Shown piece after piece: positions 1-41,602 of a DNA stretch of 41,602 nt. This DNA comes from a virus: IMG/VR virus record IMGVR_UViG_3300026488_000034, positions 1 through 41,602 of that record. One strand, 5' to 3'. The translations under genes were made by a program, and so were the position numbers. The notes beneath the pieces were generated by a model. That model was not told the origin of the DNA, did no database searches, and worked only from the letters and a program-made list of their open reading frames with translations. The first letter of the stretch is position 1, and each line of letters opens with the position of its first letter.

Positions 1-30
1 AATCAACCCCCCCCCCCCGAATGAAATGGT

Positions 31-62
31 TGGCTCTAGGACCAAAAATGATCCTAGAGCCA
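31..62 (-). terminator. Perfect 11-bp hairpin, second of a tandem pair
   Basis: Arms TGGCTCTAGGA (31-41) and TCCTAGAGCCA (52-62) pair perfectly around a 10-base loop. It lies about 40 bases beyond another hairpin (102-137) downstream of the 220-aa gene. No U-tract follows on the minus strand. The likely role is transcription termination or 3'-end protection for the RNR operon; this is inferred from position. Confidence 0.5.
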
Positions 63-101
63 TCGGTATAATATAAATGCTTTTTCAACATAAAGTTGGC
101 G

Positions 102-137
102 TTCCCGAGGACCAAAGCAAAAATAGATCCTCGGGAA
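102..137 (-). terminator. Hairpin just after the stop of the 220-aa gene
   Basis: Arms TTCCCGAGGA (102-111) and TCCTCGGGAA (128-137) form a 10-bp perfect stem, beginning 7 bases after the stop codon at 145-147. There is no U-run in the minus direction, so it is not a textbook intrinsic terminator. Its position at the operon end supports a terminator role. Confidence 0.55.
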
Positions 138-144
138 TTCTACA

Positions 145-807
145 CTATTCATTATCAAGCTTAATCTCAAAATCAGTCTTGATTGTCTTGTTTCCTTTCT
201 GGAATAGAAGATCTTTAGCAATTTCTTTAGCAATCTCAGGGAGTTTTTCTTTTGCTTCTTTCTTAGCTTTGTATTTCTTGTAGTACCTATAAGATGCAAG
301 TACAATCAATCCAATTCCAAAGAGTAGTATAATAGCCAATACAGCAGCTTTAAGTTTTTGTCCTTGTTGTACTAGTTTCTTAACAGCTGTTATAGGATTG
401 AATGTTTCTGCAAATTTCTTTGTTAATGCAATACCAACTATAACTAGCGCAATACCAGTAATTAATGTCTTAGCTACATCAACTTGAAGTGCATCTCTGT
501 ATTTCTGTACCTCTTGCTTATATGCAGGTTTTACTTGAGAAAGTTGTATTTTCTTGACTATGTTGGATGCAATTTTAGCAGCTTTCTTCTTTTCATCTTC
601 AGAAGCATCTTTGAGAAGCGTGTTTTCTACAGTTTTTACAAGTTTAGCATAAAGTTCTTTTGGATCTTTTGCTCGTAGTATATGTACGATTTGTATGTTA
701 CCTTTTGGTTCAAGAAGTTCCAATGCAAACTTGTAAACCTTTTCAGGATCAAAAGATACGCTGATAACTTTTTCCACAACTTTCTCAACTTGTTTCTTAT
801 TTGCCAT
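145..807 (-). CDS. Predicted two-pass membrane protein, function unknown
   Basis: The 220-residue product is rich in Lys and Glu. Two hydrophobic segments are visible at about residues 112-129 and 154-173. The first ~110 residues are charged and probably soluble, and the tail from 174 on is strongly basic and then acidic. The start is preceded by AAGGGG at 8-base spacing. It is the last gene of the RNR operon, 14 bases after nrdB, and is followed by two hairpins. I do not recognise the family. It resembles in style the other Lys-rich membrane proteins in this window (the genes at 5746 and 20469), but I see no alignable motif. Membrane location is inferred from hydrophobicity. Confidence 0.7.
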   Translation of the reverse strand: MANKKQVEKVVEKVISVSFDPEKVYKFALELLEPKGNIQIVHILRAKDPKELYAKLVKTVENTLLKDASEDEKKKAAKIASNIVKKIQLSQVKPAYKQEVQKYRDALQVDVAKTLITGIALVIVGIALTKKFAETFNPITAVKKLVQQGQKLKAAVLAIILLFGIGLIVLASYRYYKKYKAKKEAKEKLPEIAKEIAKDLLFQKGNKTIKTDFEIKLDNE

Positions 808-821
808 TTTAACAACCCCTT

Positions 822-1913
822 CTATAGATTCAAAATTTCATCCCAATTTGCAGATACATGTTGATAATCAGTATTACCTGTTTCCATGAAAGAAGCTTTT
901 TTGGTTTCAGAACCCATTGCAATAAGTTCGATATGCTCTAATGGGTTCTTATCTACATTGAATAATGGTTTTAGTCCAAGTAGCTTTAATCTCTTATCTG
1001 TTAAGAATCTAATATATGTTTCAATGACTTTTGTTGTGAGTCCTGGTATGTTATCACCATAAGCTTCAGAATAGAATGTGATATCAGCATTAGCAGATTT
1101 TTCAGCTATTTCATAGATGATATCTTCATGATAGAATTCTGGATATTCAACTTTGAATGTACTTATAATATTTGCAAATAGAGGTACGTGTAATTCTTCA
1201 TCTCTTCTGATAAGTACTATATTCCTATTAGCTCCTGATAGAATTTGATGTTCCACTTCCATAAAATGGAATAGATTGAAACCAGCATAGAATACTACAC
1301 CTTCTATAAAGTAATCTTGTACTAGAGCTCTAAATACTTGTTGTTTGAATTTCTTTTCATCTGCATGTAACGAACCATTCCATACAAGATCTCTAAGTGA
1401 TTGAAACTCTCTTGAAATTAGATAGTTTCTTTCTGCTAATGGTTTGAAATCTTTAAATCTGTAATAGATTTCATTGATTCTTTTATCATCTTCACCACAT
1501 AAAGCTTTAAGTATAGTTTGATAAGATTCTGTATGGATTCCAGCTTCTATCATTTCATGTAAAGCTAAAGCTCTCTTGATTTCATAATCATTAGTTACTA
1601 GTTTTACTAAGATTAGGTTTTCAGCCACACATGATTCTATGTATTGAAGAAAGGATAATGTAGTTTCAATGCTAAATTGAATTCTTGGATCTAATGAATG
1701 AAACTGTGATGCATCTTGAGACATATCAATTTCGTCAGGTCTCCATAAAAATGCCCATTGGCTTTCAAAGAATCTATCAGCAAACCCTCTTTTAGACTTG
1801 TTAAGGTTCCATGTTCCTGTGCTATTTTGAATAGCTTGATCTGAGTAAAGCAATTCTCTTAGAGAAACATCGTCATTACCGTCCCTGTTGAAGAATTGTG
1901 GTATAAGATTCAT
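822..1913 (-). CDS. nrdB: Ribonucleotide reductase class I small subunit (NrdB)
   Basis: This 363-residue protein carries the di-iron site and tyrosyl radical that start ribonucleotide reduction by NrdA. Visible landmarks are IESCVAENL (E93 at the first-ligand position), IEAGIHTESY (E123, H127, radical Tyr131), IEGVVFYAGF (E204), and RDEELH (E239, H242). The C-terminal tail ends WDEILNL, as expected for the peptide that docks on NrdA. Two things are odd. The first ligand is Glu where Asp is usual. The second-ligand Glu is four, not three, residues before His127. The ribosome binding site GGGAGG overlaps the end of the preceding gene, so the two are coupled. Length is normal for the family. 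The family call is very secure; the metal site deserves attention. Confidence 0.97.
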   Translation of the reverse strand: MNLIPQFFNRDGNDDVSLRELLYSDQAIQNSTGTWNLNKSKRGFADRFFESQWAFLWRPDEIDMSQDASQFHSLDPRIQFSIETTLSFLQYIESCVAENLILVKLVTNDYEIKRALALHEMIEAGIHTESYQTILKALCGEDDKRINEIYYRFKDFKPLAERNYLISREFQSLRDLVWNGSLHADEKKFKQQVFRALVQDYFIEGVVFYAGFNLFHFMEVEHQILSGANRNIVLIRRDEELHVPLFANIISTFKVEYPEFYHEDIIYEIAEKSANADITFYSEAYGDNIPGLTTKVIETYIRFLTDKRLKLLGLKPLFNVDKNPLEHIELIAMGSETKKASFMETGNTDYQHVSANWDEILNL

Positions 1914-1916
1914 TAG

Positions 1917-2327
1917 CTAACCTCCCTGTTTGTATGGTGAAATCTCTTTCTTCCCAAGAATCATTGTTTCTAAGATTTCAACCAATTGATCTACATGATC
2001 AATCTGGAAATTACATAGGTGTTTTATCCAAGGATGAATCATGCACTTGTAACCAATAATAGGCTTGGTTGGATTACATGCTTTAAAATATCCCAGTTCT
2101 GCACAAGCACCTACAGATGGTTCTGGAATGTGAATAAGAAGTATATCAGATTCCTCAAGCATTTTTAAATCAGAAAACACAAAAGATTCTAACTCAGATT
2201 CTAAACATTGTGGTAGTATGAATTTGCAATGATTGTCAACCGTTTTACTTTTGCATAATGCAAGATAAACTAAATCTTCCATCTCTTTGTAATGTTTAAA
2301 AGGTGTTGAGCAATAAATCTTAAGCAT
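1917..2327 (-). CDS. Nucleoside 2-deoxyribosyltransferase-like protein
   Basis: The 136-residue protein begins MLKIYCSTPF and carries the pattern typical of this fold: LEESDILLIHIPEPS, then GACAELGYFKA, then KPIIGY. In the family the Asp of the middle motif and the Glu of the A-E-L-G motif bind and attack the nucleoside. The enzymes swap or hydrolyse the base of deoxynucleosides in salvage. A role in nucleotide metabolism fits its place between nrdA and nrdB. I chose the second ATG (2327) because the first (2333) directly abuts the GGAGG site, while the second lies 6 bases after it. A related non-enzymatic nucleotide-binding protein of the same fold is the alternative. Confidence 0.72.
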   Translation of the reverse strand: MLKIYCSTPFKHYKEMEDLVYLALCKSKTVDNHCKFILPQCLESELESFVFSDLKMLEESDILLIHIPEPSVGACAELGYFKACNPTKPIIGYKCMIHPWIKHLCNFQIDHVDQLVEILETMILGKKEISPYKQGG

Positions 2328-2343
2328 AATCATCCTCCAAATA

Positions 2344-2374
2344 AGGGAAGCAACCTAAACTAGGTCACTTCCCT
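2344..2374 (-). terminator. Interrupted hairpin inside the RNR operon
   Basis: Outer arms AGGGAAG (2344-2350) and CTTCCCT (68-74 of the same block, 2368-2374) plus inner arms ACCTA and TAGGT form a two-part stem. It starts 13 bases after the stop codon at 2388. The minus strand then reads TTATTTGGAGG, so the next ribosome binding site follows within 10 bases. It may attenuate or process the operon mRNA rather than end it fully. Confidence 0.45.
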
Positions 2375-2387
2375 ATTTATTTCTTCG

Positions 2388-2789
2388 TTAAACTTCTTCA
2401 GCAATAATCGTTACATGATTGACAACGTAATCAGAAATCTTCTTACAAAGATCTGGTGTTTTGGATAGGATTTTTCTATTATCCCATGTATTAAATGAAA
2501 TTGGGCTAAAAGAAACAGGTATCACAATATCAACATCAAATCTCTTAACAGAAGATGTTTCAATCATTTTTCTAAGAATACTTTCAATGTTTTTCATGGT
2601 TACGAATTCACCAAGTTTATCACCATCAGCAACTTCGATAATGAATTGTTTCTCGTTCTTGATGTTGATGCCTATAACGCTTACATTTTTAGACGATTCA
2701 AAAATGATAGACTTGATTCTTTGAAGAGATTCCTCAAACTTCTTTTCCGATAGAGCATTTACACATACTCGTTCAATGTTAAACTTCAT
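2388..2789 (-). CDS. Conserved-looking small soluble protein, unknown
   Basis: The product has 133 residues from MKFNIERV. AAAAGGAGGG lies 5 bases before this ATG, which decides it over the upstream in-frame codon. The protein alternates predicted strands and helices and contains no membrane segment. There is a Glu- and Lys-rich amphipathic start and a Val/Ile-rich middle (FDVDIVIPVSFSPISF). I do not recognise the family. It sits in the RNR operon between a small membrane protein and the deoxyribosyltransferase-like gene, so a role linked to nucleotide supply is possible but unproven. Confidence 0.7.
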   Translation of the reverse strand: MKFNIERVCVNALSEKKFEESLQRIKSIIFESSKNVSVIGINIKNEKQFIIEVADGDKLGEFVTMKNIESILRKMIETSSVKRFDVDIVIPVSFSPISFNTWDNRKILSKTPDLCKKISDYVVNHVTIIAEEV

Positions 2790-2803
2790 AGTTCCCTCCT
2801 TTT

Positions 2804-3088
2804 CTATTTTAGTTTGCAAGTGAAAATTGACTTATCCATCCATTTCGAAAGTTTCTCGAATAAACCAAAATATTTTGCATCAATGTAGTAAACTAATGCA
2901 AAAATAGCTAATGCAATCAAACCACATAACACAGGTAGCCAGAAATATGAAAGAGTAGCTGTTATGGTTAATGTTAGACCTAAATCGCTTAAAGTAACTT
3001 TTCCATAATCTTTGCAAATCGAATAAAGAATACCAATTGTTGTTAAAACGAATATCACAATTGCTACAGTTATATATAATGTTGACAT
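2804..3088 (-). CDS. Small membrane protein in the RNR operon
   Basis: A 94-residue protein with a hydrophobic N-terminal segment (about residues 4-24) and a longer hydrophobic stretch at about 34-66 that could cross the membrane once or twice, followed by a basic tail (KLSKWMDKSIFTCKLK). Two adjacent ATG codons follow AGGTGA. The second (3088) has the better spacing, but 3091 is possible. Its 3' end is only 14 bases from the next start. I do not recognise the family. Sitting directly after nrdA, it is co-transcribed with the RNR genes; no holin or lysis partner is next to it. Confidence 0.65.
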   Translation of the reverse strand: MSTLYITVAIVIFVLTTIGILYSICKDYGKVTLSDLGLTLTITATLSYFWLPVLCGLIALAIFALVYYIDAKYFGLFEKLSKWMDKSIFTCKLK

Positions 3089-3113
3089 CATTCACCTCAT
3101 ATATTCATAGTTT

Positions 3114-5576
3114 TTAGTTTGCACATCCAATACATTCATCCTTTTCCTGTGAACCTTGAATTGTGATATTTCTTGCATAATACAAGGTCTTAATACCTGA
3201 CTTCCAACATTTGTGGAGAAACTGATAGAAGAAGACAGGTACATTCTTGATCTTTTTATGGTTGATTGGATATTCAAATGAGATTCCAGAATCTATATAT
3301 CTTTGAATAGTAGCTATGATATCTACAAGATCCAACGTATCCTTATCATCGTAGGTTACAATGAAATCATACATAAGAGGACCATATTTGATGTATCTAG
3401 GAAAGACAAAGTATGTAGCATTCCTTTGAGACTCTGTTTGGAATGGTGCGTAAGCAGGCATTATTGATGCAGTGGTACCAGCATATATGGATGTTGATGT
3501 ATTCGGTGGACAATTGAATAACATGGTATTACGAATACCATATAGTTTCAAATCTTCTTTCAACTGTTTTACGCTACTTACATCAACAAGGAAACTTTCA
3601 GCTGCATCCTCTATGTTATTTAAATCAATCCGACCTAAAGCTATACCATCTTTCCATTTTGTATTGTTGTATCCTGATGCATGTCCTCTCTCTTTAGCTA
3701 AATCAACAGAAGCTCTAATACCATAAAATGTGATAGGACCAAAGATTTCCATTATCAATGTTTGAGTTTTAAGTTTTAGTTCATCTGCTTGAGACATACC
3801 TCTCGTTGTGAATCTATAGGTGTATAGTGTATTTCTATCATATGAGAGCTTGACAAATAGATCTGCTAATCCTAAGAATCCAATACCAACGGTTCTGTAA
3901 AGCTTATTATGATTTTTAATCTCCACAACAGGTGGTACAGACATTTCAAGAATATTGTCCATATATCTAACAACAAGATACATTAACTTTTGTAACTTTT
4001 CATTGTTAAATAGAATACTATCTTCATAAAGCTTTGGTAGGTTCAATGAGAAAAGATTACATGAATGTGCATAACCTTGCTCATTTTCTTTGATACATTC
4101 ATGAAGTTTCCTATGCTCAGGATTTGTATTTTTGAATGGACTGAATGATTCCATACAAAGATTACCACAGTAAATCTTTTCTTTAAATGGGGAGTAGTTG
4201 TTTGCTGTATCTTCAAAAAAGACATAAGGAAGACCTGTTGCTGTTACATTTTTTCCAATTTCTATGAGTAGAGATCTGGCTTTGATTTTCTTGTAATTCT
4301 TAAGTTTACCATCTTGAATGTATTGCTTTACTTTCTCCCATTGTTGCTCAAACTCTTTTCCTATTGCATCTATTAAATTGATAGAGGGATCAAGCCTTTG
4401 TATTTCGTAATGATCTACAAGATACCAATCATCATTATTTTCTACTGCCTTCATAAATGTATCATTCAAGATAATTTGTGGAAAGATGTCATATAGCTTA
4501 AGTCTTTGGTCACCTAATGGATTTTTGCAGTTAATGAATTCAATGATGTCCTTATGCCAACATGGTAAAGCAATCGTACAAGAGCCTTTTCTTATACCAC
4601 CTTGATTTACAGCTACAATAACATCATTGAAGATCTTACCCCACATGTTGAAATGATTTGCTAAACCAGGATTACCCATCAGATATGAACCTGAAGGTCT
4701 AAGTCTGCCACCATAAACACCAATACCACCAGCTCTTTTTGATATGAATGCTACTTGGGATGCTGTATACATTATAGATTCTAGATTATCATTCATATCA
4801 AAGATGTTGCAAGAGGAAAGATTACCATCCTTTCTCCTTAAGTTTAATAGTTGAGGAGTGGCTGGTATAAAATGGTAGCTTACCAAATGCCAGTAAAATT
4901 GCTTTACATTTTTGATAAACAACTCTTTATCTTGCTTATAATCAGGATAGAAACCCATTATGCTTATAAGCAGTAATGCTTCATCAAAGTTTTCAATTGG
5001 AAAACTTTCATATCTTATAAGGTATGATTTGTAGAATTTCAAAGTTTGATAGAAAAAGTTATTCCACATAAAGTGACCACAACCAATCATGCCATCATCA
5101 AACTTGATATTGACTCTTTTTGCATATGTATAGAGATGTCTTAAGGTTTCTTTTGATATTTTCAAAATCCTTTCATCATAAACTCCTAATTCAACATACT
5201 TTTCAAGATGCTCAATCCATTTATCGCTATTCTTGAAGAAACCAAATTCATCCGTCATTGTATTGTATTCTTCTTCCCTTCTATGCTTAAACTCTTTCCA
5301 AAAGTCCATAAGGAAAAGTCTGTTAGCAAATATAGAGTAATCAGGATTTACTTGTCCATCCTTAACGGTTAGTTTGTTTGCAGTAGAGATCAACTTCTGT
5401 TGTAATTCTTTTGTTGTTATACCTACTTTGAATACGAATTGAAATTCTTGATAGAATTCTTGCAGATCAACATCTTGTAGACCTTTGGATGCAAAGTCGA
5501 CAACCTTCATTACTTTGTTGAAGTTGAAAGTTTCCTTTCTTCCATCTCTTTTGATTACATAAATTTCTCCAGGCAT
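3114..5576 (-). CDS. nrdA: Ribonucleotide reductase class Ia large subunit (NrdA)
   Basis: The 820-residue catalytic subunit reduces ribonucleotides to deoxyribonucleotides. The N-terminus (IYVIKRDGRKETFNFNKV) matches the start of an ATP-cone regulatory domain. Active-site landmarks: C256 in SSCNIFD and C506 in SCNLFSLNL are the redox pair. N472, C474 and E476 in NLCMES hold the thiyl radical and acid-base residues. The radical-path tyrosine pair is in KTLYYARN. The C-terminal reducing pair is CIGC (815-818). The start follows GGAGG at 7 bases. It opens the operon that includes nrdB; the 130 bases upstream hold no obvious host-type promoter. All key residues are present, so it should be active. 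Confidence 0.98.
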   Translation of the reverse strand: MPGEIYVIKRDGRKETFNFNKVMKVVDFASKGLQDVDLQEFYQEFQFVFKVGITTKELQQKLISTANKLTVKDGQVNPDYSIFANRLFLMDFWKEFKHRREEEYNTMTDEFGFFKNSDKWIEHLEKYVELGVYDERILKISKETLRHLYTYAKRVNIKFDDGMIGCGHFMWNNFFYQTLKFYKSYLIRYESFPIENFDEALLLISIMGFYPDYKQDKELFIKNVKQFYWHLVSYHFIPATPQLLNLRRKDGNLSSCNIFDMNDNLESIMYTASQVAFISKRAGGIGVYGGRLRPSGSYLMGNPGLANHFNMWGKIFNDVIVAVNQGGIRKGSCTIALPCWHKDIIEFINCKNPLGDQRLKLYDIFPQIILNDTFMKAVENNDDWYLVDHYEIQRLDPSINLIDAIGKEFEQQWEKVKQYIQDGKLKNYKKIKARSLLIEIGKNVTATGLPYVFFEDTANNYSPFKEKIYCGNLCMESFSPFKNTNPEHRKLHECIKENEQGYAHSCNLFSLNLPKLYEDSILFNNEKLQKLMYLVVRYMDNILEMSVPPVVEIKNHNKLYRTVGIGFLGLADLFVKLSYDRNTLYTYRFTTRGMSQADELKLKTQTLIMEIFGPITFYGIRASVDLAKERGHASGYNNTKWKDGIALGRIDLNNIEDAAESFLVDVSSVKQLKEDLKLYGIRNTMLFNCPPNTSTSIYAGTTASIMPAYAPFQTESQRNATYFVFPRYIKYGPLMYDFIVTYDDKDTLDLVDIIATIQRYIDSGISFEYPINHKKIKNVPVFFYQFLHKCWKSGIKTLYYARNITIQGSQEKDECIGCAN

Positions 5577-5708
5577 TATGAAACCTCCAGTAGCTTTTTT
5601 CGAAACAATGGAAAGATGGGATGAAAATTGTTACGAAAAGTGGAGACATTCATCATCATTTTTCAAACTAAAATAAAAGAAGTATTCTAAATTTTTCGGT
5701 GAAAGTGT

Positions 5709-5741
5709 TGGGCCTGGAACCATTTTCTGATTCCAGGCCCA
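5709..5741 (-). terminator. 11-bp GC-rich hairpin between the protease gene and nrdA
   Basis: Arms TGGGCCTGGAA (5709-5719) and TTCCAGGCCCA (5731-5741) form a perfect stem. It begins 4 bases after the stop codon of the protease gene. The minus strand continues AACACTTTCACC, with no U-tract. It probably separates the nuclease/protease unit from the RNR operon. Confidence 0.6.
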
Positions 5742-5745
5742 TTTT

Positions 5746-7218
5746 CTATGCAAATGTGACTATATCTTTCTCTTGTTTAGCCAATTCATATGCTAATTCA
5801 CGAATTACTCTAATACGCCTTTGTGGAATATCATGAGGATCGGCAGCATACATCATTTCAACAGATGGATCCATATTGTGATCTGCATGTAACTTTTCAA
5901 GAGCGGATGCTAAGTCTGTACCAAATCCTAAAGCAGTAGCAAAAGCATCAGCCGCCATTTCTTCCTGTCTTCCAAATGAATCAAGAGCCAAACCAAGTTG
6001 TGAAATAGCTAAAGATTCTAATACTACATTAACAGATCTTTTAACAGGATTTTGCTTAAGAAAGTAAGGTAGTAAAAGTATTGTAAGTAACGATAAAGTG
6101 ACATCAACAGCAGCTGTACCTAGTAATGCTGTTGCATAAACAGATTCTAATTCATTTGCATGACCAATCTCATGAAGAAGTATAGCTGCAATTTCTCTTG
6201 CTGTGAGTTTCTTGAATTCACGGTTATCAACAAGTATAACAATCATTCTTTCTACAGGTTCAAAGAATGCATTAAAGTATGGATATCTTGCTGCATAGAT
6301 TGGGATATTAAGTCTCTTTCCAGCTCTTTTTAAAGCTTCTTTTACTAACTGTATTGCTTCATAAAGTTTCTTACCTTCTGGTGTTTTTGGTTCCTTTTTA
6401 AGGTCTCTTAAATCTTTAAGTGCTGATTTTCTTTTAACAAGTTTGAATTGCATCAAAGCTTGTTTAGGTTTAATACCTCTGAATTTAATGTAATAGTAAA
6501 TCATAGCCAAACGTTTAAGATAGTTTGTGGATATTGAAATCTGTTTCAATTTGAATTCTTTCTTGAGTGCATCAACAAGATTTCTTTCTCCTTTGATGGT
6601 TGCTTTTAAGGCTTTGAAAAATGCTACTATTATCTGCATTAGACCAAGTGATGCAAATACAAAAGCTATGAATTGCACTAACGCAACAAAAACACTATTC
6701 TTGGTTGTATTAAGAGCTAATGCTACACCTTTAGGTAAATCTTGAATGATTTTCTTGATATCTTTACCTGATAAAGCTTTGTAATACTTCTTTATGATAA
6801 TCAATCCAATGATTACACCTACAATGAATCCAACAACAAAGTATGTGCTTTGCTTCGTTTTATCTTTTATCATAGATTTTAGAGCTTTAGTATTGTAAGG
6901 TTGTAAAGTGAAAGATTGCACAATGATATTTACCATATATGAAACTAAGTTTTCAAGCATTGTATTGTTAATGTAATCAGCAACTATATCATATGGCATA
7001 CTTCTTTTATACTTAATAGATAAGTCACCAAGAGCTTCTTTAATACCAGATATTCTTGAAGCTACAGTTAATACAGCTGCTACAGCTGTTGTAGCTCCAT
7101 ATATGACTCCCATCTTTTTTGATGGTATTCTGTTAGCAAGGAAATTTGCAGCATACAAAGCTAAACAAATCATTACTGTTCTTTTTTCGCGTTCATTTGA
7201 TAGCCTAATATTAAGCAT
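5746..7218 (-). CDS. M48-family (HtpX/Ste24-like) membrane zinc metalloprotease
   Basis: The protein has 490 residues from MLNIRLSNER. Hydrophobic segments lie near 14-30, 38-56, 126-145, 175-203 and 360-388. The zinc motif LLHEIGHANELES (HEIGH at 349-353) is followed at about residue 420 by EMAADAFA, the E-x-x-A-D motif that gives the third ligand in M48 proteases. A D-P-H-D...R-I ending near 460-470 also matches that family. M48 enzymes cleave membrane proteins from the cytosolic side. It starts one base after the stop of the PD-(D/E)XK nuclease gene. An ATG three codons upstream sits too close to the AGAGG site. Phage copies of this family are not common in my knowledge; possible targets are host membrane proteins or phage membrane proteins. 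Confidence 0.85.
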   Translation of the reverse strand: MLNIRLSNEREKRTVMICLALYAANFLANRIPSKKMGVIYGATTAVAAVLTVASRISGIKEALGDLSIKYKRSMPYDIVADYINNTMLENLVSYMVNIIVQSFTLQPYNTKALKSMIKDKTKQSTYFVVGFIVGVIIGLIIIKKYYKALSGKDIKKIIQDLPKGVALALNTTKNSVFVALVQFIAFVFASLGLMQIIVAFFKALKATIKGERNLVDALKKEFKLKQISISTNYLKRLAMIYYYIKFRGIKPKQALMQFKLVKRKSALKDLRDLKKEPKTPEGKKLYEAIQLVKEALKRAGKRLNIPIYAARYPYFNAFFEPVERMIVILVDNREFKKLTAREIAAILLHEIGHANELESVYATALLGTAAVDVTLSLLTILLLPYFLKQNPVKRSVNVVLESLAISQLGLALDSFGRQEEMAADAFATALGFGTDLASALEKLHADHNMDPSVEMMYAADPHDIPQRRIRVIRELAYELAKQEKDIVTFA

Positions 7219-7219
7219 C

Positions 7220-7735
7220 TTATCCATTCCTCTTGATGAATAATTTGAGTGCTTTCAATGATTCTTGCAATTCACAACAAAGTTTTGGCTCATTAGGTAG
7301 GTTAATGATTGTATATGAATTGGTATGATTTACAAACAAATCAAGATTGAAGTTTGTTAGCACTCGATTTTCGTGAAGATTCACTATATCAAAGATTGCA
7401 AACTTAGGGTATCTAGATTTTCCAACTACAAGAAAATAAAGGGGTTCCTTTTGGAGTTTCTTTCTGAATTTTTCAACATCTTTAATTAGCTGATTCCAGA
7501 AGTCTGTAATAGGTTTACTCCAAAAGAGAATATGTTTGAAGTCCCATGATTCTTGATTTTTGCATTCTATTATGATATCTAAATCCTTGAAGTATATGTC
7601 ACCAAATTCTGTCTGAAATATACCTGATGTTTGATTTCTATGTACTTCAAACTCATTGAGATTCCATGCTTCTTGTATTGTTTTTGATACGATATTTTCA
7701 AGATACTTACCTTTATTCTTGTTTTTGTTGGCCAT
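7220..7735 (-). CDS. PD-(D/E)XK-type nuclease
   Basis: The 171-residue protein has the layout of this nuclease fold. A helix with GKYLENIV (a Glu) comes first, then HRNQTSG, then GDIYFKDLDIIIECKNQ. In the last motif the Asp (GDI or DLD) and the E-x-K pair (ECK) are the expected metal and catalytic residues. The compact form resembles Holliday-junction resolvases and small restriction-type endonucleases. Start choice: GGAGG is followed by TTATGATG, and the second ATG (7735) has the better spacing. It is the first gene after the long repeat-bearing gap and is coupled to the protease gene. It may resolve recombination or replication intermediates; degradation of foreign DNA is the alternative. 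Confidence 0.75.
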   Translation of the reverse strand: MANKNKNKGKYLENIVSKTIQEAWNLNEFEVHRNQTSGIFQTEFGDIYFKDLDIIIECKNQESWDFKHILFWSKPITDFWNQLIKDVEKFRKKLQKEPLYFLVVGKSRYPKFAIFDIVNLHENRVLTNFNLDLFVNHTNSYTIINLPNEPKLCCELQESLKALKLFIKRNG

Positions 7736-7812
7736 CATAACCTCCATTAATAATTGATAGGTCATTAAATGTTTCGTATGCTTCCTGCAGACTCGAATAT
7801 GAAATGTTATTG

Positions 7813-8481
7813 TGGAAGGGTTTCAAAATAGTTAATCTAATATTACCCATATAAAATTAGTAAAGCTATCATATATCAAGAAAACAATGTCTCAAACAGT
7901 CTTCAAGTAACACACAAAAACTTTGCTTAGCCTTACATCATACAAAGAAGAGTCTAAAATGCTTAATCATCATGCTAACAGAATCTTCTAAAACAAAATC
8001 ACGAAAACGTTTCGAAATAGTTAATCTAATATTAGCTATATAAAATTAGTAATGCTTACTATACTTGAGAATCAAAAAAAAAAACAAAGCTTTATAGTCA
8101 GCTATATCTTATCTTTGTAACTTCAATGAACCTTCAAATAGTATGGTGAATCATACAGGAAGAGTTTCATTAAAACGGAATTACTATGAGCTATATAAAA
8201 TTAGTAAAGCTAACTTAACACAAAAGCAAATGGATCTAACATACTTCTGTTGACCCAATAGTTGAAGCTAATAAAGACATTTTGCTTATGTAGAAAGAGT
8301 TTCAAAGTAGGTAATCTTCAACATAGCTTATGTAAACTAGATGCTTATCAATGAATAACCATCTAGCAAAGCTTCTCCAATCCTGTATTGTATGAATAGC
8401 TTGATTGATTTGTTTATCTATTGAGTGGAAACGTTTCAAAATAGTTAATCTAATATTATCTATATAAAATTAGTAAAGCTA
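7813..8481 (-). repeat. Array of five 56-bp repeats (iteron-like)
   Basis: Copies lie at 7813-7868, 8002-8057, 8157-8212, 8291-8347 and 8426-8481, spaced 133-191 bp. Copies 1, 2 and 5 are nearly identical over the full length. Copies 3 and 4 keep the ends but diverge inside. On the plus strand the repeat starts with a GGAAACGTTTC-type palindrome, continues TAGTTAATCTAATATTA and ends TATAAAATTAGTAAAGCTA. The unit is AT-rich apart from the palindrome. Spacers are unlike each other and much longer than CRISPR spacers. The array could be replication iterons, a set of regulator sites, or promoters pointing along the minus strand. Confidence 0.85.
8337..8366. repeat. 7-bp inverted repeat beside array copy 4
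   Basis: CTAGATG (8337-8343) and CATCTAG (8360-8366) pair around a 16-base AT-rich loop at the end of the fourth repeat. It is the clearest inverted repeat inside the gap. Its role is unknown. Confidence 0.4.
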
Positions 8482-8672
8482 TCTATTATCTGAAAACAAA
8501 ATGGACAACAAGAAACATAGATACCTTGCTTACTTCTATATGCAAAAAAGAATTCAAATAGCTTAAAGAATCTTTAATCGAAATGATAGACAGCTTCTTT
8601 GAATGCATGAGAATTCTAAAAGAATCGAATATGCAAATAACTGTGCTATACGCATATCTAGTTTAGCAATGT

Positions 8673-10445
8673 CTAAATCTTATAGCTTCTAAAGAATCGT
8701 CTTATAGCATCAAGAATGAATCTCACATTGTCAAAAAGGATTCTATAGAAAAGTTTCTTTCTAGTTTTCTTGTAGCGTAATGCAAGATCTTTAAATCTCC
8801 TTATATCAACAATTTTGAGTATGTTAAAAGCTTTATAGATCTTTTGTTGTTTGAAGTACCTTATAACCTCATTGTAAGCATTAAGAAATTTAGCATAGCG
8901 ATTTAGCTTATTCTGGCCAAATAAAAGCCAATCATGTATAGCTTCTGTGAAAAGTCTTCTAAACTCCTCATAATTTGAAAGGATTTGAAACATAAGCAAT
9001 GTGCATAAAAGAGCACCACTCTTGAATCTGAATTCTTCATCTTCTGGTTTGAATTCTATATCGTTCTTTCCTTTAAGAATTGAGTAGAATTGGTATAAGA
9101 TCACATCTCCATTGTCAAGATCAATCATGAACCTTTTAAATAAGTTTTCTGCATTGCTTTTGGATATTGTGAATGAAACTTTCCTTGATGATTCGTGAAT
9201 GAATTCAAAAATATCAGATTTTCTGAGTAACTTCAAAGCTCTGTTGATTACTTTGCTATCAAGACCATTTTGTTTATTCCACATATATTTCAGTAGTTTA
9301 GCAATTTCGGATTTTGAATTAAACGTAACTGTAAAAGTATCAGAATCAATATCTGTAACCTTTTGTCCAAAGTAAGCAAGCACAAGCATAAGGATTGTGA
9401 TACCTTGTGCAACTTCTTCAACAAAGATTCTTGATTTTTCTGTGATTCCTTTTCTTCTAACTATGATATAACCATCTTTTGTTGTTTGTTGAATTGTGGT
9501 AAGATCAACATCTTCACCTGTGACTTCTTTAACAAGTTTTCTGAACTTTGTGTATCCTGGTAAGAATCCTGTGTATGTTTTTGCATACTTAACAGGATCA
9601 AGCCTTTTTGAAGATTCTTCATCTGTTCTTGGAACATACTGCTGGATGACTTTTGCAATTTGATCATAATCAAGATTTGTGTAACGCTTTAGAAGGCCAG
9701 TAGCAATCATACAAATATCCTGTCTGCGGCCTTCCTGATATACGGGTTCACTAAAGAGAATTCTTAAACCTTTGTGAATGTCATACTTTCTTGTGAACCC
9801 TTTAGCTTTCTTCTTTGTTTGGTAGTTTAGAGTTGCAACAAGCTTATACTTTATAAGCTTTTGTTTGATGTCTTCTATAACTCTATCGTATGCTTGTTTG
9901 TGTAGAAGAATATGTGAAATGTCACGTTTTAGGTTAGATTGTTTGATTCTCTTATAAGTTTTTGAATCTTCATAGGATGCTTCAGAATCTATGTTAACTG
10001 GTATTCTGTATGTATGATTAATTGTTGATGCTGTAGCTTTGTCAGATTTCAGAAATTTGTTGAATGATTCATGAGCAATCTTTACGAGTGAATCATAAAC
10101 TAATGAGATTTGATGTCCATTTTCATCAACAACTCTAGAGATGAAATGTTGGAGAGTTTTGTTAAGATAGGAACTTTCAATAAGCATTGTTTCAAAGAAG
10201 TTGAAAGACAAACAAGGAATGATGTTTAAGAAGACATGAGCATGTCCATTTGTTTCATTGATGTCTATGTCAAGAAACTTATAAACTTCGTGTTGTGAAA
10301 GTGCTTTAAGAACACCATATGAGTTAAAATCAAGGTCTGCAGCAATTGATTCCCATATAGCTACAGACCTAGGTTTATCGATGTAAAGATTTGGAGTCAT
10401 AAGTTTTCCAATTTTTTGTGTTTTGTATGTTTTGGTGATTTTCAT
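8673..10445 (-). CDS. Candidate replication/DNA-binding protein (590 aa)
   Basis: I do not recognise this protein as a whole. Residues about 237-297 (EGRRQDICMIATGLLKRY, then DYDQIAKVIQQY, then DPVKYAKTY) resemble the small helical domain found at the C-terminus of plasmid and phage primases (PriCT). Residues about 375-420 (SEIAKLLKYMW, then SKVINRALKLLRKSDIFEF) look like a winged helix-turn-helix. The ends are strongly basic, which suits DNA binding. No zinc-finger, Toprim or Walker motif is visible. A strong ribosome binding site (AAAGGAGG) precedes the ATG, and the leader holds a hairpin. It lies directly beside the 56-bp repeat array, as initiators often do beside their iterons. Initiator function is inference; a transcription factor is the alternative. 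Confidence 0.6.
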   Translation of the reverse strand: MKITKTYKTQKIGKLMTPNLYIDKPRSVAIWESIAADLDFNSYGVLKALSQHEVYKFLDIDINETNGHAHVFLNIIPCLSFNFFETMLIESSYLNKTLQHFISRVVDENGHQISLVYDSLVKIAHESFNKFLKSDKATASTINHTYRIPVNIDSEASYEDSKTYKRIKQSNLKRDISHILLHKQAYDRVIEDIKQKLIKYKLVATLNYQTKKKAKGFTRKYDIHKGLRILFSEPVYQEGRRQDICMIATGLLKRYTNLDYDQIAKVIQQYVPRTDEESSKRLDPVKYAKTYTGFLPGYTKFRKLVKEVTGEDVDLTTIQQTTKDGYIIVRRKGITEKSRIFVEEVAQGITILMLVLAYFGQKVTDIDSDTFTVTFNSKSEIAKLLKYMWNKQNGLDSKVINRALKLLRKSDIFEFIHESSRKVSFTISKSNAENLFKRFMIDLDNGDVILYQFYSILKGKNDIEFKPEDEEFRFKSGALLCTLLMFQILSNYEEFRRLFTEAIHDWLLFGQNKLNRYAKFLNAYNEVIRYFKQQKIYKAFNILKIVDIRRFKDLALRYKKTRKKLFYRILFDNVRFILDAIRRFFRSYKI

Positions 10446-10473
10446 GTTTCTTTACCTCCTTTGTTTTTTGTTT

Positions 10474-10507
10474 TTGGGGTTGGGTCCAAAGATGGGCCTG
10501 ACCCCAA
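10474..10507 (-). promoter_or_regulatory. Leader hairpin of the 590-aa gene
   Basis: TTGGGGT (10474-10480) pairs with ACCCCAA (10501-10507). After a 2x2 mismatch, GGTCC pairs with GGGCC (one G-U). On the minus strand it is followed by A-rich sequence and then AAAGGAGG of the 590-aa gene. It lies in the 5' leader, not after a stop codon, so control of translation or mRNA stability is likely. Confidence 0.45.
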
Positions 10508-10722
10508 CTACTAATTCGATACAATCTCTATTGGTGTAGACCAGCCTTGTAAACTCGTTATCTTTCCCAACCTTGTTAGAATTAGCTTTCAAACTTTCCT
10601 GGAAACGACCCCAAATCTTTACAATTGTTTGCTATTAGTTTGTTCTAAACTCTACTTCTTAAATGTTGCTTTGTTAATGTTAGTTATTAAAGAAAGTTTC
10701 ATGAAAAAATTTAGTAGTTTTA

Positions 10723-10754
10723 TGGGTCTAGGATCAACTTAGATCCTAGACCCA
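10723..10754 (-). terminator. 13-bp perfect hairpin after the 288-aa gene
   Basis: Arms TGGGTCTAGGATC (10723-10735) and GATCCTAGACCCA (10742-10754) pair perfectly with a 6-base loop. It starts 9 bases after the stop codon. The minus strand continues TAAAACTACTAAATTTTTTC, so a U-rich stretch exists but is 14 bases away. A terminator is likely. Confidence 0.6.
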
Positions 10755-10763
10755 ACATCTTTG

Positions 10764-11630
10764 TTAGAAAAGTGGTGGTAATTCATCTGAACCAAACAAG
10801 TCAAACATAGAACGAAAATCATCACTTAATGCTTCAGATAACGGATCTTCAATGTTATTCATTGGAAATAGAGTTTTATTAAGCTCTTTGAATTCTTTAT
10901 ACCAACGATCTAGCAATACAAACTTAAAGATTACTCCATCTAATAGCTCCAGAAGAAATGCTAATTCATTATACATACCTTCATACTTATTTGTCCAACT
11001 TCCTTTTTGAACTTCATAGTAATTGAGGAATTCTGGGATAAGAAGCACAACCAAGCTTTCTATAACATTAGGACTATCTTCATACAAATCAGTTATTGCA
11101 GATGCAAACTGCTCATCAAATCTTTGATCATCCCAAAGTCTTTGTCCAATCATAAATGACAGAATATCATTGACAGTCCAAACCAATCTTGTAAATTCTT
11201 CTGGATCATGATAGCAAGGATAAACATGTAATGCTAAAGTGGCTACTCTTGCCTCCCAAAAAGGATGCTCAGGTATTGTTAAATCATCTATAATTTCATC
11301 AGGTTGTGGTTTTTCTCCTGATAGGATTTTATTGATCTGTTTCAATGTGAAAGGTTTCATTCTACCTTTATGCTCGATTAAACTAATAAGGTGATCAACA
11401 TCTTCACTTTTAATTTGAATCTTTTCACCGTCTACTGTAAAGAATCCACTAGCTTTTTTAGCAACATCAAATGCTTGTTTCTTCCAATCTTTACCTATAA
11501 GTTTCCTCCATGTAGGTTCATGGAAACTATCAATTGTAATAGTTTCTAGGTTTTCTTGTTTGAAAGAATGATAGAATTTCTTAGTTGCTGTCTCACAAAC
11601 TAGAAGTACTAAAGCTTTCTTAGGTTTCAT
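10764..11630 (-). CDS. Hypothetical acidic protein (288 aa)
   Basis: I do not recognise this protein. It starts with KPKKALVLLVCETATKKFYH, a short hydrophobic strand that could open an alpha/beta fold. The C-terminal half is helical and acidic and ends in a Phe/Leu-rich acidic tail (DDFRSMFDLFGSDELPPLF). No signal or membrane segment is visible. Two ATG codons in a row follow AAAGGAGG; the second (11630) has the better spacing. It lies between the PAAR gene and the 590-aa gene and is bounded downstream by a strong hairpin. The acidic C-terminal tail ending in Phe resembles, in style only, partner-recruiting tails such as those of single-strand binding proteins. Confidence 0.65.
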   Translation of the reverse strand: MKPKKALVLLVCETATKKFYHSFKQENLETITIDSFHEPTWRKLIGKDWKKQAFDVAKKASGFFTVDGEKIQIKSEDVDHLISLIEHKGRMKPFTLKQINKILSGEKPQPDEIIDDLTIPEHPFWEARVATLALHVYPCYHDPEEFTRLVWTVNDILSFMIGQRLWDDQRFDEQFASAITDLYEDSPNVIESLVVLLIPEFLNYYEVQKGSWTNKYEGMYNELAFLLELLDGVIFKFVLLDRWYKEFKELNKTLFPMNNIEDPLSEALSDDFRSMFDLFGSDELPPLF

Positions 11631-11654
11631 CATAGCCTCCTTTTCCTCGTTAAG

Positions 11655-11954
11655 TTAACCATTAACAAAAACATTTGCGCTTGATGATACTATTACCCCT
11701 TTAGGACAACCACTGACAATATCACCAAGTCTTGCACAACCAATTCCGTTTACTAAAACATTAGGACTGCATGATACTATTATAGCTGTATGACCACATG
11801 ATGCTATACCGATAGCACTGCAGAATGATACGTTTATACCGTTTGCAAATACATTTGCAGAACCTGACACAATTACACCAGAAACATCTTCACATCCTGA
11901 ATGACAACAACAAATAGCTTTAAATACATCACCAATTCTTGCTACACCAGGCAT
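11655..11954 (-). CDS. PAAR-repeat spike-tip protein
   Basis: The 99-residue protein shows the PAAR pattern: short Gly-rich beta turns with SGSANVFANG, SCSPNVLVNG, GCARLGDIVSGCPKG and SSSANVFVNG. PAAR proteins form the sharp cone at the end of a contractile tail spike and bind a metal ion. Nine Cys and one His-rich spot (AICCCHSGC) are present, more than I expect for the family. The true start is ATG 11954 behind GGAGG at 8 bases; the ORF upstream of it runs through the terminator of the preceding gene. It is about 7.4 kb from the spike gene at 19381-20454, with which it should assemble. Confidence 0.88.
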   Translation of the reverse strand: MPGVARIGDVFKAICCCHSGCEDVSGVIVSGSANVFANGINVSFCSAIGIASCGHTAIIVSCSPNVLVNGIGCARLGDIVSGCPKGVIVSSSANVFVNG

Positions 11955-11982
11955 TTCATAATCCTCCGAAAAAAAAAAATGA

Positions 11983-12018
11983 TTGGTGGATGGATCAATT
12001 CTATGGTCCATCCACCAA
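11983..12018 (-). terminator. Rho-independent terminator with 11-base U-tract
   Basis: Arms TTGGTGGATGGA (11983-11994) and TCCATCCACCAA (12007-12018) form a 12-bp stem after the stop of the 63-aa gene. On the minus strand the stem is followed by TCA and eleven T. It is the only hairpin here with a full textbook U-tract. The PAAR ribosome binding site follows immediately, so some read-through or a separate promoter is needed. Confidence 0.75.
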
Positions 12019-12023
12019 CAATA

Positions 12024-12215
12024 TTACATGCAAGACTTCACGCGGTCTTTAATAGCTTTGAATTGTTCTTCAGTTACAGTAAGAGTGTATGCTTGACCAT
12101 TTGCATAAAGAAAATCTATTCGATTGTAAACTTCATAGAATTTGATGGATAACACATTATCTAAGTTAATGAAAGTTTCTGTGTTCTCATCTTCAATTGA
12201 AAGAAACTCCGCCAT
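12024..12215 (-). CDS. Small hypothetical protein (63 aa)
   Basis: An acidic 63-residue protein beginning MAEFLSIEDEN. AGGAGG at suitable spacing supports the ATG. The middle (TFINLDNVLSIKFYEV) looks like beta strands, and the end is a short helix (EEQFKAIKDRVKSC). I do not recognise the family. It lies between a tail-associated repeat protein and the PAAR tip gene, and its stop is followed by a true terminator. A small virion or chaperone role is possible but unsupported. Confidence 0.65.
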   Translation of the reverse strand: MAEFLSIEDENTETFINLDNVLSIKFYEVYNRIDFLYANGQAYTLTVTEEQFKAIKDRVKSCM

Positions 12216-12236
12216 GTTACCTCCTCGAACTCCTTC

Positions 12237-12719
12237 TTAGCCAAATATTAATGCTTTGATTAGAGCTTCTTTCTGTATCCTCTTATTATCCCAAACGTAG
12301 CCTGGATTATCCTTCTCACTATTGTTGAATAATACAGACACTTTATTTCCATCTACTTTGATCGTTTTACCATCGCCTGTGATTGAAACTGTTGATGATC
12401 CACCAGATATTTCTTGCCATGAACCTGAGATATAAGCATAAAGCTTCAACGTGTCATTTTTCAACCAGATTAAACCATCATAAGGATTAGATGGTTCTGT
12501 AGTTCCAATGAAAACATTAGGATCAAGTGCTGTAACCTCTTTCCAAGTTGATCCATCATACCTTAATACTTTTGGTGGTTGTTTGGATGTATCTATCCAT
12601 AAATCACCAACACTAGCATCTGTAGGAGGTGTAGATTGTACATAAGTAGGAGTTACTGGTTTAGATGCTGTTGAAGAACTTTTGGTCTCCATATAGATTA
12701 CATGAGATACATTCTTCAT
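12237..12719 (-). CDS. Tail-associated protein with GDLWID/GLIWL repeats
   Basis: The 160-residue protein has a Ser/Thr-rich N-terminus. Two copies follow of a motif common in phage tail fibre and tail tip proteins: DASVGDLWIDTS then YDGSTWKEV, and NPYDGLIWLKND then ISGSWQEI. A Gly-rich beta segment (VSITGDGKTIKVDGNKVSV) and a helical end follow. It is probably a small fibre or adaptor on the virion. GAGG lies 9 bases before the ATG; an internal Met10 is an alternative start. It sits near PAAR, which agrees with a tail-tip location. No chaperone is seen beside it. Confidence 0.7.
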   Translation of the reverse strand: MKNVSHVIYMETKSSSTASKPVTPTYVQSTPPTDASVGDLWIDTSKQPPKVLRYDGSTWKEVTALDPNVFIGTTEPSNPYDGLIWLKNDTLKLYAYISGSWQEISGGSSTVSITGDGKTIKVDGNKVSVLFNNSEKDNPGYVWDNKRIQKEALIKALIFG

Positions 12720-12741
12720 AGGTTATGACCTCTATTGTTGT

Positions 12742-13692
12742 TTAGAATATCCATTCAATAGAGTTCTGAATTCTCTGTTGTTGATGAGCAAAACCATCTT
12801 TTGAGCATATCTTTTGATATGGACAAAACCCACATTCATCTCTCTTAATGATTTGTAACCTGTTGGGTGGAATATCTGGTACTTGTTTCTTTTCGATTGC
12901 ATTAAGAATAGTTTCATACATCCAAAGTATATCGTTTTTGTAAGTTTCCCATAATTTAACAGGATCAGCTGTGAAAATCTTGAATGGTAAGTCTCTTGTA
13001 CCATCTGGTAATTTGAGAGGTTTGAAATCTCTCTTTAAATACATTAACTGTACACTATCACATTGTTTACCTAGCAATTCTGTCCAAACCCAGTAATAGG
13101 TAGCTAACTGTTTCCAATGAGGAATTTTGCCATAGAACTGTTTGTCATGTATTTCATCACCTATAGTTTTGATTTCTAGAATGATAGTTTTATCTTCGTT
13201 TGTTTTATATACTAGATCAATGTAGCCTTTAAGTTTCTTTTCTGGAATTTCGAATTTTACTTCCGATTGCACATCTTTGTATACTTTTGCAAGTAATGAT
13301 TGAACCCATTCATGTACAGCATTACCAACATGAGTAATGATTTCACTATAAGGATAGAATAGTTGTAATTCATAATCAGCATTTGTGAATCTATAGTAAA
13401 CTTTTCTTGGACAAAGATTGCATATATCAGTAGGAGAAATCCATTTCTTTTGGTAAGACATAGATACCTTCTGATTCTTTTTGTATTCTTCTTTAAGCAA
13501 ACTTAGAAATACATCAGAGTTTAGTTCAACATCAAGATTTCCTGTAGAAATTCTACCAGATTGTTTCCTAGTAACACTATCTTTTTGAGAAGATATAATA
13601 GTTTCAGATTTAACAATCTTTTTCTTGGAAGTTGTTGGCTGAGGAGCATCTTGTGGTAGTTTAGCTTTTACAAGAAGATCTGCGAAATCCAT
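12742..13692 (-). CDS. Cas4/RecB-like PD-(D/E)XK nuclease with Fe-S cysteines
   Basis: The 316-residue protein has all parts of the Cas4/AddB-type nuclease: Cys91/Cys94 in ICNLCPRKVYY, His127 in VGNAVHEWV, Asp159 in KGYIDLVY, E173-x-K175 in ILEIKTIG, a Gln/Tyr motif in WKQLATYYW, and the C-terminal cysteines C287, C290 and C296 in CGFCPYQKIC. The cysteines should hold a 4Fe-4S cluster. Such phage enzymes resect DNA ends for recombination. The start is ATG 13692 behind AAAGGAGG; the longer reading frame runs through a hairpin. Residues 1-60 are a low-complexity Lys/Ser linker. No cas1 or CRISPR is nearby, so a link with the RecA-like gene is the simplest reading. Confidence 0.88.
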   Translation of the reverse strand: MDFADLLVKAKLPQDAPQPTTSKKKIVKSETIISSQKDSVTRKQSGRISTGNLDVELNSDVFLSLLKEEYKKNQKVSMSYQKKWISPTDICNLCPRKVYYRFTNADYELQLFYPYSEIITHVGNAVHEWVQSLLAKVYKDVQSEVKFEIPEKKLKGYIDLVYKTNEDKTIILEIKTIGDEIHDKQFYGKIPHWKQLATYYWVWTELLGKQCDSVQLMYLKRDFKPLKLPDGTRDLPFKIFTADPVKLWETYKNDILWMYETILNAIEKKQVPDIPPNRLQIIKRDECGFCPYQKICSKDGFAHQQQRIQNSIEWIF

Positions 13693-13723
13693 ATCAGCCT
13701 CCTTTTTGAGTGAAAAGTGGTTC

Positions 13724-13759
13724 GGGTCTAGTCCGATATAAATGAATAGGACTAGACCC
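13724..13759 (-). terminator. 11-bp perfect hairpin upstream of the Cas4-like gene
   Basis: Arms GGGTCTAGTCC (13724-13734) and GGACTAGACCC (13749-13759) pair perfectly. It lies 11 bases after the stop of the 150-aa gene and 31 bases before the next start. No U-tract follows on the minus strand. It is a probable terminator or processing site. Confidence 0.55.
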
Positions 13760-13770
13760 TTCATCCATAG

Positions 13771-14223
13771 TTATGCAACATAACCTTTAATATGCTTAAG
13801 GGATGCCTGCCTTCTTTTGTAAGCACCGACAACACCTTCTACAAGTTTTTTAGCAGCATCTTCATTGAAAGCTATTCTTGTTGCTTCATATATCAAAGCT
13901 ATATCAATATAAAGATCTACTTTCTCTTCAATATTAGTCTCATTACCAACTTTTCCAGCGATAATTTTCTTAAGATTTTCTGACTTAATCTTGAGTGATG
14001 TCTTTGCTATATCAATGAAATTTGATATGATATCCTTGTTAAACATGCTTGTACTTTCTGTGAGTAGATTTACTGTTTCTTGGTCTTTAATGATGGACTC
14101 TAACACAGCTTTGTGATCATCTTTAAGCATATACTTGAATGTTGATTTGTTTACAACTTTAAGATGTTTAGAAAGTTCATCAATAAGAGATTGGTAACTT
14201 TCAGCAATATTACGCAATTTCAT
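13771..14223 (-). CDS. Small helical hypothetical protein (150 aa)
   Basis: An almost wholly helical, Lys-rich protein with no membrane segment. The start MKLRNIAESY follows GAGGAGG, placing it within the last codons of the previous gene (13-base overlap), so translation is coupled. The end is basic (YKRRQASLKHIKGYVA). I do not recognise the family. It forms a pair with the 263-aa gene; the two helical proteins may act together. Its stop is followed by a strong hairpin. Confidence 0.68.
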   Translation of the reverse strand: MKLRNIAESYQSLIDELSKHLKVVNKSTFKYMLKDDHKAVLESIIKDQETVNLLTESTSMFNKDIISNFIDIAKTSLKIKSENLKKIIAGKVGNETNIEEKVDLYIDIALIYEATRIAFNEDAAKKLVEGVVGAYKRRQASLKHIKGYVA

Positions 14224-15001
14224 TAGCAACAGCCTCCTCGGCAAAGAGATACTCATATTTTGCAAGATCTGGTGATGAAAATCTAATGATAGGATTATCA
14301 ATACCAAGTAACTCTTTGATTTCTTTCACCATATTAAGGCCAGTTTTGAATATAACTGTGATTGTACTTGCTCCTACTACAATAGATTTATCGCCATATA
14401 AACAACGATCTAATGATATGATTTCAAGTGTAGTATATTGCATCCATAGAGTGATTTCTTGAGCAATCTTCTGAATTTGATTGAATGCATCAATTTCACT
14501 ATTAATAGGAGTAGATACAATTGCTGACAACCTTTCATAGAAAGTATTGTAGGTTTTATCATGCAACTTCAAGAAGTAGTCAATCAATTCACCATATTCA
14601 CCGAATTCATGTTGTTTCTTTCTAAGCATATCTTCATAAAGTTGTTTAGCACATTTCGTAAGATCTAAAACAATGCTTGGAAAATTTCCGTTAATGCTTT
14701 TATCTAGCAAGTAGAATCTATATAAAGCAGATAAAGTTTCTAACCAAGCTTTCCAAACTAGAAACTTAGTATCAAGCACAAAGAATGTAATAGCTTTGTA
14801 AGTATAAGGTGATGCAATCATTTCAACCACAAGGTCACTGTAAACATGTAATAATGTTGTAAGAAATCGATAGCTTGTAGATGCTAAACGATATACATCA
14901 ACATTAGGAATCTTTTCTTGCAACTGTTCAAGATTTCCAATAGCAAACGTAAGTTGTGATTTCAATGCTTTTTGTAGATTAGTTTTTATGTATTCTATCA
15001 T
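14210..15001 (-). CDS. Helical hypothetical protein (263 aa)
   Basis: I do not recognise this protein. It is mainly helical, rich in Leu, Tyr and Phe, without a clear signal peptide. A hydrophobic patch near residues 66-110 (AITFFVLDTKFLVWKAW) looks amphipathic more than membrane-spanning. AAAGGAGG lies about 12 bases before the ATG, a slightly long spacing. It overlaps the 150-aa gene by 13 bases and follows the 87-aa membrane protein by two bases. The three form a small coupled group of unknown role between the RecA-like and Cas4-like genes. Confidence 0.68.
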   Translation of the reverse strand: MIEYIKTNLQKALKSQLTFAIGNLEQLQEKIPNVDVYRLASTSYRFLTTLLHVYSDLVVEMIASPYTYKAITFFVLDTKFLVWKAWLETLSALYRFYLLDKSINGNFPSIVLDLTKCAKQLYEDMLRKKQHEFGEYGELIDYFLKLHDKTYNTFYERLSAIVSTPINSEIDAFNQIQKIAQEITLWMQYTTLEIISLDRCLYGDKSIVVGASTITVIFKTGLNMVKEIKELLGIDNPIIRFSSPDLAKYEYLFAEEAVANEIA

Positions 15002-15003
15002 TG

Positions 15004-15267
15004 TTATATGGCTCCTCCTTTAAAATCTTTGTTTACACTAAGTTGCCCATATACTTGATGTACAATTTTGGTTAATTCTCTAACTTGATCGTTGACCTTA
15101 CAAATGTCATCATGTATCATATCAACTTTAGCCTCGATTCTCTCCACCCTCTGTTCAAATATTTCGACACTACTTTCTGAGAATTTCTTTCCAGTATAGA
15201 GACCAATAATAAATAATATTACGGCTGGGAAGTCATGCAACAACTTGAGAATCTCGATTTCACCCAC
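15004..15267 (-). CDS. Small protein with one membrane segment and a coiled coil
   Basis: The 87-residue product starts at GTG 15267, chosen because GAAGAGG lies 8 bases upstream; a GTG three codons earlier is too close. Residues about 8-25 (LHDFPAVILFIIGLYTG) form one membrane segment. Residues 35-70 form a charged heptad-like helix (FEQRVERIEAKVDMIHDDI). One membrane segment plus a coiled coil is seen in some holin-associated proteins such as XhlA, but there the order is reversed and no lysin gene is nearby. Function is therefore open. It precedes the 263-aa gene by two bases. Confidence 0.65.
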   Translation of the reverse strand: MGEIEILKLLHDFPAVILFIIGLYTGKKFSESSVEIFEQRVERIEAKVDMIHDDICKVNDQVRELTKIVHQVYGQLSVNKDFKGGAI

Positions 15268-15335
15268 ATCACACACCTCTTCATATTAAGTACTGATGTA
15301 TGTTCGTTTTCTTTCAGTTCGGAAAATAGAAAAAT

Positions 15336-15365
15336 GGGACAAAGCCCACCTAAGAGCTTTGTCCC
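15336..15365 (-). terminator. Hairpin overlapping the end of the recombinase gene
   Basis: Arms GGGACAAAGC (15336-15345) and GCTTTGTCCC (15356-15365) pair perfectly, and the stop codon at 15350-15352 lies in the loop. On the minus strand the stem is followed by ATTTTTCTATTTTCC, a fair U-rich tail. It is a likely intrinsic terminator built into the 3' end of the gene. Confidence 0.68.
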
Positions 15366-16456
15366 TCTTCAATTACTTCAACAGATTCAAACTTACTAAC
15401 AGAACTTTTCAAATCTTTCTTGAGTTCTTCTAACACAAGTTTTGATGCATCTAGAAATGCGTTTCTGAAAGATTCATCTGTCTGATATAATTCATATGCT
15501 TCTTTAGTTCTAAATTTCTTCTCATAACCTGGTAAACTATTCCAAGCACCTGTTTTCAGTATTTTAAGTTGTTTCATGTAGTAATAGAATGTCCAGAAGT
15601 TGCTAAAACCTTTATCAACATCAAGTACTAAGAAAAATGGTTTCAGAGGTCTCTGTAGTTTATTCTTTACAAAAGTACATTCTACAACTGAACCTTGGAA
15701 ACCATACTGGTTTGGATCAAGTATTTCTTTAGATTTCATAAGCAACAGATGAAATGAAGCATAATATACAATTGCTCCACCAGGCATTGTAAAGTTACCC
15801 ATACCTTTGATAGCTATTCCACCACCAGCATATGGATTCAATTGCATCTTTTCTCTAAGTTGATTAACTGTAAGCACAACCATATTATACTTCTTGAGTT
15901 TACCTTCATATCTGGGAAGTAATTCTGCAATTACTTTCGCTCTTATCATTCCATCTGTATTTTGTACTTCTTGTCCAGCTAAAGCTCTCTCTGAAGGAGT
16001 AAAAGCTAATGAATCCCAAATGATGATGAATGGTGTTTCTATTAAGTCATTTTGCTCTTTATATGCAATAAACTTATCAATAGTTCTGAAAATAGATTCT
16101 ATTGTTACATCACCAGAGATATATACGAGTCTATTCTTATCAATACCTAATTCAGCTAGACGTTGCTCAGTTACAGCATTCTCTGTATCGAAATATATGA
16201 CAACTGCATCTTCATTCTGCCTTTGAATATTGGCTGCTACTTGAATAGACAATGTTGATTTACCGGAATGTGGCATTCCAGCAAATGTATCAAATGTACC
16301 TAGAGCGAATCCACCACCAGCATAAAGGTCTAAAACATCAATACCAGTTGGAATGATTTCCGTAATTGCTTGTAATGCATTTTCACCAAATATATCTTTT
16401 GCTATATCCTTAAGATTCTCCGCAATGTTAATACCGGTTATTTTCTTATCACTCAT
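15350..16456 (-). CDS. RecA/UvsX-type recombinase
   Basis: The 368-residue ATPase catalyses strand exchange in recombination-dependent replication and repair. Walker A is GMPHSGKST (60-68). The catalytic Glu lies in YFDTENAV (E92). Walker B is FIIIWDS (D148). The DNA-binding loop region follows VLTVNQLREKMQ (about 193-225). The N-terminal segment is short, and the C-terminal third (LPGYEKKFRTKEAYELYQ and after) is helical and acidic at the very end. Size and layout match phage recombinases more than host RecA. AAGGAG is embedded in the end of the preceding 124-aa gene. It should work with the Cas4-like and PD-(D/E)XK nucleases in this window. Confidence 0.93.
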   Translation of the reverse strand: MSDKKITGINIAENLKDIAKDIFGENALQAITEIIPTGIDVLDLYAGGGFALGTFDTFAGMPHSGKSTLSIQVAANIQRQNEDAVVIYFDTENAVTEQRLAELGIDKNRLVYISGDVTIESIFRTIDKFIAYKEQNDLIETPFIIIWDSLAFTPSERALAGQEVQNTDGMIRAKVIAELLPRYEGKLKKYNMVVLTVNQLREKMQLNPYAGGGIAIKGMGNFTMPGGAIVYYASFHLLLMKSKEILDPNQYGFQGSVVECTFVKNKLQRPLKPFFLVLDVDKGFSNFWTFYYYMKQLKILKTGAWNSLPGYEKKFRTKEAYELYQTDESFRNAFLDASKLVLEELKKDLKSSVSKFESVEVIEEGQSS

Positions 16457-16460
16457 CTAC

Positions 16461-16835
16461 CTACTCCTTAACATTGATTTCAGTTTTTGAATCTTCTGGT
16501 ATATTTCCTGTGAGTGCTTGAAGAATCATGGCAATTTCATCACCTGATACTTCTGATTGAGTTTCCATTTCCCTAAGTAACCTTGCTAATTGCTCATATG
16601 ATTTGAGCAATGTATTGCTTATCTTAATATCTAAATCATGAGCAGATACGAGTGATTTGATAATTTCACCTTGCAAGTGCTGAGAAATTTTTCTGTAAGA
16701 TTTATCATGGTTATCTTCAAGCTTACTTGCAAGAGTCTCTATAAGTTTCTTAACATGTTCCTTTTTGTCTTTAAGTTTTTGTTGCTCTTCTACAATTTGG
16801 TTAATAATGTCATCCATTGAAATCTTGACACCCAT
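16461..16835 (-). CDS. Small helical coiled-coil protein (124 aa)
   Basis: It starts at MGVKISMDDI, which has AAAGGAGG 7 bases upstream. Almost all of it is predicted helix, with a Lys/Glu-rich heptad pattern at residues 10-45 (EEQQKLKDKKEHVKKLIE). The C-terminus is acidic. There is no membrane segment or Cys. I do not recognise it. Its last codons contain the ribosome binding site of the recombinase gene, so the two are co-translated. It may be a recombinase partner or a virion protein co-transcribed with the 477-aa gene; the sequence does not decide. Confidence 0.65.
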   Translation of the reverse strand: MGVKISMDDIINQIVEEQQKLKDKKEHVKKLIETLASKLEDNHDKSYRKISQHLQGEIIKSLVSAHDLDIKISNTLLKSYEQLARLLREMETQSEVSGDEIAMILQALTGNIPEDSKTEINVKE

Positions 16836-16854
16836 AACTATTCCTCCTTTTATG

Positions 16855-18288
16855 TTAAAAGATAGCTTCAAGTTCTAAAGTTCTTGATTTCAATGCTTCT
16901 GGTACATTATACCATTTTCTAATTGGATCAACAAGTTTACTTAATCTATCCTTTTCAATCAAAAGCATTCTATAGAATTGTAAGTATTCGTCAGACATCT
17001 GATCTGGGTCAACAATGTATATATCATGCAGTACTGGATCATAATAGAGGTAATTTTTAGTTTCTTGAATTACGTTGATAAAAAACTTCTTTTTATCGAA
17101 TATTCTTTTCTCAGAAAACTTAAGTTTTTCAAATAATTCGTATTTTTGTCTGGCTATTTTGACTTTCTTCTTATGTTTGTCAACTGCTACAGATCTCATA
17201 AGTTTAGCAAGATAAGGAAGTTTCAATACGTTTTCAGTGATCAATGATAGATAAAGTTCAACATATCTGATATCTCTATATTCTGAGTAATAGTTTGCAT
17301 CAATTTCATAAATGAATTGAAGTAATGGATAGGTTACATACTTTGTTACAGGATTGACAAACTTACCTTTTTGCATTACATCATAAGGTGTAATATTGTA
17401 TGTTTTGGAAAGCAAATCACTTTCTATAAAAGCGGGTGTAGGAAAGATTTTCTTCATAAGATTTGAAATGAGATCAAAAGTAAGAAACACAGCTTGTTGC
17501 TTAATCAAATTGTAATGCTTTGTAAATCTAACTTTCATTATGTTAACGTATTGCATACTTCTTTCATAAGTATCCGTATACAGATAGTATAAAGATTGGT
17601 TGATGAATGCTGCTAAATAAGACATCACATTAGGTTGTTTAGATGCATCAAAGTATATCATCATAGCTTTAAAGAAGTAGTTGAGATCCATCTGAATTCT
17701 TCTTTCTGGTGTGATACCAATTGTCTCGGTAAGATACTTCCACATAGCTTCTCTAGCATAAAGAGAATTGTTAACTGTGATGATAATAAAATCAAGAATC
17801 TTTTTCATCGTTTGCTTGGAAATGTAATGTCTTACAATCCTATCAACGATGTAGTTTGTATTGATCGATAGTTCATTCACCCAGTAGTAATGTACAACGA
17901 AACTTGCCAATCTTAATGCAATTGAAAGTTTATGAAACTGTCTGAATTCCTCTACTGTTACAGGATCATCAAAATCCTTTGATAGATCAGGGTATTCAAT
18001 CTTATCTTCTTTCTCGATTTTAGCATATGTTTGATCGGTTATCTGAATTATAGTATCAATCCATTCATCAATCTTTGATTTATCTTTGTTGACTAAAATC
18101 GCAAACAGAAGATCTTTGTATCTTTGAGCAAGTTTAGAAGATACCATATTTAGTACTCTTTCAATTGCAGGAGCTACTACTTGGCAAAATTTATTTCTGA
18201 TTGTAGCTGTTGGTTTCCACTTAACCTCATTATTCCCAAACATTAGCCTTACATCAGTTCTTTTGCATGTTTTGATGAACTGTCCCAT
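16855..18288 (-). CDS. Large helical hypothetical protein (477 aa)
   Basis: I do not recognise this protein. It is helical and rich in Tyr, Lys and Ile. It has no signal peptide; a hydrophobic patch near residues 160-175 (KILDFIIITVNN) is too short and amphipathic to call a membrane segment. A basic segment lies near 370-395 (KHKKKVKIARQKYELFEK). AAAGGAGG precedes the ATG. Its composition matches the 704-aa and 1048-aa virion-type genes here, which suggests a structural or assembly role. A 10-bp hairpin separates it from the upstream 333-aa gene. Confidence 0.7.
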   Translation of the reverse strand: MGQFIKTCKRTDVRLMFGNNEVKWKPTATIRNKFCQVVAPAIERVLNMVSSKLAQRYKDLLFAILVNKDKSKIDEWIDTIIQITDQTYAKIEKEDKIEYPDLSKDFDDPVTVEEFRQFHKLSIALRLASFVVHYYWVNELSINTNYIVDRIVRHYISKQTMKKILDFIIITVNNSLYAREAMWKYLTETIGITPERRIQMDLNYFFKAMMIYFDASKQPNVMSYLAAFINQSLYYLYTDTYERSMQYVNIMKVRFTKHYNLIKQQAVFLTFDLISNLMKKIFPTPAFIESDLLSKTYNITPYDVMQKGKFVNPVTKYVTYPLLQFIYEIDANYYSEYRDIRYVELYLSLITENVLKLPYLAKLMRSVAVDKHKKKVKIARQKYELFEKLKFSEKRIFDKKKFFINVIQETKNYLYYDPVLHDIYIVDPDQMSDEYLQFYRMLLIEKDRLSKLVDPIRKWYNVPEALKSRTLELEAIF

Positions 18289-18333
18289 TACTATCTCCTC
18301 CTTTTGATGATGTTTTGGAAGGACAAAAGGTCT

Positions 18334-18363
18334 GGGTTATGGGCCATAATTGACCCATAACCC
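18334..18363 (-). terminator. 10-bp hairpin at the stop of the 333-aa gene
   Basis: Arms GGGTTATGGG (18334-18343) and CCCATAACCC (18354-18363) pair perfectly. The right arm touches the stop codon at 18363-18365. The minus strand then reads AGACCTTTTGTCC, with only four T. It is a probable terminator between the baseplate block and the recombination block. Confidence 0.58.
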
Positions 18364-19364
18364 TATAGGTCCAAGCTTTGAAATTCTTGATCAAATTGCT
18401 CGATAACAGATTCAAAACCTCTTGTCATAGATACAACCGCACTAGCTGTTTGATAGGTAGTAGTTTCAATGCTAGAAAAAGACTTCACAAATTTAATAAT
18501 GATTGTAACTGTAGCTACTGGACCAACAAGAGGTAAAGCTGAAATGAACTTTGTCCATGCTTTTTGACCAACAGTTCCTACTAACGTAGCAAATATTACA
18601 GAGTATATCATTCTAGCAGCTATATTATTTCCAGCTATCTTAGATATAAGCTTTTCTTGATATTTTTCTAGAAGTTTTTGAATGTAAGCATCAACAGTTC
18701 CAATTACTATGGAAATTTGCTTATATAGCTTGTAAAGAAAAGACATAACTTTGTTCACTAGTTTACGTATCAATTTCTTGAAACTTTCAAATGCTTCCAC
18801 TTGAATGGATTCTTTCTCAGCTTTAAGTTGTTGTAATCTTTGCTCATATTCCTTTCTTACAATGTTGACAGCTTTCCTAACTTCTTCCATTTCTTGTCTT
18901 TGTTTCTTGATTATCTCATGATATTTCTTGATAACTTTCTGAAGATCTCTATCTCCTAAAGCTGCATGTTTTGCTACATCTTGATGGGCAAGAGCTTGAG
19001 CTAATGTATCATTATCATCAATAACCTTGGTTGAAATACCAAAAGCTTTATAACGTTTTATAACGGATATAGCGTTTGCTTTAAGTTTTTCAATTTTCAA
19101 AGCAGAAGTAAAGATAGGCATCAATTCGTCAGGAAGGTCAGCTTTAGCAGTTTGAAACAATGATGTAAGTAGGGAAGCGGTTTCTAGTAGCAGTTTGTAT
19201 TGCAGAACCATCATTTTATGAAGTTTTTTCAGTAAAGGTCTTTCGTTGAACAATTCTTTTTGTCTTTCAAAGAATTTTTCAAGTTGTCTTGGATCTCTCT
19301 GAAGATAGATGTTAATCCTATAAGCTAAAGCAGCAAATGCTTTATCTAAGGTATTTGTTTTCAT
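18363..19364 (-). CDS. Coiled-coil membrane-associated protein (333 aa)
   Basis: Residues about 145-205 form a long charged coiled coil (KQRQEMEEVRKAVNIVRKEY and on). Two hydrophobic stretches follow near 250-270 (MIYSVIFATLVGTVGQ) and 280-300 (ALPLVGPVATVTIIIKFVKSF), which could insert into a membrane. The N-terminal 130 residues are helical. GAGG lies 8 bases before the ATG. It directly follows the spike gene. Coiled coil plus hydrophobic hairpins, next to a spike, would suit a tape-measure-like or membrane-inserting tail component, though it is short for a tape measure. I do not recognise the family. Confidence 0.66.
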   Translation of the reverse strand: MKTNTLDKAFAALAYRINIYLQRDPRQLEKFFERQKELFNERPLLKKLHKMMVLQYKLLLETASLLTSLFQTAKADLPDELMPIFTSALKIEKLKANAISVIKRYKAFGISTKVIDDNDTLAQALAHQDVAKHAALGDRDLQKVIKKYHEIIKKQRQEMEEVRKAVNIVRKEYEQRLQQLKAEKESIQVEAFESFKKLIRKLVNKVMSFLYKLYKQISIVIGTVDAYIQKLLEKYQEKLISKIAGNNIAARMIYSVIFATLVGTVGQKAWTKFISALPLVGPVATVTIIIKFVKSFSSIETTTYQTASAVVSMTRGFESVIEQFDQEFQSLDL

Positions 19365-19380
19365 TAAACCATCCTCTCAC

Positions 19381-20454
19381 CTAATTGAGCATAATGACAG
19401 AGGCTTTAGCTCTTATCTGATGATTATCCATATGAATGTTAGACAATCCACATGAAACATCAGCTGTTGATGGTGTTAAATGAGCTTTTGTATGACCTAT
19501 TCTTGCATCAATATAAGGTTCATTATCATCAATTTCAATTATACCTTTTGGAGTTTCTATTGTAATTCTTTTATCAGCATCATCAATCTTGATTTTTCTG
19601 TTTGTGTTCTTAGATCTAGCTTCAATATAAGGCTTGTTATCGTCAATTTCGATTATGCTATTTGGTGTTTCTACAAGAATTTTTCTGTTGTTATCATCAA
19701 TTCTGATTCTTCTGGATGTCTTTTCAGACCTAGCTTCAATATATTCATGTTGTTCATTTATTTCTATCACATGTTTATCATGGGACGACTCACATGAAAT
19801 ATAAGCAGTCCACGGTGTTAAATGAGCTTTTGTATGACCTATTCTTGCATCAATATGAGGTTCATTATCGTCAATTTCAATTATACCTTTTGGAGTTTTT
19901 AGTATAATCTTTCTAGCGCTATCATCAATTCTGATTCTTCTGGATGTTTTTTCAGACCTAGCTTCAATATATTTATGACGATCATCTATTTCAATTATAC
20001 GTTTAGTGTTAAATGATTCAATCTGTATTTGTTTGCCATAGTCATTTGCTCTAAATCTTCTATTGTCAGGTGTTTCAAGCAACCAGTAATCTTCAGGTGT
20101 ATGTCGATAATCTTTTATCTTTTCTCTAATATAACCACAATGATTGTGTTTATCACCTTGTGGACAAGTGAGTCTTACATGACCAACGTAAACTGGTAGC
20201 TGAAAATTTCCATTCTCAAAAACTATAAGAACTACATCTCCTATTTGTGGAGTGATAGCTTGTTTTCGAAAATGATAAGAGGGTCTAGCCCAAATACCAG
20301 ATATCCCTTTCATTAATTCAGGTATATAAACTTTGAGTCTGTTTTGAGCTAATGGGTCTTTATTATCTACGACTTTGGCACGATAGACTTTTGAAGATCT
20401 TTGTTCACCATTTCTAATGAACCACATATCACATAATGCATTAAGGAAATTCAT
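19381..20454 (-). CDS. Baseplate spike protein (gp5/gpV-like OB fold with beta repeats)
   Basis: Residues about 20-95 match the OB-fold of gp5/gpV spike proteins: VYRAKVVDNKDPLAQNRLKV, then GIWARPSY, then IGDVVLIVFENGN and PVYVGHV. From 159 on, four 38-residue repeats plus a partial one follow, with units such as YIEARSEKTSRRIRIDD and TPKGIIEIDD. These should build the trimeric beta-helix needle. No lysozyme domain is present, unlike T4 gp5. Two of the repeats contain the shared GHTKAHLTP block. AAAGGAG lies 9 bases before the ATG. The PAAR protein should cap this spike. The protein punctures the cell envelope during tail contraction. Confidence 0.87.
   Translation of the reverse strand: MNFLNALCDMWFIRNGEQRSSKVYRAKVVDNKDPLAQNRLKVYIPELMKGISGIWARPSYHFRKQAITPQIGDVVLIVFENGNFQLPVYVGHVRLTCPQGDKHNHCGYIREKIKDYRHTPEDYWLLETPDNRRFRANDYGKQIQIESFNTKRIIEIDDRHKYIEARSEKTSRRIRIDDSARKIILKTPKGIIEIDDNEPHIDARIGHTKAHLTPWTAYISCESSHDKHVIEINEQHEYIEARSEKTSRRIRIDDNNRKILVETPNSIIEIDDNKPYIEARSKNTNRKIKIDDADKRITIETPKGIIEIDDNEPYIDARIGHTKAHLTPSTADVSCGLSNIHMDNHQIRAKASVIMLN
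19470..19990 (-). repeat. 114-bp tandem repeats inside the spike gene
   Basis: The DNA repeats in steps of 114 bp. The block starting at 19472 recurs at 19814 (342 bp on) with few changes over about 85 bp. A block at about 19693 recurs at about 19922 (228 bp on). Near-identity at DNA level in such spots implies recent duplication or gene conversion. Confidence 0.85.
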
Positions 20455-20468
20455 GAGCTAAAACTCCT

Positions 20469-21542
20469 TTATGCTGTTGCCTCTTTGCTTTCTTTATCAG
20501 AAGATTCTGGATTTTCTTTAGGTTGTTGCTCTACATTAACCTCTTTCCCAAATAGTTTGTTAATTACTGGATCAACTTTTGTATCATAGTATTCTTTTAG
20601 TTTTTTAAACAATGGACTATAAGGTGTATCTTCATTAGAAAGTTTCTTAAGTAATTGTCCACCTGATAACTCATCAAGAACCTTTATACCAACAGCTAGA
20701 AGAGTTGCAACACCAGCTATCTTAAAGATAGTAGAAATTATTCTTGATATTGCTGTACCTAGTTGTTCCTGAAGCACCACATAATCTTTTGCTGTATAAC
20801 TTTCATTTTTGCTAAACAATCCAGAAATAGCTGTAACTATTGCTCTTATCTTTGCATATGTAAACTTTAGTCCTTTATACATTGAAAGGAAGAATCTTGT
20901 GGCTCTCGATAATTCATTATGCTTTTCAGCTTGTTGTATTACTCTATTTATAAAGTCTTTTGCTTGTTGTTTAAACGGTAAATAGAAACTTTGAATTGCT
21001 TTATGTAACTCTTCATTTCTTATGAGAGCAAAACCAATATCCATAAATGCTATACCAGCAGAAAGCATTACGAGTATTCCAAATCCACCAAGATTAGGTT
21101 TGGTACAGATTAAACGTGTTGCTCTTTCACCAATCATTAAAGTTACACGTCCTAGTATAGTAGCAATAACACCTTCTTTGAGAAACTGCTCTGTTGATGC
21201 GTTCTCACAACCTTTATTTCTTAAGAAGTGTATCACTCTTGATCCAGCAAGAAGATGTACTGAACCAATAAACATGAATGTCAGACCTATTCTATCCAGA
21301 ACTCCAAGTTTGACTTCGTCGCTAGAATCACCAAGAAGTTTAGCCCCTCTTGCTAAAGATATAAGAGCCTTCAACCTAGAAGCAAATGAACCACTAGAAA
21401 TATCAGCAAGTCGAATTTCATTATCTGCATTTTCTCGTATTGCATTAACCAAGTCTTTATATCGTTCATTGAGATTTGAAAACAAAGCAAAGTTGTTTTT
21501 AGTTACCAAATCTTGTATAACATCTTTGAATGTGATAGCCAT
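20469..21542 (-). CDS. Multi-pass membrane protein beside the spike gene (357 aa)
   Basis: Hydrophobic segments are seen near residues 84-101, 122-138, 151-174 and 268-288, separated by basic loops. The C-terminus is an acidic, Pro/Ser/Glu-rich tail (NPESSDKESKEATA). It is expressed from one of the four conserved promoter-like elements (21551-21602), whose end includes its GAGG ribosome binding site. It lies just upstream of the spike gene. I do not recognise the family. A membrane protein with its own late-type promoter inside a tail block is notable; options are a virion-borne membrane protein delivered with DNA, or an assembly factor anchored in the host membrane. Confidence 0.7.
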   Translation of the reverse strand: MAITFKDVIQDLVTKNNFALFSNLNERYKDLVNAIRENADNEIRLADISSGSFASRLKALISLARGAKLLGDSSDEVKLGVLDRIGLTFMFIGSVHLLAGSRVIHFLRNKGCENASTEQFLKEGVIATILGRVTLMIGERATRLICTKPNLGGFGILVMLSAGIAFMDIGFALIRNEELHKAIQSFYLPFKQQAKDFINRVIQQAEKHNELSRATRFFLSMYKGLKFTYAKIRAIVTAISGLFSKNESYTAKDYVVLQEQLGTAISRIISTIFKIAGVATLLAVGIKVLDELSGGQLLKKLSNEDTPYSPLFKKLKEYYDTKVDPVINKLFGKEVNVEQQPKENPESSDKESKEATA

Positions 21543-21550
21543 ATTGAAAA

Positions 21551-21602
21551 CCTCGGAAGCGTTTCATTTTGTAATAAAGTTGTATATGGTTATAAGGTTA
21601 GG
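21551..21602 (-). promoter_or_regulatory. Conserved promoter-like element P1
   Basis: On the minus strand it reads CCTAACCTTATAACC, then a TATACAACTTTATTACA block, then AAAATGAAACGCTTCC, running into the ribosome binding site of the membrane protein gene. It is a near-copy of elements at 28508, 33024 and 34536. I read it as a phage-specific promoter plus leader. Promoter activity is inferred from conservation and placement ahead of genes. Confidence 0.7.
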
Positions 21603-21611
21603 ATTCTAGTA

Positions 21612-22538
21612 TCAACACCTACCATAATGAATCATCTTAGTAAACTTATCAAGATTTTTAAGAATCTTAGCAAATTCAAATTGTGTTAGCTTATTAAGAG
21701 AACCAACATTAGCTTCCTTATGAATTATGCCAATTTTGTAATAGAAGTAAAGATTTGATAACTTCCATGCATAAGTAATGAGTTCATCTTCAAATGCATC
21801 ACATGTTACAAGAATACGAGTAAGTGTAGGACCTAAGATTCTAGTTATGTTGATTATCAAAGTATCTTGAGCTACTTTGTTCCAACCTTGAATTTCACCT
21901 AGAATATGAGCTAAAGATTTGGAGCTCTTGGAATGTTTTATGAAATGATTGTAGAATATAAGCACTCTGAATTTGTTGAATACACCTATATCGAGATGAT
22001 TTAAAACTTTCAATACTTCAGATTTCTTATGCAAACCAAGTATACAATATAGAGCAAATATGGTGCATATAATCTTGATATCAGACATATCTTCTGGCCT
22101 TAATGCAATATAAGATTTTCTAGCACTTACTGAAACTAATGTAATCAATGTAGATACAACAGCTCTAATGAATTCTGTATTGTTTAAAGCATAAGCTCTC
22201 ATACCTTTGTTGAAATAGAAAGCATAAAAGTAATATGATCTAGCTATCAAATAAACTATTGTTTGTGTAGCTGTAGCAGAAACACCTTTCTCTTCCGTAA
22301 ATTGCAAAGCATGTTTCATCATGGGTTCATTATCAATTACGAAAATCATAAACGTATCTTTTCTGTTTCTAGTTTCTTCAATTAAAGACTTTAACTCATC
22401 TTCTAATTGTGAGTTATGTAAAACTACAAGCTTAAGATTGTATGCATCAAGAATACATTGTACTTTATCTGGTATATCTATGTTGTATGAGCTAATCATT
22501 GCTTTTAGATGAAGTTTATCAATGTTATGCATTTCCAT
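21612..22538 (-). CDS. Hypothetical protein (308 aa)
   Basis: I do not recognise it. The protein is helical, rich in Leu, Ile, Lys and aromatic residues. An alpha/beta-looking start (LKLVVLHNSQ, then TFMIFVIDNEP) precedes a helical bundle. Hydrophobic helices near 135-165 (AVVSTLITLVSVSA, IICTIFALYCILGL) might be buried or membrane-associated. GGAGG in the end of the preceding gene precedes the ATG at 10 bases. It is the last gene before promoter-like element P1, so it probably ends a transcription unit, yet no strong hairpin follows. Confidence 0.66.
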   Translation of the reverse strand: MEMHNIDKLHLKAMISSYNIDIPDKVQCILDAYNLKLVVLHNSQLEDELKSLIEETRNRKDTFMIFVIDNEPMMKHALQFTEEKGVSATATQTIVYLIARSYYFYAFYFNKGMRAYALNNTEFIRAVVSTLITLVSVSARKSYIALRPEDMSDIKIICTIFALYCILGLHKKSEVLKVLNHLDIGVFNKFRVLIFYNHFIKHSKSSKSLAHILGEIQGWNKVAQDTLIINITRILGPTLTRILVTCDAFEDELITYAWKLSNLYFYYKIGIIHKEANVGSLNKLTQFEFAKILKNLDKFTKMIHYGRC

Positions 22539-22544
22539 GATTTC

Positions 22545-23021
22545 TTATGCCTCCGCAAAAATTGGTCCAAATATACTTCTTACATCTTCATATGCAGAAG
22601 TTACAGTATCAATTTGTAGTTCCTTTACGAATTCAACATAATCATATTCAATGGCTATTTCTTTATGATTGGAGTACTTGCCCCTAAATTTATTTGCAAA
22701 TTCATTCAAAGTATTTGGGAAATACATTGTTTTTCCAGGTATATCTTGCAATCCAGTTTGACCATTGATAAACAATAACAAAGGATATGCATAAGGTGAA
22801 CCATACTTAGATTTGGATTGTATATCAATATCAACAGATTCATCATTAATCTGTTGTTTAGCTGAATCAAAGAAAAAGTTAAAGATATATAAGCTTACAT
22901 CAGGAATAATCAAATGATGGAGTTCTACACCATCAATAACAACTATAGGTCTATAATGCTTGTGGTTATACAAATCGTTATCTATTTCATAAACAAGATT
23001 ATCTAATTTGGTTGTATACAT
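22545..23021 (-). CDS. Hypothetical protein in the tail block (158 aa)
   Basis: An acidic, beta-rich protein, with PIVVIDGVELHHLIIPDVSL near the start and a Tyr/Pro-rich middle. The start overlaps the stop of the HNH-like gene (TAATG), so translation is coupled. No membrane segment or known motif is visible. The ID-x-V-x-L strand pattern and the gene's location are in line with a small baseplate or tail component. Function is unassigned. Confidence 0.68.
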   Translation of the reverse strand: MYTTKLDNLVYEIDNDLYNHKHYRPIVVIDGVELHHLIIPDVSLYIFNFFFDSAKQQINDESVDIDIQSKSKYGSPYAYPLLLFINGQTGLQDIPGKTMYFPNTLNEFANKFRGKYSNHKEIAIEYDYVEFVKELQIDTVTSAYEDVRSIFGPIFAEA

Positions 23022-23662
23022 TACGTCTTACCTTCCTGAATGTTATATCTATCTTTAGCCCATTTGTAAAGACTTACATGTTCAAGCTTTATTTTCTCGT
23101 ACTTCTCAACCTTCTCAAGAGTTTCTGGTCTGATAAAGTATTTTTTCTTGAGATATTCATAATCACCGTGTACAAGCTCAATAGGTATATCAAGATAACC
23201 ATTGTGGAATTTCTTATGCAAAGATCTTATTAAAGGAACGAAACCAACTTTAAGCTTGTAATGCAAATCCAGGACTTCTTGAGCTATATCAAAAGAGCAA
23301 AACTCTTTATCATTCATAACATATGTGTCTGTAACCATTTGTACAATATCATACAATGTGAATGGATGATGATGTATCTCTATATCGTTAGTTTCTTCAT
23401 CTGTTTCACCTGTAAATGCACAAACATCCAGTTGTAATGTATCTTTCACAAAAGATACCCATTCTCTGTATTCTAAAGAACCTCTAACAATCCTTTCAAC
23501 AGCTTTGAAAAACTTCTTCTCTTCACTTTCATCATTGAAATTCTTTCTTCTTAAAGCAAGATATATACCAGTTTTGGTATCTTTAACTGTTAGATCTTTT
23601 TCGTTACTTTCTAGTTGCTGCTTGGAAGATTCAAGCAATTCCGTAAGAGCATCTAATGACAT
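23021..23662 (-). CDS. HNH-like protein within the tail block (213 aa)
   Basis: Residues 81-155 follow the order of an HNH nuclease: CAFTGE (C81), then IEIHHHPF (H97-H99), then SLHKKFHNGY (H149, H153). In the family a central His activates water and the others bind metal. The spacing between the second and third parts (about 50 residues) is long, and the usual Asn position is unclear. The first 60 residues are helical. The gene sits tightly between structural genes (stop/start overlap downstream, GGAGG at 10 bases upstream), unlike a free-standing homing endonuclease. It may be an inactive or structural derivative, or a nuclease linked with virion assembly. Confidence 0.6.
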   Translation of the reverse strand: MSLDALTELLESSKQQLESNEKDLTVKDTKTGIYLALRRKNFNDESEEKKFFKAVERIVRGSLEYREWVSFVKDTLQLDVCAFTGETDEETNDIEIHHHPFTLYDIVQMVTDTYVMNDKEFCSFDIAQEVLDLHYKLKVGFVPLIRSLHKKFHNGYLDIPIELVHGDYEYLKKKYFIRPETLEKVEKYEKIKLEHVSLYKWAKDRYNIQEGKT

Positions 23663-23689
23663 AAGTTTAAAACCTCCATTAAGGCTTAA

Positions 23690-24601
23690 TTAATGTTCTT
23701 CCGCTTTAAGAATCGTATGAATGATAAAACTTCCAGTTTCACTATCAACCTCTAAATCTGTCTGTTCAACTATTGTAACATCATTTTTATCGTGATCTTC
23801 TTTCTTAGATTCATCTTTGTTTTCTATGTTTGTATGTATCTTACAATCAATTTGTAAGATTTTACCTGCGTATTCCATGTAGACTTTTGTTGGAAGATTT
23901 ACTATCAATTCAAAATCAAAGCTGACTGAATAGTTTGGCAAACCTTGCTCACCAAACAGTTGTGAATTCTCAGATTGTCCCATACACCTCAAGAAATACC
24001 TAAGTTGAAATGGAATAGTATATCTTTCTTCTCCAATAAGCTTAATCAATGATTTCGGTATGTAGGATTGAATTGATGTTAATATAGATGGATCTACAAC
24101 ACTTTCAATAGCTGAAACTGGGAGAGCTATAAGGCTTGTAATCTCATATTCATTCATCTGTCTTGTAGAAAACAGTTCTTCTATAGCTATCTTAGCATCA
24201 GTTACATCAGGAAAACTTCTTCCTGTGAATATCATGCTGAATCTAATAGTATATAAGTAAGGTACATACCTGATCATGAAGTCATCTGTTCTAACTACAC
24301 AAAATCCCATTCTTCTATTTACAGATGCTAGATCTCTATGCCATGCAAAAGGTGCTTGATCTGGTTGTAAATCGTTAGGTATAATAGAGAGAATAGGAAG
24401 AGAGGGAGCTGTAAGTTCTCTCTCCCTCTCTTCGTCATTCTCATAAAGTTTCATTTGTTGCCACTGTCTAAGTACAGCTGTTGAATGACCAAGTATTACA
24501 TGTTTTGGCTTATGATATAGATGGTCTTTAACTTTAACGGCAATAGATGTCAGAATATCCATAACTATTAGAGATGGTAATTCGTTACCGAATAAGTACA
24601 T
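23690..24601 (-). CDS. Putative tail completion or baseplate protein (303 aa)
   Basis: The central region (MIRYVPYLYTIRFSMIF, then DAKIAIEELFSTRQMNEYEI) recalls tail-terminator and baseplate adaptor proteins, in which a beta strand is followed by a helix that counts subunits. This is a weak resemblance. The N-terminus is helical and the C-terminus has an acidic Lys/Asp/Glu linker (ENKDESKKEDHDKNDVTIVE) and a final beta strand. GGAGG precedes the ATG. It lies between the 172-aa gene and the HNH-like gene in the same dense operon. Virion role is inferred from context. Confidence 0.62.
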   Translation of the reverse strand: MYLFGNELPSLIVMDILTSIAVKVKDHLYHKPKHVILGHSTAVLRQWQQMKLYENDEERERELTAPSLPILSIIPNDLQPDQAPFAWHRDLASVNRRMGFCVVRTDDFMIRYVPYLYTIRFSMIFTGRSFPDVTDAKIAIEELFSTRQMNEYEITSLIALPVSAIESVVDPSILTSIQSYIPKSLIKLIGEERYTIPFQLRYFLRCMGQSENSQLFGEQGLPNYSVSFDFELIVNLPTKVYMEYAGKILQIDCKIHTNIENKDESKKEDHDKNDVTIVEQTDLEVDSETGSFIIHTILKAEEH

Positions 24602-24613
24602 TATCGCCTCCTT

Positions 24614-25132
24614 TCAAATAACGTTCCAAAGGGTTACGATTGTATCTTGTTTTGCAATTAGACAACCGGTACTCCTAGCAATCTTTTTACCATCTTTAAA
24701 CATTTGTCTTTCAATTATCAAGAAAAGCGTTTCATATTCTTCATTCCATATTCCATAATGAGTTGTTTTATTTCGGATTATAACGTCCTTGTTTGGTTTG
24801 TAGCAATTGTATATGATAGATTCATTGAAAACAAGTTTGCTTTTGGGATTCGTTATATGTCCTAGAAATTGCATTCTTATATCAAGTTTTGATGAACGAT
24901 AATTGTTATACCTGATACCAAAGAGCTTATAGAAAGCTTTTAATGTTTCTTCATCATGTATCTGAAACATATCAATTTCTGGATGTTTTGTTTTGATAAC
25001 CACATATTCTATTTCTGGTTCCACTTTGTTGGCACATACAACAATCTTAGTGGGAGTATTCCATAGTTTAAGTTTAAGTGTATAACACCTTGACGATATA
25101 TACTTGAAGTTTGGAGATTGTACTTTTGTCAT
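24614..25132 (-). CDS. Hypothetical protein (172 aa)
   Basis: A basic, beta-rich protein with YTLKLKLWNTPTKIVVCANK at the start and LFLIIERQMFKDGKKIARS near the end. No motif or membrane segment is visible. The TAATG overlap with the preceding 376-aa gene means coupled translation, and AAGGAGG is inside that gene's end. I do not recognise the family. Co-transcription with baseplate-type genes suggests a minor virion protein. Confidence 0.66.
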   Translation of the reverse strand: MTKVQSPNFKYISSRCYTLKLKLWNTPTKIVVCANKVEPEIEYVVIKTKHPEIDMFQIHDEETLKAFYKLFGIRYNNYRSSKLDIRMQFLGHITNPKSKLVFNESIIYNCYKPNKDVIIRNKTTHYGIWNEEYETLFLIIERQMFKDGKKIARSTGCLIAKQDTIVTLWNVI

Positions 25133-26262
25133 TATGCACTTACCTCCTTGCTATGAAGTAATTCTTGAATGAAGAATTCAAGAGGACTCTTTGGTTCCTT
25201 TCCTTTTAGAAGATCACGAAGTGAGTACATGAAAGCTATAAGTTTGCTTTGTGTATCAATATAGCTTTCGGATACACCACACTTAAGTAATACTTCCTTA
25301 AGCTTTTCTTGGTTAGCTGTAACAAATCCAAAAAGATTATCTGTTTCAAATATGTATGGTTTAAGTTGTAAAATATGATCTATCAAACTCAAAGGCAGTT
25401 TAGTTTCTTGTGGTTTCTTTTGAATCTTATTGCTAAATATTTCGTCAATTTTGTCTATAACTTTTTGCTCGTTTTCTTTGACTTTATTTGTGTCAACATT
25501 CATTATCTGTTGTGATACATCTGTTTCAAAGATTTCTTCATGCTTTTCAGTACTTTTCGTTGTTATTTTTTGAATATTAGCTATCGATGAATCAGTTGCT
25601 TTAACATCTATGTTTGTTGTGATGCTATTGCTTGTAGTTAAAGACTCTAGCTTAGATTCCAGCTGAGAGATTCTTTGTGATAAGGTTTTCTCAATGTGGA
25701 TAATACCTTTCCCCAATCTTGAGAATTGATAGTAGGATAAAGTTAGAGTATTATGCCAGTTATTAACACAAGCATTAACAGCAGCTATAAATTCTCTGAA
25801 TTTATTGAGACTCATTGAAAATCTTGCTTTTAGATTATCATGAGGTTTTTCAAGCTCTATACCAACTCTAACTCGTCCTGCAGGGTCGATAAAACCTTGT
25901 ATTTTGAAGTTTCTATTCTTAACAGGTATCATGAATACTGAAGTGGTTTGTCCAGCGCTTAAAGGTTGCATAATTTGAGGTACAACTTCTCTTATGTCAC
26001 TTGCAAATGTAACAACTTCTTCGTAATTTAGAAGAAACTTGAATTCTGACCTAAATGAATCTCTTCTGGATCTAATATCAATTTGATCTGTTACAATAAA
26101 ATGCAATAGTAATTCATAGTCTTCAATATCATTCCAGTAACAGATCCTTAAAGTATGTTGCAATCCCATCCAAGTTTGTCTTGGATTCTTTACAAGCTGA
26201 TATAAAGGTGTTGTTACAAAAATCATTGGACCATCAACATAGTGGAATTGTACATCAGCCAT
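25132..26262 (-). CDS. Hypothetical virion-type protein with coiled coil (376 aa)
   Basis: The first 190 residues are beta-rich (PMIFVTTPLYQLV, then FKIQGFIDPAGRVRVGIELE). A short coiled coil follows at about 196-220 (GIIHIEKTLSQRISQLESK), then a Ser/Thr/Lys linker and a helical C-terminus. No enzymatic motif is visible. GGGAGG lies 6 bases before the ATG. A folded head, a coiled coil and a flexible tail would suit a trimeric baseplate or fibre-attachment protein. This is inference from architecture and neighbours. Confidence 0.64.
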   Translation of the reverse strand: MADVQFHYVDGPMIFVTTPLYQLVKNPRQTWMGLQHTLRICYWNDIEDYELLLHFIVTDQIDIRSRRDSFRSEFKFLLNYEEVVTFASDIREVVPQIMQPLSAGQTTSVFMIPVKNRNFKIQGFIDPAGRVRVGIELEKPHDNLKARFSMSLNKFREFIAAVNACVNNWHNTLTLSYYQFSRLGKGIIHIEKTLSQRISQLESKLESLTTSNSITTNIDVKATDSSIANIQKITTKSTEKHEEIFETDVSQQIMNVDTNKVKENEQKVIDKIDEIFSNKIQKKPQETKLPLSLIDHILQLKPYIFETDNLFGFVTANQEKLKEVLLKCGVSESYIDTQSKLIAFMYSLRDLLKGKEPKSPLEFFIQELLHSKEVSA

Positions 26263-26314
26263 AATCTACCTCCCTTATACCATTGTTGGTATGTAAGGAT
26301 TAAAAGAATTAAAC

Positions 26315-27655
26315 TTAAGCCTTTGTTCCTCTAATAAAGTTTGATAGATATTGGAACCATTTAGATGTTGTAGGTACAATGGAAGGATGTTGTCCAGTTC
26401 TTGTCGTAATCATTGTATCATATACGTCCATTACTTCAAATTCGATATCGACCGCTAGATACCGTTTTTCAACATCATAGAAAGATCTTTCTCCTCCTAA
26501 ACCAATTCTTAGATTAGTAATCACAGCAGCTTCTATTTCTCTGGCGCCTTCGATTTCGCATCTGATTACAAATGGAAATCTATAAAAGTATCCACCACTA
26601 CCGTCTTTTTCAGGTTCTAAGGGCGTTGATAATACAAGAATTATTGCTAATGGTACAAGAATTCTTTTGCTTATCTCATCTTGATCATCAGATAAAGCAA
26701 ACAATGTTGTCCTTATTGTAAATTGATTACTAAAATTTGAACCTTGCCAAATTTTAGGAAAGACAATTCTAGAACCTGTATTCAACGCTGTGAAGAATTG
26801 TCTTACACCTTCTGGGACGTTTGCATTGGACATTGAACTAGCAATTTTTTCTGCAGCATTCCACATTCCAGTTAAAGGAGCTAATAGTACAGAGCTATTA
26901 CCGAGTTGTTTCACCCAATCACCAAACTGCTTAATAGCCGATTGTAATGTACCACCATACATATAGGCTATTTGTCTTGCTGGTTGAGATAATACATTAT
27001 TCATTCTTTCAAGAAATGTATCTGTATAACTGTTATTGAAACTAAACTGAAATTCATTGTTATCAATAGCAAATTTGACTGGTTTCTTATCACCAAGCTT
27101 ATAAACTTTATCGCGTACTTGACCACTTGTAAGAATGTAGTTTACTAATTCTGCAAAATCATCCCATTTTGACTGAAATTCAAATTGCCAGAATGATTTA
27201 CCACCTTTCAATTCTTCTGGTAGCTGAATCTGACCAACATCCTTGATAATGAAAAATCTAAAGAGATCCTCAGGTTTGTCCATATACTCTTTCCCAGCTA
27301 ATGTTGTTGGATAAAGATATTCAGGTGGTACACCAAAAACTAGATCACCTATTGTAGCAGCTTGAGGTGGTCTATATATTTGAAATGTAGGTCTTTTCAC
27401 GATTCCACCAACAGGTTTGAGTATCTGCTTTACTTGTGAGTTCCAAACAGTAGGTGGAACAGAAGAAGCACCTGGTATGTAAGATGGTGGAAAATTCGGA
27501 AGTGAGCCTGTTAGTATTTTTTTGAAGTATTTGTATGTTGTGGTTTTCAATACAGGTGCCAAAACACTTTTAGCTGTCTTCTGTAATATTTCTTTTCCTT
27601 TTGCAATATAAGGAGAGTTTCTTAAGAAACTCTTTACAGGTTTTATCAGATCCAT
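26315..27655 (-). CDS. Putative tail/baseplate structural protein (446 aa)
   Basis: The N-terminal 60 residues are basic and helical. A Pro-rich linker follows (SLPNFPPSYIPGASSVPP). The C-terminal half has a repeating pattern seen in large-phage tail proteins: FPKIWQGSNFSNQF, then ILVPLAIILVLSTPLEPEKD, then FPFVIRCEIEGAREIEAAVI, then LAVDIEFEVMDVYDTM. I recall the pattern but not a firm name. The ribosome binding site GGAG lies in the end of the preceding gene. It belongs to the operon running from element P2. A hub or tube-initiator part is plausible. Confidence 0.65.
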   Translation of the reverse strand: MDLIKPVKSFLRNSPYIAKGKEILQKTAKSVLAPVLKTTTYKYFKKILTGSLPNFPPSYIPGASSVPPTVWNSQVKQILKPVGGIVKRPTFQIYRPPQAATIGDLVFGVPPEYLYPTTLAGKEYMDKPEDLFRFFIIKDVGQIQLPEELKGGKSFWQFEFQSKWDDFAELVNYILTSGQVRDKVYKLGDKKPVKFAIDNNEFQFSFNNSYTDTFLERMNNVLSQPARQIAYMYGGTLQSAIKQFGDWVKQLGNSSVLLAPLTGMWNAAEKIASSMSNANVPEGVRQFFTALNTGSRIVFPKIWQGSNFSNQFTIRTTLFALSDDQDEISKRILVPLAIILVLSTPLEPEKDGSGGYFYRFPFVIRCEIEGAREIEAAVITNLRIGLGGERSFYDVEKRYLAVDIEFEVMDVYDTMITTRTGQHPSIVPTTSKWFQYLSNFIRGTKA

Positions 27656-27661
27656 GACTTT

Positions 27662-28015
27662 CTACTCCTTCCTAAACAAAGCTATATTAAGTAGCGATTG
27701 CAATGCTGAATATTGTTGGCACATACTATCCAATTCAACAAGAAAGCGTTTAACATACGGAATATCTTCTTGTTTATCGAATATTGATAAGAGTTTACCT
27801 TGAAATACAGAAACTTCTTCAGGAAAATCAGGAGGGATAAATACGATTGTTCTTAGTTGATATTGAGGATCAAATTTCAGCAGATATAGATTGTTAATAG
27901 ATGCCATATATGCATCAGTTGTTGTATTGTTAATCAATGTGATGGCTATGTAATCTTGTTGTCTAGCAAGAAAATCCTTATAAATCTGCTTAACGGCTTT
28001 TACATAATCAAACAT
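27662..28015 (-). CDS. Hypothetical small protein (117 aa)
   Basis: A mixed alpha/beta protein that begins MFDYVKAVKQIYKDFLARQQ. A beta region (IAITLINNTTTDAYM) and a helical end follow. The start codon shares a base with the preceding stop (TAATG), so the two are coupled. It has no known motif. Small size and place between two tail-type genes suggest a minor baseplate protein or chaperone. Confidence 0.66.
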   Translation of the reverse strand: MFDYVKAVKQIYKDFLARQQDYIAITLINNTTTDAYMASINNLYLLKFDPQYQLRTIVFIPPDFPEEVSVFQGKLLSIFDKQEDIPYVKRFLVELDSMCQQYSALQSLLNIALFRKE

Positions 28016-28497
28016 TAGAGTACTCTCCCTACTTGTTTAACTTGTATGAAGTTATAATCTACGGTTTGTAAATTAGGTTTGCAATATTTTAAGGTTAAAT
28101 ACAGAGCAGTATTAAGTATTTTTGAACCATCTTTGAAATCTTCAAATGATTGAATTATTCGATCTTTAGGAGGGGATTGTATATAGAAAGGTATCTTAAG
28201 CTCTAGAGATGGGAAGAATCTATTAATGTGAGTTAACGCTTCTTTTCTTAGTGTAAATTCTGGATCGTTGATGATAATGAAATCATCATTATTCTCGAAG
28301 TATTGACGTATTGTATAGTATGCTAGTCCTAAATCGACGATCTGTTTTTCAAAATTATCGAACCAAACATTCAACACCAGAAAATTCAAGATGTGTTGTT
28401 TAATACGATGATCAAGATCTAGTTCTTGGAACAATTCAACTTGTAGATTTTCAAGATGTACATAAGGATGTATCAGGGTTTGAACGAAGTACCTCAT
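28015..28497 (-). CDS. Hypothetical protein, gp25/wedge-sized (160 aa)
   Basis: The protein has 160 residues from MRYFVQTLIH. An upstream in-frame ATG (28524) lies inside promoter-like element P2 (AAAATGAAAC), and the ribosome binding site GAGG fits the second ATG, so the longer form is probably an annotation trap. The sequence has a helical start (LENLQVELFQELDLDHRIKQ), a Phe-rich middle and a beta end. Size and position directly ahead of other baseplate genes recall small wedge proteins such as gp25, but the gp25 motif E-P-R is not seen. It is the first gene after P2. Function is unassigned. Confidence 0.66.
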   Translation of the reverse strand: MRYFVQTLIHPYVHLENLQVELFQELDLDHRIKQHILNFLVLNVWFDNFEKQIVDLGLAYYTIRQYFENNDDFIIINDPEFTLRKEALTHINRFFPSLELKIPFYIQSPPKDRIIQSFEDFKDGSKILNTALYLTLKYCKPNLQTVDYNFIQVKQVGRVL

Positions 28498-28507
28498 ATT
28501 GGAGAAT

Positions 28508-28570
28508 CCTCGGAAGAGTTTCATTTTGTAATAAAGTTGTATATGATTATAAGGTTAGGTTTGGTTAGGT
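28508..28570 (-). promoter_or_regulatory. Conserved promoter-like element P2
   Basis: It carries the same blocks as P1 (CCTAACCTTATAATC, TATACAACTTTATTACA, then AAAATGAAACTCTTCC), preceded by an extra CCTAACCAAA. The stop codon of the 704-aa gene is just inside its 5' edge. The leader up to the ATG at 28497 also resembles that of P1. It probably drives the operon from 28497 down. Confidence 0.7.
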
Positions 28571-30679
28571 ATGGATAATCGATAACATTATTCTTCTGTA
28601 ATCCTCTTTATGTAGCATATCTTCGTTAATCTTGTTATGCATAATGTAATTTGTCTTAAGATGTATTGGAAATTCTGTTGTATTGATAGCATGGTATCTC
28701 AAAATATCAAGATTGATTGTACCTATAAGTATGTGTTCCATTAGTTTGTATTCTTTGTATAGATCAATTATAGGAAAGATTACATACGACACAGAATCCA
28801 ATTCAACAAGCTTAAGATAGAAATGACCTATGTATGCATGCTCTAATTGATGATAAAACTTCTTTAATTCAAACTTAAGTTTATTGAAAAATGCATTTTC
28901 AAATTGTCCATAATAATTGTCAAAACCCTGGAGAAAATCTAGATTTCCAGCTAATGTATCAAACAGTAGCTGTGTATTTCCTGCAAAGTTATAAAGTACG
29001 TTTATAATAGCTTGTTTAACTTCGTATTTAGGATCATTGAAATCAATATAGCTTTTGTACCTACTAATAGCATCTGAAAACGTGTTTTGAAGTACTTTTG
29101 TGAGATAAATGCTATCACCATTTGCAAGATTATCTAGTTCATGGGAAATATCTATACCTTCTCGTGCTTTAAGAAAAGCTTGGGTAATCTTAGGAATACT
29201 AGATTGTGCATGCTGATATAAAACAACATACACAGCGCTGTTAATCGTTTGCTCTAATTCTTCAATGGCTGGTAAGTTGTATTTGTTTCTTAATTCAGCT
29301 ATCAACGGTTGAGTAAGAACTGTAAAGCTTGTTGCAAGTGTATCTACAACTATTTTGTATACGTTATTGTAGATTTCAAAGAACCAATCTTCAGCTTGAT
29401 ATTTCTCAATATCCTTGAGTAACTGTTTATCAATGTAGTTTAATAGATCATCTCGAATAAACGACAACCATACATCCTTATTTGGTACGTCGTAGTTATA
29501 TGAAACGTCGTCAAGTATATAATCATCGATATTAACACTATCAAAGTTAGAAAGTTTCTGTATAGCTTTTAAACTGTTATAGGTGAAACTGAAATCATCC
29601 TTAGAATGAATATCTTGTCCTTCGCAAATTGCTTGAAAAACGGGATATAATGCAGGATGAATATGCTTATCCTCCGTAGAATTACTAACAATCTGATTGA
29701 AGTAATCTTGTACTTTTGTTTTATCAAACCTTTTGAATTGCCATTCTGCTTCATTTTTAATCTTATTGTAATGATTTGTAAATACACTGTTAAAATCAAA
29801 TGATTCAATAACTGACTTTATATCAGAGGCATTAATCATCTGGTTTACTAAATCGATTAATGTTTTATGTAAGGCTATCTTTGCAAAGTATGAATACTCC
29901 CATGACTTATCAGAATTCAAAACGTCAAACAAGTAACGAATATAAGTTTGTATACTTGCAACAATCTTTTTAACTACAAGGAACTTTTTCAGTGAATCTT
30001 CATCGTATATATTGCTTTCAAATTTTGTCGCAATTAGTTTCTTAATGATATTATACCAAGTATCAGGAACTTGTAGATTAAGTGTATCCAATGTAATGTA
30101 CGAATCCAAAAAAACAAGCAAACTATAAAATACTGCGTTTGCTATATAAGATGATAAAGAAATCCAACTTGCTTGATAATCATGAAAATTAGCAATTGCG
30201 AAATCTATTGGTCTATATTGCATGTTATACATTATCGAAAATATTCCAACCTTATCACGATCTAATGAAGAACCTTTAGAAACACATTCATTAATAAGAG
30301 AACCTACAGTTTCTAGAGTTTGTTGATTCCATACGTTCGTGAAAAGTTGATCAATGATACAATCAATACATCCACCACATGATATAGGTATATTGTGTAA
30401 CAGAAGATCTTGCTCTAATACATTTCTCCAAAACATCTCTGTAAACTGGTATTCAAATTCGCGGAGATAAACAACAGAAGGTGCCAATAAAGCAGGCCCC
30501 TTCTGGTTGAAATTTGTCATCAAAGTTTTCATAGTTTCTGCTACTATCTGTTGTCTGTAAAGTTCTAGATATGTTTTATACTTTTCTTCATCAAATGTGA
30601 AGAAGAAACGATCTCTAAAATTCGACGGATTTGATACATAAGCATTGCTTATAAACTTGAATGAAAGCCTTTCTTTCAT
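28565..30679 (-). CDS. Large baseplate-type protein (704 aa), possibly gp7-like
   Basis: A long helical protein rich in Tyr, Phe and Asn. A small Cys cluster (ISCGGCIDCII, about residues 98-108) could bind a metal. No enzymatic motif is visible. AAAGGAGA lies 6 bases before the ATG. In contractile-tail clusters the gene after the gp6/J-type protein usually encodes its wedge partner (gp7/gpI). This gene follows the gp6-like gene by 12 bases, so wedge function is the simplest guess. Sequence similarity to known gp7 is not apparent to me. Confidence 0.68.
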   Translation of the reverse strand: MKERLSFKFISNAYVSNPSNFRDRFFFTFDEEKYKTYLELYRQQIVAETMKTLMTNFNQKGPALLAPSVVYLREFEYQFTEMFWRNVLEQDLLLHNIPISCGGCIDCIIDQLFTNVWNQQTLETVGSLINECVSKGSSLDRDKVGIFSIMYNMQYRPIDFAIANFHDYQASWISLSSYIANAVFYSLLVFLDSYITLDTLNLQVPDTWYNIIKKLIATKFESNIYDEDSLKKFLVVKKIVASIQTYIRYLFDVLNSDKSWEYSYFAKIALHKTLIDLVNQMINASDIKSVIESFDFNSVFTNHYNKIKNEAEWQFKRFDKTKVQDYFNQIVSNSTEDKHIHPALYPVFQAICEGQDIHSKDDFSFTYNSLKAIQKLSNFDSVNIDDYILDDVSYNYDVPNKDVWLSFIRDDLLNYIDKQLLKDIEKYQAEDWFFEIYNNVYKIVVDTLATSFTVLTQPLIAELRNKYNLPAIEELEQTINSAVYVVLYQHAQSSIPKITQAFLKAREGIDISHELDNLANGDSIYLTKVLQNTFSDAISRYKSYIDFNDPKYEVKQAIINVLYNFAGNTQLLFDTLAGNLDFLQGFDNYYGQFENAFFNKLKFELKKFYHQLEHAYIGHFYLKLVELDSVSYVIFPIIDLYKEYKLMEHILIGTINLDILRYHAINTTEFPIHLKTNYIMHNKINEDMLHKEDYRRIMLSIIHT

Positions 30680-30691
30680 TTCGTATCTCCT

Positions 30692-33004
30692 TTAAACATA
30701 AATAACTTCAACTTCTGGTTCTTGTAAACCAATGACTTCAGGCACAAATGTTAGAACCTGGTCTTTTGGAATATCGTAAGAATCTACATGAATACTTATA
30801 TCTTCTTCTGTAAGTTTTCCGTTTCTGTCTACTATGTAAACTTCTACATCTTTTAGATAATCAAGATTATCATAAAGTAGTTTCACAATTGTGCTTCTAA
30901 TAATATCTACGTCAAATCCAGGACGTATGAACGACGTTACAAGTTTCTTAATTCTTTGTTGTATAGTAGTAGCAGCTTCTAGTGTATGTACGTAAACTCT
31001 GATATACAATTTAACAGGAGTTTCAAATTGGCCAGGTTTTGCGGAATTGAGAGGAGATCTTGATAGCTTGGTATTCATTAATAAACCAGCTGTTTTACCG
31101 AAAGCTATTGCAACTTTATTAGTTAGCATTTTTCTTTCTTCAATATAAGATACACCTGATACGTAAAGCTGATTAAGGTGATCGATAATATCTTCAATGT
31201 ATTCTATAACAGGAACACCGTAGATTACGTACTTTTTGTCTTCGAATTTCACTTTGATTGGGGTATAGGCTGAAACGTTATACTTCACATAGAATGGTGA
31301 TAGCTCTACATAGTTTATCGTTTCATAATCAGTTTGTGTTGCGTATTTATACCTGAAAGTAATTCGTCCCGTAATAAAATCCTCTGTTAAATCGTCAGGT
31401 AAATTAACATCAACAGTCAGAATATTGCTTACCGTATCGAATGAAGCTTTATTGTATGAAAGATTGTAACTTTTTCCCGATTGCGTAAGATTTACTTCAA
31501 CTTGGATGTTGTCTTCAGGACTCATAAATTCGTTAACATTTAGAAGATATTTAAGTCTTAGTTTTGGTTGTTTATCATCTTTATCATACACAAATAAGGC
31601 TTGGTTTAGTTTTGCATATGATTGATGATCCACAGAGTAATAGCTTTCTTGAACAACTTTGAAATTTATGTTTGACATATGAGGATAATAGTAAACAACA
31701 CCAACCATTGTATCCGTATTGATATCTATCTCAAATGGTACTACAAACTCTAATGCATTATCATTCTCTTTAGTTTCCGATAGATCAACACATTCAAGGT
31801 TATTTTGATAAACAGTTGTAAACTGCTTGATTTTAACACTTTCTGTTGTAAGCTTACCTGTTAAACTTTTGACAAGTTTTCCTTTATAGGTAAAGAATCC
31901 AAACATGCATATTTCGTTTACAAATAAATCAGAGATTGTAAAAATTGTTTTTACATCCTGAAAGGGAAGCTTATCCTTTGCTAAAAATTCGAAATCTTTG
32001 TGGGTAACCAATCTATCGTTTTTATGAAGTTGTTTGATTGCATTCAGTCTTATATCATTTGGATTCTCTGCATCTTGTCCATTAAGAATATCTGGATGAT
32101 GTACTATGACGTTTAATGGATTTCCAGTAGCTTTGTTTGTTATAGATTGCTTAAGGCTTAATGTATTTGCATATACATTACCTTTAGAACCAAGAGATAT
32201 AAGCAATTCAGCTGTAATTGTTTCACCTGGATTTAGACTCTTTCCAATTAAACCATTACCGAAAATAAGTTGATAGCTATCAGCTGCTTCAAGCAATACA
32301 AATGAATATCTATCACGATCTAATTCAAACAAGAATGATTTTCTTTCTGCAGGAACACCAGAAACATAAACGTTAATATCACTTAGTTGTCCTTCTGTTG
32401 GAAATGGAATTGTATACGTTGGAAACTTGTAGTTTACTACATCAGAGGGACTTACAATGAAGGATAAGATTTCTCTTTTTGCTTGTATTACTGGAAGTTG
32501 AAAATGTATCACATTGTAATACGTATCATCTTTGCTTATTACTTCATAAGTATAAGGAAGTACGAATTTATTACCAGTAATATCATAAGCAATTATGTTT
32601 GCAATGTTTGTGTACTTTGAATATGTGATATAAACCTTGTATTGTGGAATATAAGTAATATCGTCATTAGTTTGAAATTCCGTGTTATAGTCTATTACAG
32701 CATCAATATTAGTAGAATTATCATAAGCTATGTATAAATCTACGTAACCTGTAGCGGGTTGGACTGTTTTGTATTTGTAACCATAATCTATAGCAAATTT
32801 TTTGATTGTACTTGGTAATATTGCTGTTGATAGAAAAGATTCATTCATAAGCAACGAAAGATACATAAGTTGATTTTCATCAAGAATGCTTAAAGTTTGC
32901 ACCAACCAAGTTTCGAGATTGGGATTATCAAAGTCAATTTGGAATCCAAATTTTGATTTGAATTCATTCAACAATGTTTGCAATATTTGATCTCTTGAAA
33001 TCAA
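30692..33004 (-). CDS. Baseplate wedge protein (gp6 / gpJ family)
   Basis: The 770-residue protein shows hallmarks of the Baseplate_J family. FGNGLIGKSLNPGETITAEL with SLGSKGNVYANTL (about residues 245-285) matches the F-G-N-G...G-G-x-x-G-N motif. A helix-rich part follows (DAENPNDIRLNAIKQLHK, then RLVTHKDFEFLAKD, about 310-345). The C-terminal region contains the helix-strand domain near 640-720. It forms the wedge ring that triggers sheath contraction. The start codon is TTG, 9 bases after GGAGG; no ATG fits. It lies directly after promoter-like element P3. The middle insertion (about 380-600) is larger than in small phages, typical of large ones. Confidence 0.88.
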   Translation of the reverse strand: MISRDQILQTLLNEFKSKFGFQIDFDNPNLETWLVQTLSILDENQLMYLSLLMNESFLSTAILPSTIKKFAIDYGYKYKTVQPATGYVDLYIAYDNSTNIDAVIDYNTEFQTNDDITYIPQYKVYITYSKYTNIANIIAYDITGNKFVLPYTYEVISKDDTYYNVIHFQLPVIQAKREILSFIVSPSDVVNYKFPTYTIPFPTEGQLSDINVYVSGVPAERKSFLFELDRDRYSFVLLEAADSYQLIFGNGLIGKSLNPGETITAELLISLGSKGNVYANTLSLKQSITNKATGNPLNVIVHHPDILNGQDAENPNDIRLNAIKQLHKNDRLVTHKDFEFLAKDKLPFQDVKTIFTISDLFVNEICMFGFFTYKGKLVKSLTGKLTTESVKIKQFTTVYQNNLECVDLSETKENDNALEFVVPFEIDINTDTMVGVVYYYPHMSNINFKVVQESYYSVDHQSYAKLNQALFVYDKDDKQPKLRLKYLLNVNEFMSPEDNIQVEVNLTQSGKSYNLSYNKASFDTVSNILTVDVNLPDDLTEDFITGRITFRYKYATQTDYETINYVELSPFYVKYNVSAYTPIKVKFEDKKYVIYGVPVIEYIEDIIDHLNQLYVSGVSYIEERKMLTNKVAIAFGKTAGLLMNTKLSRSPLNSAKPGQFETPVKLYIRVYVHTLEAATTIQQRIKKLVTSFIRPGFDVDIIRSTIVKLLYDNLDYLKDVEVYIVDRNGKLTEEDISIHVDSYDIPKDQVLTFVPEVIGLQEPEVEVIYV

Positions 33005-33023
33005 AACTTTAAACCTCCATATC

Positions 33024-33075
33024 GCGGAAGCGTTTCAAAATGTAATAAAGTTGTATAAGGTTATAAGGTTAGGTT
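33024..33075 (-). promoter_or_regulatory. Conserved promoter-like element P3
   Basis: Minus-strand blocks CCTAACCTTATAACC, TATACAACTTTATTACA and TTTTGAAACGCTTCC match P4 almost exactly. The stop codon of the 253-aa gene lies in the first block. The ribosome binding site of the gp6-like gene is 15 bases downstream. It is the presumed promoter for the baseplate operon starting at 33004. Confidence 0.72.
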
Positions 33076-33830
33076 TGGTTATTGATACTTGTTTCAAGCT
33101 CAAGTAAGGTTTTGATGAATGCATCATATGCATAATCAGTTAATTCTTCGAGACCTATCTGTAAATCTTTCACAGACTTTTCATAAACTTTACTTAAACC
33201 ATACAAATTTGCTAGAGATTTTGTTAACGGTATAAACCTATCAGATTGAAATGTAGCATTAAGGACAACTATGTTATTTTGAGAAATATCTGGTTGGAAA
33301 TCAGCGTTGTTTAAAGATGTGATTGACGTACCATATGCTTTATAGATTAGTAATGAATCTGGATTATTCAAGAAGTTTTGCGGTAGAATATAGATCGTAA
33401 TTGTAGTTTTAGTCAACTCCAACCAAGACTCACCAAAATTCTTCTTCAACAAAGGTCTATATGTTGCTGGATTCAAAATACATGAATACCAAATACTTAG
33501 AATGTTGAATACATCAAATTGAACATTCTCATAAAACCTGATGGAAAATTCATGTCCAGTATCTTCTCCTATTGGAACCATTGTTTTTAGACCACGCCCA
33601 TGCTCTTTTGGTTCATATATAATCGTATTGGAAGGTAAGTCACTAGCTTGTGCATTTACAGCTAATACATATTCCAATTCTTCATAGTTAGTTACTATTC
33701 TCTTCACACATTCCGGAACGCGTATATGAATGAAAGTGTAACCTGAAACAAGAGGTACATTATCATATGTTATACTTTCAGTCTCACTTATATCAAATCC
33801 AGCTTTCTTTGTAATTACTTTGTCTATCAT
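33069..33830 (-). CDS. Tail-tube-fold paralogue (253 aa)
   Basis: The protein shares the weak signature of its three upstream neighbours: FIHIRVPE near the start, a strand-helix motif FSIRFYENVQFDVFNILSIW, and a late beta strand NIVVLNATFQSDRF. It is the most diverged of the four and has a helical C-terminal extension (about 205-253). In T4, gp48 and gp54 are tube-fold proteins that sit between baseplate and tube. A similar adaptor role is likely. GAGAGG precedes the ATG. It lies between the main tube gene and the gp6-like gene, where such adaptors are expected. Confidence 0.65.
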   Translation of the reverse strand: MIDKVITKKAGFDISETESITYDNVPLVSGYTFIHIRVPECVKRIVTNYEELEYVLAVNAQASDLPSNTIIYEPKEHGRGLKTMVPIGEDTGHEFSIRFYENVQFDVFNILSIWYSCILNPATYRPLLKKNFGESWLELTKTTITIYILPQNFLNNPDSLLIYKAYGTSITSLNNADFQPDISQNNIVVLNATFQSDRFIPLTKSLANLYGLSKVYEKSVKDLQIGLEELTDYAYDAFIKTLLELETSINNQT

Positions 33831-33857
33831 ATATGCATCCTCTCTAAAACAATGTTA

Positions 33858-33890
33858 AAGGCAAGGGACCAGAATTTGATCCCTTGCCTT
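33858..33890 (-). terminator. 11-bp hairpin after the main tail-tube gene
   Basis: Arms AAGGCAAGGGA (33858-33868) and TCCCTTGCCTT (33880-33890) pair perfectly. It starts 4 bases after the stop codon of the tube gene. The minus strand continues TAACATTGTTTTAG, without a compact U-tract. Together with P4 it frames the tube gene as a single-gene unit. Confidence 0.62.
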
Positions 33891-33894
33891 GTTT

Positions 33895-34509
33895 CTAGAA
33901 GTCAACTTCTTCTATTTCTTGAATATATTTCTTAACTTTTGCAGGATCCATCTTACAGATTAAGTCAAATTTAAATGTGACATCAACTTCAGCAATTGCA
34001 ACATCGTTAACATCTGCACCGATAGCATTAAGAGGATTTGTTGTAGGCCAGACACCTAAGAATGTGACTCCAAATGGTGCATACTTTCCACTTGGTGATG
34101 TAATGATTAGATCAAGAGTTCCCTTATAATTAGAAGATCTTAGTTCAACTTGTGCAAGTCCTGTTGAATAACTCCTTATAGTATCATGCCACTTTCCAAT
34201 AGCTTTGATTACTCTGAGTTCATAAGTATCTCTTAATCTTACAGGAAGGTCGTTTCCTAAACTAAGTTGTCCAGGATGCAGTGTTCTTAGTCCACCTAGA
34301 CCAATTGCTTCAAGCTCTGTAATAGTTGGTGTCGGAAGAGTTACAGCTAAAACTGTTCTTGGAAACAAATCTTCAAAGTCTGATAAATCAATCGATTCTG
34401 GTACTCTAATGAATGCAAAGAATGTACCTTTGATAAAAGGATCATATTGATAAGCATTTTCACATGTACCCGTAAGTCCATTTCTTAAGAAATCCTTAAG
34501 GCTTGCCAT
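33895..34509 (-). CDS. Tail tube protein (gp19-like)
   Basis: The 204-residue protein has the gp19-type layout. An N-terminal strand (FFAFIRVPESI) is followed by GGLRTLHPGQ, then VRLRDTYELRVIKAIGKW, then LDLIITSPSG, and the closing motif VTFLGVWPTTNPLNAIGAD with VDVTFKFDLICK. Such proteins stack as hexamers inside the sheath. It is the shortest and most regular of the four paralogues and is flanked by promoter-like element P4 and a strong hairpin, as expected for the most abundant tail protein. AGGAGG lies 10 bases before the ATG. It lies three genes after the sheath gene. Confidence 0.82.
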   Translation of the reverse strand: MASLKDFLRNGLTGTCENAYQYDPFIKGTFFAFIRVPESIDLSDFEDLFPRTVLAVTLPTPTITELEAIGLGGLRTLHPGQLSLGNDLPVRLRDTYELRVIKAIGKWHDTIRSYSTGLAQVELRSSNYKGTLDLIITSPSGKYAPFGVTFLGVWPTTNPLNAIGADVNDVAIAEVDVTFKFDLICKMDPAKVKKYIQEIEEVDF

Positions 34510-34535
34510 AAGCGAAGTTCCTCCTATTAAATAAG

Positions 34536-34586
34536 TGGAAACGTTTCAAAATGTAATAAAGTTGTATAAGGTTATTAGGTTAGGTT
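34536..34586 (-). promoter_or_regulatory. Conserved promoter-like element P4 (tube gene)
   Basis: Minus-strand blocks CCTAACCTAATAACC, TATACAACTTTATTACA and TTTTGAAACGTTTCC are shared with P3. The last block is the same as in array copy 5 at 8426. The element overlaps the stop codon of the 290-aa gene and ends 27 bases before the tube ATG. It likely gives strong late expression of the tube protein. Confidence 0.73.
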
Positions 34587-35457
34587 ATCTAGTTGGTAGC
34601 CACATGTCAAACTGAAAAGTAACTTGAATCTCTTTAATTGATGGATCTCTTGATTGAGATACTAAAGGAAGCTGAGATGGGTGAGCTCCTATAAATACAT
34701 CTAAGTCGATAGCTGACATCTTTGGATCGGCATGTACTACAACTATTGATGTTTTAAAATCTGATTGATTTTCATAGAGATGCAATCCTGTCTTTAGATC
34801 TACTATAGATAGAAACCAAGCTTTGAAAAACTTATACACTTCCAAATTGTATGTATCATAAAATGTTAGGGTCACACTTCTTTCATAATCTATGTTAGAT
34901 ACTACTTGTTGTTTAACACCCCCATAACCAATCTTTTCAACATGATTCATTGTTAGTGTTGGTAATTGCATATCTTTGCAAAGAAATCCAAGTTTCTGTC
35001 TAAACTTTAGTGTATCAAATTTAACTTGCTTTACAATGCTAGATGGAGGATCTACAGTTACATAATAGTATCCTGTGATGTAAGGATCTTGAAGCAAATG
35101 AGGTGGATATTCACATTTAGCATGAGTACCAAAAGCTAGTGTAAAAACACCAAAAGTTTTTTCTATCATCTTGATATAGGATGAAATCGACTTATCAATA
35201 TGTCGTATTTTATTCTCCAACTTACGCTTGATTTTCTCAAGTTTGGAGGCTATTAGTTTTTCAGCAAATGAGCCTAGTACTTCTGCATTTATGTTTGATT
35301 TGATTGCACTTGAAATTGCACCTTTAACATTCGATAAGTAACTAGAAGCATGAGATTCAATATCTTTGAATGTATTCTTGGCTGTTGATACAAGACTAGA
35401 GGCATGAGATTCGATACTTTTGAATGCACTTTTTAATGATTGGTTTATGTTGACCAT
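34585..35457 (-). CDS. Tail-tube-fold paralogue with helical N-terminus (290 aa)
   Basis: Residues 1-110 are helical, with an internal repeat: SIESHASSLVSTAKNTFKDI then ESHASSYLSNVKGAI. The remaining part has the tube signature: YYVTVDPPSS, then VTLTFYDTYNLEVYKFFKAW, then DVFIGAHPSQLPLVSQ and VTFQFDMWLP. It overlaps the 243-aa gene by 13 bases and has GGAG at 7 bases. The long N-terminal helix may reach into the tube lumen or bind another tail part. It is a likely tail completion or tube-initiator protein. Family membership is inferred from the shared motif, not from a database match. Confidence 0.68.
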   Translation of the reverse strand: MVNINQSLKSAFKSIESHASSLVSTAKNTFKDIESHASSYLSNVKGAISSAIKSNINAEVLGSFAEKLIASKLEKIKRKLENKIRHIDKSISSYIKMIEKTFGVFTLAFGTHAKCEYPPHLLQDPYITGYYYVTVDPPSSIVKQVKFDTLKFRQKLGFLCKDMQLPTLTMNHVEKIGYGGVKQQVVSNIDYERSVTLTFYDTYNLEVYKFFKAWFLSIVDLKTGLHLYENQSDFKTSIVVVHADPKMSAIDLDVFIGAHPSQLPLVSQSRDPSIKEIQVTFQFDMWLPTR

Positions 35458-36176
35458 TGTACAACTCCATCGTGAGAAGCTAACGTTGGAAGTAATTTGT
35501 TGTAAGCAAAATTGTATATGTGATCATCGACTACTATTTTGTCAAAAGAAAACGTTTGGGATAGTATAGCAAAAGTTCTTGTTTGTACATCAGATGCATA
35601 TTGCGTTATTGGTAAGTTTGTAGGCATTAAACCTAAGAAACCACATGCAAAGGTTACTTCTGATAAAGATGGATCGGTAGCAAACAATATGGCGTTACAT
35701 TTAAGCATCATTTTCCCATGAATCTTTTGTTTAGCAACATACTTCTTTGGAAACTGCTTGTCTGGTCTTCTTAAAGCAAAAAACCAGTTTCTTATAAACC
35801 TTGAAACTATACCAGATGATGTATCATAAAATCTGAATGTTACATTTTGAGAACCATAGTCAATAGTTGATGGAATCTTTACAGAAAAATATTGTACTGT
35901 TTGTTTATCAATAATTTTCAGGTTTAACTCTGGGATTTCAACAGATACGCAATAAGCCATTAAAGAGTCTTCAACAAGTTTTGGATTTCGAATATCAGAA
36001 TTGGTTTCAATTGCATACTGGTTTACAGTGTTATCAAATATTCTTGAATCTAGGTTTCTAATTCCTTCAAAGTAAACACCAAAGTAACCAAGTATTGCTG
36101 GATCATGTGCATAAACAAGTTTGTCTGACTCCTGGTCGATCTTAGGAGCACCATGCGAGAGATAGGAGATAAACAT
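35445..36176 (-). CDS. Tail-tube-fold paralogue (243 aa)
   Basis: It has the same layout as the tube gene: LGYFGVYFEGI, then VTFRFYDTSSGIVSRFIRNW, then ACGFLGLMPTNLPITQYASD and LSQTFSFDKIVV. The G-x-x-P-T-x-L-P motif is the closest match to classical gp19 among the four. GAGG lies 8 bases before the ATG. It follows the sheath gene after a hairpin and overlaps the 290-aa gene. It may be a second tube protein or a tail-end cap. The C-terminal tail (ASHDGVVQWST) is extra relative to the 204-aa protein. Confidence 0.7.
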   Translation of the reverse strand: MFISYLSHGAPKIDQESDKLVYAHDPAILGYFGVYFEGIRNLDSRIFDNTVNQYAIETNSDIRNPKLVEDSLMAYCVSVEIPELNLKIIDKQTVQYFSVKIPSTIDYGSQNVTFRFYDTSSGIVSRFIRNWFFALRRPDKQFPKKYVAKQKIHGKMMLKCNAILFATDPSLSEVTFACGFLGLMPTNLPITQYASDVQTRTFAILSQTFSFDKIVVDDHIYNFAYNKLLPTLASHDGVVQWST

Positions 36177-36199
36177 TTGACTATCCTCGATAAAAGGAT

Positions 36200-36235
36200 A
36201 TGGAGACCTAGGCAGTTATTCACCTAGGTCTCCAT
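36200..36235 (-). terminator. 13-bp perfect hairpin after the sheath gene
   Basis: Arms ATGGAGACCTAGG (36200-36212) and CCTAGGTCTCCAT (36223-36235) pair perfectly with a 10-base loop, 6 bases after the sheath stop codon. The minus strand then reads ATCCTTTTATCGAGG, with only four T. It probably terminates or stabilises the abundant sheath mRNA. Confidence 0.65.
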
Positions 36236-36241
36236 CATTGT

Positions 36242-38140
36242 TTACTTAACTGTGTAAACAAGGTTTACAACTTTAATTGCTCTTACAATCTTAACATAAA
36301 CATTAACGTGAACGATATGATGTTTGATTTCGTATTCTGTAGCACCAACTTCTAAGTCGTACCAATAAAGCGCACCTTCCTTTTTATATCTAGTCAGTAT
36401 CTCTCTTACACCTTCCTCGATTCTCAACCAAGTATCAGGTGTATTGTCTTCAAAGATGAATTGATCACAGAATCTGCTAATATCTCTATCTAATCTTAAG
36501 AGAGTTCTTACAACGTTGATATCAGATAACGCAGATGATACTCTTTGGGCTGTCTCGTTACCATAGAATAAATAGACTCCACGTTTCTTAACTATAGGAT
36601 TAATTCTATTAGTATATAACTTTTCAAGTACATCTGGTAATGCTGATATATCAACTACTGGTCTTACAATATCTGTGAGAGTACCACGATTTAATCCTGC
36701 AGGTGCTTTCCAGAAACCAGCTTGATCATTTAATGGATAAACGTAACATGCATGATAAGAAGGAGTAGCTTTGATCTCTTGCCCAGTCATAGGATCTTTA
36801 ATAACTGTAAACGGTGCATAAACAGCTGCCATCCAAGTATTTAACCAGCTAAACTTAGTTTTCATTGTATCGAGTATTCCATTAACGTCACCCGCTGGTA
36901 ATAAATCAAGAACGACAAAACAATCTCCACGTTTTTCTGCAAGTTTCACCATTGCTTGTTTTACGGATATATCATGATTTGCATCTATAAGCAAATCAAT
37001 TACGATTTCTTCTTTATTTAGAATATTACTATCATATAGGCCATTGTAAGCACTAAGAAGACATTGCGTGTAGATTTTTCTGTTAAGAAGTCCATTCTGA
37101 TAGAGATCTCCATCTGTTCCATACATAAGTTGAAAATCATATAAAGGATAAGAAGTATTGTAAGTATCAATAGCAAATGCTGTATTTCTTAAGATATCTT
37201 CTATTACTGTGAGAGTTCTACCATCCACAGTTGTAGAAGATGGAGCGTTTAGTATAGGAAGAAGATCTTTGTTTGTCATACTTCTGATATATTTGGAGTA
37301 TGTGTTAACTACGTGATCAACAAATTTAGTTTCTCCTGTTCCATCTACAATGGATGGATTCCAAGAGACGTAAAATGATTCAACAGTCATAGGACCATTG
37401 TCAGTGTTTACATATACTTCTAGCAAGAATACTTCAGGTTCATTAGGAACAGCAGCAATTCTTAGTCCTATTCTGTTATACCAATCACCTCTACCAACTG
37501 CATAGAATATGGTGAATGGAATTAGAGTTGCGTCTAACTCACTTATTCCTTTCGGATCAAGGAATGCAGCCTTTAAGTTTGTATCATTCTGTATATCTGT
37601 TTTTTCAGTATCATCCAACGTAAAGTTTGAAGCTATGTATTCATAGATGTTAGTGTTAGTCGTAGAGCCATCAGGTAGAGTAAACTTTAAAGTGGTGAAC
37701 CTTGTAGGAGCTTCCTTTCTTTTATCGTCATTCACAGTGTTAGAGGTTGTTTTGTCATTGTTATAGTAGATTGGAAGTACAGTTTGAATTTCACTATGAT
37801 CAGCATCTTTCGCAATCGTTAAGACTATGTGGGCAAATCTTGCAGGATTTACAATACCAGGATCATCAGCATTTGGAAGAACTCTCATAGCGTAAAGAGC
37901 ACCAGAAACAGAGCTGAATCTATATGCGTTCAGATAAGCTTGTCCTTGTTTTACCACGTCTAATTGTCCAAATGTTTCAAGTAATTCTTTTGGTCCACCA
38001 GAGATTAGGATCCAGGTATTATCAATACCTCGTTCTGATGTAAATGCGATCGCTGCGGATGTACTAACTCCTACGGTTTCTGGATACTGGGATTTATCTA
38101 TGATTTGTCTGAAGACACCAGCCGTATTTCCAACTATCAT
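36242..38140 (-). CDS. Tail sheath protein
   Basis: The 632-residue protein matches the contractile sheath family. The N-terminus (MIVGNTAGVFRQIID, then VSTSAAIAFTSERG) leads into WILISGGPKELLETFGQLD and YLNAYRFSSVSGALYAMRVL. The C-terminal domain contains the conserved ring part: NPIVKKRGVYLFYGNETAQ, then RTLLRLDRDISRFCDQFIFE, then IEEGVREILTRYKKEGALYW, ending in strands IKHHIVHVNVYVKIVRAIKV that join neighbouring subunits. Length is close to T4 gp18. GGAGG lies 10 bases before the ATG. It surrounds the tube and contracts to drive the spike into the cell. A strong hairpin follows its stop. Confidence 0.93.
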   Translation of the reverse strand: MIVGNTAGVFRQIIDKSQYPETVGVSTSAAIAFTSERGIDNTWILISGGPKELLETFGQLDVVKQGQAYLNAYRFSSVSGALYAMRVLPNADDPGIVNPARFAHIVLTIAKDADHSEIQTVLPIYYNNDKTTSNTVNDDKRKEAPTRFTTLKFTLPDGSTTNTNIYEYIASNFTLDDTEKTDIQNDTNLKAAFLDPKGISELDATLIPFTIFYAVGRGDWYNRIGLRIAAVPNEPEVFLLEVYVNTDNGPMTVESFYVSWNPSIVDGTGETKFVDHVVNTYSKYIRSMTNKDLLPILNAPSSTTVDGRTLTVIEDILRNTAFAIDTYNTSYPLYDFQLMYGTDGDLYQNGLLNRKIYTQCLLSAYNGLYDSNILNKEEIVIDLLIDANHDISVKQAMVKLAEKRGDCFVVLDLLPAGDVNGILDTMKTKFSWLNTWMAAVYAPFTVIKDPMTGQEIKATPSYHACYVYPLNDQAGFWKAPAGLNRGTLTDIVRPVVDISALPDVLEKLYTNRINPIVKKRGVYLFYGNETAQRVSSALSDINVVRTLLRLDRDISRFCDQFIFEDNTPDTWLRIEEGVREILTRYKKEGALYWYDLEVGATEYEIKHHIVHVNVYVKIVRAIKVVNLVYTVK

Positions 38141-38189
38141 TTAGTTTATTCCTCCGACAGAATTAACGATTAAAGTCTATTAACTTGTT

Positions 38190-41100
38190 CTACCAGTATA
38201 CGGTCGCGATATCATAACGGGATGCTAGGTCATCATAAAGACCTTGTCCTACGCCATATATCCAGAGATAATTATCTGTTTGGATTTTATCAGAAAGCAA
38301 ACCATTTATCGAAATCTGTTGCTTTTCTGTATATGTAAAGATACTTTTGAATCTTACAACTTGATTACTAATGCAAACTTTATCGTTATATGTAAGTGAT
38401 TCTTGAAATCTTTGTTTTATTATCTGATTGAGAATCTCTCCATGAACCATAAGATAAGATAGAATTGGATGATTCTTAAGGTCATCTACTACGTCAAGAA
38501 CTGAGTAGATGGTCCTATTTTGTATTGCATCCAACAACCAGTTTTCAATATCATCATTCAAAAGAATTCCATACTTGTCAAAGTATGACGTGTTGAATGG
38601 GTAGTATCTATCACTGTTGAAATAGTTATGAATATAAACTTTAGGTTTATTCTCCGGTTCATTATTTTCGCTCTCTTTATGAATATAAACCTTAGGTTTA
38701 TTCTTTTTCGGTTCACTATTTTCGCTATCTTTATGAATAACTTCAGGTTTATTCTTCGGTTCATTATTATCATAAAGAGAAAAATCATAAAGAGCTTCAT
38801 TGTAAATATCATGTACTGAGAGACTTTCATAGCTTGTTGTTTGTTGTGTAAAAGCATCATAAAGAGAAAAATCATAAAGAGCTTCATTGTAAATACCATG
38901 TACTGAGAGACTTTCGGTCGTTTGTGTAAAAGCATCATAAAGAGAAAAATCATAAATAGCTTCATTGTAAATACCATATGTTGGGCGATCCTCATACTTA
39001 TATACTATAGATTGTGCAAAAGTATCATAAACATAGTCTGTGTACTTTAAACTTGATAATTCTACATAACCATAAATTCTAATTCTATTCTCCTTTAACT
39101 TATCATTATCATAGAGAGAATAGTTGAAAACTGCTTCATTATAGACATCATGTACTGGAAGGTTCTCTTGTGTCCAATATCTCATCGTTTGTATGAGAGA
39201 ACCATCATGTATGTAGTATTGATTGCAGTTCTCTGGTTTACCAGAAGATCTATCGTAGAGGACTTTATTATAAGTACTTTTATCGTAAACTCCATCATAC
39301 ATACAGTTTCGTATACATTTTGGATTTTCTGCTATAACTTCCTTAAATGGTACGTTTGTTGATTGTGATGGAAGCATATCATAAGCAGCTTCTTCATAAA
39401 CTGACTCATTATAAAAGGCTGAACTTTCACACCAGTTGCAAGGTGTGATTCTTTCATCATCACAACATAACCATTTATCCTTCAAGTCTTTATAGGTTGA
39501 TAAACAATATGGATCTAATGCGTTACAACAGTTAACTTTGATAGCTTTACCTTGATTTAGTATGTTTGTAACGAAGTTTGGATCAAAAAACTTATAAACA
39601 TGAGTGAAGTTGTTCAACAAATCAGCAAACACAAGTTTAAGTGTAGTTTTAGTTGAATCAGAAAACTTTTGTGTATCATACAAGTTTTGAGGCAAAGTCA
39701 TTAAAGTTTCTAGGAGATACCTGATTGATTCCAATAATGGATTATCGTATTCAAACTTTACTACGTTAGTGCCAAAGATGGGTCTTGCATATGTTGGTTT
39801 TAACTCATCTATTGTCCTTTCTAGTATATCCTTGGTATAGAAGTTTAAAGCTACACCAAAGTATATATCAATTGGAAACTTTATGACATATTGCTTAAAG
39901 AGATATTCTGCAATCTTTAGCAAAAGATACACAATAAGTTTCTGTATATCATCAGCTGTTATTTCACCATCATTATACTTTTCAACAATTTTGTTTTTGA
40001 ATTTTATCAGTTTAGGATTGATTAAGCTTAACTGCCCTTCTGCGTTTCTGACAATCTTTTGTACAATTTCTGAAGATTTGTCATTCCAGTTTTTCGTAAA
40101 ATGATCATAAAAAACGTATAACAAGCCTTTTGATGGATCTTCTAAACATGAAACATACTTTTCGATATAGTTCTTAGGAAGACGTGTTAGTTGTTTCCAA
40201 AGATGATCTATGTAAAAATGCGTCATTCTATGTTTACTAAGTTTAAGATAGAAAAAGGCTGAACCTATATATGACTTTCTAATTCCTTCTTCAAGAGCAT
40301 AGTAATCATCCCATGTAGAAGCAAGATAAGAATCAAACTCCTCATAAGTTACATCTTCAAGTCTATCATAATTTTTCATGAAGAAATCATAGGTTAATTC
40401 TCTAAGTTGTTGGTTCGATATTCGTGAAACAGCATCGAAAACTTCTGTTTTAATTTCTGTATCTTCATCAAAGATAACTAAACTATCTGGATGATCAGCA
40501 AGATAATTATCGCCCACAGTAAGCTTAATGTACGTTGAATACAGAGTAATAACGAACAACCATAATTCAGTTAGAGATATAACTATATCAAATGCATCAA
40601 GAAAAATCTGGCTTTTGAATGCTCCAGTTTTCAAATAGTCCCTTAATTCGTTTCTCACCAATACATTAATGAATAGGATTATGGTAGTAACATCATCAGG
40701 ATTGATCTTACTTGCTGACAATGTAAAGAATGGTGTTCTGAATTGAGATGGAAGAGATTGGGACTTAACCCTTTTCTTTAACGAATCTAGATCTGTCAAC
40801 CAATGGTTATCTTGCATTCGATGAATTCTGTATCTGAAACCCGTTTTTGGGTTAATTAAGTTCCAGTTACCATCTGAGTCCAATACTAGATCAAGATCTA
40901 TGAGCTTTATATCTGTATATCTGAGAAGAATTTGCAATACATATTCAAGACTTTTACTTCCTTTAGTTTGAATTAATTCGGTGATATTTTGAACAACTAA
41001 TTTCTTATCATCGTATTTCAATCGTTTATGAAAAGAAAAACCTAATGATTCGAAAATTGAATCGATTGCAAATTCAGGAAGTTGCATAAGAGGCATATAT

Positions 41101-41336
41101 TTCCTGCTTGTATAAGAAGCAAGAGCGTAAAGTTTAGCATATCTATCTATGAAAACCTCTTTGAGTTTCCTATAAGACTCAGAGACATCCTCATAATGAT
41201 CTATAGTAAACACCTTATCGAAAAGCTCTTGAAACTTACCTTTTGCAGTGAGATAAAGTGTTTCGAATACGGGATCCAAACTAGGATCCCGTATTAACTT
41301 CTCGTAAAGATGCAATATATCCTTATCAAATTTCAT
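38190..41336 (-). CDS. Large virion protein with Tyr-rich repeats (1048 aa)
   Basis: The N-terminal 150 residues (FAIDSIFESLGFSFHKRLKY, then ELIQTKGSKSLEYVLQILL) recall the gpI/gp7 tail proteins that carry a K-G-S/T helix. The middle is helical. Residues about 600-645 hold many cysteines (NCCNALDPYC, then WLCCDD, then CNWCES). From about 645 to 880, Tyr-rich repeats of the form IYNEALYDFSLYD occur at least six times, some degenerate. Then come Pro/Lys repeats (NKPKVYIHKESENNEPE). A folded C-terminal 130 residues ends the protein. GAGGG lies 7 bases before the ATG. It is upstream of the sheath gene. A baseplate wedge or peripheral fibre-network protein is my best guess. Confidence 0.72.
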   Translation of the reverse strand: MKFDKDILHLYEKLIRDPSLDPVFETLYLTAKGKFQELFDKVFTIDHYEDVSESYRKLKEVFIDRYAKLYALASYTSRKYMPLMQLPEFAIDSIFESLGFSFHKRLKYDDKKLVVQNITELIQTKGSKSLEYVLQILLRYTDIKLIDLDLVLDSDGNWNLINPKTGFRYRIHRMQDNHWLTDLDSLKKRVKSQSLPSQFRTPFFTLSASKINPDDVTTIILFINVLVRNELRDYLKTGAFKSQIFLDAFDIVISLTELWLFVITLYSTYIKLTVGDNYLADHPDSLVIFDEDTEIKTEVFDAVSRISNQQLRELTYDFFMKNYDRLEDVTYEEFDSYLASTWDDYYALEEGIRKSYIGSAFFYLKLSKHRMTHFYIDHLWKQLTRLPKNYIEKYVSCLEDPSKGLLYVFYDHFTKNWNDKSSEIVQKIVRNAEGQLSLINPKLIKFKNKIVEKYNDGEITADDIQKLIVYLLLKIAEYLFKQYVIKFPIDIYFGVALNFYTKDILERTIDELKPTYARPIFGTNVVKFEYDNPLLESIRYLLETLMTLPQNLYDTQKFSDSTKTTLKLVFADLLNNFTHVYKFFDPNFVTNILNQGKAIKVNCCNALDPYCLSTYKDLKDKWLCCDDERITPCNWCESSAFYNESVYEEAAYDMLPSQSTNVPFKEVIAENPKCIRNCMYDGVYDKSTYNKVLYDRSSGKPENCNQYYIHDGSLIQTMRYWTQENLPVHDVYNEAVFNYSLYDNDKLKENRIRIYGYVELSSLKYTDYVYDTFAQSIVYKYEDRPTYGIYNEAIYDFSLYDAFTQTTESLSVHGIYNEALYDFSLYDAFTQQTTSYESLSVHDIYNEALYDFSLYDNNEPKNKPEVIHKDSENSEPKKNKPKVYIHKESENNEPENKPKVYIHNYFNSDRYYPFNTSYFDKYGILLNDDIENWLLDAIQNRTIYSVLDVVDDLKNHPILSYLMVHGEILNQIIKQRFQESLTYNDKVCISNQVVRFKSIFTYTEKQQISINGLLSDKIQTDNYLWIYGVGQGLYDDLASRYDIATVYW
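38630..38985 (-). repeat. Direct repeats inside the 1048-aa gene
   Basis: Two repeat sets adjoin. Near-identical 60-bp copies lie at 38769-38829 and 38856-38915, with a shorter one at 38934-38985 (steps of 87 and 78 bp); they encode the YNEALYDFSLYD unit. Three copies of a roughly 60-bp unit at about 38630-38768 encode the Pro/Lys/Glu unit. DNA identity implies recent expansion; copy number may vary between isolates. Confidence 0.85.
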
Positions 41337-41348
41337 TTGTAAACCCTC

Positions 41349-41602
41349 TTAGAAGTAGATAAACCATTCAAACTCTAACTTCCTATCCGGTGTTTTCTCT
41401 ACTGTAGAGAATGTTGCTCTTGTAAGCATAATAAACGAATTTACGGTTGATGTATCAGTTGTTGTGGTTAGAAATAGAGCAGCTTCGTTTATGAAAACTC
41501 TGTCTCCATTTCCAGCTTGTTTCGGATTTGCTTCACTAAAATCTAGTGTGAAAGCAACAAGCAAGGTTGTAGGATTTTTGAATGTTTTGCTATCAACAAG
41601 CT
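41349..41602 (-). CDS. Partial tail/baseplate protein (3' end only)
   Basis: The reading frame stays open to the window edge, so its start lies outside. The visible 83 codons end in a motif I know from phage tail and baseplate proteins: DRVFINEAALFL, then SFIMLTRATFSTVEKTPDR, then LEFEWFIYF (a beta-rich domain with N-E-x-x-L-F and closing W-x-I/L-Y-F). A TTG at 41564 is not a likely start, since coding potential continues upstream of it. Its stop lies 12 bases before the ATG of the 1048-aa gene, and the GAGGG of that gene follows immediately. It probably encodes an appendage or baseplate part. Confidence 0.7.
   Translation of the reverse strand, partial: LVDSKTFKNPTTLLVAFTLDFSEANPKQAGNGDRVFINEAALFLTTTTDTSTVNSFIMLTRATFSTVEKTPDRKLEFEWFIYF

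Follow-up and report, generated by a model that had tools for sequence, protein, structure and literature searches.

The question raised by this viral DNA is why one short sequence, the core, should end two kinds of intergenic element whose upstream parts are unrelated, namely the elements P1-P4 that stand before genes and the repeat units of a non-coding gap. When both strands of the window, which is the whole stretch of 41,602 nucleotides analysed, were scanned for GAAACNNTTYC, 9 matches were found, all on the minus strand, and these were P1-P4 and five gap units. The preliminary description had placed the core on the minus strand at the end of P1-P4 and of five gap repeats, and this holds at 9 of 9 sites, the array places being correct to within 1-2 bases. 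The core that it gave, TTTTGAAACGYTTCC, is exact at 3 of the 9 (8427, 33026, and 34537) and the remaining sites carry variants of it. In 200 Markov-1 sequences the same pattern occurred 1.01 times on average and 6 times at most, and none reached 9, a comparison that is partly circular as the pattern was loosened from the nine sites themselves. The window holds no further copy, which goes against the core being common by chance inside genes. The P elements are as follows.

21555..21605, minus strand: P1, made up of an upstream box, TATACAACTTTATTACA, AAAT, and the core GAAACGCTTCC (21555-21565), followed by GAGG and the ATG of the gene at 20469-21542
28512..28562, minus strand: P2, of the same type as P1, core GAAACTCTTCC (28512-28522)
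33026..33076, minus strand: P3, of the same type as P1, core at 33026-33036, preceding the baseplate-wedge gene at 30692-33004
34537..34587, minus strand: P4, of the same type as P1, core at 34537-34547, preceding the tail-tube gene at 33895-34509

An ATG lies inside P2 at 28524 but it is probably not the start codon of the gene that follows; the ATG at 28497 is the likely one, and it gives MRYFVQTL, to be compared with MKYFVQSL in the relative described below. That the genes downstream are structural, as had been proposed, is borne out for P3 and P4 but not for P1 and P2, whose genes had no match in PHROGs.

Independent support comes from a 147-kb IMG/VR relative, here called G001, which carries 15 P-type elements, more or less complete, each of them before the start of an ORF on the same strand. 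Twelve agree with a single 49-bp consensus, ACCTAACCTWATAACCNTATACAACTTTATTACANNNTGAAACGYTTCC, but for a few changes, and in the other three (91116, 91511, and 126716) the middle part is broken. One lies 73 nt upstream of the RNA polymerase beta gene and others precede genes that had no match and one that is lipoprotein-like, so the downstream genes are not structural ones alone. The modules of the element occur together, as all 12 copies of CTAACCWWATAA, all 12 of ATTACANNNWGAAAC, and 14 of the 15 copies of the strict core GAAACGYTTCC in G001 are inside P elements; the fifteenth strict core is in the array and the sequence read backwards, used as a control, occurs 0 times. By a mechanical ORF mask 13 of these 15 cores are intergenic (p 1.5e-12). 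A 51-column P matrix found 17 places in G001 and the window, 15 of which had served as its seeds, with a lowest score of 46, compared to -25 at most in ten Markov sequences of 150 kb. Of the 19 elements, 15 from G001 and 4 from the window, 17 have a ribosome-binding site like GAGG, GGAGG, or AGGA at 0-12 nt beyond the core, and in the two exceptions the distance is 20 and 63 nt. The spacing TTTAT-N7-TG is present in 7 of the 15 G001 elements, and it is weak evidence because it is common in G001, which has 76 such places, 19 of them intergenic.

The orthologues of P1, P2, P3, and P4 in G001 are at 53485, 46349, 41829, and 40317 and differ from them at 4, 7, 4, and 5 of 51 places, respectively, mostly at columns that also vary among copies. 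In 3 of the 4 pairs AAA is switched to TTT as a block, which suggests exchange between P copies. This block switch, and the fact that copying would also yield long near-identical copies, fit a reading in which the P elements are transposed repeats without a regulatory role or else host-type sigma-70 promoters. We regard this as very improbable since the elements have a fixed position before genes, no terminal inverted repeats were seen, and a scan for TTGACA, 16-18 nt, and TATAAT found 69 places where shuffles gave 82.6 expected, with none of the best 60 of the 69 in P1-P4.

What is reasonably probable instead is that the P elements are one class of phage promoter that starts at or near the G of GAAAC and is read by a phage polymerase or factor. 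Such a promoter would have its upstream box, ACCTAACCTWATAACC, at about -38 to -23 and the AT-rich block, TATACAACTTTATTACA, at about -21 to -5, followed by three A or three T and then T or A, and the core, GAAACGYTTCC, would span about +1 to +11 with the ribosome-binding site after it. On this reading G001 would have 15 or more promoters of the class and the window fragment 4. They are likely read either by a multisubunit RNA polymerase that the phage itself encodes or by an RNA polymerase acting with a specificity factor of the phage, and this polymerase would also transcribe its own beta gene. G001 encodes beta and beta' pieces of a multisubunit RNA polymerase, and tblastn with the three pieces found no polymerase gene in the window. 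A DFDGD-type catalytic motif is absent from every frame of G001 and therefore the polymerase is incomplete in that record. Family searches covered 32 of the 183 called G001 ORFs, and sigma-like factors may thus be encoded as well. A Cobetia phage protein labelled as a sigma factor had no phmmer match (E up to 10) among the proteins called in G001, and nothing on split inteins in polymerase beta of phages was found in the open-licence literature.

The second kind of element is in the gap, which with its flanking genes is laid out as follows.

8673..10445, minus strand: gene before the array, 590 aa, with two more distant paralogues in G001
7739..8672, no strand: non-coding gap holding the array; G001 has a homologous gap with the same array
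8427..8482, minus strand: array unit 1, AT block ACTAATTTTATATAGATAATATTAGATTAACTATTTT and core GAAACGTTTCC (8427-8437), kept in G001 at 66261
8293..8348, minus strand: array unit 2, AT block almost absent, core GAAACTCTTTC (8293-8303), G001 66393
8158..8213, minus strand: array unit 3, first half of the AT block only, core GAAACTCTTCC (8158-8168), G001 66529
8003..8058, minus strand: array unit 4, full AT block, core GAAACGTTTTC (8003-8013), G001 66683
7814..7869, minus strand: array unit 5, full AT block, core GAAACCCTTCC (7814-7824), which reads GAAGCTCTTCC in G001; the last unit before the nuclease gene
7220..7738, minus strand: gene after the array, PDDEXK endonuclease / RusA-like resolvase family (Pfam PF24608, E 1.1e-14; phrog_244, E 8.3e-12)

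The units had been described as 56-bp repeats, but they are less uniform than that, as the AT block is complete at 8427, 8003, and 7814, about half of it is present at 8158, and hardly any at 8293. They are better kept than what lies between them: 10 of 280 compared places in the units differ from G001 without an indel, and in the spacers 64 of 638 differ with 39 gap columns (Fisher p 5.7e-4). None of the units has the upstream box of the P elements and therefore the core is separable from it. The earlier claim of one core with two upstream types holds, the two types being unrelated, and the orientation of the core is always that of the downstream gene.

Since the core ends a different block in the gap, it is probably read by a factor common to the two element classes, and the fifth unit has roughly the position expected of a nuclease-gene promoter. 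The proposal of one factor or start region for two promoter classes thus gains from the common core and from the promoter-like P elements with their 15 G001 copies before same-strand genes, but it is weakened on the array side, where the upstream box is lacking. We put forward only tentatively that a phage polymerase reads some 49 bp of its promoter, the first 11 transcribed bases among them, and that the core module, used also by the unrelated array block, is a start-site or leader signal of two promoter classes in one phage. If the core is truly common to two upstream types, it would give a handle on the part of a promoter that the enzyme or a helper reads downstream of the start. The array itself may be another promoter class, a cluster of binding sites, or an RNA decoy.

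The separable core also fits an unlikely explanation, that it is an 11-bp one-way operator of a putative phage regulator which overlaps the P starts, the gap sites being a stoperator-like cluster for that protein that serves titration, auto-control, or a nucleoprotein complex. All 9 window sites are oriented with the genes, and the stoperators of cluster A mycobacteriophages are asymmetric and orientation-dependent according to the excerpt of PMC9283540. Some core copies contain the palindrome GAAACGTTTC, but it is interrupted in most P elements (GAAACGCTTC), and the absence of strict cores from G001 beyond the P elements and the array also speaks against an operator. That the core invariably reads in the transcribed sense, stands directly before the ribosome-binding site in those 17 of 19 places, and has in the array the orientation of the genes would agree with its acting as RNA, i.e. 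as a 5'-leader read by an RNA-binding protein or nuclease, with the transcribed gap as a five-site decoy. This is improbable considering that among the 120-nt pieces which were folded, those of the gap included, no z was below -1.75, that Rfam at gathering scores matched nothing in the window, and that conservation of the P elements reaches about 38 bp upstream of the core, as a DNA signal would predict.

The link between replication and late expression that had also been suggested found no support. It would make the array an origin with iterons, and there are indeed direct repeats in an AT-rich gap adjoining the 590-aa gene, whose product has weak primase-like motifs (NGHxHVF, as in AEP primases) that no search supported. 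However, the cumulative GC skew of G001 keeps rising through 66 kb without a turn, the 590-aa gene has no Pfam or PHROGs match, and its predicted structure (mean pLDDT 42) is too poor for a fold search. The units are spaced about 135-190 bp apart, which is presumably unlike iterons. An origin is thus very improbable.

When viral contigs were searched, TATACAACTTTATTACA was found in 15 stretches, of which 6 belong to G001 and the other 9 lack both box and core; CTAACCNWATAAYYNTATACAA in 10, 9 in G001 and one a chance match in a T4-like tail-gene contig with no adjoining core; and TTACANNNWGAAACGNTTCC in 20, of which 10 belong to G001 and the other 10 lack the box. The array motif matched in G001 only, and the element had 0 matches in GTDB genome contigs. 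Thus, only two records were seen to carry the P element, and near-identical records may be hidden in such searches. Queries with the sheath, the polymerase, and the upstream gene each returned G001 alone from viral contigs, and a TnpB query against genome contigs, aimed at the host, confirmed no relative. Cobetia phage Carin-5 and Vibrio phage 1.031.O, which both have beta' relatives, were scanned for repeated intergenic words; the repeats of the Vibrio phage were rejected as promoters of the P kind, being long inverted repeats, and TATACAACTTTATTACA at up to 3 mismatches was found at 0 places in the former and 2 in the latter. As a separate observation, G001 has a second candidate promoter motif, CATTTATAT, in 11 copies.

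In phages with multisubunit polymerases, sequence analysis finds the early promoters and fails for the middle and late ones, as stated in the excerpt of PMC7598289. A long, nearly invariant motif before virion genes and a polymerase beta gene in an unstudied lineage would make a promoter code testable from sequence, and the open-licence PMC literature yielded no conserved intergenic promoter motif of this kind with a multisubunit polymerase. Among the closest known systems are the early promoters of phiKZ- and AR9-type phages, read by the virion RNA polymerase, which by the excerpts of PMC7598289 and PMC5312081 have a highly conserved AT-rich block near -10, a few bases, and a G start, as P would have with its presumed start; these phages, like G001 with its pieces, encode a multisubunit RNA polymerase. 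In AR9 the block is followed by 6 nt and then G (PMC5312081, excerpt), whereas in most P copies the block TTTATTAC is followed by 5 nt and then G, the sequence is different, and P is about 49 bp long, reaches into the presumed transcribed region, and stands before virion genes. The late promoters of AR9 (AACA-6N-TA/G) and phiKZ (TATG), with motifs as given in the same excerpts, also precede virion genes, but neither motif is in the P consensus at the G of the core. SAS and ESAS of cluster K mycobacteriophages resemble P in having a short core just before gene starts and, in some copies, an extension of about 46-50 bp that is conserved and presumed to contain a promoter (PMC3203893, PMC11373665, and PMC12699233, excerpts). 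As described there, SAS is GGGATAGGAGCCC at the ribosome-binding site, and sigma-A hexamers and inverted repeats of 17 bp mark ESAS, none of which is in P. The cluster A stoperators (PMC9283540, excerpt) share with the core that they are short, asymmetric, intergenic, and oriented with transcription, as are 9 of 9 window sites, but the core differs in being joined to a promoter-like block, and its cognate repressor is only putative. Finally, the promoters of the two polymerases of P23-45 are like P by the description in the excerpt of PMC10770324, in that one phage polymerase has an AT-rich motif that is strongly conserved and the other has a second motif, but those enzymes are single-subunit ones.

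The loose form of the GAAAC-led core, GAAACNNTTYC, matches the window at nine places, every one of them on the minus strand: the five repeat units of the array in the non-coding gap and the four promoter-like P elements, P1-P4. The core is thus common to both settings, as the preliminary description had claimed, and the strict-core counts in a relative agree with this. In 200 Markov sequences the mean number of loose matches was 1.01 and the maximum was 6. Because this pattern was fitted to the window sites themselves, a better test is the single relative that was found for the window, IMGVR_UViG_3300026488_000246 (G001; 147,462 bp), which is 83-96% identical to it over the longer aligned stretches and lies in the opposite orientation. 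The strict core, GAAACGYTTCC, has 15 copies in G001, of which 14 lie in P-type elements and one in the array; its backwards form has 0. Of the 28 loose matches there, 15 fall at P elements, 4 within the array and 9 elsewhere.

P elements of G001, positions given as the first G of GAAAC
5331, 8020; minus strand; P elements (2 of 15)
30773, 40317, 41829, 46349, 53485, 75806, 77284, 90719, 91116, 91511, 125412, 126716, 139279; plus strand; P elements (13 of 15)

A P matrix of 51 columns and 73.5 bits, made from 15 seeds (12 from G001 and three from the window), finds 17 places across G001 and the window with a lowest score of 46, and its top score on ten 150-kb Markov sequences was -25. The two places that it adds beyond the seeds are G001 126716 and P2. 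The variant middle TATAATTGTATACAACTAYATTACA is common to three of the 12 G001 seed elements, and at G001 91116, 91511 and 126716 the middle is broken and the upstream box and core are kept. The modules of the element are rarely found alone, as CTAACCWWATAA and ATTACANNNWGAAAC each lie inside P elements in 12 of 12 cases; shorter words are less specific, CCTAACC and TATACAAC each being in P elements in 13 of 23 cases and elsewhere in the remainder. Downstream of the core, 17 of 19 places have a GAGG/GGAGG/AGGA-like site at a distance of 0-12 nt; in the other two it comes at 20 and 63 nt. P1, P2, P3 and P4 differ from their G001 counterparts at 4, 7, 4 and 5 of 51 positions, respectively, mostly at columns that are variable among copies. 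Three of the four pairs show a block switch between AAA and TTT in the bases just ahead of the T/A that precedes GAAAC. Single mutations would have to happen three times to produce this, and therefore exchange between P copies within a genome is possible.

Long ORFs in the window, a 41.6-kb IMG/VR record, are nearly all on the minus strand and encode, among others, tail sheath, tail tube, baseplate wedge, PAAR, an OB-fold baseplate protein, a RecA-like ATPase and both the small and large subunits of ribonucleotide reductase. Downstream of P elements are a baseplate-hub gene, a lipoprotein-like gene, by orthology the baseplate wedge and tail tube genes, and in G001 a polymerase beta part (5405-7936); several P-downstream genes had no PHROGs match. 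An FxTNSST-like motif close to the N terminus recurs in many small G001 proteins (91143, 95574, 126737, 127212, 131645, 132061, 134254, 138463 and others). Strong GC-rich hairpins, mostly without a U run, are seen at gene ends in the window (33831-33894, 36177-36241, 5577-5745 and 10446-10763), and near the record end, at about 9-20, the plus strand has 12 consecutive C (G when read on the minus strand).

The array gap, 907 bp between called ORFs, is identical to G001 at 824 of 893 positions with 56 gap columns, close to the identity of third codon positions in three genes nearby (0.91-0.93). Across the five units, each 45 bp plus core, 10 of 280 places differ and there is no indel, whereas the spacers show 64 differences in 638 places and 39 gap columns (Fisher p 5.7e-4). 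It is therefore the spacers that drift, and the repeat units that are conserved. The AT block ACTAATTTTATAT has four exact copies in each record, all within the array, and is wholly or half missing in two of the five units; the upstream box and TTTATTACA are not present in the units. The array thus carries the core without the P promoter. Its last unit precedes the nuclease gene (7220-7738, minus strand) by about 80 bp. The array may be a further class of promoter that shares the initial sequence, a cluster of binding sites for whatever factor recognises the core, or a decoy RNA; RNA structure was not supported for the array. The suggested link to replication was not borne out, since the skew does not turn at the array, and a replication origin there is not supported. 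The neighbouring window ORF 8673-10445 belongs to a large-protein family without any known relative, with members at G001 64256-66028, 116858-118744 and 9460-11331 (97%, 28% and 20% identity to it, respectively).

A second candidate promoter motif is CATTTATAT, of which nine of the 11 G001 copies are intergenic (p 1.4e-8).

Copies of CATTTATAT
G001 16403, 26590, 60962, 74620, 82202, 87899, 113021, 120074, 120159, 133461, 144685; plus strand
Window 13744, 79; minus strand

Every G001 copy is followed by a plus-strand ORF; the distance is 50-137 bp for nine copies, and 305 and 892 bp for the other two. Seven of the 11 continue as nnnA[CT]TG, and in one more copy TG is placed equally far away. 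The same TTTAT-N7-TG spacing is found in 7 of 15 G001 and 4 of 4 window P elements, and since G001 has 76 instances of this spacing by itself (19 of them intergenic), it is no more than a hint that both motifs have one reader. The arms of an inverted repeat, GGGTCTAGTCC/GGACTAGACCC, flank the 60962 copy, which sits in its loop. In Vibrio phage 1.031.O more than 30 copies of GCGCCCTAAC lie between genes within long inverted repeats, CCCGAAAGCGCCCTAAC...GTTAGGGCGCTTTCGGG.

Beta and beta' pieces of an RNA polymerase are encoded in G001 (Pfam PF00562, E 5e-37; PF04998, E 6e-21; PF04565, E 1.5e-7) and were also matched in PHROGs and by PDB chains. Searching G001 with these three pieces gave only one polymerase set, and the family-library searches covered 32 of 183 called ORFs, so that another polymerase or a specificity factor could have escaped detection. 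Beta seems to be divided between two minus-strand genes, 5405-7936 and 2671-4719, through a split intein. An intein-like N part closes the first protein and matches gp41-1 intein chain 6qaz (E 1.1e-4), and the second opens with an intein-like C part that has LSHN/S at its end. The beta' piece, 11579-13963, starts with an intein-like stretch (PF14890, E 0.0019, below cut-off) that precedes TVAVYMPLT, adjoining the catalytic site. The aspartate-triad part of beta' was not found in any G001 frame and therefore may lie beyond this record.

The P element is laid out like a promoter, and taking the G of GAAAC as +1 would put TTTATTAC around -10. No sigma-70 match fell in P1-P4 among the 60 matches listed. 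The late motifs of AR9 (AACA-6N-TA/G) and phiKZ (TATG) do not fit the P element. The early promoters of AR9, a multisubunit-polymerase phage, are AAATATATATTAT-(6N)-G (PMC5312081), and AT-rich blocks near -10 are described as general for virion polymerases of such phages (PMC7598289). The P element is real and functional-looking, with a new sequence. Most likely it represents a class of phage promoters, and so something of a known kind met in a new lineage; the unusual part is the recurrence of the core in a second setting.
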